64,000 nt of DNA from Siphonodentalium dalli. Its lineage: Eukaryota; Mollusca; Scaphopoda; Gadilida; Siphonodentaliidae. The position numbers and the translations under genes are program-made. A model generated the notes under the pieces. It did no database searches and was not told the origin of the DNA. It worked only from the letters and a program-made list of their open reading frames with translations. Numbering within the stretch: position 1 is the stretch's first letter; each line of letters begins with the position of its first letter. Positions 1 through 64,000 of this stretch are shown in pieces. The stretch is taken from positions 11,871,710 through 11,935,709 of the forward strand of contig CP136062.1 of NCBI GenBank assembly GCA_032622095.1. Reading direction: 5' to 3'.

Positions 1-511
1 GGGCCGTTCTGTTGGGTAAAGGGTTAATGTGACAACCATTGGCACAGGGCCGTTCTGTTGGGTAAAGGGTTAATGTGACAACCATTGGCACAGGGCCGTT
101 CTGTTGGGTAAAGGGTTAATGTGACAACCAATTCATTGGCACAGGGCCGTTCTGTTGGGTAAAGGGTTAATGTGACAACCATTGGCACAGGGCCGTTCTG
201 TTGGGTAAAGGGTTAATGTGACAACCATTGGCACAGGGCCGTTCTGTTGGGTAAAGGGTTAATGTGACAACCATTGGCACAGGGCCGTTCTGTTGGGTAA
301 AGGGTTAATGTGACAACCAATTCATTGGCACAGGGCCGTTCTGTTGGGTAAAGGGTTAATGTGACAACCATTGGCACAGGGCCGTTCTGTTGGGTAAAGG
401 GTTAATGTGACAACCATTGGCACAGGGCCGTTCTGTTGGGTAAAGGGTTAATGTGACAACCATTGGCACAGGGCCGTTCTGTTGGGTAAAGGGTTAATGT
501 GACAACCAATT
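1..511. repeat. 46-bp tandem repeat (11 copies) derived from a MITE end
   Basis: Eleven tandem copies start at 1, 47, 93, 144, 190, 236, 282, 333, 379, 425 and 471. The unit is 46 bp; copies 3 and 7 are 51 bp through a 5-bp insertion (ATTC plus A). About 36 bp of each unit matches the terminal sequence of the TTAA double-hairpin MITEs at 34987, 41070 and 50802 (GGGCCGTTCTGTTGGGTAAA then GGGTTAA, preceded by ATTGGCACA). The remaining ten bases (TGTGACAACC) look like flank amplified together with that end. The array ends about 57 bp before the SF3A1 acceptor at 568, so it fills the 3' end of the upstream intron, and it runs off the left edge. Confidence 0.95.
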
Positions 512-568
512 GTTTTACAATATTTTGTGAACTGACAGATTATGATTAAATTATTCTCAATTTAACAG

Positions 569-744
569 GACAGCCACCAATGCCGAGACCGCCGTTACCA
601 CCTCCCCCTGGTGGTCTGCCTATGGGAGGTCGCACACAGGCGCCACCTATCATCGTCGTGGAGAAAGATGACGAACCTCCAGCGAAGAAGGCAAGGACGG
701 AAGAGTCGCTGATGCAAGAGGAAGAGTTCCTACGAAAGAACAAG
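569..744 (+). CDS. SF3A1: SF3A1, antepenultimate-but-one exon (proline-rich/NLS linker)
   Basis: This is the first of four C-terminal exons of splicing factor 3A subunit 1. SF3A1 forms the SF3a complex with SF3A2 and SF3A3 in the nuclear U2 snRNP. The acceptor TTTAACAG ends at 568. Two bases complete a split codon, then 58 codons run in frame: a proline/glycine-rich stretch (PRPPLPPPPGGLPMGG), an acidic-basic segment with PPAKKAR (a nuclear-localisation-like patch) and EESLMQEEEFLRKNK, which closely matches the segment preceding the ubiquitin-like domain in animal SF3A1. The exon ends AACAAG|GTTTGT, a weak donor lacking purine-A-G at +3 to +5. The N-terminal SURP domains must lie left of the window. 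The ATG at 580 is internal, not a start. Identification rests on the joined C-terminus across all four exons. Confidence 0.93.
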
Positions 745-879
745 GTTTGTTTGTTAAAGTGCCAAACAGTGCCTCTTTATAAGAACAATGTTTGTTTGTT
801 GAAGGGCCAAAAACTGCCCGTTCATCAGAACAAGGTTTGTTTGTTAAAGTGCCAAAAAGTGCCGGTTCATCAGAACAAT
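738..879 (+). repeat. 45-bp tandem repeat spanning a SF3A1 5' splice junction
   Basis: The heptamer GAACAAG, the last seven exon bases, recurs at 738, 783 (as GAACAAT), 828 and, decayed, at 873, giving an exact 45-bp period. Each unit continues with GTTTGTTTGTT and a shared intron segment (GCCAAA..GTGCC). Copies 1 and 3 keep AAG|GTTTGT; copy 2 has AAT|GTTTGT. Because 45 is divisible by three and no stop intervenes, the reading frame stays open from the exon through the whole array to the stop ending at 972. Use of the donor at 835 instead of 745 would add 30 codons in frame. Confidence 0.9.
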
Positions 880-1244
880 AATGTTTTGTGTGATGCCTTT
901 AATATGCTTGGCCCCTGCATATACGGGGCTTTTGATCAAATCAAATTTTGTAAATGGTGGATCAACAATTAAAGATCTTATTTCTTAAAAATATCACTAA
1001 TAGTACCATTTCGTAAACTTTTGTAAATTTCCCTCTTTATTGATTCAAAACATGGAATCTCAAAAAATCAAGTGTGTGTTTGAATGAGGGGACTAGACCT
1101 GCACTGTCGCGATCAAATCTCATGGGCCTTAAAACACAATGAAATAAGGGAAAAATAATACATCTAATTGCGTGTATGGGTGCTCATGTGACGTAATTGT
1201 CAACTGAATTTTTAAGCCACTTGTTGTATTTTCTTATCTTTCAG

Positions 1245-1346
1245 AGTCCAGTCATATTCAAGGTGGCTGTTCCGAATATACCCGACAAATCTGAATGGAA
1301 ACTCAATGGACAACTCCTCAACTTCACACTGCCGCTCACAGACGCT
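1245..1346 (+). CDS. SF3A1: SF3A1 exon: start of ubiquitin-like domain
   Basis: Acceptor TTTCAG ends at 1244 and donor GCT|GTAAGT begins at 1347. The exon holds 34 complete codons (phase 0 in and out), beginning SPVIFKVAVPNIPDKSEWKL and ending NFTLPLTDA. This is the beta-hairpin and first helix entry of the SF3A1 C-terminal ubiquitin-like fold. In the known protein this domain contacts U1 snRNA stem-loop 4 and links the 5' splice-site and branch-site complexes. The last 26 bases of the exon are the exonic part of the 62-bp minisatellite unit. CTGCCGCTC in the exon stays intact, while most array copies read CTACCACTC. Confidence 0.95.
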
Positions 1347-4300
1347 GTAAGTTTAATATATCCTGTGTACGGGTCTATATATACTTCACACTACCACTCA
1401 CAGACGCTGTAAGTTTAATATATCCTGTGTACTGGTCTATATATACTTCACACTGCCACTCACAGACGCTGTAAGTTTAATATATCCTGTGTACGGGTCT
1501 ATATATACTTCACACTACCACTCACAGACGCTGTAAGTTTAATATATCCTGTGTACGGGTCTATATATACTTCACACTGCCGCTCACAGACGCTGTAAGT
1601 TTAATATATCCTGTGTACGGGTCTATATATACTTCACACTACCACTCACAGATGCTGTAAGTTTAATATATCCTGTGTACGGGTCTATATATACTTCACA
1701 CTGCCACTCACAGACGCTGTAAGTTTAATATATCCTGTGTACGGGTCTATATATACTTCACACTACCACTCACAGACGCTGTAAGTTTAATATATCCTGT
1801 GTACGGGTCTATATATACTTCACACTGCCGCTCACAGACGCTGTAAGTTTAATATATCCTGTGTACGGGTCTATATATACTTCACACTGCCGCTCACAGA
1901 CGCTGTAAGTTTAATATATCCTGTGTACGGGTCTATATATACTTCACACTACCACTCACAGACGCTGTAAGTTTAATATATCCTGTGTACGGGTCTATAT
2001 ATACTTCACACTACCACTCACAGACGCTGTAAGTTTAATATATCCTGTGTACAGGTCTATATATACTTCACACTACCACTCACAGACGCTGTAAGTTTAA
2101 TATATCCTGTGTACGGGTCTATATATACTTCACACTGCCACTCACAGACGCTGTAAGTTTAATATATCCTGTGTACGGGTCTATATATACTTCACACTAC
2201 CACTCACAGACGCTGTAAGTTTAATATATCCTGTGTACGGGTCTATATATACTTCACACTACCACTCACAGACGCTGTAAGTTTAATATATCCTGTGTAC
2301 GGGTCTATATATACTTCACACTACCACTCACAGACGCTGTAAGTTTAATATATCCTGTGTACGGGTCTATATATACTTCACACTACCACTCACAGACGCT
2401 GCAAGTTTAATATATCCTGTGTACGGGTCTATATATACTTCACACTGCCGCTCACAGACGCTGTAAGTTTAATATATCCTGTGTACGGGTCTATATATAC
2501 TTCACACTACCACTCACAGACGCTGCAAGTTTAATATATCCTGTGTACGGGTCTATATATACTTCACACTGCCGCTCACAGACGCTGTAAGTTTAATATA
2601 TCCTGTGTACGGGTCTATATATACTTCACACTACCACTCACAGACGCTGTAAGTTTAATATATCCTGTGTACGGGTCTATATATACTTCACACTACCACT
2701 CACAGATGCTGTAAGTTTAATATATCCTGTGTACTGGTCTATATATACTTCACACTACCACTCACAGACGCTGTAAGTTTAATATATCCTGTGTACTGGT
2801 CTATATATACTTCACACTGCCACTCACAGACGCTGTAAGTTTAATATATCCTGTGTACGGGTCTATATATACTTCACACTACCACTCACAGACGCTGTAA
2901 GTTTAATATATCCTGTGTACGGGTCTATATATACTTCACACTGCCACTCACAGACGCTGTAAGTTTAATATATCCTGTGTACGGGTCTATATATACTTCA
3001 CACTACCACTCACAGACGCTGTAAGTTTAATATATCCTGTGTACTGGTCTATATATACTTCACACTGCCACTCACAGACGCTGTAAGTTTAATATATCCT
3101 GTGTACGGGTCTATATATACTTCACACTACCACTCACAGATGCTGTAAGTTTAATATATCCTGTGTACTGGTCTATATATACTTCACACTACCACTCACA
3201 GACGCTGTAAGTTTAATATATCCTGTGTACGGGTCTCTATATACTTCACACTGCCGCTCACAGACGCTGTAAGTTTAATATATCCTGTGTACGGGTCTAT
3301 ATATACTTCACACTACCACTCACAGACGCTGTAAGTTTAATATATCCTGTGTACTGGTCTATATATACTTCACACTACCACTCACAGACGCTGTAAGTTT
3401 AATATATCCTGTGTACTGGTCTATATATACTTCACACTACCACTCACAGACGCTGTAAGTTTAATATATCCTGTGTACTGGTCTATATATACTTCACACT
3501 GCCGCTCACAGACGCTGTAAGTTTAATATATCCTGTGTACGGGTCTATATATACTTCACACTACCACTCACAGATGCTGTAAGTTTAATATATCCTGTGT
3601 ACGGGTCTATATATACTTCACACTGCCACTCACAGACGCTGTAAGTTTAATATATCCTGTGTACGGGTCTATATATACTTCACACTACCACTCACAGACG
3701 CTGTAAGTTTAATATATCCTGTGTACGGGTCTATATATACTTCACACTACCACTCACAGACGCTGTAAGTTTAATATATCCTGTGTACGGGTCTATATAT
3801 ACTTCACACTACCACTCACAGATGCTGTAAGTTTAATATATCCTGTGTACTGGTCTATATATACTTCACACTACCACTCACAGACGCTGTAAGTTTAATA
3901 TATCCTGTGTACGGGTCTATATATACTTCACACTGCCGCTCACAGACGCTGTAAGTTTAATATATCCTGTGTACGGGTCTATATATACTTCACACTACCA
4001 CTCACAGATGCTGTAAGTTTAATATATCCTGTGTACGGGTCTATATATACTTCACACTACCACTCACAGACGCTGTAAGTTTAATATATCCTGTGTACGG
4101 GTCTATATATACTTCACACTACCACTCACAGACGCTGTAAGTTTAATATATCCTGTGTACTGGTCTATATATACTTCACACTACCACTCACAGACGCTGT
4201 AAGTTTAATATATCCTGTGTACGGGTCTATATATACTTCACACTACCACTCACAGACGCTGTAAGTTTAATATATCCTGTGTACGGGTCTATATATACTT

Positions 4301-7300
4301 CACACTACCACTCACAGACGCTGTAAGTTTAATATATCCTGTGTACGGGTCTATATATACTTCACACTACCACTCACAGACGCTGTAAGTTTAATATAGC
4401 CTGTGTACGGGTCTATATATACTTCACACTACCACTCACAGACGCTGTAAGTTTAATATATCCTGTGTACGGGTCTATATATACTTCACACTACCACTCA
4501 CAGACGCTGTAAGTTTAATATATCCTGTGTACGGGTCTATATATACTTCACACTACCACTCACAGACGCTGTAAGTTTAATATATCCTGTGTACGGGTCT
4601 ATATATACTTCACACTGCCACTCACAGACGCTGTAAGTTTAATATATCCTGTGTACGGGTCTATATATACTTCACACTACCACTCACAGACGCTGTAAGT
4701 TTAATATATCCTGTGTACGGGTCTATATATACTTCACACTGCCGCTCACAGACGCTGTAAGTTTAATATATCCTGTGTACGGGTCTATATATACTTCACA
4801 CTACCACTCACAGACGCTGTAAGTTTAATATATCCTGTGTACTGGTCTATATATACTTCACACTACCACTCACAGACGCTGTAAGTTTAATATATCCTGT
4901 GTACGGGTCTATATATACTTCACACTGCCGCTCACAGACTCTGTAAGTTTAATATATCCTGTGTACGGGTCTATATATACTTCACACTACCACTCACAGA
5001 CGCTGTAAGTTTAATATATCCTGTGTACGGGTCTATATATACTTCACACTGCCGCTCACAGACTCTGTAAGTTTAATATATCCTGTGTACTGGTCTATAT
5101 ATACTTCACACTACCACTCACAGACGCTGTAAGTTTAATATATCCTGTGTACGGGTCTATATATACTTCACACTGCCGCTCACAGACGCTGTAAGTTTAA
5201 TATATCCTGTGTACTGGTCTATATATACTTCACACTACCACTCACAGACGCTGTAAGTTTAATATATCCTGTGTACGGGTCTATATATACTTCACACTGC
5301 CGCTCACAGACGCTGTAAGTTTAATATATCCTGTGTACGGGTCTATATATACTTCACACTGCCACTCACAGACGCTGTAAGTTTAATATATCCTGTGTAC
5401 GGGTCTATATATACTTCACACTACCACTCACAGACGCTGTAAGTTTAATATATCCTGTGTACAGGTCTATATATACTTCACACTACCACTCACAGACGCT
5501 GTAAGTTTAATATATCCTGTGTACGGGTCTATATATACTTCACACTGCCACTCACAGACGCTGTAAGTTTAATATATCCTGTGTACGGGTCTATATATAC
5601 TTCACACTACCACTCACAGACGCTGTAAGTTTAATATATCCTGTGTACGGGTCTATATATACTTCACACTACCACTCACAGACGCTGTAAGTTTAATATA
5701 TCCTGTGTACGGGTCTATATATACTTCACACTACCACTCACAGACGCTGTAAGTTTAATATATCCTGTGTACGGGTCTATATATACTTCACACTACCACT
5801 CACAGACGCTGTAAGTTTAATATATCCTGTGTACGGGTCTATATATACTTCACACTACCACTCACAGATGCTGTAAGTTTAATATATCCTGTGTACGGGT
5901 CTATATATACTTCACACTACCACTCACAGATGCTGTAAGTTTAATATATCCTGTGTACTGGTCTATATATACTTCACACTACCACTCACAGACGCTGTAA
6001 GTTTAATATATCCTGTGTACGGGTCTATATATACTTCACACTGCCACTCACAGACGCTGTAAGTTTAATATATCATGTGTACGGGTCTATATATACTTCA
6101 CACTACCACTCACAGACGCTGTAAGTTTAATATATCCTGTGTACGGGTCTATATATACTTCACACTACCACTCACAGACGCTGTAAGTTTAATATATCCT
6201 GTGTACTGGTCTATATATACTTCACACTGCCACTCACAGACGCTGTAAGTTTAATATATCCTGTGTACGGGTCTATATATACTTCACACTGCCACTCACA
6301 GACGCTGTAAGTTTAATATATCCTGTGTACGGGTCTATATATACTTCACACTACCACTCACAGACGCTGTAAGTTTAATATATCCTGTGTACGGGTCTAT
6401 ATATACTTCACACTGCCACTCACAGACGCTGTAAGTTTAATATATCCTGTGTACGGGTCTATATATACTTCACACTACCACTCACAGATGCTGTAAGTTT
6501 AATATATCCTGTGTACTGGTCTATATATACTTCACACTACCACTCACAGACGCTGTAAGTTTAATATATCCTGTGTACGGGTCTATATATACTTCACACT
6601 GCCGCTCACAGACGCTGTAAGTTTAATATATCCTGTGTACGGGTCTATATATACTTCACACTACCACTCACAGATGCTGTAAGTTTAATATATCCTGTGT
6701 ACGGGTCTATATATACTTCACACTACCACTCACAGACGCTGTAAGTTTAATATATCCTGTGTACGGGTCTATATATACTTCACACTACCACTCACAGACG
6801 CTGTAAGTTTAATATATCCTGTGTACTGGTCTATATATACTTCACACTACCACTCACAGACGCTGTAAGTTTAATATATCCTGTGTACGGGTCTATATAT
6901 ACTTCACACTACCACTCACAGACGCTGTAAGTTTAATATATCCTGTGTACGGGTCTATATATACTTCACACTACCACTCACAGACGCTGTAAGTTTAATA
7001 TATCCTGTGTACGGGTCTATATATACTTCACACTACCACTCACAGACGCTGTAAGTTTAATATAGCCTGTGTACGGGTCTATATATACTTCACACTACCA
7101 CTCACAGACGCTGTAAGTTTAATATATCCTGTGTACGGGTCTATATATACTTCACACTACCACTCACAGACGCTGTAAGTTTAATATATCCTGTGTACGG
7201 GTCTATATATACTTCACACTACCACTCACAGACGCTGTAAGTTTAATATATCCTGTGTACGGGTCTATATATACTTCACACTGCCACTCACAGACGCTGT

Positions 7301-10300
7301 AAGTTTAATATATCCTGTGTACGGGTCTATATATACTTCACACTACCACTCACAGACGCTGTAAGTTTAATATATCCTGTGTACGGGTCTATATATACTT
7401 CACACTGCCGCTCACAGACGCTGTAAGTTTAATATATCCTGTGTACGGGTCTATATATACTTCACACTACCACTCACAGACGCTGTAAGTTTAATATATC
7501 CTGTGTACTGGTCTATATATACTTCACACTACCACTCACAGACGCTGTAAGTTTAATATATCCTGTGTACGGGTCTATATATACTTCACACTGCCGCTCA
7601 CAGACTCTGTAAGTTTAATATATCCTGTGTACGGGTCTATATATACTTCACACTACCACTCACAGACGCTGTAAGTTTAATATATCCTGTGTACGGGTCT
7701 ATATATACTTCACACTGCCGCTCACAGACTCTGTAAGTTTAATATATCCTGTGTACTGGTCTATATATACTTCACACTACCACTCACAGACGCTGTAAGT
7801 TTAATATATCCTGTGTACGGGTCTATATATACTTCACACTGCCGCTCACAGACGCTGTAAGTTTAATATATCCTGTGTACTGGTCTATATATACTTCACA
7901 CTACCACTCACAGACGCTGTAAGTTTAATATATCCTGTGTACGGGTCTATATATACTTCACACTGCCGCTCACAGACGCTGTAAGTTTAATATATCCTGT
8001 GTACGGGTCTATATATACTTCACACTGCCACTCACAGACGCTGTAAGTTTAATATATCCTGTGTACGGGTCTATATATACTTCACACTACCACTCACAGA
8101 CGCTGTAAGTTTAATATATCCTGTGTACAGGTCTATATATACTTCACACTACCACTCACAGACGCTGTAAGTTTAATATATCCTGTGTACGGGTCTATAT
8201 ATACTTCACACTGCCACTCACAGACGCTGTAAGTTTAATATATCCTGTGTACGGGTCTATATATACTTCACACTACCACTCACAGACGCTGTAAGTTTAA
8301 TATATCCTGTGTACGGGTCTATATATACTTCACACTACCACTCACAGACGCTGTAAGTTTAATATATCCTGTGTACGGGTCTATATATACTTCACACTAC
8401 CACTCACAGACGCTGTAAGTTTAATATATCCTGTGTACGGGTCTATATATACTTCACACTACCACTCACAGACGCTGTAAGTTTAATATATCCTGTGTAC
8501 GGGTCTATATATACTTCACACTACCACTCACAGATGCTGTAAGTTTAATATATCCTGTGTACGGGTCTATATATACTTCACACTACCACTCACAGATGCT
8601 GTAAGTTTAATATATCCTGTGTACTGGTCTATATATACTTCACACTACCACTCACAGACGCTGTAAGTTTAATATATCCTGTGTACGGGTCTATATATAC
8701 TTCACACTGCCACTCACAGACGCTGTAAGTTTAATATATCATGTGTACGGGTCTATATATACTTCACACTACCACTCACAGACGCTGTAAGTTTAATATA
8801 TCCTGTGTACGGGTCTATATATACTTCACACTACCACTCACAGACGCTGTAAGTTTAATATATCCTGTGTACTGGTCTATATATACTTCACACTGCCACT
8901 CACAGACGCTGTAAGTTTAATATATCCTGTGTACGGGTCTATATATACTTCACACTGCCACTCACAGACGCTGTAAGTTTAATATATCCTGTGTACGGGT
9001 CTATATATACTTCACACTACCACTCACAGACGCTGTAAGTTTAATATATCCTGTGTACGGGTCTATATATACTTCACACTGCCACTCACAGACGCTGTAA
9101 GTTTAATATATCCTGTGTACGGGTCTATATATACTTCACACTACCACTCACAGACGCTGTAAGTTTAATATATCCTGTGTACGGGTCTATATATACTTCA
9201 CACTACCACTCACAGACGCTGTAAGTTTAATATATCCTGTGTACTGGTCTATATATACTTCACACTACCACTCACAGACGCTGTAAGTTTAATATATCCT
9301 GTGTACGGGTCTATATATACTTCACACTACCACTCACAGACGCTGTAAGTTTAATATATCCTGTGTACGGGTCTATATATACTTCACACTGCCGCTCACA
9401 GACGCTGTAAGTTTAATATATCCTGTGTACGGGTCTATATATACTTCACACTACCACTCACAGACGCTTTAAGTTTAATATATCCTGTGTACTGGTCTAT
9501 ATATACTTCACACTGCCACTCACAGACGCTGTAAGTTTAATATATCCTGTGTACGGGTCTATATATACTTCACACTACCACTCACAGATGCTGTAAGTTT
9601 AATATATCCTGTGTACTGGTCTATATATACTTCACACTACCACTCACAGACGCTGTAAGTTTAATATATCCTGTGTACGGGTCTCTATATACTTCACACT
9701 GCCGCTCACAGACGCTGTAAGTTTAATATATCCTGTGTACGGGTCTATATATACTTCACACTACCACTCACAGACGCTGTAAGTTTAATATATCCTGTGT
9801 ACTGGTCTATATATACTTCACACTACCACTCACAGACGCTGTAAGTTTAATATATCCTGTGTACTGGTCTATATATACTTCACACTACCACTCACAGACG
9901 CTGTAAGTTTAATATATCCTGTGTACTGGTCTATATATACTTCACACTACCACTCACAGACGCTGTAAGTTTAATATATCCTGTGTACGGGTCTATATAT
10001 ACTTCACACTACCACTCACAGTCGCTGTAAGTTTAATATATCCTGTGTACGGGTCTATATATACTTCACACTACCACTCACAGACGCTGTAAGTTTAATA
10101 TATCCTGTGTACTGGTCTATATATACTTCACACTACCACTCACAGTCGCTGTAAGTTTAATATATCCTGTGTACGGGTCTATATATACTTCACACTACCG
10201 CTCACAGACGCTGTAAGTTTAATATATCCTGTGTACGGGTCTATATATACTTCACACTACCACTCACAGATGCTGTAAGTTTAATATATCCTGTGTACGG

Positions 10301-13300
10301 GTCTATATATACTTCACACTGCCACTCACAGACGCTGTAAGTTTAATATATCCTGTGTACGGGTCTATATATACTTCACACTACCACTCACAGACGCTGT
10401 AAGTTTAATATATCCTGTGTACGGGTCTATATATACTTCACACTGCCGCTCACAGACGCTGTAAGTTTAATATATCCTGTGTACGGGTCTATATATACTT
10501 CACACTACCACTCACAGACGCTGTAAGTTTAATATATCCTGTGTACGGGTCTATATATACTTCACACTACCACTCACAGACGCTGTAAGTTTAATATATC
10601 CTGTGTACGGGTCTATATATACTTCACACTACCACTCACAGACGCTGTAAGTTTAATATATCCTGTGTACGGGTCTATATATACTTCACACTACCACTCA
10701 CAGATGCTGTAAGTTTAATATATCCTGTGTACTGGTCTATATATACTTCACACTACCACTCACAGACGCTGTAAGTTTAATATATCCTGTGTACGGGTCT
10801 ATATATACTTCACACTGCCGCTCACAGACGCTGTAAGTTTAATATATCCTGTGTACGGGTCTATATATACTTCACACTACCACTCACAGATGCTGTAAGT
10901 TTAATATATCCTGTGTACGGGTCTATATATACTTCACACTACCACTCACAGATGCTGTAAGTTTAATATATCCTGTGTACGGGTCTATATATACTTCACA
11001 CTACCACTCACAGACGCTGTAAGTTTAATATATCCTGTGTACGGGTCTATATATACTTCACACTGCCGCTCACAGACGCTGTAAGTTTAATATATCCTGT
11101 GTACGGGTCTATATATACTTCACACTACCACTCACAGACGCTGTAAGTTTAATATATCCTGTGTACGGGTCTATATATACTTCACACTACCACTCACAGA
11201 CGCTGTAAGTTTAATATATCCTGTGTACGGGTCTATATATACTTCACACTACCACTCACAGATGCTGTAAGTTTAATATATCCTGTGTACGGGTCTATAT
11301 ATACTTCACACTACCACTCACAGACGCTGTAAGTTTAATATATCCTGTGTACGGGTCTATATATACTTCACACTACCACTCACAGACGCTGTAAGTTTAA
11401 TATAGCCTGTGTACGGGTCTATATATACTTCACACTACCACTCACAGACGCTGTAAGTTTAATATATCCTGTGTACGGGTCTATATATACTTCACACTAC
11501 CACTCACAGACGCTGTAAGTTTAATATATCCTGTGTACGGGTCTATATATACTTCACACTGCCACTCACAGACGCTGTAAGTTTAATATATCCTGTGTAC
11601 GGGTCTATATATACTTCACACTACCACTCACAGACGCTGTAAGTTTAATATATCCTGTGTACGGGTCTATATATACTTCACACTACCACTCACAGACGCT
11701 GTAAGTTTAATATATCCTGTGTACGGGTCTATATATACTTCACACTACCACTCACAGACGCTGTAAGTTTAATATATCCTGTGTACGGGTCTATATATAC
11801 TTCACACTACCACTCACAGACGCTGTAAGTTTAATATATCCTGTGTACGGGTCTATATATACTTCACACTACCACTCACAGACGCTGTAAGTTTAATATA
11901 TCCTGTGTACGGGTCTATATATACTTCACACTACCACTCAGAGACGCTGTAAGTTTAATATATCCTGTGTACGGGTCTATATATACTTCACACTGCCGCT
12001 CACAGATGCTGTAAGTTTAATATATCCTGTGTACGGGTCTATATATACTTCACACTACCACTCACAGACGCTGTAAGTTTAATATATCCTGTGTACTGGT
12101 CTATATATACTTCACACTACCACTCACAGACGCTGTAAGTTTAATATATCCTGTGTACTGGTCTATATATACTTCACACTACCACTCACAGACGCTGTAA
12201 GTTTAATATATCCTGTGTACTGGTCTATATATACTTCACACTGCCGCTCACAGACGCTGTAAGTTTAATATATCCTGTGTACGGGTTTATATATACTTCA
12301 CACTACCACTCACAGACGCTGTAAGTTTAATATATCCTGTGTACGGGTCTATATATACTTCACACTGCCGCTCACAGACGCTGTAAGTTTAATATATCCT
12401 GTGTACGGGTCTATATATACTTCACACTACCACTCACAGATGCTGTAAGTTTAATATATCCTGTGTACGGGTCTATATATACTTCACACTACCACTCACA
12501 GACGCTGTAAGTTTAATATATCCTGTGTACGGGTCTATATATACTTCACACTACCACTCACAGACGCTGTAAGTTTAATATATCATGTGTACGGGTCTAT
12601 ATATACTTCACACTACCACTCACAGACGCTGTAAGTTTAATATATCATGTGTACGGGTCTATATATACTTCACACTACCACTCACAGATGCTGTAAGTTT
12701 AATATATCCTGTGTACTGGTCTATATATACTTCACACTACCACTCACAGATGCTGTAAGTTTAATATATCCTGTGTACGGGTCTATATATACTTCACACT
12801 ACCACTCACAGACGCTGTAAGTTTAATATATCCTGTGTACTGGTCTATATATACTTCACACTACCACTCACAGATGCTGTAAGTTTAATATATCCTGTGT
12901 ACGGGTCTATATATACTTCACACTACCACTCACAGACGCTGTAAGTTTAATATATCCTGTGTACTGGTCTATATATACTTCACACTACCACTCACAGACG
13001 CTGTAAGTTTAATATATCCTGTGTACGGGTCTATATATACTTCACACTACCACTCACAGATGCTGTAAGTTTAATATATCCTGTGTACGGGTCTATATAT
13101 ACTTCACACTACCACTCACAGATGCTGTAAGTTTAATATATCCTGTGTACTGGTCTATATATACTTCACACTACCACTCACAGACGCTGTAAGTTTAATA
13201 TATCCTGTGTACTGGTCTATATATACTTCACACTGCCGCTCACAGACGCTGTAAGTTTAATATATCCTGTGTACGGGTCTATATATACTTCACACTGCCG

Positions 13301-16300
13301 CTCACAGACGCTGTAAGTTTAATATATCCTGTGTACGGGTCTATATATACTTCACACTGCCGCTCACAGACGCTGTAAGTTTAATATATCCTGTGTACGG
13401 GTCTATATATACTTCACACTACCACTCACAGACGCTGTAAGTTTAATATATCCTGTGTACTGGTCTATTTATACTTCACACTACCACTCACAGACGCTGT
13501 AAGTTTAATATATCCTGTGTACTGGTCTATTTATACTTCACACTACCACTCACAGACGCTGTAAGTTTAATATATCCTGTGTACGGGTCTATATATACTT
13601 CACACTACCACTCACAGATGCTGTAAGTTTAATATATCCTGTGTACTGGTCTATATATACTTCACACTACCACTCACAGACGCTGTAAGTTTAATATATC
13701 ATGTGTACTGGTCTATATATACTTCACACTACCACTCACAGACGCTGTAAGTTTAATATATCCTGTGTACTGGTCTATATATACTTCACACTACCACTCA
13801 CAGACGCTGTAAGTTTAATATATCCTGTGTACGGGTCTATATATACTTCACACTACCACTCACAGACGCTGTAAGTTTAATATATCCTGTGTACGGGTCT
13901 ATATATACTTCACACTACCACTCACAGACGCTGTAAGTTTAATATATCATGTGTACGGGTCTATATATACTTCACACTACCACTCACAGACGCTGTAAGT
14001 TTAATATATCCTGTGTACGGGTCTATATATACTTCACACTGCCACTCACAGACGCTGTAAGTTTAATATATCCTGTGTACGGGTCTATATATACTTCACA
14101 CTACCACTCACAGACGCTGTAAGTTTAATATATCCTGTGTACTGGTCTATATATACTTCACACTACCACTCACAGACGCTGTAAGTTTAATATATCCTGT
14201 GTACGGGTCTATATATACTTCACACTACCACTCACAGACGCTGTAAGTTTAATATATCCTGTGTACTGGTCTATATATACTTCACACTGCCGCTCACAGA
14301 CGCTGTAAGTTTAATATATCCTGTGTACTGGTCTATATATACTTCACACTACCACTCACAGACGCTGTAAGTTTAATATATCCTGTGTACTGGTCTATAT
14401 ATACTTCACACTACCACTCACAGATGCTGTAAGTTTAATATATCCTGTGTACGGGTCTATATATACTTCACACTACCACTCACAGATGCTGTAAGTTTAA
14501 TATATCCTGTGTACGGGTCTATATATACTTCACACTACCACTCACAGACGCTGTAAGTTTAATATATCCTGTGTACTGGTCTATATATACTTCACACTAC
14601 CACTCACAGACGCTGTAAGTTTAATATATCCTGTGTACTGGTCTATATATACTTCACACTACCACTCACAGACGCTGTAAGTTTAATATATCCTGTGTAC
14701 GGGTCTATATATACTTCACACTACCACTCACAGACGCTGTAAGTTTAATATATCCTGTGTACTGGTCTATATATACTTCACACTACCACTCACAGACGCT
14801 GTAAGTTTAATATATCCTGTGTACGGGTCTATATATACTTCACACTACCACTCACAGACGCTGTAAGTTTAATATATCCTGTGTACTGGTCTATATATAC
14901 TTCACACTGCCGCTCACAGATGCTGTAAGTTTAATATATCCTGTGTACGGGTCTATATATACTTCACACTACCACTCACAGACGCTGTAAGTTTAATATA
15001 TCCTGTGTACTGGTCTATATATACTTCACACTACCACTCACAGACGCTGTAAGTTTAATATATCCTGTGTACTGGTCTATATATACTTCACACTACCACT
15101 CACAGACGCTGTAAGTTTAATATCTCCTGTGTACTGGTCTATATATACTTCACACTACCACTCACAGATGCTGTAAGTTTAATATATCCTGTGTACGGGT
15201 CTATATATACTTCACACTACCACTCACAGACGCTGTAAGTTTAATATATCCTGTGTATGGGTCTATATATACTTCACACTGCCGCTCACAGACGCTGTAA
15301 GTTTAATATATCCTGTGTACGGGTCTATATATACTTCACACTACCACTCACAGACGCTGTAAGTTTAATATATCCTGTGTACGGGTCTATATATACTTCA
15401 CACTACCACTCACAGATGCTGTAAGTTTAATATATCCTGTGTACTGGTCTATATATACTTCACACTACCGCTTACAGACGCTGTAAGTTTAATATATCCT
15501 GTGTACGGGTCTATATATACTTCACACTGCCGCTCACAGACGCTGTAAGTTTAATATATCCTGTGTACGGGTCTATATATACTTCACACTACCGCTTACA
15601 GATGCTGTAAGTTTAATATATCCTGTGTACTGGTCTATATATACTTCACACTACCACTCACAGATGCTGTAAGTTTAATATCTCCTGTGTACGGGTCTAT
15701 TTATACTTCACACTACCACTCACAGATGCTGTAAGTTTAATATATCCTGTGTACTGGTCTATATATACTTCACACTACCGCTTACAGACGCTGTAAGTTT
15801 AATATATCCTGTGTACGGGTCTATATATACTTCACACTGCCGCTCACAGACGCTGTAAGTTTAATATATCCTGTGTACGGGTCTATATATACTTCACACT
15901 ACCGCTTACAGATGCTGTAAGTTTAATATATCCTGTGTACTGGTCTATATATACTTCACACTACCACTCACAGATGCTGTAAGTTTAATATCTCCTGTGT
16001 ACGGGTCTATTTATACTTCACACTACCACTCACAGTCGCTGTAAGTTTAATATATCCTGTGTACGGGTCTATATATACTTCACACTACCACTCACAGACG
16101 CTGTAAGTTTAATATATCCTGTGTACGGGTCTATATATACTTCACACTACCACTCACAGACGCTGTAAGTTTAATATATCCTGTGTACGGGTCTATATAT
16201 ACTTCACACTACCACTCACAGACGCTGTAAGTTTAATATATCCTGTGTACTGGTCTATATATACTTCACACTACCGCTTACAGACGCTGTAAGTTTAATA

Positions 16301-19300
16301 TATCCTGTGTACGGGTCTATATATACTTCACACTACCACTCACAGACGCTGTAAGTTTAATATATCCTGTGTACTGGTCTATATATACTTCACACTACCA
16401 CTCACAGACGCTGTAAGTTTAATATATCCTGTGTACGGGTCTATATATACTTCACACTACCACTCACAGATGCTGTAAGTTTAATATATCCTGTGTACGG
16501 GTCTATATATACTTCACACTACCACTCACAGATGCTGTAAGTTTAATATATCCTGTGTACGGGTCTATATATACTTCACACTACCGCTTACAGACGCTGT
16601 AAGTTTAATATATCCTGTGTACGGGTCTATATATACTTCACACTACCACTCACAGACGCTGTAAGTTTAATATATCCTGTGTACGGGTCTATATATACTT
16701 CACACTACCACTCACAGATGCTGTAAGTTTAATATATCCTGTGTACGGGTCTATATATACTTCACACTACCGCTTACAGACGCTGTAAGTTTAATATATC
16801 CTGTGTACGGGTCTATATATACTTCACACTACCACTCACAGACGCTGTAAGTTTAATATATCCTGTGTACGGGTCTATATATACTTCACACTACCACTCA
16901 CAGACGCTGTAAGTTTAATATATCCTGTGTACGGGTCTATATATACTTCACACTACCACTCACAGACGCTGTAAGTTTAATATATCCTGTGTACTGGTCT
17001 ATATATACTTCACACTACCACTCACAGACGCTGTAAGTTTAATATATCCTGTGTACGGGTCTATATATACTTCACACTACCACTCACAGACGCTGTAAGT
17101 TTAATATATCCTGTGTACGGGTCTATATATACTTCACACTGCCACTCACAGATGCTGTAAGTTTAATATATCCTGTGTACGGGTCTATATATACTTCACA
17201 CTACCACTCACAGATGCTGTCAGTTTAATATATCCTGTGTACGGGTCGATATATACTTCACACTACCACTCACAGACGCTGTAAGTTTAATATATCCTGT
17301 GTACGGGTCTATATATACTTCACACTGCCGCTCACAGACGCTGTAAGTTTAATATATCCTGTGTACGGGTCTATATATACTTCACACTACCACTCACAGA
17401 CGCTGTAAGTTTAATATATCCTGTGTACGGGTCTATATATACTTCACACTACCACTCACAGACGCTGTAAGTTTAATATATCCTGTGTACTGGTCTATAT
17501 ATACTTCACACTACCACTCACAGACGCTGTAAGTTTAATATATCCTGTGTACGGGTCTATATATACTTCACACTACCACTCACAGACGCTGTAAGTTTAA
17601 TATATCCTGTGTACTGGTCTATATATACTTCACACTACCACTCACAGACGCTGTAAGTTTAATATATCCTGTGTACTGGTCTATATATACTTCACACTAC
17701 CACTCACAGACGCTGTAAGTTTAATATATCCTGTGTACGGGTCTATATATACTTCACACTACCACTCACAGACGCTGTAAGTTTAATATATCCTGTGTAC
17801 GGGTCTATATATACTTCACACTACCACTCACAGACGCTGTAAGTTTAATATATCCTGTGTACTGGTCTATATATACTTCACACTACCACTCACAGACGCT
17901 GTAAGTTTAATATATCCTGTGTACTGGTCTATATATACTTCACACTACCACTCACAGACGCTGTAAGTTTAATATATCCTGTGTACGGGTCTATATATAC
18001 TTCACACTACCACTCACAGACGCTGTAAGTTTAATATATCCTGTGTACGGGTCTATATATACTTCACACTACCACTCACAGATGCTGTAAGTTTAATATA
18101 TCCTGTGTACGGGTCTATATATACTTCACACTGCCGCTCACAGACGCTGTAAGTTTAATATATCCTGTGTACTGGTCTATATATACTTCACACTACCACT
18201 CACAGACGCTGTAAGTTTAATATATCCTGTGTACGGGTCTATATATACTTCACACTACCACTCACAGACGCTGTAAGTTTAATATATCCTGTGTACTGGT
18301 CTATATATACTTCACACTACCACTCACAGACGCTGTAAGTTTAATATATCCTGTGTACTGGTCTATATATACTTCACACTACCACTCACAGACGCTGTAA
18401 GTTTAATATATCCTGTGTACGGGTCTATATATACTTCACACTACCACTCACAGACGCTGTAAGTTTAATATATCCTGTGTACGGGTCTATATATACTTCA
18501 CACTACCACTCACAGATGCTGTAAGTTTAATATATCCTGTGTACGGGTCTATATATACTTCACACTACCACTCACAGATGCTGTAAGTTTAATATATCCT
18601 GTGTACGGGTCTATATATACTTCACACTACCGCTTACAGACGCTGTAAGTTTAATATATCCTGTGTACGGGTCTATATATACTTCACACTACCACTCACA
18701 GACGCTGTAAGTTTAATATATCCTGTGTACGGGTCTATATATACTTCACACTACCACTCACAGACGCTGTAAGTTTAATATATCCTGTGTACGGGTCTAT
18801 ATATACTTCACACTACCACTCACAGACGCTGTAAGTTTAATATATCCTGTGTACTGGTCTATATATACTTCACACTACCACTCACAGACGCTGTAAGTTT
18901 AATATATCCTGTGTACGGGTCTATATATACTTCACACTACCACTCACAGACGCTGTAAGTTTAATATATCCTGTGTACGGGTCTATATATACTTCACACT
19001 ACCACTCACAGACGCTGTAAGTTTAATATATCCTGTGTACGGGTCTATATATACTTCACACTGCCGCTCACAGACGCTGTAAGTTTAATATATCCTGTGT
19101 ACGGGTCTATATATACTTCACACTGCCGCTCACAGACGCTGTAAGTTTAATATATCCTGTGTACTGGTCTATATATACTTCACACTACCACTCACAGACG
19201 CTGTAAGTTTAATATATCCTGTGTACGGGTCTATATATACTTCCCACTGCCGCTCACAGACGCTGTAAGTTTAATATATCCTGTGTACTGGTCTATATAT

Positions 19301-22300
19301 GCTTCACACTACCACTCACAGACGCTGTAAGTTTAATATATCCTGTGTACGGGTCTATATATACTTCACACTGCCGCTCACAGACGCTGTAAGTTTAATA
19401 TATCCTGTGTACTGGTCTATATATACTTCACACTACCACTCACAGACGCTGTAAGTTTAATATATCCTGTGTACGGGTCTATATATACTTCACACTACCA
19501 CTCACAGACGCTGTAAGTTTAATATATCCTGTGTACGGGTCTATATATACTTCACACTACCACTCACAGACGCTGCAAGTTTAATATCTCCTGTGTACAG
19601 GTCTATATATACTTCACACTGCCGCTCACAGACGCTGTAAGTTTAATATATCCTGTGTACTGGTCTATATATACTTCACACTGCCGCTCACAGACGCTGT
19701 AAGTTTAATATATCCTGTGTACGGGTCTATATATACTTCACACTACCACTCACAGACGCTGTAAGTTTAATATATCCTGTGTACGGGTCTATATATACTT
19801 CACACTGCCGCTCACAGATGCTGTAAGTTTAATATATCCTGTGTACGGGTCTATATATACTTCACACTACCACTCACAGACGCTGTAAGTTTAATATATC
19901 CTGTGTACGGGTCTATATATACTTCACACTACCACTCACAGACGCTGTAAGTTTAATATCTCCTGTGTACGGGTCTATATATACTTCACACTACCACTCA
20001 CAGACGCTGTAAGTTTAATATATCCTGTGTACGGGTCTATATATACTTCACACTGCCGCTCACAGACGCTGTAAGTTTAATATATCCTGTGTACGGGTCT
20101 ATATATACTTCACACTACCACTCACAGACGCTGTAAGTTTAATATATCCTGTGTACGGGTCTATATATACTTCACACTACCACTCACAGACGCTGTAAGT
20201 TTAATATATCCTGTGTACGGGTCTATATATACTTCACACTGCCACTCACAGACGCTGTAAGTTTAATATATCCTGTGTACGGGTCTATATATACTTCACA
20301 CTACCGCTTACAGACGCTGTAAGTTTAATATATCCTGTGTACTGGTCTATATATACTTCACACTGCCGCTCACAGATGCTGTAAGTTTAATATATCCTGT
20401 GTACGGGTCTATATATACTTCACACTACCACTCACAGACGCTGTAAGTTTAATATATCCTGTGTACGGGTCTATATATACTTCACACTACCACTCACAGA
20501 CGCTGTAAGTTTAATATATCCTGTGTACGGGTCTATATATACTTCACACTACCACTCACAGACGCTGTAAGTTTAATATATCCTGTGTACGGGTCTATAT
20601 ATACTTCACACTACCACTCACAGACGCTGTAAGTTTAATATATCCTGTGTACGGGTCTATATATACTTCACACTACCACTCACAGACGCTGTAAGTTTTA
20701 ATATATCCTGTGTACGGGTCTATATATACTTCACACTACCACTCACAGACGCTGTAAGTTTTAATATATCCTGTGTACGGGTCTATATATACTTCACACT
20801 ACCACTCACAGACGCTGTAAGTTTAATATATCCTGTGTACGGGTCTATATATACTTCACACTACCACTCACAGACGCTGTAAGTTTAATATATCCTATGT
20901 ACGGGTCTATATATACTTCACACTACCACTCACAGATGCTGTAAGTTTAATATATCCTGTGTACGGGTCTATATATACTTCACACTACCACTCACAGATG
21001 CTGTAAGTTTAATATATCCTGTGTACGGGTCTATATATACTTCACACTACCACTCACAGACGCTGTAAGTTTAATATATCCTGTGTACGGGTCTATATAT
21101 ACTTCACACTACCACTCACAGACGCTGTAAGTTTAATATATCCTGTGTACGGGTCTATATATACTTCACACTACCACTCACAGACGCTGTAAGTTTAATA
21201 TATCCTGTGTACGGGTCTATATATACTTCACACTACCACTCACAGATGCTGTAAGTTTAATATATCCTGTGTACGGGTCTATATATACTTCACACTACCA
21301 CTCACAGACGCTGTAAGTTTAATATATCCTGTGTACGGGTCTATATATACTTCACACTACCACTCACAGACGCTGTAAGTTTAATATATCCTGTGTACGG
21401 GTCTATATATACTTCACACTACCACTCACAGACGCTGTAAGTTTAATATATCCTGTGTACGGGTCTATATATACTTCACACTACCACTCACAGATGCTGT
21501 AAGTTTAATATATCCTGTGTACGGGTCTATATATACTTCACACTACCACTCACAGACGCTGTAAGTTTAATATATCCTGTGTACGGGTCTATATATACTT
21601 CACACTACCACTCACAGACGCTGTAAGTTTAATATATCCTGTGTACGGGTCTATATATACTTCACACTGCCGCTCACAGATGCTGTAAGTTTAATATATC
21701 CTGTGTACGGGTCTATATATACTTCACACTACCACTCACAGATGCTGTAAGTTTAATATATCCTGTGTACGGGTCTATATATACTTCACACTACCACTCA
21801 CAGATGCTGTAAGTTTAATATATCCTGTGTACGGGTCTATATATACTTCACACTACCACTCACAGACGCTGTAAGTTTAATATATCCTGTGTACGGGTCT
21901 ATATATACTTCACACTGCCGCTCACAGATGCTGTAAGTTTAATATATCCTGTGTACGGGTCTATATATACTTCACACTACCACTCACAGACGCTGTAAGT
22001 TTAATATATCCTGTGTACGGGTCTATATATACTTCACACTACCACTCACAGACGCTGTAAGTTTAATATATCCTGTGTACGGGTCTATATATACTTCACA
22101 CTACCACTCACAGACGCTGTAAGTTTAATATATCCTGTGTACGGGTCTATATATACTTCACACTACCACTCACAGATGCTGTAAGTTTAATATATCCTGT
22201 GTACAGGTCTATATATACTTCACACTACCACTCACAGACGCTGTAAGTTTAATATATCCTGTGTACGGGTCTATATATACTTCACACTACCACTCACAGA

Positions 22301-25300
22301 CGCTGTAAGTTTAATATATCCTGTGTACGGGTCTATATATACTTCACACTGCCGCTCACAGATGCTGTAAGTTTAATATATCCTGTGTACGGGTCTATAT
22401 ATACTTCACACTACCACTCACAGACGCTGTAAGTTTAATATATCCTGTGTACGGGTCTATATATACTTCACACTACCACTCACAGACGCTGTAAGTTTAA
22501 TATATCCTGTGTACGGGTCTATATATACTTCACACTACCACTCACAGACGCTGTAAGTTTAATATATCCTGTGTACGGGTCTATATATACTTCACACTAC
22601 CACTCACAGATGCTGTAAGTTTAATATATCCTGTGTACGGGTCTATATATACTTCACACTACCACTCACAGACGCTGTAAGTTTAATATATCCTGTGTAC
22701 GGGTCTATATATACTTCACACTACCACTCACAGACGCTGTAAGTTTAATATATCCTGTGTACGGGTCTATATATACTTCACACTGCCGCTCACAGACGCT
22801 GTAAGTTTAATATATCCTGTGTACGGGTCTATTTATACTTCACACTGCCGCTCACAGACGCTGTAAGTTTAATATATCCTGTGTACGGGTCTATATATAC
22901 TTCACACTACCACTCACAGACGCTGTAAGTTTAATATATCCTGTGTACTGGTCTATATATACTTCACACTACCGCTCACAGACGCTGTAAGTTTAATATA
23001 TCCTGTGTACGGGTCTATATATACTTCACACTACCACTCACAGACGCTGTAAGTTTAATATATCCTGTGTACTGGTCTATATATACTTCACACTACCACT
23101 CACAGACGCTGTAAGTTTAATATCTCCTGTGTACGGGTCTATATATACTTCACACTGCCGCTCACAGACGCTGTAAGTTTAATATATCCTGTGTACTGGT
23201 CTATATATACTTCACACTGCCGCTCACAGACGCTGTAAGTTTAATATATCCTGTGTACGGGTCTATATATACTTCACACTACCACTCACAGACGCTGTAA
23301 GTTTAATATATCCTGTGTACGGGTCTATATATACTTCACACTACCACTCACAGACGCTGTAAGTTTAATATATCCTGTGTACGGGTCTATATATACTTCA
23401 CACTACCACTCACAGACGCTGTAAGTTTAATATATCCTGTGTACGGGTCTATATATACTTCACACTACCACTCACAGACGCTGTAAGTTTAATATATCCT
23501 GTGTACTGGTCTATATATACTTCACACTACCACTCACAGACGCTGTAAGTTTAATATCTCCTGTGTACGGGTCTATATATACTTCACACTACCACTCACA
23601 GACGCTGTAAGTTTAATATATCCTGTGTACGGGTCTATATATACTTCACACTGCCGCTCACAGACGCTGTAAGTTTAATATATCCTGTGTACGGGTCTAT
23701 ATATACTTCACACTACCACTCACAGACGCTGTAAGTTTAATATATCCTGTGTACGGGTCTATATATACTTCACACTACCACTCACAGACGCTGTAAGTTT
23801 AATATATCCTGTGTACGGGTCTATATATACTTCACACTGCCGCTCACAGATGCTGTAAGTTTAATATATCCTGTGTACGGGTCTATATATACTTCACACT
23901 ACCACTCACAGACGCTGTAAGTTTAATATATCCTGTGTACGGGTCTATATATACTTCACACTACCACTCACAGACGCTGTAAGTTTAATATATCCTGTGT
24001 ACGGGTCTATATATACTTCACACTACCACTCACAGACGCTGTAAGTTTAATATATCCTGTGTACGGGTCTATATATACTTCACACTACCACTCACAGACG
24101 CTGTAAGTTTAATATATCCTGTGTACGGGTCTATATATACTTCACACTACCACTCACAGACGCTGTAAGTTTAATATATCCTGTGTACGGGTCTATATAT
24201 ACTTCACACTGCCACTCACAGACGCTGTAAGTTTAATATATCCTGTGTACGGGTCTATATATACTTCACACTACCACTCACAGACGCTGTAAGTTTAATA
24301 TATCCTGTGTACTGGTCTATATATACTTCACACTACCACTCACAGACGCTGTAAGTTTAATATATCCTGTGTACGGGTCTATATATACTTCACACTACCA
24401 CTCACAGATGCTGTAAGTTTAATATATCCTGTGTACGGGTCTATATATACTTCACACTACCACTCACAGACGCTGTAAGTTTAATATATCCTGTGTACGG
24501 GTCTATATATACTTCACACTACCACTCACAGACGCTGTAAGTTTAATATATCCTGTGTACGGGTCTATATATACTTCACACTGCCGCTCACAGACGCTGT
24601 AAGTTTAATATATCCTGTGTACGGGTCTATTTATACTTCACACTACCACTCACAGACGCTGTAAGTTTAATATATCCTGTGTACGGGTCTATATATACTT
24701 CACACTACCACTCACAGATGCTGTAAGTTTAATATATCCTGTCTACGGGTCTATATATACTTCACACTGCCGCTCACAGACGCTGTAAGTTTAATATATC
24801 CTGTGTACGGGTCTATATATACTTCACACTACCACTCACAGACGCTGTAAGTTTAATATATCCTGTGTACGGGTCTATATATACTTCACACTACCACTCA
24901 CAGACGCTGTAAGTTTAATATATCCTGTGTACGGGTCTATATATACTTCACACTACCACTCACAGACGCTGTAAGTTTAATATATCCTGTGTACGGGTCT
25001 ATATATACTTCACACTACCACTCACAGATGCTGTAAGTTTAATATATCCTGTGTACGGGTCTATATATACTTCACACTACCACTCACAGACGCTGTAAGT
25101 TTAATATATCCTGTGTACGGGTCTATATATACTTCACACTACCACTCACAGACGCTGTAAGTTTAATATATCCTGTGTACGGGTCTATATATACTTCACA
25201 CTACCACTCACAGACGCTGTAAGTTTAATATATCCTGTGTACGGGTCTATATATACTTCACACTACCACTCACAGACGCTGTAAGTTTAATATATCCTGT

Positions 25301-28300
25301 GTACGGGTCTATATATACTTCACACTACCACTCACAGATGCTGTAAGTTTAATATATCCTGTGTACGGGTCTATATATACTTCACACTACCACTCACAGA
25401 CGCTGTAAGTTTAATATATCCTGTGTACGGGTCTATATATACTTCACACTACCACTCACAGACGCTGTAAGTTTAATATATCCTGTGTACGGGTCTATAT
25501 ATACTTCACACTACCACTCACAGACGCTGTAAGTTTAATATATCCTGTGTACGGGTCTATATATACTTCACACTACCACTCACAGACGCTGTAAGTTTAA
25601 TATATCCTGTGTACGGGTCTATATATACTTCACACTACCACTCACAGATGCTGTAAGTTTAATATATCCTGTGTACGGGTCTATATATACTTCACACTAC
25701 CACTCACAGACGCTGTAAGTTTAATATATCCTGTGTACGGGTCTATATATACTTCACACTGCCGCTCACAGATGCTGTAAGTTTAATATATCCTGTGTAC
25801 GGGTCTATATATACTTCACACTGCCGCTCACAGACGCTGTAAGTTTAATATATCCTGTGTACGGGTCTATATATACTTCACACTACCACTCACAGATGCT
25901 GTAAGTTTAATATATCCTGTGTACGGGTCTATATATACTTCACACTACCACTCACAGACGCTGTAAGTTTAATATATCCTGTGTACGGGTCTATATATAC
26001 TTCACACTACCACTCACAGACGCTGTAAGTTTAATATATCCTGTGTACGGGTCTATATATACTTCACACTACCACTCACAGACGCTGTAAGTTTAATATA
26101 TCCTGTGTACTGGTCTATATATACTTCACACTACCACTCACAGACGCTGTAAGTTTAATATATCCTGTGTACGGGTCTATATATACTTCACACTGCCGCT
26201 CACAGATGCTGTAAGTTTAATATATCCTGTGTACTGGTCTATATATACTTCACACTACCACTCACAGATGCTGTAAGTTTAATATATCCTGTGTACTGGT
26301 CTATATATACTTCACACTGCCGCTCACAGACGCTGTAAGTTTAATATATCCTGTGTACGGGTCTATATATACTTCACACTACCACTCACAGACGCTGTAA
26401 GTTTAATATATCCTGTGTACGGGTCTATATATACTTCACACTGCCGCTCACAGATGCTGTAAGTTTAATATATCCTGTGTACTGGTCTATATATACTTCA
26501 CACTACCACTCACAGACGCTGTAAGTTTAATATATCCTGTGTACGGGTCTATATATACTTCACACTGCCGCTCACAGATGCTGTAAGTTTAATATATCCT
26601 GTGTACGGGTCTATATATACTTCACACTACCACTCACAGACGCTGTAAGTTTAATATATCCTGTGTACGGGTCTATATATACTTCACACTACCACTCACA
26701 GACGCTGTAAGTTTAATATATCCTGTGTACTGGTCTATATATACTTCACACTACCACTCACAGATGCTGTAAGTTTAATATATCCTGTGTACGGGTCTAT
26801 ATATACTTCACACTACCACTCACAGACGCTGTAAGTTTAATATATCCTGTGTACGGGTCTATATATACTTCACACTACCACTCACAGACGCTGTAAGTTT
26901 AATATATCCTGTGTACTGGTCTATATATACTTCACACTACCACTCACAGACGCTGTAAGTTTAATATATCCTGTGTACGGGTCTATATATACTTCACACT
27001 ACCACTCACAGACGCTGTAAGTTTAATATATCCTGTGTACGGGTCTATATATACTTCACACTACCACTCACAGATGCTGTAAGTTTAATATATCCTGTGT
27101 ACTGGTCTATATATACTTCACACTACCACTCACAGATGCTGTAAGTTTAATATATCCTGTGTACGGGTCTATATATACTTCACACTACCACTCACAGATG
27201 CTGTAAGTTTAATATATCCTGTGTACGGGTCTATATATACTTCACACTACCACTCACAGACGCTGTAAGTTTAATATATCCTGTGTACTGGTCTATATAT
27301 ACTTCACACTACCACTCACAGATGCTGTAAGTTTAATATATCCTGTGTACGGGTCTATATATACTTCACACTACCACTCACAGACGCTGTAAGTTTAATA
27401 TATCCTGTGTACGGGTCTATATATACTTCACACTACCACTCACAGACGCTGCAAGTTTAATATATCCTGTGTACGGGTCTATATATACTTCACACTACCA
27501 CTCACAGACGCTGTAAGTTTAATATATCCTGTGTACGGGTCTATATATACTTCACACTACCACTCACAGACGCTGCAAGTTTAATATATCCTGTGTACGG
27601 GTCTATATATACTTCACACTACCACTCACAGACGCTGTAAGTTTAATATATCCTGTGTACGGGTCTATATATACTTCACACTACCACTCACAGACGCTGT
27701 AAGTTTAATATATCCTGTGTACGGGTCTATATATACTTCACACTACCACTCACAGATGCTGTAAGTTTAATATATCCTGTGTACGGGTCTATATATACTT
27801 CACACTACCACTCACAGATGCTGTAAGTTTAATATATCCTGTGTACTGGTCTATATATACTTCACACTACCACTCACAGACGCTGTAAGTTTAATATATC
27901 CTGTGTACGGGTCTATATATACTTCACACTACCACTCACAGATGCTGTAAGTTTAATATATCCTGTGTACTGGTCTATATATACTTCACACTGCCGCTCA
28001 CAGACGCTGTAAGTTTTAATATATCCTGTGTACGGGTCTATATATACTTCACACTGCCGCTCACAGACGCTGTAAGTTTAATATATCCTGTGTACGGGTC
28101 TATATATACTTCACACTACCACTCACAGACGCTGTAAGTTTAATATATCCTGTGTACTGGTCTATATATACTTCACACTACCACTCACAGACGCTGTAAG
28201 TTTAATATATCCTGTGTACTGGTCTATATATACTTAACACTACCACTCACAGACGCTGTAAGTTTAATATATCCTGTGTTCGGGTCTATATATACTTCAC

Positions 28301-31300
28301 ACTACCACTCACAGACGCTGTAAGTTTAATATATCCTGTGTACAGGTCTATATATACTTCACACTACCACTCACAGACGCTGTAAGTTTAATATATCCTG
28401 TGTACGGGTCTATATATACTTCACACTACCACTCACAGACGCTGTAAGTTTAATATATCCTGTGTACGGGTCTATATATACTTCACACTGCCGCTCACAG
28501 ACGCTGTAAGTTTAATATATCCTGTGTTCGGGTCTATATATACTTCACACTACCACTCACAGACGCTGCAAGTTTAATATATCCTGTGTACGGGTCTATA
28601 TATACTTCACACTACCACTCACAGACGCTGTAAGTTTAATATATCATGTGTACGGGTCTATATATACTTCACACTACCACTCACAGATGCTGTAAGTTTA
28701 ATATATCCTGTGTACGGGTCTATATATACTTCACACTACCACTCACAGATGCTGTAAGTTTAATATCTCCTGTGTACAGGTCTATATATACTTCACACTA
28801 CCACTCACAGACGCTGTAAGTTTAATATATCCTGTGTACGGGTCTATATATACTTCACACTACCACTCACAGATGCTGTAAGTTTAATATATCCTGTGTA
28901 CGGGTCTATATATACTTCACACTGCCTCTCACAGACGCTGTAAGTTTAATATATCCTGTGTACTGGTCTATATATACTTCACACTACCACTCACCGACGC
29001 TGTAAGTTTAATATATCCTGTGTACGGGTCTATATATACTTCACACTACCACTCACAGACGCTGTAAGTTTAATATATCCTGTGTACGGGTCTATATATA
29101 CTTCACACTACCACTCACAGACGCTGTAAGTTTAATATATCCTGTGTACGGGTCTATATATACTTCACACTACCGCTCACAGACGCTGTAAGTTTAATAT
29201 ATCCTGTGTACGGGTCTATATATACTTCACACTACCACTCACAGATGCTGTAAGTTTAATATATCCTGTGTACGGGTCTATATATACTTCACACTACCAC
29301 TCACAGACGCTGTAAGTTTAATATATCCTGTGTACGGGTCTATATATACTTCACACTACCACTCACAGACGCTGTAAGTTTAATATATCCTGTGTACGGG
29401 TCTATTTATACTTCACACTACCACTCACAGATGCTGTAAGTTTAATATATCCTGTGTACGGGTCTATATATACTTCACACTACCGCTCACAGACGCTGTA
29501 AGTTTAATATATCCTGTGTACGGGTCTATATATACTTCACACTACCACTCACAGATGCTGTAAGTTTAATATATCCTGTGTACGGGTCTATATATACTTC
29601 ACACTACCACTCACAGACGCTGTAAGTTTAATATATCCTGTGTACGGGTCTATATATACTTCACACTGCCTCTCACAGACGCTGTAAGTTTAATATATCC
29701 TGTGTACTGGTCTATATATACTTCACACTACCACTCACCGACGCTGTAAGTTTAATATATCCTGTGTACGGGTCTATATATACTTCACACTACCACTCAC
29801 AGACGCTGTAAGTTTAATATATCCTGTGTACGGGTCTATATATACTTCACACTACCACTCACAGACGCTGTAAGTTTAATATATCCTGTGTACGGGTCTA
29901 TATATACTTCACACTACCGCTCACAGACGCTGTAAGTTTAATATATCCTGTGTACGGGTCTATATATACTTCACACTACCACTCACAGATGCTGTAAGTT
30001 TAATATATCCTGTGTACGGGTCTATATATACTTCACACTACCACTCACAGACGCTGTAAGTTTAATATATCCTGTGTACGGGTCTATATATACTTCACAC
30101 TACCACTCACAGACGCTGTAAGTTTAATATATCCTGTGTACGGGTCTATTTATACTTCACACTACCACTCACAGATGCTGTAAGTTTAATATATCCTGTG
30201 TACAGGTCTATATATACTTCACACTACCACTCACAGACGCTGTAAGTTTAATATATCCTGTGTACGGGTCTATATATACTTCACACTACCACTCACAGAT
30301 GCTGTAAGTTTAATATATCCTGTGTACGGGTCTATATATACTTCACACTACCACTCACAGATGCTGTAAGTTTAATATATCCTGTGTACGGGTCTATATA
30401 TACTTCACACTACCACTCACAGATGCTGTAAGTTTAATATATCCTGTGTACAGGTCTATATATACTTCACACTACCACTCACAGACGCTGTAAGTTTAAT
30501 ATATCCTGTGTACGGGTCTATATATACTTCACACTACCACTCACAGATGCTGTAAGTTTAATATATCCTGTGTACGGGTCTATATATACTTCACACTACC
30601 ACTCACAGATGCTGTAAGTTTAATATATCCTGTGTACGGGTCTATATATACTTCACACTACCACTCACAGACGCTGTAAGTTTAATATATCCTGTGTACG
30701 GGTCTATATATACTTCACACTACCACTCACAGACGCTGTAAGTTTAATATATCCTGTGTACGGGTCTATTTATACTTCACACTACCACTCACAGATGCTG
30801 TAAGTTTAATATATCCTGTGTACTGGTCTATATATACTTCACACTACCACTCACAGATGCTGTAAGTTTTAATATATCCTGTGTACGGGTCTATATATAC
30901 TTCACACTACCACTCACAGACGCTGTAAGTTTAATATATCCTGTGTACGGGTCTATATATACTTCACACTACCACTCACAGATGCTGTAAGTTTAATATA
31001 TCCTGTGTACTGGTCTATATATACTTCACACTACCACTCACAGATGCTGTAAGTTTTAATATATCCTGTGTACGGGTCTATATATACTTCACACTACCAC
31101 TCACAGACGCTGTAAGTTTAATATATCCTGTGTACTGGTCTATATATACTTCACACTACCGCTCACAGACGCTGTAAGTTTAATATATCCTGTGTACTGG
31201 TCTATATATACTTCACACTACCGCTCACAGACTCTGTAAGTTTAATATATCCTGTGTACGGGTCTATATATACTTCACACTACCACTCACAGACGCTGTA

Positions 31301-33620
31301 AGTTTAATATATCCTGTGTACGGGTCTATATATACTTCACACTACCACTCACAGACGCTGTAAGTTTAATATATCCTGTGTACTGGTCTATATATACTTC
31401 ACACTACCGCTCACAGACGCTGTAAGTTTAATATATCCTGTGTACTGGTCTATATATACTTCACACTACCGCTCACAGACGCTGTAAGTTTAATATATCC
31501 TGTGTACGGGTCTATTTATACTTCACACTACCACTCACAGACGCTGTAAGTTTTAATATATCCTGTGTACGGGTCTATATATACTTCACACTACCACTCA
31601 CAGACGCTGTAAGTTTAATATATCCTGTGTACTGGTCTATATATACTTCACACTACCGCTCACAGACGCTGTAAGTTTAATATATCCTGTGTACTGGTCT
31701 ATATATACTTCACACTACCGCTCACAGACGCTGTAAGTTTAATATATCCTGTGTACGGGTCTATTTATACTTCACACTACCACTCACAGATGCTGTAAGT
31801 TTAATATATCCTGTGTACTGGTCTATATATACTTCACACTACCACTCACAGACGCTGTAAGTTTAATATATCCTGTGTACTGGTCTATATATACTTCACA
31901 CTACCACTCACAGACGCTGTAAGTTTAATATATCCTGTGTACTGGTCTATATATACTTCACACTGCCGCTCACAGACGCTGTAAGTTTTAATATATCCTG
32001 TGTACGGGTCTATATATACTTCACACTGCCGCTCACAGACGCTGTAAGTTTAATATATCCTGTGTACTGGTCTATATATACTTCACACTACCACTCAGAC
32101 GCTGTAAGTTTAATATATCCTGTGTACGGGTCTATATATACTTCACACTACCACTCACAGATGCTGTAAGTTTAATATATCCTGTGTACGGGTCTATTTA
32201 TACTTCACACTACCACTCACAGATGCTGTAAGTTTAATATATCCTGTGTACGGGTCTATATATACTTCACACTACCACTCACAGATGCTGTAAGTTTAAT
32301 ATATCCTGTGTACGGGTCTATTTATACTTCACACTACCACTCACAGATGCTGTAAGTTTAATATATCCTGTGTACGGGTCTATATATACTTCACACTACC
32401 ACTCACAGATGCTGTAAGTTTAATATATCCTGTGTACGGGTCTATTTATACTTCACACTACCACTCACAGATGCTGTAAGTTTAATATATCCTGTGTACG
32501 GGTCTATTTATACTTCACACTGCCGCTCACAGACGCTGTAAGTTTAATATATCCTGTGTACGGGTCTATATACACTTCACACTACCACTCACAGATGCTG
32601 TAAGTTTAATATATCCTGTGTACGGGTCTATATATACTTCACACTACCACTCACAGATGCTGTAAGTTTTAATATATCCTGTGTACGGGTCTATATATAC
32701 TTCACACTGCCGCTCACAGACGCTGTAAGTTTTAATATATCCTGTGTACGGGTCTATATACACTTCACACTACCACTCACAGATGCTGTAAGTTTAATAT
32801 ATCCTGTGTACGGGTCTATTTATACTTCACACTGCCGCTCACAGACGCTGTAAGTTTTAATATATCCTGTGTACGGGTCTATATACACTTCACACTACCA
32901 CTCACAGATGCTGTAAGTTTTAATATATCCTGTGTACGGGTCTATATACACTTCACACTACCACTCACAGACGCTGTAAGTTTAATATATCCTGTGTACG
33001 GGTCTATATATACTTCACACTACCACTCACAGATGCTGTAAGTTTAATATATCCTGTGTACGGGTCTATATATACTTCACACTACCACTCACAGATGCTG
33101 TAAGTTTAATATATCCTGTGTACTGGTCTATATATACTTCACACTGCCGCTCACAGATGCTGTAAGTTTAATATATCCTGTGTACGGGTCTATATATACT
33201 TCACACTACCACTCACAGACGCTGTAAGTTTAATATATCCTGTGTACGGGTCTATATATACTTCACACTACCACTCACAGACGCTGTAAGTTTAATATAT
33301 CCTGTGTACTGGTCTATTTATACTTCACACTGCCGCTCACAGACGCTGTAAGTTTTAATATATCCTGTGTACGGGTCTATATACACTTCACACTACCACT
33401 CACAGATGCTGTAAGTTTTAATATATCCTGTGTACGGGTCTATATATACTTCACACTGCCGCTCACAGACGCTGTAAGTTTTAATATATCCTGTGTACGG
33501 GTCTATATACACTTCACACTACCACTCACAGATGCTGTAAGTTTAATATATCCTGTGTACGGGTCTATTTATACTTCACACTGCCGCTCACAGACGCTGT
33601 AAGTTTTAATATATCCTGTA
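1321..33620 (+). repeat. 62-bp minisatellite, about 521 copies, each carrying an exon end plus GTAAGT donor
   Basis: The array begins inside the SF3A1 exon and fills about 32.3 kb of the intron. Each 62-bp unit has 26 bp of exon (ACTTCACACTGCCGCTCACA then GACGCT) and 36 bp of intron starting GTAAGTTTAATATATCC. First and last GT are at 1347 and 33599. That distance, 32,252 bp, equals 520 x 62 + 12, and the 12 is accounted for by fourteen units with an extra T (AGTTTTAATA) and one 2-bp deletion near 32097. That gives 521 junction copies. A few donors are altered: GCAAGT at about 2401, 2526, 19575, 27450, 27570 and 28568; TTAAGT near 9469; GTCAGT near 17219. Other variants are GACGCT/GATGCT, GTACGGG/GTACTGG/GTACAGG and TATATATAC/TATTTATAC. 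There is no other content, and no unique spacers. Confidence 0.98.
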
Positions 33621-33631
33621 TACGTTTACAC

Positions 33632-34743
33632 TAGGGCTGGACAATATTAAGGAAAATAAAAACCGCGATTTTTGGAAATTAAAACCGCGGTTAACGATAT
33701 AATCGCGGTTTTTTTAAACATCAGATACTAGTAATTTAAACAGTTTCTCACTGTTCGCTAGAATCACATCATTGTCATTAATTTTTACAAGTTGACGTCA
33801 ATAATAACATACACAACCTTTCAACCAGTGACAACCTCATGCTCGATCGATATTCGGAATGAAAAGTAAATTCACCGGTTAAATTCCGCTATTCGGACAA
33901 TTTCTTTCCGGTGACTTGACAAATTCTGGTATATACCGATAATTAATAAAACCATTATCTAGTCTATGCCAAAACTAAAAGTGTTCTATACTATACAGTA
34001 TCCTATTCTAACTCGGTATATTCAACTATGTTGAGCAAATACTTATGTTGTTCCCGATGACACTTGCGTCGCTTGACAAATGGAATATGGTTTACCGTCA
34101 AGACAAATTTTAGCGAAGTCCACACACACGTAGTACATAACTTTTGGAATTCGGCCAAGCAAGGACACCATGTATTTTGGGCGGGTTTGAAGCCCTAATT
34201 CTATAATATTGGTTTTAACCAATCGCCGTGAGTGGTTTCTTCTAGACGAGAAGGGGGCGGTATCTTCGCTCATTTACTATTTTGATTGACGGTGCATGTG
34301 CATCATTGTACTGAAGGAAGAGGCATGGCAAAACTGACATTCATATTGATCTATCACCCGATCAGTCGTCAATTCATTTGGTGAATTCTCTTGTAATAAA
34401 AAGTATGCAGGGAAGTCGGAGCGTTTGTTTAATATTGTGGGCGAAAGGGGGACGTATTCGGGGTTTTCATATCCCCCTAATTTTGTTAGTCGTCCTAAAC
34501 GTTGTTTACTATGATTTATATTGATTATTGAAAAAGTCAGGACACGGGGATTTAGTTGGAATTTAAAACTTTAAATAACTCGATTTAGGCTTGAGTTAAA
34601 CTATTTGTTTGTATACACTTATGATGGTCTGGCACCCTCTAATTGCCGACGATATTACGATTATTTTAGTTTAGACGATATTACTGACGATATTGAAATA
34701 TTAACCGGGTATTGACGATTAATCGGGAAACCGCCCAGCACTA
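33632..34743. mobile_element. hAT-like non-autonomous DNA transposon with 8-bp target duplication
   Basis: The terminal inverted repeat starts TAGGGCTGGACAAT on the left and ends ...CCGCCCAGCACTA on the right (reverse complement TAGTGCTGGGCGG). The element is flanked on both sides by the identical 8-mer GTTTACAC (33624-33631 and 34744-34751). An 8-bp duplication with a (C)TAGNGCTGG terminus is the hAT-superfamily signature. Subterminal ATTTTT/AACCGCGG motifs occur at the left end. At 1,112 bp, with only a 76-residue unrecognised frame (34043-34273, -), it has no transposase. It sits at the exact downstream edge of the 62-bp array. Confidence 0.88.
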
Positions 34744-34986
34744 GTTTACACTCATACATGCATATATGTAACTCAAAATCGTTATCTGGTGGAGTTGCCA
34801 GTTAATCGCTGATGGCCGTTGGTTTGCCACACATGTTCGACGAATTTATCAGCCATTGAAATCACTATTATTAGCCGTATGTGTGTAGATTTCCTCCACC
34901 ACTAAAACTGGCAATGTCATGATATGGCCTTAGTTGCTGAAAGCGGCATTAACCCTTAACTGGGGTGCAATTCCGGTTTCATTTAC

Positions 34987-35445
34987 TTAACCCTTTACCC
35001 AACAAAACGGCCAAAAACGCCCAAATAAAGCTTCAACAGCCTAAAATATCTTCGGTCTGTCTCAATAACACCATACAAATATGGATATCATTGGAACCGG
35101 TTCATATGCCACATTGTGATGGTTACAGTTATGCCCTGTGCCAATGCATTCTCTCATATATGCGAGTTGACCATAGGTCGCCTCGCATATATAAGAGAAT
35201 GCATTGGCCTAAAAAAAAACTTTTTTAACACTGTTTACCATTTTTTCTTACATTCTTTAACAATTTTATAATTTTTTCTTACAATTTAAAAATATATAAT
35301 ATTTTTCTACATTCTTTGACAATTTTATCATTTTTAATATGTGTTAAGCCAATGCATTCTCTTATATATGCGAGGCGACCTATGGTCGACTCGCATATAT
35401 AAGAGAATGCATTGGCACAGGGCCGTTCTGTTGGTAAAGGGTTAA
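34987..35445. mobile_element. TTAA-flanked double-hairpin MITE, family A copy 1
   Basis: The element starts TTAACCCTTTACCCAACA and ends ...GTAAAGGGTTAA, so both ends carry TTAA. It contains two long near-perfect hairpins in opposite positions (about 35133-35209 and 35346-35416), each with arms CCAATGCATTCTCTTATATA..GCGAG around a short loop containing CATAGGTCG. An A/T-rich spacer separates them. The left arm has an extra about 110-bp segment (AAGCTTCAACAGCC..GGAACCGGTTCAT) absent from the right end. TTAA target duplications with CCCT-like ends suggest a piggyBac-type mover (inference). It carries no coding frame. Confidence 0.85.
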
Positions 35446-35518
35446 AACCCAATCAATCAATCAATCTTTCATGCATTCTACGAACTTGTGGAACATGAAT
35501 GTAGAATTTTGGATGCAA

Positions 35519-35690
35519 ACCTGATTTATAGTGTGTCAGTCATTTGCAGAATGAGTTCTCCAGTGGGTTAATTTAGTGACGCTATACTGCATAGTGGGCT
35601 AGAATCACCAAACTCATTCTGCTATGGGAGAGATAGACTCGGATCAAAGTTCCCAAATGGTGAATATTTCCATCAATGTATCACATTATT
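35519..35690. mobile_element. Diverged partial copy of fold-back MITE family B
   Basis: It contains the family-B landmarks GTCATTTGCAGAATGAG, CCAGTGGGTTAATTTAGTGA, CTCATTCTGCTATGGGAGA and TTCCCAAATGGTGAATAT in the order seen in the long family-B copies at 52225 and 62846. Several deletions and no clean ends indicate an old copy. Confidence 0.7.
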
Positions 35691-35699
35691 ATAATCAAT

Positions 35700-35766
35700 A
35701 AATTTGAAAAATGATCAAGGAAATATGGGTTGATACAAAAATCGGAACTGGCACTGAAAGGGTTAA
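35700..35766. mobile_element. Right end of TTAA MITE family F (GTGCCAG ends)
   Basis: ATGGGTTGATACAAAAATCG followed by GAACTGGCACTGAAAGGGTTAA is the reverse complement of the left terminus of the complete family-F element at 60230-60596, and nearly matches that element's right terminus. The other end is missing here, lost or overwritten by the family-A and family-B copies to the left. Confidence 0.7.
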
Positions 35767-35777
35767 AGATGCATAGT

Positions 35778-35928
35778 CAAGCCTTGAAATAGAGTGTCTG
35801 TCATTTGCAGAATGAGGTCCCCAGAGGGTGAATTTGGTGATGCTAGCCCACTATGCGGGGTAGCATCACTAAATTCACCCTCTGGGGACCTCATTCTGCA
35901 AATGACAGACACACTATTTCAAGGCTTG
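35778..35928. mobile_element. Fold-back MITE family B, near-perfect palindrome
   Basis: A 151-bp near-perfect palindrome runs from CAAGCCTTGAAATAG at the left to CTATTTCAAGGCTTG at the right. Inner arms are CCCAGAGGGTGAATTTGGTG and its complement CACCAAATTCACCC-like partner, meeting at TAGCCCACTATGCGGGGTA. It is the cleanest family-B copy in the window and the reference for the others. A transcript would form a hairpin of about 70 bp. Confidence 0.85.
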
Positions 35929-35940
35929 TGCATAATCTGA

Positions 35941-37247
35941 ATTAACGCTCGCAAATTACTATTTTCTTGGCTTCGGGGGGTAACAATATTTTATTCCAGT
36001 CGAAAGACTCACCCATCAAAGCTCGGAGTGATCATATCATTTGAGAGATAGACTCAAATATATTAAGCATTAGACTTTTCAAATTTGGTGATAAATCAGT
36101 GTCACCTCGCGTTCGGACTGCGAACTGTTACGAAATGCAGTAAAAGAACAACGGACAGTATTATCTACAAAATCAATTTTCAAATCAGTTAAATCTTTAG
36201 GGTTAACTTTACCAGAAACAGGACACGCCACCGACATGGTAACGAAATATTTCCGAAAAAAATCTTTACAAAATAGCTACAACGAGTACTTCCAAGCCAG
36301 CCTGAGTGACAACTGCTCAAAATCAGGCAGCAATAAACTCAGAACATATCGTCTTTACAAGAAAGAGTATAGGCTTGAGGCCTATCTTCTCAACGCGAAA
36401 TCATCGGAAGACAGAATAGCTTTCACCAGATTCAGAATCAGTAACCATGTACTTGCTATAGAGAAGGGGCGTCATTTACAGCCCCCAGTAAAATTAGAGA
36501 ATAGAAAGTGTGTGTTTTGCTCTGATGATGTCGTAGAAGATGAAATACATTTCCTTGTGGAATGCACTGCATATTCACAACTACGAAAAGAACTTCTCGA
36601 GTCAATGGTTAACCATAATCCAAATTTTCCACGCATTAACGTAAACGATCAATTTATTACTATATTGACAAATGACTGTCCCACTCTAACACGAATAATA
36701 TGTAAACTGATCAGTCGCTTCTTCGATGGTCGTGCTGAGCAAATAACAGTTAGGTAACCATAAATATAATACATGATACCGAGACTCCTTGTACATCTCC
36801 GCATGTAATTTTTTTCTTGTATATCTTATTATCACACATTTTTGTATATACTATTATCCATTTTATTAGCCAACTGTCCTCGTGTGGATGTTTTTTTGCC
36901 AATAAATCATTATTTTTGAAAATTTATTGTTTTTCACCACCGATAATTTTTAGTGGCCCAGTAAAAAGTCGACGAGAAGAGGTTATCGGTCCGAATTGCG
37001 GATGAAGATGGTTAACTATAAAATCAAGTGGCTATTTGTGTCAGATATTTGACAAACCGGCAAAATCTCGTTGACCAAATGTCGATAAATAACGGGTTTT
37101 GGGCAATTTTATATATAGTTGACTATTGTTAGAATTATTTTTGGGCATTTAATTGATTCTGATAACTGAAGCGGCATTTAAAAAAATGTTGTTGTTGTTG
37201 GAATCTGAAGATATGGGGGACCATCGAATCGGATTGAGTACCTTTAA
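35941..37247. mobile_element. TTAA MITE family E, interrupted by a LINE fragment
   Basis: The right end GAATCGGATTGAGTACCTTTAA matches the terminus of the intact family-E element at 57410-57858, in inverted orientation. The left part (TTAACGCTCGCAAATTACTA to about 36041, with ..CATCAAAGCTCGGAGTGATCA) matches the opposite subterminal region but lacks the outermost about 22 bp. The homologous sequence resumes near 36925 (TTTTTCACCACCGATAATTT) after the LINE remnant, showing a nested insertion. It lies just upstream of the SF3A1 acceptor at 37304. Confidence 0.7.
36122..36757 (+). pseudogene. 5'-truncated LINE (non-LTR retrotransposon) ORF2 C-terminus
   Basis: An open frame runs from at least 36122 (ELLRNAVKEQRTVLST..), through the ATG at 36236, to the stop at 36755-36757. 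The C-terminal region has the pattern seen after the reverse-transcriptase domain in invertebrate LINEs: KLRTYRLYKKEYRLEAYLL, TRFRISNHVLAIEKGRH, then a CX2C..HX4C zinc-binding-like cluster (C92, C95, H105, C110 counted from the ATG) and VECTAYSQLRKEL. The reverse-transcriptase palm and the endonuclease are absent, so it is a dead 5'-truncated insertion. CR1/L2-type affinity is a guess from the C-terminal pattern. It is nested inside MITE family E within the SF3A1 intron. The frame is still intact, suggesting a fairly recent insertion. Confidence 0.8.
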
Positions 37248-37304
37248 ATATATTAGAAATTGTCTCATTGTGTTTACTGAGAATATGGATGTCTATTTTT
37301 GCAG

Positions 37305-37376
37305 GTGTCTGTTATAAAAGCTAAGATCCATGAAGCTGTCGGCATGCCGGCTGGTAAACAGAAACTACAGTATGAC
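37305..37376 (+). CDS. SF3A1: SF3A1 exon: middle of ubiquitin-like domain
   Basis: Acceptor CTATTTTTGCAG ends at 37304 and donor GAC|GTGAGT begins at 37377. The exon holds 24 complete codons (phase 0/0): VSVIKAKIHEAVGMPAGKQK then LQYD. VIKxKIHExxGMPxGKQKLQY is the most conserved block of the SF3A1 ubiquitin-like domain (main helix plus following strand). It joins TDA|VSVIK with the exon at 1245-1346, across a 35,958-bp intron. The donor here is not duplicated. Confidence 0.96.
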
Positions 37377-37762
37377 GTGAGTATTATTCTTAGGAGCCCC
37401 ATGGAGAAAGAAGAATATAAAATTTTGTTTTAAAATGATACAAAATTGTTAAAGAATGTAAGATAAAAATTTTCAATGTGAGCATTAGATGGGAGCCATC
37501 GATTTTCCCCGAAATTCGTTAAAAAACATGGCTGCCAGCAGCCATCTTGGATTTCAAATTTGAATCCATTGGCACTCCCTGCAACCCGCATTTATCAGTA
37601 AAATATATTTAAACTTTACAGGCGTGTTTAGGATCACCTCTAGATGAGAGCTATCAAATTTTTCTTAATTTCATTGAAAAACACCGGCAGCCATTTTGGA
37701 TTTTTCTCTTTGCCATTCCCTACAGACCACTTCCTTCACACTTAAATCTGTTCTTAGATCTC

Positions 37763-37905
37763 CCATAGCAGATGAGACCATGCAAAATGAGGTCCCCAGA
37801 GGATGAATTTGGTGAAACTAGCCCACTGTGCGGGGTAGTGTTAATAAATTCACCCTCTGGGGACCTCATTCTGCAAATGTCCAGTATAATATTTTGAGGC
37901 CTGTT
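37763..37905. mobile_element. Fold-back MITE family B copy
   Basis: AATGAGGTCCCCAGAGGATG..CTAGCCCACTGTGCGGGGTA..ATTCACCCTCTGGGGACCTC forms the family-B palindrome. The outer arms are decayed (GTCCAGTATAATATTTTGAG on the right). It lies in the last SF3A1 intron. Confidence 0.78.
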
Positions 37906-37927
37906 ATCTCTTTGAATTTTGGCAAAC

Positions 37928-38102
37928 CTCTGTGCCAATGTATTCTCTTTTATATGCGAGTCCCCATTTGGAGCCCCACGTATATAAGAGAATACATTGG
38001 CCTAACAATATTTACCTTGACCGTGTAATCCTATGTATTCTCTTATACATGCAAGGCTCCCTATGGGAGACTCGCATATTTAAAATAATGCACTGGCACA
38101 GG
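37928..38102. mobile_element. Diverged family-A double-hairpin copy
   Basis: Two hairpins are present. The first (37932-38003, CCAATGTATTCTCTT..AAGAGAATACATTGG) and the second (38030-38098, TATGTATTCTCTTATACATG..AATAATGCACTGGCACAGG) have loops TCCCCATTTGGAGCC and GCTCCCTATGGGAGA. No TTAA termini remain. The loop differs from that in copies 34987/41070/50802, so this is a separate subfamily, shared with 49293-49363. Confidence 0.7.
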
Positions 38103-38179
38103 ATCTTTAATGCTGCACCATTCCATCATGAAAGGGGGTTAATTGACCCTAAAATTTTTAGGTACAGCTATGCTCTCAG

Positions 38180-40693
38180 TAAGCGACCTGTTTAACGAGG
38201 TTATGGGCCGGTACTTAACGCGGTGTTACCACTAAAATACCGCGGTTATCATTCTGTACCGCGACGGAGGGCGGTTGACCCGCGGTACTGGTACGGTATT
38301 TTTACCGTTGGTTACCGCAGGTCACCGCGTTATTGGTGTTCGTTACCGCCGTACACCGCGGTATTTTTTTCGTAACCACGTTCAAATTACCGCTAACGGC
38401 CCTCGACCGCGGAGAGAACACGACTGAAACAAGGCGTCACACGGTAGGTAAATTATTATGAATAACTTTTGTATTGAATGAATACCTGTAAGCTGCACGT
38501 AATTATGTATACGTAATGAATATAAATGAATAATAATGCAATCGGATTACATATGAACATGTCTGGTTTACATGTAACATATTACAAATGTACACGTACA
38601 TCACGTTTAATCACGTCGGCGGTTTTTGAACTCAGCTATAATTGCTTACGGCGACTGGATTACGCAAAACACCGTGGACTCAGGAGTAATAGTTTTGTTG
38701 TTAGCATCTATCTTACATATCGTCAAATGATTTACGCACCCGATTCCTATATCGGTTTCCACTCATGCGGATTTTTTTTTTTTTTTGTGTTTCCGAAATC
38801 TAAATTTCTTATAAAAATGGGAAAAGTAAATCCTCCATTTATCTGAATTTGGTCGAAACCAGCGTGGACGGTGCATTAGTAACACTGAGTCCGAGTTTAG
38901 TCTTGGAGGCCAGGGCGGCGATCGTTGCAGAAATATTCATATTCGTTCAAATCTATAGTTGTGTTCATATGCAAAACATAATCGTCGCGTAAATAGTATA
39001 TTATCGCCAAGACGTATGATTGTACGCATTCGTGAAATAGTAAAGCAATTTAAAAACATTTGCGCCTGAAGATTTCTTGTCGGTGGGAATAAAATGTGTA
39101 ACTAAGAAAGCGTTGCACATGTCATGCAGCAAAGTAAAGTTGTTATCATCACCAATGTGCGCGACAAAAGACACACGCAAAACACCAAACATTGAAAGAC
39201 ACAACGTTGTCAAATCAGTCTTTGATTTTGTTACGTGAACATTCATTGTGCTCACGAGTGCGTGTCGGGCGGCATCGTTTGATGTGAAATTGCAACTTTT
39301 GGCGAGGGCGTGCATTTGTAGTTCTCGGTGGGTCGCAGTATAAATTATATCACATACCGGTATTCCTATCTAATCGTTATTCTGAAAAAAACATGCATGG
39401 TGTTGGAAAGATAAAATATGTTTCTTTGGTTATACACAGAGGTTAACATTGTAACATAATTATTTCAAGTGATCGAATTTTGTATTCCCGATACGGTAGC
39501 AATAAAGAGCGTTTGTCTCACTTTTGTGCGACAAATATTTATAAAATAGCTATTACGTGCACAACATTTTAAAGATCGAATGAGACTTGTCTGTTTAAAG
39601 CCACGTGGCGGTTCGCACATAATATTATTCGCAATACCAAAATAGATCGATAAATATCTGAACTACCTTCTGCGAGCCAAACGGACGCATTGAAGTAATG
39701 GAAATACAAGTGCCCAAAACACAAAACAGCCATTCGCGCGTGCGTCACGTGTGTAGTTTTACTATATAATAGCACCATCAACAAAACACAAATATTTATT
39801 TCACCCATTGAGGCCAGTTATAAAAAGACATGACGACATCTTAATTTAAGTGCCCCGTGACCTATATTAACAAAGTCTGCCAGCTGCAGTATGACGTAAT
39901 CAGTGACACGTGCTTTTGCCAGAATGTGTTTTTTTTCCTGGATATACGGGAGTTCCACGTTGTGTCTTTTATTGCTAAGACAATAATTCCCGTTATACGA
40001 ACAAATGGTGTTTGTGATTTGCAGTTAATGAATGTCAATAAAGTTAATAACGATATTTATTCTGGGGACTATTTAAATAGTGTCGTTATCATTCAATTTA
40101 GGGATCACGCACATCTGAACATTGATATAAACTGTAGATACGGGATTTATCGAGCTGTCTAAAATGGCCGAAATCATTTGTTCCCTTCCCGATAACCAAC
40201 ACTGATTACAAATAGTAGGCAATAAAACGAGACTAGAAATGTTATTGTAATATTTTAATATTCACATTAATTGAAAAATGACTTTCTCAAAGTAACTTAT
40301 ACTTACCTTTACTTAATTTTGAAGCCCGTTATAATGGGCATATTTCCCCGATACTCGGCTTTCATCTATTTCAATATTTTAATAATACACTTCACGGTAC
40401 ACAAACATGGACGGAGATCGTATTTTGGAAGATTGACGGTCAGCCATCGAATCCCGTCATTAACCTCGTTACAAAAATGCTACCGCGTAGCGGTAATGTC
40501 ACCGCGTTTGTGCGGTGCATTACCGCGTGCCACCGCGCTACCAACATTCGTTACCGCTGGTAGTGCGGTGGTACCGTGAACGTCGCGGTGGTACCGCGGT
40601 ACGCGCGTGGTAGTGCAACCGCAAATCGGCGGTATGTCGCGGTATTGCACCGCGGTATTAACGCATGTACACCTCGTTAAAACAGGTCGCTTA
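38180..40693. mobile_element. 2.5-kb TIR transposon with ACCGCG-rich subterminal arrays
   Basis: The left terminus TAAGCGACCTGTTTAACGAG and the right terminus (read inward on the other strand) TAAGCGACCTGTTTTAACGA differ by one T. Both ends continue into about 200-bp regions full of ACCGCGG/CGGTAC/GTTACCGC motifs (38206-38415 and 40460-40660), likely transposase-binding repeats. The ends are compatible with a TA target duplication, but a longer duplication is not visible. The central 2 kb has several 70-106-residue frames on both strands (e.g. 38526-38846 +, 39001-39315 -, 39857-40162 +), none recognised, so it is probably non-autonomous. It occupies most of the last SF3A1 intron. Confidence 0.75.
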
Positions 40694-40825
40694 ATTTGAG
40701 CAGTGCTGTACGTGACTAAGGCCAAGTATTTGTTGACAGATGGAAGCATGCAGTATGGAGTGTCGTCGGCTCCATTCTATGTGCGGCTATCTTTGAGTTA
40801 GACACATTGTTATTTCTATTTGTAG

Positions 40826-40927
40826 GGACTCTTCACCAAAGATTCAAATACACTGGCGTTCTACAACATCACACCGCGGTCTGTTGTCACGCTTCAACTG
40901 AAGGAGAGAGGAGGAAGGAAGAAATAA
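40826..40927 (+). CDS. SF3A1: SF3A1 last coding exon and stop
   Basis: Acceptor TTATTTCTATTTGTAG ends at 40825. Thirty-three codons follow (GLFTKDSNTLAFYNITPRSV then VTLQLKERGGRKK) and the stop TAA is at 40925-40927. This completes the ubiquitin-like fold (LQYD|GLF..KDSNTLAFYN) and ends in the RGGRKK tail. In the known protein the basic tail helps bind U1 stem-loop 4. The exon is in frame with 37305-37376 (phase 0). Only about 133 bp separate the exon from the right end of the 2.5-kb TIR element. Confidence 0.96.
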   Translation, partial: GLFTKDSNTLAFYNITPRSVVTLQLKERGGRKK

Positions 40928-41011
40928 GTCACTGACTCCTGTGCGGAGCCTCTCACTCAGAATGTCATGTCGCAGATCATTGAACCCATAAAGAGCCTCA
41001 CAAATTTGAAT

Positions 41012-41017
41012 AATAAA
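41012..41017 (+). promoter_or_regulatory. Candidate SF3A1 poly(A) signal
   Basis: AATAAA lies 85 bp after the SF3A1 stop and before the family-A MITE at 41070. It is the first canonical hexamer downstream of the stop. No transcript evidence was available. Confidence 0.55.
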
Positions 41018-41069
41018 TTGTGGTTGACTGAGAGGAGGGAAGAAATGAGTCACTGATTTTGGTCTGAAA

Positions 41070-41470
41070 TTAACCCTTTACCCAACAGAACGGCCCTGTG
41101 CCAATGCATTCTCTTATATATGCGAGTCGACCATAGGTCGCCTCGCATATATAAGAGAATGCATTGGCTTAACACATTAAAAATTATAAAATTGTTAAAG
41201 AATGTAAGAAAAAATGGTAAAAAGTGTTAAAAAAAGATTTTTTTTAGGCCAATGCATTCTCTTATATATGCGAGGCGACCTATGGTCGACTCGCATATAT
41301 AAGAGAATGCATTGGCACAGGGCATAACTGTAACTATCACAATGTGCTCAATGAGCCGGTTCCAATGATACCCATATTTCCATGGTTCTATTGAGACAGA
41401 CCGAAGATATTTTAGGCTGTTGGAAGCTTTATTTGGCCGGTTTTGGCCGGTTTGTTGGGTAAAGGGTTAA
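41070..41470. mobile_element. TTAA double-hairpin MITE, family A copy 2 (inverted)
   Basis: It starts TTAACCCTTTACCCAACAGA and ends TTGGGTAAAGGGTTAA. The two hairpins are at about 41100-41168 and 41249-41316. The long arm segment (AGCCGGTTCCAATGATACCC..GGAAGCTTTATTTGGCC) is on the right, so the element is inverted relative to copies 34987 and 50802. It sits 143 bp beyond the SF3A1 stop, possibly inside the distal 3' UTR or terminator region. Confidence 0.85.
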
Positions 41471-41725
41471 CCGTGTTTAACCATGGCCTACATTGACATA
41501 TTACATAACAAACGATTTAACTGAAATTAAACAAAGGACGACATGCTCGGCTATACATTGTAAATGGAAAGTAAACGCCAAAATTTGTGAACATTTGTGC
41601 GACATCAGGGAAATCAGCAAACCTTGCAGCATAATATACCATCCAGGCATATATGGGGACATCGATATATTCTATCCGTCTTATTATGCCCCCGACTTGA
41701 AGTCGGCGGGTATATAGTCGACGTC

Positions 41726-42172
41726 TTCGTTGACCTTATTCTGCAAACGACAGACACACTATTTGCAGACTTGACAGCGGGCTAGCATCACCAAATTCAC
41801 CCTCTGGGGACCTTATTCTGCTTAGAACTTGAGATACGTGCCTTATAACTTCTGCTTAGGCCTCATCTTCTGGGAATTATCTCTAGTATCAAAATAACAT
41901 TGTTTTTAGTTACGTTTTCCCTTTGTGGAAGTTTCTATATCCCCTAATTTGCAGAAGATAAAATGCATAATCGAGGTGCCCAATGGGTGAACATCATCAA
42001 CTTCAACTGGGGAACTTCAATCTGATCCTAGGTCTACCATAGCAGTTGAGGGCCTAAGCATAGGGCCCAGAGGGTGACTTTGGTGATGCTAGCCTGCGTC
42101 ATTAAATTACCCTATGGGGACCTTATTCTGCAAACGACAGACACACTATTGGCAGGCTTGACAGAGTTTTAT
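41726..42172. mobile_element. Long-form fold-back MITE family B
   Basis: Outer arms CTTATTCTGCAAACGACAGA..CACTATTTGCAGACTTGACA (left) and ACAGACACACTATTGGCAGG (right) bracket the landmarks ATTCACCCTCTGGGGACC, CTTAGGCCTCATCTTCTGGG, GCATAATCGAGGTGCCCAAT and GCCCAGAGGGTGACTTTGGT. This is the about 450-bp form with an internal segment not present in the 151-bp palindrome at 35778. Confidence 0.72.
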
Positions 42173-42446
42173 ATTTACACCGATTCTCATTCAGAGCCTC
42201 AACGCTCTCAGTATTTCATGTACATTGATCATTGAATCCCAATCGGGAACCTCACACTCAGCATTTCATGTACATAGATTATTAAACCCACAGTGAGCCC
42301 TAATATTTTTTACCTTAGCATTGTTCAAACGAAAAATTTAAGTTTGTGTTCCTCCAATCGAGGTCATATTCATAAAAAAGTGGAAATGTTATGTATTCGT
42401 GATTCAATTTATTCATAAAACTGATGCTGACATTTGGTCACAAATA

Positions 42447-42532
42447 TAAACATGATCTACTATGTACTATATTATCAAATAACGAAGCGTAAACATGATC
42501 TACTATGTACTATATTATCAAATAATGAAGCT
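42447..42532. repeat. 43-bp direct duplication
   Basis: AAACATGATCTACTATGTAC followed by TATATTATCAAATAA occurs at 42448 and again at 42491, an exact 43-bp period with two copies. Nothing else is visible from 42173 to 42960 apart from A/T-rich sequence and one earlier monomer of the next repeat near 42634. Confidence 0.85.
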
Positions 42533-42967
42533 TTAGTAGATCGTTACAAATGTATATAAAAGCTGCCTACATATGTGATTAGCGCCTTGTAGAAATAACC
42601 CTTCAAGAATGGGAGATGAATTAGAAATAGATCATGTGGACTGGAATTTGAAACTGACTATAATTGCTTACCGGTACATGCTTGTTGTGGAATTCCCTCC
42701 TTATGTGAGAAGCATCCCAATATGTTGGGTATATATAAAAAAAACAATAGTAGTAAAAACAATTCTGATAAAACTATCATACTGATAGAAGAGTTGACAA
42801 AACTGTGTTTGTGTATAGTAAAACATAGGAGCTTTCTGAAATGAGCTCATATATGTATACATATATATATTTTTTTTTAATTTGCATTTTGGTAAAATTG
42901 TGTCTTTTTGACAAGACTATTTACAAGCAATTGTCAATACCTGCACAACTCGGTTTGTTTGCTTAGT

Positions 42968-43195
42968 TATAACTAGATCATGTGGACTGGACATAGAAAC
43001 TGACTATAATTAGATCATGTGGACTGGACATAGAAACTGACTATAAATAAATTAGACCATGTGGACTGGAAAATTACTTTTAACTAGATCATGTGGCCTG
43101 GATGTTGATTGAATACAGAAACTGATTATACTTAGACAATGTGGACTGGATATAGAAACTACTATAAATAGACCATGTGGACTGCATATCGAATC
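42968..43195. repeat. Degenerate minisatellite, ATGTGGACTGGA motif
   Basis: About six irregular units (33-45 bp) share TAGATCATGTGGACTGGA and ATAGAAACTGACTATAA. The first two are nearly identical; later units have indels and substitutions. A lone related monomer is at about 42634. Confidence 0.8.
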
Positions 43196-43305
43196 TTCTA
43201 CAAATTCTCTCATGTATTTTTTCATGTCACTGAATTTGTAAAATAAATATTCTCTCTTCTGTGTGATTCCATGTTTTCATAGGAACGACATTTCAGATGT
43301 GTTTA

Positions 43306-43475
43306 CATCTATATGGAATTATGACCCCTTTCGGCCCTCCATACTATATGGGATACTAAATGGATGGAGGCTCGAACGCAAATTTAAATACATCTATATG
43401 GGATTATGACCCCTTTCGGCCCTCCATACTATATGGGATGCTAAATGGATGGAAGCTCGAAGTATTGTTAACATT
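43306..43475. repeat. 85-bp direct duplication
   Basis: CATCTATATGGAATTATGAC..CGGCCCTCCATACTATATGG..GGATGGAGGCTCGAA occurs at 43306 and 43391 with few differences. Confidence 0.85.
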
Positions 43476-43594
43476 TTATTTAATCAAATGATTCATGACG
43501 TGAAAATGAATAATTCTACAAAATGCCCAAGACAAGACCACTTAAGTTTATCACTTGTTCCAGATGAGAACATATTTGAGAAGCCAAGTGCACA

Positions 43595-44062
43595 TTTTAT
43601 AGCCAATTAAGCTTAAGTGTTAAGTGTTAATCATAATGCCATTATGCTCAAACGTAATTCAGATTTCCATTACACTTCAGCACAATGGAATGTGAATTAT
43701 TTTTAAGTGTAATGACATTACACATAAGGCTAATTCAAATTCCATATCTCAAGACTCCCCTGGAGCTGAAATTGATGCAGCCAATTACTGATGCTAGTAA
43801 CTGATGCTAGTAATCTGAATTACGCTTAAGCATAATGGCATTAAGCGCAACGGCATTACGCTTAAGCGTAATGAATTAGCTTAAGTGTAATTGGCTATTA
43901 AATGTGAATTTGGCCTCCCGTACCTTAGATGATACCATTATATGTAAGGTGGTAAGGCTATGAAAACCTATCTTGCTCTTACGCATAATGCTTAAGCGAA
44001 ATGACATTACATATAAGCGTAATTGAGTTGTGAATGAGGCAATTATGCCTAAGCATGAATTA
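43595..44062. repeat. Array of short palindromic CTTAAGCGTAAT motifs
   Basis: Many variants of AAGCGTAATG/CATTACGCTTAAG alternate in both orientations (for example around 43610, 43690, 43820-43885 and 43985-44035), so that almost any pair can base-pair. Unit spacing is irregular, and TGCTAGTAACTGATGCTAGT is doubled near 43793. No reading frame is recognisable. Confidence 0.65.
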
Positions 44063-44276
44063 AATGTGAAATTGGCCTCCCATATACATCTATATATTAC
44101 TCTGATGGCTTCAATATACTTAAGATTATGCGCAGGTCCAGGTTGCTACCATGATCGAGTAACTTTATAACCCTGTGGTGACCCCAGTAGTGTTCTTTAA
44201 TGTGCACATATCGAGGTGCATACACGGCCCGGATCAGTCATTAATGTCCACGCCTGATCGGACAGTGTACTGCACC

Positions 44277-44700
44277 CTGGCAAACATTCACCAAGCTGAC
44301 GGTCTCGGACAAAATTGAAGATGAAGATGGATAACTCTAAAATCAAGTGGCTTTTGGTGTTAGATATTTGACAATCTGGCCACAGTCAATTGTAGTATAA
44401 AATTGCCCATAACCTGTTATTTATCAACATTTTGTTCAACGAAATTTTACCGGTTTATCAAATATCTGAAACAAAAAAGCCACTTGATTTTAGAGTTATA
44501 CATCTTCATCTGCTCTTTGGTACGAGACTGTCGGCTTGGTGAATGTTTGCCAGGCCGCCAAAAATTATTGGTGGTGAAAAATAATAATTTTTTTATATCT
44601 GATCACTCTGAGCTTTGATGGGTGGGTTCCCCGACTTGAATCAAATAGTTTTGACCCCCGAAGCCAAGGAAATAGTAATTTGCAAGCATTAATTTGGATG
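44277..44700. mobile_element. Fold-back derivative of MITE family E
   Basis: A large inverted repeat has outer arms GGCAAACATTCACCAAGC (left) and GCTTGGTGAATGTTTGCC (right). Inner arms are GATGAAGATGGATAACTCTA and TAGAGTTATACATCTTCATC, followed by AAATCAAGTGGCTTTT and its complement. The segment to about 44700 (CTGATCACTCTGAGCTTTGA..GAAGCCAAGGAAATAGTAAT) matches the family-E elements at 35941 and 57410. The interval 44063-44276 shows nothing recognisable. Confidence 0.7.
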
Positions 44701-44742
44701 CTTTCATGATGGGAGCTTCCTGAATTTTTTCGAAAACCCTAT

Positions 44743-44798
44743 GCCAATGCATTCTCTTATATACCATAGGTCGCCTCGCATATATAAGAGAATGCCTA
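44743..44798. repeat. Truncated family-A hairpin
   Basis: GCCAATGCATTCTCTTATAT followed directly by ACCATAGGTCGCCTCGCATA and TATAAGAGAATGCC. The left arm has lost GCGAGTCG, so the hairpin is shortened. Confidence 0.8.
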
Positions 44799-44865
44799 AC
44801 AATTTATTACAATTTTAATAATTTTTCTTGTATTCTTTAACAATTTTAAAATTTCACCCATACAG

Positions 44866-47040
44866 AGCCCCAGACAAACATGAGCAGACAACACTCTTCT
44901 ATATGCTTCTATATATGTGTGGGGCTCCCTGCAGGGTAATGGATTTTTTTTTATTTTATGTCCTAAAAATTGTAAGAAAAATTTATAAACAAACATTATA
45001 AAACATTGTTAAGCCAATGCATTCTCTTATATATGCGAGGCGACTCGCATGATCGACTCACATATATAAGAGAATGCATTGGCACAGGGTAACGAGAGGC
45101 CGATCACGATCGGCAGATGTTTAACCCATACCTTGGCGATTAGCTATTTTTATAAATTTTATAAATCCTTACACCAACCTTTTCATGAGTGCAAAAGTTT
45201 CAACAATTCACACTTTATCACATTGTGTCAACAGGATTGGTGGAGGATGTTAATATTTTTAAGCAAATAAACCAAATGACCCTCACTATGCAGGTTAGGG
45301 GTGTGTTCTTGTCAACTATGCCAAGAACTACATGTATAAACATAGTCAATGGAAATATTTGAGTTATCAAATCGGATAGAATAGGGTTAATCTTACCCAA
45401 ACTAATGAACTGATAAACACAAAATAGTCTATACAAAGCATGTCATTGGATTTAGAAACCCATACAATAAGTCAGTCTCAAGAATACCAGCACCATTAAT
45501 ATTACCCTGGAGCCCAAATGCAACTGAGGGAATTTCAAAATAAGACATTTCCTCTAATGATGAATATATAATTGGTGATTTATTGAAACCCTTACTGAAC
45601 CTGGATCAAAGTGAAAGGGATAATATTATATCTGTCAATCGCATAATATGTGTCTATGGAATGGTTTAATTTTAATCCCAAATCCATGCAAACCAAAAGT
45701 ATATCACCATCAACCTGGACATAATATAGGAGAATGATCAAACGAAAAGCTTCAAAACCATATGATGTGTGGAGAGGGTTAATCATTTGCAATGACATCA
45801 CATCATGGAACTGAGGAATGTGTGGATTAATTTTTGTCTAAGATAAGACAACAGTGTATGTAGACAACAATGTCTGTAAAACATCCCTACAAATTAAGTA
45901 ACAATGGACTATTCCAATTTAATATTTTAGAATAGGTGTCCTATAGTGTTTACATAAACTTTAGTAATGAACCTGTTTCAGCAAAGGGGTTAACTTAATA
46001 TTGCACAGAAAACAGCACTCCACCAGATAGCCATCAATCAATTTGACATTAATATGATAACAAATCCTGCCAGCCAGGAGTACCACTATCAGGCTTTATA
46101 GCATGTCCATAGACATAGTGATAATTAACTCATTTCAATAACACATGGTCTGCCAGATATGTTCTCTTAAAATTCCCAGCAGTAATTATTTGAATTATAA
46201 AGGGTCATAACTCTGTTAAAATATATCGGATCAAACCCATATTCGAACTCGATCTGTATTTAGGGGTGATAAATTCATATATCAAATTTGGTGCTGATCA
46301 GATGAAAAATGTTTTGAGTCATAGCAGCTTGGGTGAATTCTAAGTAAACATAAGAGTGAAAAGGGTTAATTAAACAATACCAAAAACCATACAGACTAAG
46401 AACGTGCTAAGAAAAACCTAGGTAAGAAATATGAGGCAGATCAGAAGAAATATGTTCAACTTATTGCATTGGATAGCATGTGTGTAAAGGGTTAATTATT
46501 TTCTAAACCGATCAACCAATCAATACCAAAAACTATACAGATGAGGGGCATGTCATCATAAACCTGCATATCAAATATGAACACAATCGGACAAAATATA
46601 CTTTGGTTATAGCATCGGATTTTTGTTTTTTTAATTTTATTTTCGAAAAAGGGTCATAACTCCTTTAAAATAAATCGGATCAAACCCATATTCGAACTCG
46701 ATCTGTATTTTGGGCTCTGAAACTCGCATACCAAATTTGGTTCCAATCAGATTCAAAATGTTTGAGTTATGGCAGAATGCGTTAATTCTAAGTTGAAAAA
46801 GGGCCATAACTCTGTAACAAAATCTCGGATCACGAACCCAAATTCGAACTCGATCTGTATTTTAGGCTGAGAAACCCATTTGGTTTCGATCGGATAGAAA
46901 ATGTTTGAGTTATCGCATTACTCGTAAAGTGTCTACGGACAGACAGACAGACAGACAGACGGACAGACGGACCAACGACGAGTGGTCAATCCGGGCAACG
47001 ACACTATGTTTACCATACTATGGTATGGGTAAACATAAAA
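44866..47040. repeat. 2.2-kb dispersed repeat, copy 1 of a direct pair
   Basis: It is homologous to 54825-57066 in the same orientation. Shared landmarks in order are a family-C hairpin (CCCATACAGAGCCCCAGACA..GGGGCTCCCTGCAGGGTAAT), GAGGCCGATCACGATCGGCA, AAGAATACCAG.ACCATTA, GGAATTTCAAAATAAGA, AACCTGGACATA, CATAACTCTGTTAAAATATA, a (GACA)n stretch at 46930-46970 and ..TATGGTATGGGTAAACATAAAA at the end. It contains an extra family-A hairpin (45013-45089) absent from copy 2. There is also an internal duplication of the TCGGATCAAACCCATATTCG / AACTCGATCTGTATTT module (46228, 46672, 46830). It is non-coding. Confidence 0.8.
45013..45089. repeat. Family-A hairpin inserted in the 2.2-kb repeat
   Basis: AGCCAATGCATTCTCTTATA..CGAGGCGACTCGCATGATCG..GAGAATGCATTGGCACAGGG interrupts the alignment to 54940, where TTTATAAAACGAGAGGCC is continuous. 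A single hairpin can therefore sit apart from the full MITE. Confidence 0.8.
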
Positions 47041-47122
47041 ACTGCTACAGAAGAGTATGAGATATAATTCCTGGATTATGCATCTTTAATAAATTATTCT
47101 TGTTTATATTTCGAAGTCTTTT

Positions 47123-48425
47123 TAGCTCACCCGAGACGAAGTCTCCGGTGGAGCTATAGTCATCACTCCTCGTCCGTCAATCTGTCCATCCGTCAACAAA
47201 TTCTTTGAACATCTTCTCTGGAACCATAAGACCGAATGGGTTCATATTTGGTGTGGATGTTCCCTAGGTAACTCTCATTCAGATTTGTTCAAATGAGGTC
47301 ACTGGGTCAAATAGTTGCGAAACCAGGGCCATAACTCTATTCCTCCATAGTAATTCTTAGGCCAAATGGGTTCATATTTGGTATGAAGGATCTTTGGGTG
47401 ACTGGGGTTCAGATTTGTTCAAATGAGGTCTCGGGGTAAAATGTGGGCAGGGACATAACTCCAAAAAATATTTAAAAAAAATAATTTATTAAACTCCATG
47501 GTCCATTTATTCAAGTTCACTGCTTCTGCCACCCTGGTCCCAAAAATAATATTTACTCAAATTCTGAACAGAGAATCATTAGTAAGAACCATTTACTTTG
47601 GTTCTAACTGTATGCAGGGTATGCCTACACATGTCAAGTGAAATCTGACATTTGTATAAACATTCCCTGGAGATCTGCTAGAGGTCATTAATTCCCTATT
47701 ACAACAACAATTTATCTCATGTATTGTTCACATCTTTCAACAGGACATTTAACACATTTATCAGGGTCACCAGGTCAAGTAGGTGCAAGGCCAGTACATT
47801 ACTCTTTTTCTCCATAGTAATTCATGATATGTCTTCTATGCAATAATCAAATGGCCTATTTGCTTATATTTGGTATGAAATTACCTTGGGTGACAGATTT
47901 GTGAAAATGTGATCACAAAGTTGAATAAGGGCAGAGCCACAGACATAACTATTTCACCACATAGTAATTCTTAAAATATATTTGCAAGAGCCAAGAACTA
48001 GTTGGATTATTTAGCATGGAATGTTCTTGTTTGACCGCAATTCAGATTTTTTTTTAATGGGGTCACCTGGTAAAATAGGGGCCAAGCGAAGGACAGTTTC
48101 ACTCTTAATATGCTTCCTTCAAAAGGACCCATCAGGTCTATTTTACTGATATTTAGTATGAAGGGTTTTTTGTTGTGTGGGATTCAAATTTATTCAGATG
48201 GGGTCACCAGGTTAAATAGGACGGGACCAGGGACATAACTATATGTCTCTTTAGTAATTCTTAAAATGTCTTCTCAAGAGAGGTTGGACTATTTAGCTTT
48301 CATATACTTGGAGGATCCTTTAGTGACTGAGATTCAGATTTGTTAACATGAGGTCAACATGTTAAGAAATGACGGGGCTATGGGGAGTTAACACTTTTGT
48401 GTCTAATAAATCATTGAAATACAAA
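47123..48425. repeat. Dispersed invertebrate repeat with internal ~150-bp degenerate units
   Basis: It begins TTTTTAGCTCACCCGAGACG AAGTCTCCGGTGGAGC, a short hairpin head. It then repeats a module containing GGTTCATATTTGGTATGAAG, CAGATTTGTTCAAATGAGGT, CA(C/G)TGGGTCAAATA, CAGGGCCATAACT and TAGTAATTCTTA about five times with growing divergence. From memory, AGCTCACC(T/C)GAG-headed repeats are common in mollusc genomes. That is unverified and is the main phylogenetic hint here. Confidence 0.7.
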
Positions 48426-48954
48426 ATTCATTAAATCATCTACCTTGGACCTACCTGACTGATTAAATTGACATACATGTATGGTGTTTTGGGTCCATGG
48501 ATAATTGGGCTTCAAACATGTCTAAATGGTTTAATAAAAAGGTGCTTGTGAGATTGTAAATTTCAAACAATTGAGAAAGTTTGAGATGTTGGTTGTGAAA
48601 TTCCAACCTAAGACTTGGGAGTCTGGACGGCCTTGTTGAGCTGGAGGAGGGGGTGATCAGTAGTGTATAGTACGTAATTTCAAGGTGGATATTCACCATC
48701 TACATACATGAAGCCTCTCTAGCCACATATTCTGTTTAGATCTACTTCTTTTAAAGTTATTATGAAAAGTTCTGACTGTTGTGGTCTCCAGAGTCCCAGT
48801 CTTATCAGTCGTTGCAGTCTGGTGAGCGACCCCACAGTCATTGACTGTCTTGTATGAATCAGTTCGGACGTCCACAAAATGTCGGTAAAATGTCACCGCT
48901 GTGTAACTGGAGATAAATCCAAGATGGAGTTTAGGGACACAAGTAAGATCTCTC
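48426..48954. other. Unassigned intergenic sequence
   Basis: The only frames are a 67-residue one at 48693-48896 and a 78-residue one at 48463-48699, both on the - strand, with no recognisable motif. No repeat family is visible. Confidence 0.5.
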
Positions 48955-49035
48955 CCCCTATAGAGAGCCCCACATGGACCAGAGCAGATGGCACTCAGTA
49001 GTACATTCTTCTTTCTCTGTGAGGCTCCCTATGGG
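48955..49035. mobile_element. Family-C hairpin (GAGAGCCCCACA / GAGGCTCCCTATGGG)
   Basis: CCCTATAGAGAGCCCCACAT..GACCAGAGCAGATGGCACTC..TGTGAGGCTCCCTATGGG has the inverted structure of family C, which typically reads AACCCATAGAGAGCCCCACA to TGTGGGGCTCCCTATGGGTT. The left terminus is decayed. Confidence 0.7.
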
Positions 49036-49292
49036 TGTACTCTTTCCGGAAAGGCATTAAAAAAAAATTATCTTGCATATTTCAAATATTTACAAAGATA
49101 GCATAATTTTATAAACTTTTTAAATTAAACAAATCAGTTATATACAAATTATTTTAGATATACACAAGATCATTGGCGTCCAAATCGAGGGACACATGCA
49201 CACTCAAGAATGGAATATATGTCATCAATATGGCATCCTTTTCCTTAACATTTTCATGACGGGAGCTGAGCTGGTGCAGCATTAAAGATCAT

Positions 49293-49502
49293 TTGCGTGT
49301 ACATTCTCTTATATATCTGAGTCACCCATAAGGAGCCTCGCATATATAAGAGAATGCACTGGCCTACAATATCAAGATAAATATTGTTGAGGTCCCAAGA
49401 GGGTGAATTTGGTGATGCTAGCCCCGCTATGTGGGATAGCATCACTAAATTCACCCTCTGGGGACCTCATCCTGCAAATGACAGACACACTAAACTCAGG
49501 CT
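49293..49502. mobile_element. Family-A subfamily hairpin followed by family-B MITE
   Basis: 49293-49363 is a diverged hairpin (TACATTCTCTTATATATCTG..CGCATATATAAGAGAATGCA) with loop CACCCATAAGGAGCC. 49389-49500 is a family-B palindrome (GGTCCCAAGAGGGTGAATTT..GCCCCGCTATGTGGGATAGC..TTCACCCTCTGGGGACCTCA). The interval 49503-50427 shows nothing definite beyond TTAACCCTTTGGCGAGTAGA at about 49671 with a doubled TAGAA(T/C)GACATA(A/T)ATGTCGT. Confidence 0.7.
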
Positions 49503-50427
49503 TACATTACAAATCTTAGACATTTTACTTTTTATTTTGTTGGATGTGCTGCCAGAAAGAGACATCTTTATTAACTAAAAATGTTTTAATGGACGCCATT
49601 TCAATGACATATATTCCGGCTCAGCGACATTCATTCTTCATCAATCGAGACCATGAAAACGGAGAATCATTAACCCTTTGGCGAGTAGAATGACATAAAT
49701 GTCGTCTATCGGTTGAGGAGTAGAACGACATATATGTCGTTTCAGGAAGAGTTATTTTATGTAGACATAACTTCAATAAATCATCTGATTTATAAATGAT
49801 TTTTATCACATAATTTGGCCATAAAAGCAGTTTCATAATTATTGGTAATAGACACGTTTAATATCAGCGCGTGCGATGACGTCACGGCGTTCTTCAAATA
49901 ACTTGCGATCGCTGTAGTTTATGATTGTTGTTTTCGATGAATATTTCGCGTTGCTTCGGGTTTATTTGATCATGTGATAAAAGGTATCTCACACTCGTCC
50001 TATTTTATACGTAATTTATCAACCTCAAAATAAATACTTGTATGTGGTAAATTGTATGAAGGAGCGAGGCTTTTTTTCCCATTTGTTTTCAAGAATTCTA
50101 CAAAGTAATGGATGCATAGTTACATGTATTAACCTTTAACTTATCTTAATATTAACTTATCTTAATATTAACTTTTCAATGATTGGAGCTTCATAACAGG
50201 AAATAGTGCCATGTGAACTTTGACATCTGGTTTGTCGTCTGTTTACAAATATACGCCTTTAAATGCGTGAAAGAGTCTTTATTTATCTGGGACTATTTCT
50301 TTAAGCTGGCAAACAATCCATAGTTACTTGAAACGTGATTGCAGGCCTTATAGAAGCCGATGTTAGTTTTCACGTCCCATTTGTTGATTTAAGTATGTTT
50401 TATCGAGGTTTTGGATAATGTAATAAA

Positions 50428-50545
50428 TAGAATCTACAACTTGTCCCCAGTTTATAGCGGAATTTACAAAACTCGTCCAGTAAATTAGGTCTGGGAGACC
50501 TAATTTACTGGACTCGTTTTATAAACTGAGGACTCATTGTAGATC
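50428..50545. mobile_element. Small fold-back element
   Basis: It is a palindrome with inner arms GTCCAGTAAATTAGGTCT and AGACCTAATTTACTGGAC around GGG. Outer arms are GAATCTACAA..GTCCCCAGTTTATA and TTTATAAACTGAGGACTCA..TTGTAGATC. No copies of this family are seen elsewhere in the window. Confidence 0.75.
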
Positions 50546-50608
50546 TATATACAATGTATACACCAGCTGTAGTTATAAGTCACATTTACCAGAACTGATA
50601 ATAATGTT

Positions 50609-50697
50609 TAACCCATAGGGAGCCTCACACGGATGGAAGCATGCACTAGAGAGTGTAGTCTGTTCCAGTCTATATGGGGCTCTATATGGGTTATAAG
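50609..50697. mobile_element. Family-C hairpin
   Basis: TTAACCCATAGGGAGCCTCA..GGATGGAAGCATGCACTAGA..CCAGTCTATATGGGGCTCTA then TATGGGTTA. The inverted termini AACCCATA/TATGGGTT are intact. CATTTACCAGAACTGATAAT, which flanks it on the left at 50583, is repeated immediately to its right at 50700. Confidence 0.78.
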
Positions 50698-50801
50698 TCA
50701 CATTTACCAGAACTGATAATAATGTCAGCAGCATGGTTGAAGATTTAAAATATCGGGGAAAATGTAAATTCTTACTGATATTCAAATGTAAGACGCATTA
50801 A

Positions 50802-51175
50802 TTAACCCTTTACCCAACAAAACGCCCAAATAAAGCTTCAACAGCCTAAAATATCTTCGGTCTGTCTCAATAAAACCATACAAATATGGATATCATTGGA
50901 ACCGGTTCATTGACCAACATTGTGATGGTTACAGTTATACCCTGTGCCAATGCATTTTCTTATATATGCGAGTCGATCATAGGTCGCCTCACATATATAA
51001 GAGAATGCATTGGCCTAAAAAAAAATTCTAATATTTTTCTACATTTGACAATTTTATCATTTTTAATATGTGTTAAGCCAATGCATTCTCTTATATATGC
51101 GAGGCGACCTATGGTCGACTCGCATATATAAGAGAATGCATTGGCACAGGGCCGTTCTGTTGGGTAAAGGGTTAA
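50802..51175. mobile_element. TTAA double-hairpin MITE, family A copy 3
   Basis: TTAACCCTTTACCCAACAAA at the left and TGTTGGGTAAAGGGTTAA at the right. It has the same orientation as copy 1 at 34987. The hairpins are at about 50947-51015 and 51076-51143. The A/T spacer between hairpins is shorter than in copy 1. Confidence 0.87.
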
Positions 51176-51348
51176 TATTCGCCCACTTTGTTTCTAAGAA
51201 ATTGAATATGAGTAAGGCGACTAAATTGAGCAACATATCGTTGGTAGGGTTGTAAAACGTCATTTTGTCCAGCTGTTTTGCTGAGAATTTGTTTTTGTAT
51301 ATTAGGAATCTACAGAATCGATTACATAAAATATTCAAGACTAAATGC

Positions 51349-51432
51349 CAAGTGACATGGTATAGCCTCATTCCATCAAGTGACATGGTATAGCCTCATT
51401 CCATCAAGTGACATGGTATAGCCTCATTCCAT
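51349..51432. repeat. 28-bp tandem repeat, 3 copies
   Basis: CAAGTGACATGGTATAGCCT followed by CATTCCAT begins at 51349, 51377 and 51405. The copies look identical. The following 51433-51850 is A/T-rich and unassigned. Confidence 0.93.
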
Positions 51433-51854
51433 GTCAGTAGTTTCGACCTCCGAGTGGTCGATTAAAATTGGAGTGGTAATAATAGATACCGAAGTTATGT
51501 CAAGATGAGAGGTTTTTGTGCCTCTGAAAAATTAACTTTTTGGTGGATACGACTTTTTAAAAGACCCACCAACGATAAAACATTGAATGTAGGTCCAATA
51601 TGAACCAAGTCATTGACATAAAACAGAAGCAATCTGGTACACAGGCGTCCATGCGAATATTCATTTCCAATCAAACAGAATTTTGAATCAAATACAAGCT
51701 AATATTTTGTTAATCGAATCGAATATTAAATCGACAATCGCCACAGGTTAGATGAGGCAAGAAAGCCAACACATGTTTTTTTTTAAAGTAAGATTTTGGT
51801 TTTGCCGCAAAAAAAAATGTTTATCTTTATTGTTTGAGATATTATTAGTGTGTG

Positions 51855-52160
51855 TAACCCATAGAGAGCCCCACACAGCCTGAAGCAGACGACACTCTGT
51901 AGTGCATGCTTCCATCTGAGTGAGGTTCCCTGTGGGTTAAACATGAAACCTCACATTCCCATAGACAGGAGCAGACGACACTCTGTAGTGCATGCTTCCA
52001 TCTATGTGAGGCTCCCTGTGGGCTAAACATTAAACCTCACATTCCCATAGAGAGCCCCACATAGACAGGAGCAGACGACACTCTGTAGTGCATGCTTTCA
52101 TCTGTGTGGGGCTCCCTGTGGGCTAAACACTAAACCTCACATTCCCACAGAGAGCCGCAT
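51855..52160. mobile_element. Tandem cluster of family-C hairpins
   Basis: Three units of about 100 bp carry CACATTCCCATAG, GGAGCAGACGACACTCTGTA, GTGCATGCTTCCATCTGTGT and GAGGCTCCCTGTGGG(C/T)TAAACA. The first starts at the complete left terminus AACCCATAGAGAGCCCCACA; the last is truncated at AGAGCCGCATATAGACTTGC. Confidence 0.78.
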
Positions 52161-52224
52161 ATAGACTTGCTTACACATTAAACTTTATTTTTGAGGTTTG
52201 AGGTGGGATGCCTTAATTACTGAC

Positions 52225-52515
52225 CAAGCCTGCAAATAGTGTGCCTGTCATTTGCAGAATGAGGTCCCCAGAGGGTGAATTTAGTGACTCTATCCCTCAT
52301 AGTGGGCTATTATGGGAGACATATACTCAGATTTGAAGTTCCCAAATGGTGAATACTGTTATTTACACCCATTGCAAACCTCGATTATGCAATGTGTAGT
52401 CTTCCAATTTGGAGATATAGAGAAACTAAACTGAAAAAGAAATAGAAACTATGTGAAGAAGTTTCTAAAGAAACTTTCCAGATAAAGACTAAATTCACCC
52501 TCAGGGGACCTCAAC
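52225..52515. mobile_element. Long-form family-B MITE
   Basis: The landmarks in order are AAGCCTGCAAATAGTGTGCC, GAATGAGGTCCCCAGAGGGT, TATGGGAGACATATACTCAG, TTCCCAAATGGTGAATA, CCTCGATTATGCAATGTGTA, GATATAGAGAAACTAAACTG, AAACTTTCCAG and TTCACCCTCAGGGGACCTCA. The far right arm is lost. It lies downstream of the - strand gene's stop, within 440 bp. Confidence 0.72.
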
Positions 52516-52952
52516 TACCAATGGGCAACTCATTGAAATATTAAGTTTGAAAGTTGCATTTTGGGACAAGATTCAGCAATAGTTAAGGTGAGAATCTTCG
52601 GTGCGACCTGTTATTCGTTCGCTGCATTATCATATTAGAAAACCTCCAGTCCAACTGAACGGTCCTTCGCCTCAAATTTTCAAGCCTGAATTTAGAATTT
52701 AAAATTGTGAGCAAAACGAGAAAAGAATTGGCATATTCACAAGAACATACATACATAATCCATACAAAGTAAGAACATACATACCGGTACATAATCCATA
52801 CAAAGATATTAAAATCTGAGTTGCTCTGTAAATTTGCAAAATTATAAAAATTAATCACAGCACCATAACGATGAATGAATCTTAATTATGATTGGATGAA
52901 AAATCAACCAATGGAATTCAATGAAATGAAATGGAATTGTGAGGCAGAAATA

Positions 52953-53389
52953 TCATTCATTATATATGTTATCTGGTGGAATATTCGAGTAGTACATATG
53001 TCGTCTGCTACGAGGCGATGGCACTGGTCCAAATGTCGCCGTATAAGTCCCATTATTCATAAACCACGGGGCCGCTTCCGGTGCCTCTAAATCCTCATAA
53101 TCGTGAGGAGACGCATGATAATTCCGTGGAAGAGACTGCGTCACTTCTTTTGATATATAGTCTGCAGTCGCGAACTTTGATTTTGGTTTCCCTGCCGGTG
53201 GTGACGGAACATATATATTGTTGGTGATGGGTCGAGCATTTTGTGCTAACATTCTCTGCTTCTGACGTTTACGCTGTCGCTCAAACTGAATGAAGATTAT
53301 CAGCGCCATGAATAAAAATACGACACCGAAAGCACACGAGCTGATTATCACCAGTTTACTGAATTCATCCAGAGAGGAGTATGTAATAC
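52953..53389 (-). CDS. HYR-domain membrane protein, last exon: transmembrane segment and cytoplasmic tail
   Basis: Acceptor GTATTTTGTAG lies on the - strand, ending at 53390. Two bases complete a Cys codon with the previous exon, then 144 codons run to TGA (52953-52955). A short juxtamembrane stretch (ITYSSLDEFSK) leads into a hydrophobic helix of about 22 residues (LVIISSCAFGVVFLFMALII). A stop-transfer basic cluster ERQRKRQKQR follows, then an about 105-residue tail rich in Pro, Ser and Tyr (NIYVPSPP, ADYISKEV, DYEDLEAPEA, PSPRSRRHMYYS, PPDNIYNE at the C-terminus). This is a type I single-pass orientation with the Cys-rich ectodomain outside. The tail's tyrosines in acidic or proline context could be phosphorylation sites (inference). 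No tail family was recognised. Confidence 0.88.
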
Positions 53390-53590
53390 CTACAAAATAC
53401 AGTAAATAATTAGTAAATTATTTGAGAAATAACTCTTGTTTTTATTCAATTCAGTTATAATAAAAAAAAAGTTTGATGAGAATTTATGTTTCAGTCAATT
53501 TCGCGTTTGTGGATAAATAGGACAATTTGTTTTGAAATCATGGATAATATTGGAAATTAATATATTTTTTTTATAAATTTATTTTTTGTG

Positions 53591-53783
53591 ATGAGGGAGG
53601 TGCCTGAGTTATGAGGGAGGTGCCTGAGTTATGAGGGAGGTGCCTGAGTTATGAGGGAGGTGTCTGAGTTATGAGGGAGGTGCCTGAGTTATGAGGGAGG
53701 TGCCTGAGTTATGAGGGAGGTGCCTGAGTGATGAGAAGGTGCCTGAGTGATTTGGTTTGCTTGCACCCCCCCCCCCCCCCCCC
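53591..53783. repeat. 20-bp tandem repeat and 18-base C run
   Basis: ATGAGGGAGGTGCCTGAGTT repeats about seven times from 53591 to 53730, then decays. A run of 18 C lies at 53766-53783. It is within the last intron of the - strand gene and, unlike other arrays here, is not built from the splice junction. Confidence 0.93.
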
Positions 53784-53830
53784 ACATGACTGGTACTCAT
53801 TTATATCATTGTCTATCATTGTTTACTCAC

Positions 53831-53986
53831 ACCAGGTGTCATTTATTGCTCCTCGCCTCACCGTTCTCTGTCCGTTGGAGCAGGGTATACACACGGCCTG
53901 GCCCTCTCGCGACTGGTACTCATCTAACCGACAGAAGTCACATGTATTCTTCTCCGAACTGAAGTACGTCCCTGGGGGGCAAGCAA
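53831..53986 (-). CDS. HYR-domain membrane protein: GCC2/GCC3-type Cys repeat exon
   Basis: Acceptor TTTATTTTGTAG ends at 53987 and donor T|GTGAGT starts at 53830. The exon encodes ACPPGTYFSSEKNTCDFCRL then DEYQSREGQAVCIPCSNGQR. The CxxGTYxxxxxxxCxxCxxxxYQxxxGxxxCxxC spacing is typical of the GCC2/GCC3 (ephrin-receptor-like) repeat, often found next to HYR and sushi domains in extracellular proteins such as SVEP1. The exon starts with two bases and ends with one, matching both neighbours. It continues in the last exon as NDTW-C-ITYSS. Its donor is not duplicated. Confidence 0.9.
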
Positions 53987-54007
53987 CTACAAAATAAAGA
54001 AATCGTA

Positions 54008-54772
54008 CATTGTATATAGACATGTACCCTGGCTACCACTCATAGATTGTATATAGACATGAACCCTGGCTACCACTCATAGATTGTATATAGACATGTA
54101 CCCCGGCTGTCATTACACTCACCACAACTGTGTTTATAAACATGTACCCGGCTGTCATTACTCACAACTGTTGTCTATAGACATGTACCCCGGCTGACAC
54201 ACGACATAGACATCATCCTTGTCGAGGTCGTATTGATCGAACTGATTTATAATTTTAGCGAGTATTTGAAGCAGTATGGAATATGTTCGTTAATATAAAC
54301 CGTCATTACACTCACCACAACTGTTGTCTATAGACATGTACCCCGGCTGACACACGACATAGACATCATCCTTGTCGAGGTCGTATTGATCGAACTGATT
54401 TATAATTTTAGCGAGTATTTGAAGCAGTATGGAATATGTTCGTTAATATAAACCGTCATTACACTCACCACAACTGTTGTCTATAGACATGTACCCCGGC
54501 TGACACACGACATAGACATCATCCTTGTCGAGGTCGTATTGATCGAACTGATTTATAATTTTAGCGAGTATTTGAAGCAGTATGGAATATGTTCGTTAAT
54601 ATAAACCGTCATTACACTCACCACAACTGTTGTCTATAGACATGTACCCCGGCTGACACACGACATAGACATCATCCTTGTCGAGGTCGTATTGATCGAA
54701 CTGATTTATAATTTTAGCGAGTATTTGAGGCAGGATTATCTCGAGTTGATGGAATATGTTCGTTAGTATCAG
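54008..54772 (-). repeat. 153-bp junction-spanning tandem repeat (3 full copies plus decayed short copies)
   Basis: On the - strand, the 3' part of the exon at 54622-54800 with its donor TTGTG|GTGAGTGTAATGAC is repeated downstream. Donors fall at 54621, 54468 and 54315 (exact 153-bp period), then at 54122 in a shorter unit, then as about 40-bp remnants (GTATATAGACATGTACCCTG..) to 54008. The two inner 153-bp copies look identical. Relative to the true exon they lack about 14 bp near 54740, and they have no acceptor. 153 is 51 codons, but reading through the first donor gives a stop after ECNDGLY. Confidence 0.93.
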
Positions 54773-54800
54773 CTCTCCATACTCTCCTTGTATTCCCGAG
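54622..54800 (-). CDS. HYR-domain membrane protein: exon preceding the Cys repeat
   Basis: Acceptor TTATTTTCAG ends at 54801 and donor G|GTGAGT starts at 54621. One base completes Ser, then 59 codons: SGIQGEYGELILTNIFHQLE.., an amphipathic helical part, DQYDLDKDDVYVVCQPGYMS and IDNSC, then one base of the Val codon. The C-terminal GYMSIDNSC leads directly into VACPPGTY of the next exon, as in GCC2/GCC3 regions. The N-terminal two thirds was not recognised. Confidence 0.88.
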
Positions 54801-54824
54801 CTGAAAATAAATAACAAATAACCC

Positions 54825-57066
54825 ATACAGAGCCCCAGACAAACATGAGCAGACGACACTCTTCTATATGATTCTATATATGTGTGGGGCTCCCTGCAGG
54901 GTAATGGATGTTTTTTTATTTTATGTCCTAAAAATTTATAAAACGAGAGGCCGATCACGATCGGCAGATGTTTAACCCATACCTTGGCGATAGCGATCTT
55001 TTTATGAGTGCAGGAATATCAACAATTCACAGCGTACTATTATTTATTAGTTTCATAGTGGAATCAGACTTATTGAGCAACTTGCTCTGACATTTAAACA
55101 CAATAGGAACATGGATATGACATTCGATTTCAACCTATTAGGTCACTCCAACAGAGATACATGTATGTGTGATAGATTGATAAAGATAATTATGCCCAAC
55201 CACAGTCAGACAGATGCACCATAGCTGTTAAAGATATAATAGTTACAATATTAACATCATAATAACTCTATTTATTTACTTCTTACAATGGAACCTGAGT
55301 CATAACAGATTATGTTGTTGTGTTAGCTGCATAGTAAAAGTTATGGGATGATTGAGATTAGAGACCAACAAACACCTGAACATCTATATAAGTGAGGGGT
55401 GTATAGACCTTGATATTAAATATGATTGATAATGGTTGGATATAAAATATTTTAATACAGAATTATCAGATAACTAAAGGAGAGATATGAGAAGGGTCAA
55501 ATTGAAAATATTAGAGTCATAACATTGGATCGCGTACAGTATACTTATGGTTAATTTTATTCTAAGCTGATCATTGGAAAGATACAATGTCTGTAACAGC
55601 AGAAATATTATTAAATGTTGGGTTAATATTCTCAAAAGCATTCAATCAATACCAAAATCTATACACGTGAAGAATGTGTCACGATCAACCTGAATGAGAT
55701 TATAAAAAATATTTGACCAATAAGTCAGCTTCAAGAATACCAGAACCATTATTATTATCCTGCAGCCCAAATGCAATAGAGGGAATTTCAAAATAAGATA
55801 TTTCCTCAAATGATGAATATTCAATTGGTGGCTTATAGAAATTCTTAGTGAACCTGGCCCAAGGCGAAAGAGATAATTTAAAATCTGCCTATCAGATATC
55901 ATGTGTCTATGGAATAGGTTAATTTTAATCCTCAAATACATGCAAGTGAAAAGTGGATAACGATCAACCTGGACATAGAATAGGAGAATGAACATATAAT
56001 ATGTGGAGAGGGTTAATCATTTTCAATGACATCATATGATGGAACTAATGTGTGGATTAATTTTTTTCTCAAGATAAGACAACAGTGTCTCTGTAAACAA
56101 CAATTCTCTAAACAGTCATGCTCTAGAACATCCTACAAATGGACAATGGACTATTTGTATTAATGCCATGAACATGTTTCAACAGGGGGGGGGGGGGGTA
56201 AATTACTATTGCACACAAACTGGAGTAAAGAATCATCAATCACTTAAATTTGACAGCTCTGGGAGCAGCCAGTGGTTTAGCAGTTAGTATCCAGTGTCAT
56301 TCACTGATTCCAATAAAGCAGATTACTGTGTAAAGTCATTTGTCTTAAACTCCCACAGGGCATATAGGTAGTAAATTACTTGAATTATAAAGGGCCATAA
56401 CTCTGTTAAAATATATCGGATCAAACCCAAATTTGAACTTGATCTGTATTTCGGGGTGAGGACCACATGTACCAAATTTGGTGTAGATCAGATGAAAAAT
56501 GTTTTGAGTCATAGCAGCTTGCGTGAGTTCTAAGTAAACATAGGTTTGAAAAGGGTTAATTAAACGATACCAAAAACCATACAGATAAAGAACGTGCTAA
56601 GAAAAACCTAGGTAAGAAATATGAGGCATATCAGAAGAAAACAGTTTGACTTAGATGCATCAGATAGCATTTGTGTGCAGGGTTAATTATTTTCTAAAAT
56701 GGTCAACCAATCGATACCAAAAACTAAAAAGGTGAGGGGTGTGTCATTATAAACCTACATATCAAATATGAAAACAATCGAACAAAAAATACTTTGGTTA
56801 CAGCATCGGATAGCTCATGCCTATGTGCGGATGCAAAGTGTTAATAATTTCTAAACCGATCGGTTATACAGGTGAGGAGTGTGTCATCATAAACATGCAC
56901 ATAAAATTTTAACAAGATCCGATAAAAAATATTCAAGTAAATGAATCGGATAGCATGTGTCTACGGACAGACAGACGGACGGCTCGACAGACGGACGGAC
57001 GAACGACGGATGGTTGATCTGGACGTCGGCATTATGTGTACCAGACATGGTATGGGTACACATAAA
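54825..57066. repeat. 2.2-kb dispersed repeat, copy 2 of a direct pair
   Basis: It is homologous to 44866-47040 in the same order and orientation, starting with the family-C hairpin (CCCATACAGAGCCCCAGACA..) and ending at the GACAGACGGACGG stretch (56966-57000) and GGTATGGGTACACATAAAAA. It includes a poly-G run (56175-56188). It lies in an intron of the - strand gene. The module AATCAACC..GTGTCAT(T/C)ATAAAC.TGCATAT.AAAT is internally repeated (56700-56950). Confidence 0.8.
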
Positions 57067-57084
57067 AATGATAAAAAATTGTTA

Positions 57085-57152
57085 GGCCACTGCATTCTCG
57101 TATATATGCGAGGCGACCTATGGTCGACTCGCATATATAAGAGAATGCATTG
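57085..57152. repeat. Single family-A hairpin
   Basis: GGCCACTGCATTCTCGTATA..GCGACCTATGGTCGACTCGC..AAGAGAATGCATTGGCACAG. It has one hairpin only, with a TTGTTA flank instead of the terminal TTAACCC, and is placed directly after the 2.2-kb repeat. Confidence 0.8.
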
Positions 57153-57409
57153 GCACAGGGTAAACTATCTAAATATTAATTAACACAAATTGTTAGGCCA
57201 TGATTCTTTAAAATACTAGCAGACTCCTTAACCACAGCTGAAAATAAATGAACGTGTCAATGACACTGTACTGCAATGCCCTAAATAAATGACTTCTTAA
57301 CCACAGCAAAATTATGTGTAAATTTAGGAGAGCGGAGAGCTTTCCGATGAATGACAACAAGTCATATTTCCGACTAAATCCTGAAAATTTACCAATAATT
57401 CTGCTGTGG

Positions 57410-57858
57410 TTAAAGGTACTCAATCCGATCAGAGGGTCCCCATATCATCAAGAGACAACAACAACAACAATATTTCTTCAAAATACAATTTAGTTATCAG
57501 AATCGATTAAATGCAACAAAATAATGTTAACTATGGTATCAAATTTCCCAAAACGTGTTATTTATCAGCATTTTGTTCAACGAAATATGGCCGTATTATC
57601 ACTTAATATTCATGAAATTTATCCGTATTACCACTTGTTTTTTAGAGTTATCCATCTTCATCCGTAATTTTGACAGAGACCATCAATTTGACGGCGTGTT
57701 TCTGGGCCACAAACAATAGAAATAACACACTTCAAAAATCAATATCTGATCACTCTGAGCTTTGATGTGTAGGTTCCTCGACTCAATTCAAATTTGTTTA
57801 CCCCCAAAACCCAAGAAATAGTAATTTAGGGGCGTTTAATCGGATTGAGTACCTTTAA
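57410..57858. mobile_element. Intact TTAA MITE family E
   Basis: TTAAAGGTACTCAATCCGAT on the left and ATCGGATTGAGTACCTTTAA on the right form a perfect 20-bp inverted repeat including a TTAA at each end. The interior is non-coding (CAACAACAACAACAATATTT, TTTTTAGAGTTATCCATCTT, TCTGATCACTCTGAGCTTTG). It is the reference copy for 35941-37247 and 44277-44700. It lies in an intron of the - strand gene. Confidence 0.88.
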
Positions 57859-58080
57859 GAAGTCGATTATTTATGGCATAACTGTAGCTCAACTTGGAAA
57901 GGGAATAATTTCAAGTGTTACAGATAAATAAAACGATAGAATTTAGAAATTTATTTTGGAACATGAGATCCTGCAAAAATCTCCCAGATTTCCATTTTCA
58001 AAACTTAACAGGCGTGGATTCCAGTATATACTTTTATAACTGGCTGGGAGAATCCTTTAGTATAGGAAGAGTTAATTTAC

Positions 58081-58390
58081 CTATTATAAATAGATACTGT
58101 CCACTTCAGATTGAAGTCATTGTCAATGCTGCGTTCTTTTCGACTACTTTTATAATAACGTTCGTACTCATCGATAGCCCTGTACTCTCGTCTGTGAAGA
58201 ACGTGGCTTTTTCCACAATAAACGGTCATGTTAAGTAACTCGCACTTGACGCCGACACAAACATTCCGCGCCTCCAAATAGAACAGCGTATCGGATGCTA
58301 TCTTGTCCAGCGGGTTGGTCCTTATGAGTTCACACGGCCGTCGCACCACAAAGCTGTATTCTTGGCTGATACGTTTTGGATGATGCTTTC
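58081..58390 (-). CDS. HYR-domain membrane protein: 310-bp Cys-containing exon
   Basis: Acceptor GGAATGTTTTCCAG ends at 58391 and donor AG|GTAAAT starts at 58080. Two bases complete Arg, then 102 codons: KHHPKRISQEYSFVVRRPCE.., then YLEARNVCVGVKCELLNMTV, YCGKSHVLHRREYRAIDEYE and a basic stretch, ending KWTVSIYN plus two bases of Ser. Entry and exit phases match the flanking exons (CTC-C|GA and AG|C). There are four cysteines and one NMT glycosylation site. No family was recognised. The donor is not duplicated. Confidence 0.85.
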
Positions 58391-58514
58391 CTGGAAAACA
58401 TTCCGAGTTATTATTATTATTATTACCATTTTAATATATTTAGCGGGACCAGACCAAGGTCCTAAGCTATATTTCCTTTAAACCACACCAGTGATTGACA
58501 GGGCTTTCCGGAGT

Positions 58515-58895
58515 ATATGCTAGCATCACCAAATTCACCCTCTGGGTACTTCATTCTGCTTAGACCTCATCTGCTATGGGAGACATAGATACAGATTGAA
58601 GTTTCCAAATGTTAAATATTGTGATGTACACCCACTGGGAACCTCGATAATGCAATGTGCCGTCTGCCAATTTGGTGATATAGAGAAACTAGACTAAAAA
58701 AGAAATAGAATCTTTGTGAAAAAGTTCTGTATAATTTGATAATAAAGAAACTTTCCAGAGAAGATGAGGACTAAGCAGAATGAGATCCCAGATGGTGAAT
58801 TTAATGATGCTAGCCCGCTATGCAGGATAGCGTCACTAAATTCACCCTCTGGGAACCTCATTCTGCAAATGATAAGAACACTAAACTCAGGCTTG
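58515..58895. mobile_element. Long-form family-B MITE
   Basis: GCTAGCATCACCAAATTCAC..GACCTCATCTGCTATGGGAG..CCTCGATAATGCAATGTGCC..GAAACTTTCCAGAGAAGATG..GCTAGCCCGCTATGCAGGAT..CTCATTCTGCAAATGATAAG. It is intronic in the - strand gene. Confidence 0.75.
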
Positions 58896-58930
58896 ATCAG
58901 ATGCTATAAGTAGATTGGCCGCTTTCCTCC

Positions 58931-59113
58931 GAAATCATTATGAATATGTTATGAAGCCCTGATTTCAGATTTAGAGGGATGCAAGGCTTTATGAAATCAT
59001 TATGAATATGTTATGAAGCCCTGATTTCAGATTTAGAGGGATTCAAGGCTTTATGAAATCATTATGAATATATTATGAAGCCCTGATTTTAGATTTAGAG
59101 GGATGCTCCAGTC
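58931..59113. repeat. Second, unrelated 62-bp tandem repeat (3 copies)
   Basis: GAAATCATTATGAATATGTT..GCCCTGATTTCAGATTTAGA starts at 58931, 58993 and 59055. A family-C fragment (CTCCAGTCTATATGGGGCTC, 59105-59135) follows, after which TTAGAGGGATGCAAGGC reappears. The 62-bp length is the same as in the SF3A1 array, but the sequence is unrelated and it is not at a splice junction. Confidence 0.9.
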
Positions 59114-59159
59114 TATATGGGGCTCTATATGGGTTAGAGGGATGCAAGGCTTTTGTATT

Positions 59160-59256
59160 GGGCAGGCTGAAAATATAGTGCCTGACATTTGCAGAATGAG
59201 GTCCCACTCCGCAAAGCATAACTAAATTCACCTTCTGCGGACCTCATTCTGCTTAG
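59160..59256. mobile_element. Family-B MITE, left part, split by a later insertion
   Basis: ACATTTGCAGAATGAGGTCC..CACCTTCTGCGGACCTCATT then CTGCTTAG. The family-B sequence resumes near 59580 (GGTCTTATCATC.., 59630 CTGCTTAGGCCTTATCTTTT, 59740 TAATCGAGGTTCCCAATGGG, to about 59830). Confidence 0.65.
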
Positions 59257-59579
59257 TGAATGTTCATACGACCACGATACAATCGTAAGTGGAAGGATTT
59301 CTGTCATAGGAAGTAACCGGTAGTTAGACTGCGCATGCTCACGTCAAAATCGCAAGTCCAAAAATAATATCAAGCACTGTTTGAATTTAGATTCAAAATC
59401 GTTGCGTATCCTTGGATACCTCCACTTGCGACGTAATCGCAGTCGTGTGTATGTAAAAATCACATGCTTTACGAACAACCTACGATATCATCATGTACGA
59501 TCGTGTGAACAAACTATCCATGATCTTGTTGGGCCCGATTACTCCACTTACGATTGTATCGTGGTCATCTGAACGTTCA
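59257..59579. mobile_element. Fold-back transposon with CTTAG target duplication
   Basis: The inverted termini are TGAATGTTCATACGACCACG ATACAATCGTAAGTGG on the left and, reversed, TGAACGTTCAGATGACCACG ATACAATCGTAAGTGG on the right. CTTAG is present on both sides (59252-59256, 59580-59584). It is inserted in a family-B MITE. The 323-bp element has no coding capacity. Confidence 0.78.
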
Positions 59580-59910
59580 CTTAGGTCTTATCATCGGTAG
59601 AAATATTTTAGCCTCATTAGAAACTACATTCTGCTTAGGCCTTATCTTTTCTCAAAAGTTTTCTATAGAAACTTCTTCACATAGATTCTATTTCTTTTTT
59701 AGTATAGTTTCTCTATATCTCCAAATTGGCAGATGACACATTGCATAATCGAGGTTCCCAATGGGTGCACATCACCATCTGGGAACGTAAATCTGAGTCT
59801 ATGTCTCCAATAGCAAATGAGACCCAAGCCGACCACAGTCTATTATGCCTGACAGGCGAACTTTAGAAGTTTTGTAATATAAACTTCACCATTATTGTTG
59901 ATATGACCAC

Positions 59911-59985
59911 TTACCGAGACAGACATCTTAAGATTACAGTATCATATGAGGTGTGAGTACTTACGGAGACAGACGTCTTGGGTTA
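59911..59985 (-). repeat. 50-bp duplication of an exon end and donor
   Basis: On the - strand GACGTCTGTCTCC|GTAAGT (true donor at 59964) is followed 50 bp later by GATGTCTGTCTCG|GTAAGT (donor at 59914). The exon-side 14-17 bases and the donor hexamer are both kept. There are two copies only, so this may be the youngest or smallest stage of the junction-repeat process. Confidence 0.8.
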
Positions 59986-60165
59986 GAAGCAGTTTTGTCA
60001 GCAGACGTTCACTGCTTTCATCGCTACAGCTGAAGTTTGTGGGGAACATCGGGTTTACGGTGTCATATGAGTTTTCACACAGTATATGACACAAGTCGAG
60101 CTGCGCCTTGTCATAACCGCATACAAATGCTGCGTTCTTTAACCTTGGTAAGTTACATGGCCGCT
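59965..60165 (-). CDS. HYR-domain membrane protein: six-cysteine exon after the HYR domain
   Basis: Acceptor TTTAACTTACAG ends at 60166 and donor C|GTAAGT starts at 59964. Two bases complete Glu, then 66 codons: RPCNLPRLKNAAFVCGYDKA, QLDLCHILCENSYDTVNPMF, PTNFSCSDESSERLLTKLLL, TQDVCL. Six cysteines and placement directly after a HYR domain suggest a reduced sushi-like or related disulfide module. This is tentative, because the usual sushi Trp is not seen. Phases match both neighbours (G|AG and C|GA). A degenerate second copy of the exon core is at 61084-61165. Confidence 0.87.
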
Positions 60166-60229
60166 CTGTAAGTTAAACATAGCATATTATTCAATAATTT
60201 AATCATAAGGTGTCAATCCATGGAATACT

Positions 60230-60596
60230 TTAACCCTTTGAGTGCCAGGTCCCATTTTTGTATCAACCCATTTTCCCTGTGCCAATGCATTCTCTTATAT
60301 ATGCGAGTCGATCATTCTCCAAATGCCAGACACATTGGCCTAACAATTTTTCATCATTTGTTATTATTTTTTTACAATTTTAATTAATTTTTTCTTATAA
60401 TCTTTAACAGAATTATTTTGTAGGTTTAGTGCCAGGAATCTTACGTTTTACCTGGGCATCAAAATTATTACTATGAATACTTGGTGATAGTTTTGAGTTA
60501 TAACATGCCTAAGGTTTTATTCAGTTTGTTTTTAAATTTGCTATAGCATGGTAAATTAAGGCCGATGAGATCGGCCCCTGGCACTGAAAGGGTTAA
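60230..60596. mobile_element. Intact TTAA MITE family F
   Basis: TTAACCCTTTGAGTGCCAGG (left) and CCTGGCACTGAAAGGGTTAA (right) are inverted termini with TTAA at both ends. A truncated family-A hairpin (GTGCCAATGCATTCTCTTAT, 60278-60335) is embedded near the left end. It resembles family A in its TTAACCCTTT start, so the two may share a mover (inference). The following 60600-60930 shows nothing recognisable. Confidence 0.83.
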
Positions 60597-60934
60597 AACA
60601 ATTGGCTGACACAGACTTTGTCATTTAGGTTATTTCTTGATAACCTAAATTTCTTGATTTCTTTATCTGCTACAAAAATGACAGCAGCGCCAAGTGACCA
60701 TGCCTATACCGTGTGCCTAAAAAATGTACATGGAAACTGTTTTGTTTCGATACTTCCTACCATTTATCATGAAATTTCTGCATCATAATTCCTTCAGGTA
60801 TGACTGTATTTACAATAACCGTACTACATGCTAATATTCAGTGCACAAGTAACCAGACAAATCAACAAGATGGAACGTTTGCAAATAAATGAAACAAGGC
60901 AATTAAAACTAACAAGGGTTTGTGCCACCGCAAG

Positions 60935-61005
60935 CCTTGAAATAGGGTGTCTGTCATTTGCAGAATGAGGTCCCCAGAGGGTGAATTTAGTGATGCTACC
61001 TCAGC
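60935..61005. mobile_element. Half of a family-B MITE
   Basis: GCAAGCCTTGAAATAGGGTG..TCATTTGCAGAATGAGGTCC..GAGGGTGAATTTAGTGATGC, ending abruptly at the centre of the palindrome. Confidence 0.75.
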
Positions 61006-61083
61006 TATCCGGTGCCACGTGGTGTGTGATCAGTTGTGACAAGCCAGTAAAAAATACTGAATTACCGACGAGACGCAATCATA

Positions 61084-61165
61084 TAAGTCATTTGAGTTCT
61101 CACACAAGATATTACACAAGTAGAGCTGCGGTTTATCGTAACCGCAAACAAATGCTCAACGTGGT
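61084..61165 (-). pseudogene. Degenerate duplicate of the six-cysteine exon
   Basis: On the - strand it reads GCATTTGTTTGCGGTTACGA..CAGCTCTACTTGTGTAATAT..TGTGAGAACTCAAATGAC. This aligns to 60068-60145 of the true exon, in frame (AFVCGYDKPQLYLCNILCEN versus AFVCGYDKAQLDLCHILCEN). It has no convincing acceptor or donor, and the 5' residues RPCNLPRL are missing. It is a relic of an exon duplication, or possibly an alternative exon. Confidence 0.7.
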
Positions 61166-61459
61166 ATGTTATACAATTTCAATAATAATAATAGTTTATT
61201 TTATATACTATTATCCACCAACATGCTCTAGTCGACATAAACAGTAGTTCTTTATATAAATCCCTCCTAGTGTATTTATTACCAGAACATTTAAATCCTG
61301 ATGAAAAGTTGTCGTTACAGACTTTGAACATGGAATTGAATTTAGAGAAGAAAATTAGGTTTATAACAAAAAAGTGAAGAACTTATTTTAATGTATGGAA
61401 TCTGTAAATCGTCGATTAGCGATATATTTCAGTTAAAACTGTGACAAAATATTTAAGAA

Positions 61460-61586
61460 ATAAATACACTGCACATCAGCATGTATAGTAGAATTTGACC
61501 ACAAAGAAACTGACGCATCATCCTAAATCAATTTCTTTGTGATCAAATTCTACTATACACGCCGATGCACAGTGTATTTATTTCTT
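61460..61586. mobile_element. Fold-back element
   Basis: AGAAATAAATACACTGCACA..GTATAGTAGAATTTGACCAC pairs with GTGATCAAATTCTACTATAC..GCACAGTGTATTTATTTCT. It is single-copy in the window and intronic. Confidence 0.75.
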
Positions 61587-62089
61587 TTGTATTCGACTAT
61601 GTTTTGGTCGAAATTGTAGTGACAGACATGCAACCTGCTATATAATAGTCCAGTTTTTATCCCTGTGTAGTCATTAGCATGAACGTGCTGTACGACCCAT
61701 TCCCTGAGAAACAAATTAGGGTATCAGCCTAATTCCGCGCGCAAAGTTATGAACAAGAGCACCGTCAGGCATGGCTTAATACGCTTGTTGCAAAGTTGTC
61801 ATCTTTCAATTACTATCAAAGAAAATTGGCTATCAGGTACCAAACCCAACCAAATTCGAACTATACCTATATTTTGGTATGACTGAGCCACATACCAAGT
61901 TTAGTTGTGATCAGATAATCCAAACACAAGTTTTTCAAACGGGTGTATAAAAAGATTTGATACTGCAGGATACTGTATAGAAAATATATGTAGAACAAGT
62001 ACAATATAACATACATTCACGAAAATAAATTCATAGAAATTTATCCGGTGAAAATATACACTGACTGGATAAGTATATAGAGGATACCT

Positions 62090-62205
62090 ACGGCTTTTGA
62101 CTGAATAGAAGAATTATCATGAGTGGGTACAAGCAAATACCGATATTCGATATTTGCTTGTACCCACAAATGATAATTCTTGTGTTCAGTCAAAAGCCGT
62201 AGGTT
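62090..62205. mobile_element. Fold-back element
   Basis: ACCTACGGCTTTTGACTGAA..GTGGGTACAAGCAAATA pairs with TATTTGCTTGTACCCAC..TTCAGTCAAAAGCCGTAGGT around CCGATATTCGA. It forms a strong single hairpin and is single-copy here. The rest of 61587-62570 is unassigned, apart from a TGAGCCACATACCAAGTTTA stretch resembling the 2.2-kb repeats. Confidence 0.78.
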
Positions 62206-62573
62206 TCCTTTTTATTATATTCAGTTTCGTTATTTCAATTTACAATTATTTCTCTCATGCGATTGTTTTGCCAAATTAAATGCAGACGAAAAAGAATCAG
62301 CTGATTGACTCATCTCTGGCTCATAGAGAAAACACTACACGAAGCTCGATAACGCTCTGTAACGTGCATTCCCATAAGAGATCAGTACAGACTATCACCA
62401 TCTTAAAAGTACTCGATAGCAACGTAATGAGGGCTAATACGAAAAGCAAATAACATTTTGGTATTAGCTCGCTGGGACAAGCAATTGATACGCCGTTTAT
62501 TCCCCGACCCTTTAGAGCTATTTCACTGTAGAGCATATAATATAACACGGAACATGTTAATCTGACTTCTCAC

Positions 62574-62819
62574 CTTGTACGATTGTTAGCGTGAAGTTAC
62601 AGTACGCCACATTCCCAGAAAAATCCTCTGCCCTGTATGAGACGAGGTGTTTACCAGGATCAAACTCTGTACTAGGGTGATGTGACCCCACGGCAGTGTC
62701 ATTCACTAACCCGACATTATCGTAGGCTAGCGGCAGCTTCCAGAACAATCGCTCTCTCTCCTGATTCGTTCTAGTCACCTGGTCGATTGGACAATAGTCA
62801 AACTTGGGAGGCTCAGAAT
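62574..62819 (-). CDS. HYR-domain membrane protein: complete HYR domain exon
   Basis: Acceptor TTTTTTCTTCAG ends at 62820 and donor G|GTGAGA starts at 62573. Two bases complete Asp, then 81 codons: SEPPKFDYCPIDQVTRTNQE.., then VGSHHPSTEFDPGKHLVSYR and AEDFSGNVAYCNFTLTIVQ. The xxPPxxxxCPxD start, the FDPGxHxVxYxAxDxSGNxAxCxFTxTIV end and the about 80-residue length are diagnostic of the HYR (hyalin repeat) domain, an immunoglobulin-like extracellular adhesion module. Phases match both neighbours. The 5' 80 bp with the acceptor is duplicated upstream at 63209-63314. The donor is not duplicated. Confidence 0.93.
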
Positions 62820-62845
62820 CTGAAGAAAAAACAATAATCCAATTT

Positions 62846-63205
62846 GAATGAGGTCCCCAGGGCTGAATTTAGTGACGCTATCCCACATAACCATTTCACC
62901 CTCTGGGGACCACATTCTGCATGGCCTCACTGCTTTGGGAGACATAGACTCAGATTGAAGTTCCCAAATGGTGAATATTATGATGTACACCCACTGGGAA
63001 CCTCGATTATGCAATGAGTCATCTGCCAATTTGGGGATATAGAGAAACTAAACTAAACAAGAAATAGAACCTAAGTTTCTATAGAAATTTGTTAATAAAG
63101 AAACTTTCCAGAGAAGATGAGGCCTAAGCAGAATGAGGTCCCCTGAGGGTGAATTCACCCTCTGGGGGACCTCATTCTCCAAATGACAGACACGCTATAA
63201 TCAGG
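62846..63205. mobile_element. Long-form family-B MITE between two copies of an exon start
   Basis: GAATGAGGTCCCCAGGGCTG..GCATGGCCTCACTGCTTTGG..CCTCGATTATGCAATGAGTC..GAAACTTTCCAGAGAAGATG..GAATTCACCCTCTGGGGGAC..AATGACAGACACGCTATAAT. It is flanked directly by the 106-bp direct duplication 62740-62845 / 63209-63314. Confidence 0.78.
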
Positions 63206-63208
63206 CTA

Positions 63209-63314
63209 CCAGAACAATCACTCTCTCTCCTGATTCGTTCTAGTCACCTGGTCGATTGGACAATAGTCAAACTTTGGAGGCTCAGAATCTGAAGAAAAAA
63301 CAATAATCCAATTT
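63209..63314 (-). pseudogene. Partial duplicate of HYR exon start with acceptor
   Basis: It is offset by 469 bp from 62740-62845 and nearly identical (about three differences). It contains the polypyrimidine tract, CTTCAG acceptor and about 80 bp of exon. One C-to-T change on the coding strand (plus-strand A at 63220) turns CGA into a TGA stop, and the exon is cut off before its donor. It is therefore a non-functional decoy acceptor upstream of the true one. Confidence 0.85.
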
Positions 63315-63360
63315 TGGTTTAGAGATATTGCAACACTGTTTGCTAATATATATTATGTCT

Positions 63361-63545
63361 AACCCATAGAGAGCCCCATACAGACTAGAGCAGATGACAC
63401 GCTGTAGTCCATGCTTCCATCTGTGTGAGGCTCCCTGTGGGTTAAACATGAAACCCTCACATTCCACAGAGAGCCCCATATATACTGGAGCAGACCACAC
63501 TCTGTAGTGCATGCTTCCATCTGTGTGAGGCTCCCTGTGGGTTAA
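63361..63545. mobile_element. Two tandem family-C hairpins
   Basis: AACCCATAGAGAGCCCCATA..GATGACACGCTGTAGTCCAT..GAGGCTCCCTGTGGGTTAAA, followed by a second unit from CACATTCCACAGAGAGCCCC to GGCTCCCTGTGGGTTAAACA. Same arrangement as at 51855. Confidence 0.78.
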
Positions 63546-63559
63546 ACATTACAAATCAA

Positions 63560-63831
63560 CCATTACAAACACTCACCGTCGACCATCACTGTAACGAAAC
63601 ACACAGCCATCTGGCTGTATGAATCGACCATATATAACACTCACCGTCGACCATCACCGTAACAACACACACAGCCATCTGGCCGTATGAATCAACCATA
63701 TATAACACTCACCGCCGACCATCACCGTAACAACACACACAGCCATCTGGCCATACAAATCGATCATATATAACACTCACCGTCGACCATCACCGTAACG
63801 ACACACACAGCCATCTGGCCGTATGAATCGA
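63560..63831 (-). repeat. 68-bp junction-spanning tandem repeat, 4 copies
   Basis: Donors G|GTGAGTGTTATATATG on the - strand fall at 63780, 63712, 63644 and 63576, an exact 68-bp period. Each unit has 51 bp of exon (..TACGGCCAGATGGCTGTGTG..GTTACGGTGATGGTCGACG) and 17 bp of intron. All four GTGAGT are intact. The copy contiguous with the exon (63780) is the true donor by phase, and the others are downstream decoys. Substitutions are mostly C/T. Confidence 0.95.
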
Positions 63832-64000
63832 CAGCCTCATATATGATCTTTTGTTGCCCCATCTCGTCTTTTCCCGTCCATTTTATGACAGTTGAGGCCT
63901 TGTTGTTGTTGTACGGGTGACTCGAGGTCAGATCTAACAGGTCACCATACGAGTCGACAGCATACCATGTGACCAGCAGTTTGGATCGGTCTTTGTTTGA
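63781..64000 (-). CDS. HYR-domain membrane protein: partial exon at window edge
   Basis: This is the 5'-most exon visible, open across the window edge: 73 codons plus one base, ending G|GTGAGT at 63780. Residues include SKLLVTWYAVDSYGDLLDLT and, at the end, IIYEAVDSYGQMAVCVVTVM VD. The YxAVDSYGxxAxCxVTVxV pattern is the C-terminal strand pair of a HYR-like domain. The earlier VTWYAVDSYG is a second, partial instance. With the six downstream exons this gives about 582 residues of one open product: HYR-like, HYR, six-Cys module, unknown modules, GCC2/GCC3 repeat, transmembrane helix, tail. The start and signal peptide lie beyond 64000. Confidence 0.87.

Follow-up and report, generated by a model that had tools for sequence, protein, structure and literature searches.

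A 521-unit minisatellite across an exon–intron boundary of a gene assigned to SF3A1 in Siphonodentalium dalli

Splice-junction minisatellites and the SF3A1 locus

The closest described systems are the 'mirage' minisatellites of lancelets. In the parts of PMC3087553 and PMC3902484 drawn on here, these are reported for Adh3, the globins BflGb6 and BflGb9, troponin C and PGBD5; they affect both 5′ and 3′ boundaries in several genes per genome, are homogenised within clusters, and appear to leave splicing normal. Two BflGb6 haplotypes, carrying 6 and 3 mirage units, are described in these parts. The Rogers model, as given in an excerpt of PMC4974935, involves tandem duplication across an intron/exon boundary. 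The array that we describe here is like the lancelet mirages of these excerpts in that its tandem unit spans an exon–intron boundary and contains a splice signal, yet it is far larger, with 521 units over 32 kb against the 6 and 3 of the BflGb6 haplotypes. As in the Rogers model, so far as it is excerpted, the duplication crosses an intron/exon boundary; unlike in that model, no new intron is evident, the copies instead lengthening an existing one. Lancelet genomes are about 0.5 Gb in 18–20 chromosomes, and the Siphonodentalium dalli genome, at 2.23 Gb in 9 contigs, is unlike them.

The window analysed here is a stretch of 64,000 nucleotides, and features lie on its forward strand unless stated. 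Judged by its translation, the host gene can be assigned with firm confidence to SF3A1: exon e11 (1245–1346), which reads SPVIFKVAVPNIPDKSEWKLNGQLLNFTLPLTDA, and the next exon match human SF3A1 chains over 58 residues (best E 7.6e-26, 7p08). This exon encodes part of the ubiquitin-like domain, its final 26 nt form the exon part of unit 1, and its acceptor, read directly, is TCTTTCAG immediately followed by AGTCCAG. Upstream lies e10 (570–744; translation and sequence match). The array-bearing intron (1347–37304, 35,958 bp) ends at the 72-nt exon e12 (37305–37376), whose acceptor outscores all 1,213 other AGs scored across the 36-kb intron. Thus the first-pass annotation was right to place the array within an SF3A1 intron with its acceptor 36 kb away. 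The final coding exon (40826–40927; tblastn and sequence) terminates in KERGGRKK and a stop. An Rfam scan of 33000–64000 gave 0 matches, and a Pfam scan of three open frames downstream gave none above the cut-off. Profile searches for mollusc haemocyanin (PF14830) and GFP (PF01353) also came back empty, an outcome that carries no firm weight.

Anatomy, turnover and constraint of the array

Tandem Repeats Finder (TRF) reports the array at 1321–33624 with a period of 62, 520.8 copies and 97% matches. Wrap-around alignment resolves it into 521 units, 505 of them 62 bp long, 14 of 63 bp, one of 60 bp, and a partial last unit of 52 bp. Each is composed of the final 26 nt of the SF3A1 exon and the initial 36 nt of its intron, unit 1 being 1321–1346 plus 1347–1382, so that there are 520 extra copies. 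Both methods thus bear out the copy number and unit composition given by the first-pass annotation; its span (1321–33620) starts correctly and ends 4 bp short. The donor hexamer is GTAAGT in 513 units, GCAAGT in six, and TTAAGT and GTCAGT in one each. Given that GTAAGT occurs 513 times in the array versus three times in 33625–64000, a chance origin is excluded.

The array is not the product of plainly copying one stretch, since it contains 58 distinct unit sequences and no exact self-repeat in it exceeds 2,739 bp. The repeat of that length, starting at 3750 and 6416, marks a block duplication (3750–9154) with an offset of 2,666 bp, or 43 units, and this block copy, together with rare variants spaced two units apart, is a sign of turnover. 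Interior units are homogenised, while the distal end (units 469–521, 30340–33624, delimited by variant positions and a per-block table) is more varied: most TTTT units (12 of 15) and T59 units (10 of 18) fall within it, and its full units (469–520) differ from the consensus at a mean of 1.5 positions, versus 0.77–1.31 in the nine other 52-unit blocks. In a mirage minisatellite the cluster boundaries would escape homogenisation, yet here the exon-side boundary is not set apart in this way: unit 1, which holds the true end of the exon, has the same sequence as 36 other units, unit 432 being the most distal of them. Therefore either exon end and array exchange sequence, or the array is of recent origin. 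An exact pattern search of the animal's own genome with one 63-bp version of the unit returned nine matches, all within the array; the common 62-bp unit may still have copies elsewhere.

It had been stressed in the first-pass annotation that nearly all units still read GTAAGT. This is correct as a count, but not as a sign of selective retention: there are three distinct variants at the six hexamer sites, 15 at the 30 intron sites outside it and 12 at the 26 exon sites. Looking for donor-specific constraint across these variants we saw none, and given that variation in the hexamer is as free as elsewhere in the unit, there is no sign of selection keeping the donors. In the exon part, the four variants found in at least nine units (106, 96, 9 and 110) are all synonymous, while each of six nonsynonymous variants is found in at most five (p = 0.027 for the contrast, a matter of 12 variants and small numbers). 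This counts against the neutral origin that we favour below, because drift of untranslated copies predicts no such pattern. It is what might be seen if the exon end and the array co-evolve, with unequal exchange replacing unit 1, so that any unit could come to be the coding one, and selection at that position screening for synonymous variants, and the identity of unit 1 with 36 other units fits this too. The data are few, however, two of the four common synonymous sites are CpG changes as read from the unit, and nonsynonymous variants do not differ from intron variants (p = 0.22). We regard such co-evolution, which is compatible with a neutral origin, as unlikely though worth entertaining.

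Long tandem arrays are difficult to assemble, and the array could be much shorter in the animal than in the assembly. Its 58 distinct units, positional structure and distinct distal end, and the 2,739-bp ceiling on exact self-repeats, all argue against such an error, which we consider very unlikely.

Copies at other splice junctions

We searched for junction-spanning copies at the 11 donors and 10 acceptors of SF3A1 that could be placed (more exons may exist), and at junctions of chaperonin, dynein and PRPF8 genes. Loci L010, L018, L021, L023, L030 and L036 were dropped as second copies, judged from printed contexts, and L007 and L008 because each is one long open frame. Twenty of the 23 PF00118 places lacking a locus were taken in, the remaining three looking like second copies. 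The PF12774 (57 of 96) and PF08083 (9 of 11) places used were those with exons close together, so the introns sampled there are short.

With junctions placed by eye, unplaceable ones being excluded, and 50 nt taken across each (maximum over 380 shuffles, 26), copies were found at 7/11 donors and 0/10 acceptors of SF3A1, and at 3/34 donors and 4/40 acceptors of the chaperonin genes. A search with junctions set by match ends (threshold 34; maximum over 1,180 shuffles, 32) again gave 7/11 and 0/10 for SF3A1, e4 dropping out and e8 entering, with 3/42 donors and 3/42 acceptors for chaperonin, 3/56 and 7/57 for dynein, and 1/9 and 3/9 for PRPF8. A strict rule then removed, by eye, donors whose alignments were intron-only (three dynein, one PRPF8 and SF3A1 e8), a rule from which the control windows were exempt. 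This leaves copies at 6/11 SF3A1 donors (e1, e6, e7, e9, e10 and e11) and 0/10 acceptors, at 3/107 donors and 13/108 acceptors of the other genes, and at 9/118 donors and 13/118 acceptors in the four gene sets pooled.

Recurrence thus extends over several genes and includes 5′ as well as 3′ boundaries. The e10 donor is spanned by a 45 bp × 3.2 repeat (737–879; TRF, sequence and junction search) that starts 8 nt inside the exon, and on the reverse strand a neighbouring gene carries a donor-spanning array (54163–54733, 153 bp × 3.7; TRF, reverse-strand reading, exon placed by eye) whose unit is an exon end, GTGAGT and a short intron stretch. The first-pass annotation had treated the array as exceptional in kind, a view that does not survive these examples from other SF3A1 donors, the neighbouring gene and unrelated genes, or the lancelet cases in the parts of PMC3087553 and PMC3902484 drawn on. 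We conclude that the SF3A1 array stands at the extreme of a class of tandem repeats that has seldom attracted notice and that recurs at other exon edges here. The further remark of the first-pass annotation that arrays in introns mostly avoid splice sites holds in part: outside SF3A1, local copies were found at 20/215 junctions versus 34/213 intron windows (p = 0.042), or 16/215 versus 34/213 if only junction-spanning alignments are counted (p = 0.007, under a rule stricter than that for windows). Copies do, however, span some junctions.

Donor duplication is more frequent in SF3A1 (6/11) than in the other genes (3/107, p = 1e-5) and than at SF3A1 acceptors (p = 0.012), and with e11 left out 5/10 donors remain (p = 8e-5 and 0.03, respectively), while the other genes lean the opposite way (p = 0.017 for donors versus acceptors); all p-values in this work are uncorrected, exons belonging to the same gene are not independent, and SF3A1 was picked because of the finding. 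Local copies are present in 9/21 intron control windows of SF3A1 itself, so that the 6/11 seen at donors does not exceed the general level within this gene (p = 0.71). The bias towards donors over acceptors in SF3A1 counts against a neutral origin, since a symmetric neutral process predicts none.

Tandem repeats cover 44.5% of the SF3A1 pieces (L001–L006), compared with 7.1% of the chaperonin loci, 5.0% of dynein and 15% of PRPF8; of ten 2-kb samples from other parts of the genome, nine do not exceed 6% and one reaches 23.5%. The preceding SF3A1 intron holds a 46-bp array (TRF) that fills 4334–10000 of the upstream piece L001 and ends in our window at 1–511. This richness is patchy: 33625–64000, including the 3′ end of SF3A1, is 8.5% covered, piece L005 is at 0%, and four of nine local 2-kb samples are at 0–1.5%. 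The signs of a regional effect along chromosome C2 are mixed: three junction copies (L031, L039 and L013) belong to the chaperonin gene lying at C2:20.4 Mb, but repeat cover in its loci L013, L031 and L032 is only 7.5%.

Splicing outcome, origin and significance

Treating every junction position as a donor regardless of its hexamer, and counting codons over the joined exons, we calculated the reading frame that results from each of the 521. Only the first, the unit 1 donor (1347–1352), yields the full SF3A1 frame; 519 stop at codon 55 and one at codon 58. A spliceosome confronted with hundreds of equal donors, as the first-pass annotation pictured it, is a fair description.

We think it probable that the array is a donor-side 'mirage' minisatellite, neutral in effect and spliced out from the donor of unit 1. 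A single tandem duplication would have run from 1321, inside the exon, to 36 nt into the intron, which is why each copy carries an exon end and a donor. Unequal exchange or slippage, within a minisatellite-rich gene, may then have expanded it to 521 units. Splicing would join donor 1 to the strong acceptor that lies 36 kb downstream. Tolerance of the array would come from three things: the first exon edge and donor to be encountered are intact, the remainder is intron, and the unit lacks a credible acceptor, its CAG scoring lower than every one of the 50 real acceptors sampled (−0.2 versus a median of 10.6). Most likely it is harmless because use of the first copy alone suffices.

Decoy splice sites regulate splicing-factor genes, as in the intron retention of SF3B1 in erythroblasts, and the array resembles them in that a U2 snRNP gene has splice sites within an intron that are unproductive; unlike them it consists of donors only, without credible paired acceptors, and no regulation is evident. 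It might nonetheless act as a regulatory decoy or U1 sink, tuning SF3A1 output or U1 occupancy because a slip beyond unit 1 gives a premature stop. All 520 later junction positions do lead to a stop, the array puts hundreds of U1 sites into SF3A1's own transcript, and the ubiquitin-like domain of SF3A1 is described as contacting U1 stem-loop 4 (PMC9311317, in the part drawn on). The confinement of SF3A1 junction copies to donors would also fit, as would the absence of the poly(A) hexamers AATAAA and ATTAAA (0 each in the array versus 39 and 25 in 33625–64000). That absence, however, follows from the homogeneity of the units, which contain the weaker hexamer AATATA 513 times. Furthermore, the donor motif is no more constrained than other parts of the unit; it is weak, matching 6/9 positions of the U1-complementary consensus and ranking at the 18th percentile among 45 donors sampled; and junction-spanning copies also occur in chaperonin, dynein, PRPF8 and the neighbouring gene. 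We therefore find a decoy or sink decidedly improbable. In a bolder version SF3A1, whose ubiquitin-like domain forms a link between U1 and U2, would use the array, productive at its first donor alone, and the donor copies at several other introns to sense U1/SF3A1 balance from within its own pre-mRNA; array length would tune the sensor, and the array would keep overwriting the coding exon end. This seems to us highly improbable. Recursive or stepwise splicing, removing the array piecewise as 57-nt mini-introns with the GT–AG ends offered by the consensus GTAAGT...CTCACAG, is not supported on the acceptor score given above and is extremely improbable.

The locus is a natural competition experiment in which more than 500 near-identical donors lie in one essential transcript and any choice but the first leads to a premature stop. 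It bears on whether the choice of a 5′ splice site is governed by being transcribed first and by exon definition. The data also suggest that minisatellites at splice junctions are not confined to the lancelets in which they were described but recur in another large genome, where they can grow to satellite size within a gene and leave its coding exons open.

Anatomy and identity of the array

The array that the first-pass annotation placed within an SF3A1 intron is real: TRF returns it at 1321-33624 with a period of 62, 520.8 copies and 97% matches. From 1321, within the 1245-1346 exon, the tandem segment runs across the donor to 36 nt inside the intron (1347-37304), giving a 62-bp unit of 26 nt of exon and 36 nt of intron. 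Wrap-around alignment bears out both the copy number and the donors previously claimed, resolving 521 units with GTAAGT in 513, and distinguishes 58 unit sequences. Unit 1, the true exon end, matches 36 other units exactly, the most distal being unit 432, so the exon end does not stand apart from the array. Signs of turnover include duplication of a 43-unit block (exact repeat 2,739 bp), the spacing of rare variants, which frequently lie two units from each other, and the concentration of most TTTT and T59 unit variants in units 469-521. A pattern search with the exact sequence of one 63-bp unit version, as distinct from the common 62-bp unit, gave 9 matches, all within the array.

Read together, the exons at 1245-1346 and 37305-37376 supply a segment of SF3A1's ubiquitin-like domain, matching the human protein over 58 residues (best E 7.6e-26); from them the frame stays open into the last exon at 40826. 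Genome-wide (2.23 Gb in 9 contigs), a 117-residue query found three matches, all at the SF3A1 locus. A longer human SF3A1 query found 6 matches upstream on the same chromosome, together with two weaker matches on contigs C9 and C4 (E 2e-10 and 2e-6; identity 50% and 35%) that may be other SURP-domain genes.

Consequences of donor choice

Reading-frame calculation gives the SF3A1 frame only when the first of the 521 junction positions is joined to the next exons; joining at the second puts a stop at codon 58, and at any of the remaining 519 the stop falls at codon 55, so accurate splicing of this intron is important. Among 45 donors sampled from this genome, the unit donor ranks at the 18th percentile by score. 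A regulatory role for the array is attractive given that SF3A1 contacts U1 stem-loop 4 (PMC9311317), but unit variants reveal no extra constraint on the donor hexamer relative to the rest of the unit. Piecewise removal is unlikely, since the unit's CAG scores below all 50 sampled acceptors and none of 1,213 other AGs scored in the intron comes up to the real acceptor; the array is rich in donors and lacks credible acceptors.

Repeats at other junctions and in the surrounding sequence

Junction copies are also present at other SF3A1 exons. The exon just upstream (570-744) has the same arrangement, a 45-bp repeat of 3.2 copies spanning its donor (737-879); further upstream, donor-spanning repeats occur at exons e9 (48 bp x 7) and e6 (20 bp x 3.7), junction copies at e1 and a decayed copy at e7. 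A second gene, on the minus strand, carries such a boundary-spanning minisatellite, or mirage, at 54163-54733, comprising 3.7 copies of a 153-bp unit in which an exon end is followed by GTGAGT and a short piece of intron. Smaller repeats of 37-41 bp, extending to ~54009, occupy most of the short intron before its next exon and look, by their sequence, derived from the 153-bp array. By eye, its protein is apparently cysteine-rich.

We compared 65 nt across each junction with 400 bp of flanking intron, at a threshold of 34 (the maximum in 1,180 shuffles was 32); strict counts retain only alignments spanning the junction, intron-only alignments having been removed by reading the printed alignments. 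Strict counts for donors and acceptors respectively were 6/11 and 0/10 in SF3A1, 3/42 and 3/42 in chaperonin genes, 0/56 and 7/57 in dynein genes, and 0/9 and 3/9 in PRPF8. Near-perfect tandem copies of at least 60 nt span acceptors just upstream of the real PRPF8 or dynein acceptors at three loci: L070 (PRPF8, exon at C4:23254767), L058 (C2:179289071) and L066 (C1:55462504).

Control intron windows 110 nt from the junction were positive in 9/21 cases in SF3A1 and 34/213 in other genes. The earlier generalisation that intron arrays avoid splice sites thus finds some support outside SF3A1, where copies are rarer at junctions than in intron windows (20/215 at the plain threshold, p = 0.042; 16/215 strict, p = 0.007). 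SF3A1 donors match the intron background of their own gene (p = 0.71). SF3A1 donors carry copies more often than other genes' donors (p = 1e-5; 8e-5 without the array's exon, e11) and than SF3A1 acceptors (p = 0.012; 0.03 without e11), while junction copies in other genes tilt towards acceptors (p = 0.017). The intron background accounts for the excess over other genes' donors, but not for the donor/acceptor asymmetry.

The SF3A1 stretch is repeat-rich yet patchy. Tandem repeats cover 44.5% of the six sampled pieces of the locus (L001-L006), 5-15% of the other gene sets and 8.5% of 33625-64000; among nine 2-kb samples in or beside the gene, those at 11.70, 11.81, 11.84 and 11.96 Mb reach 65-100%, that at 11.83 Mb 23.5%, and four 0-1.5%. 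A 46-bp array of ~6 kb (L001 4334-10000 and window 1-511) occupies the intron preceding exon 570-744, and GGGCCGTTCTGTTGG, a related sequence, recurs near 35420. In SF3A1's first sampled intron, a 44-bp array is present at both ends of a ~7.7-kb stretch (L003 2531-3001; L074 1-2001). The intron hosting the 62-bp array also contains a 220-residue open frame (36095-36757) that by eye looks like the C-terminal portion of a protein encoded by a retrotransposon; a Pfam search of this frame gave no match. Palindromic, MITE-like short repeats (e.g. GCAGAATGAGGTCCCCAGAGGGTGAA), seen at 35134-35446, 35800-35930 and 37787-37880, recur in several introns.

Origin of the array and its relatives

We consider it quite probable that the array is a donor-spanning tandem duplication, amplified and tolerated as intron. 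A duplication across the donor would have expanded by unequal exchange or slippage, and would be tolerated because the copy beside the exon remains undamaged and all that follows is intron. The SF3A1 donor excess, the donor/acceptor asymmetry within SF3A1 and the acceptor tilt of other genes all count against this reading, and the scarcity of junction copies outside SF3A1 and the patchiness of the repeat-rich stretch lower its probability slightly. Also against it, only synonymous variants are common in the exon part of the array (p = 0.027 versus nonsynonymous; intron versus nonsynonymous variants, p = 0.22), which hints, on small numbers, that unit 1 exchanges with the array under coding selection.

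This kind of repeat is already known. Tandem repeats spanning exon-intron boundaries in lancelet Adh3 were named mirages; they also occur in lancelet globin genes, at 5' and 3' boundaries alike, show length instability and, as RT-PCR suggests, are spliced normally (PMC3087553). Troponin C and PGBD5 provide further cases (PMC3902484), and in potato a boundary-crossing tandem duplication gave rise to a new intron (PMC4974935). Searches of open-licence literature on tandem or multiple donor sites and boundary-spanning repeats, judged mainly by titles and the starts of abstracts, turned up no comparable array. What is new, as far as we know, is the size of the array, at 521 units over 32 kb, its host gene, SF3A1, and the recurrence of such repeats at sampled junctions of a large genome.
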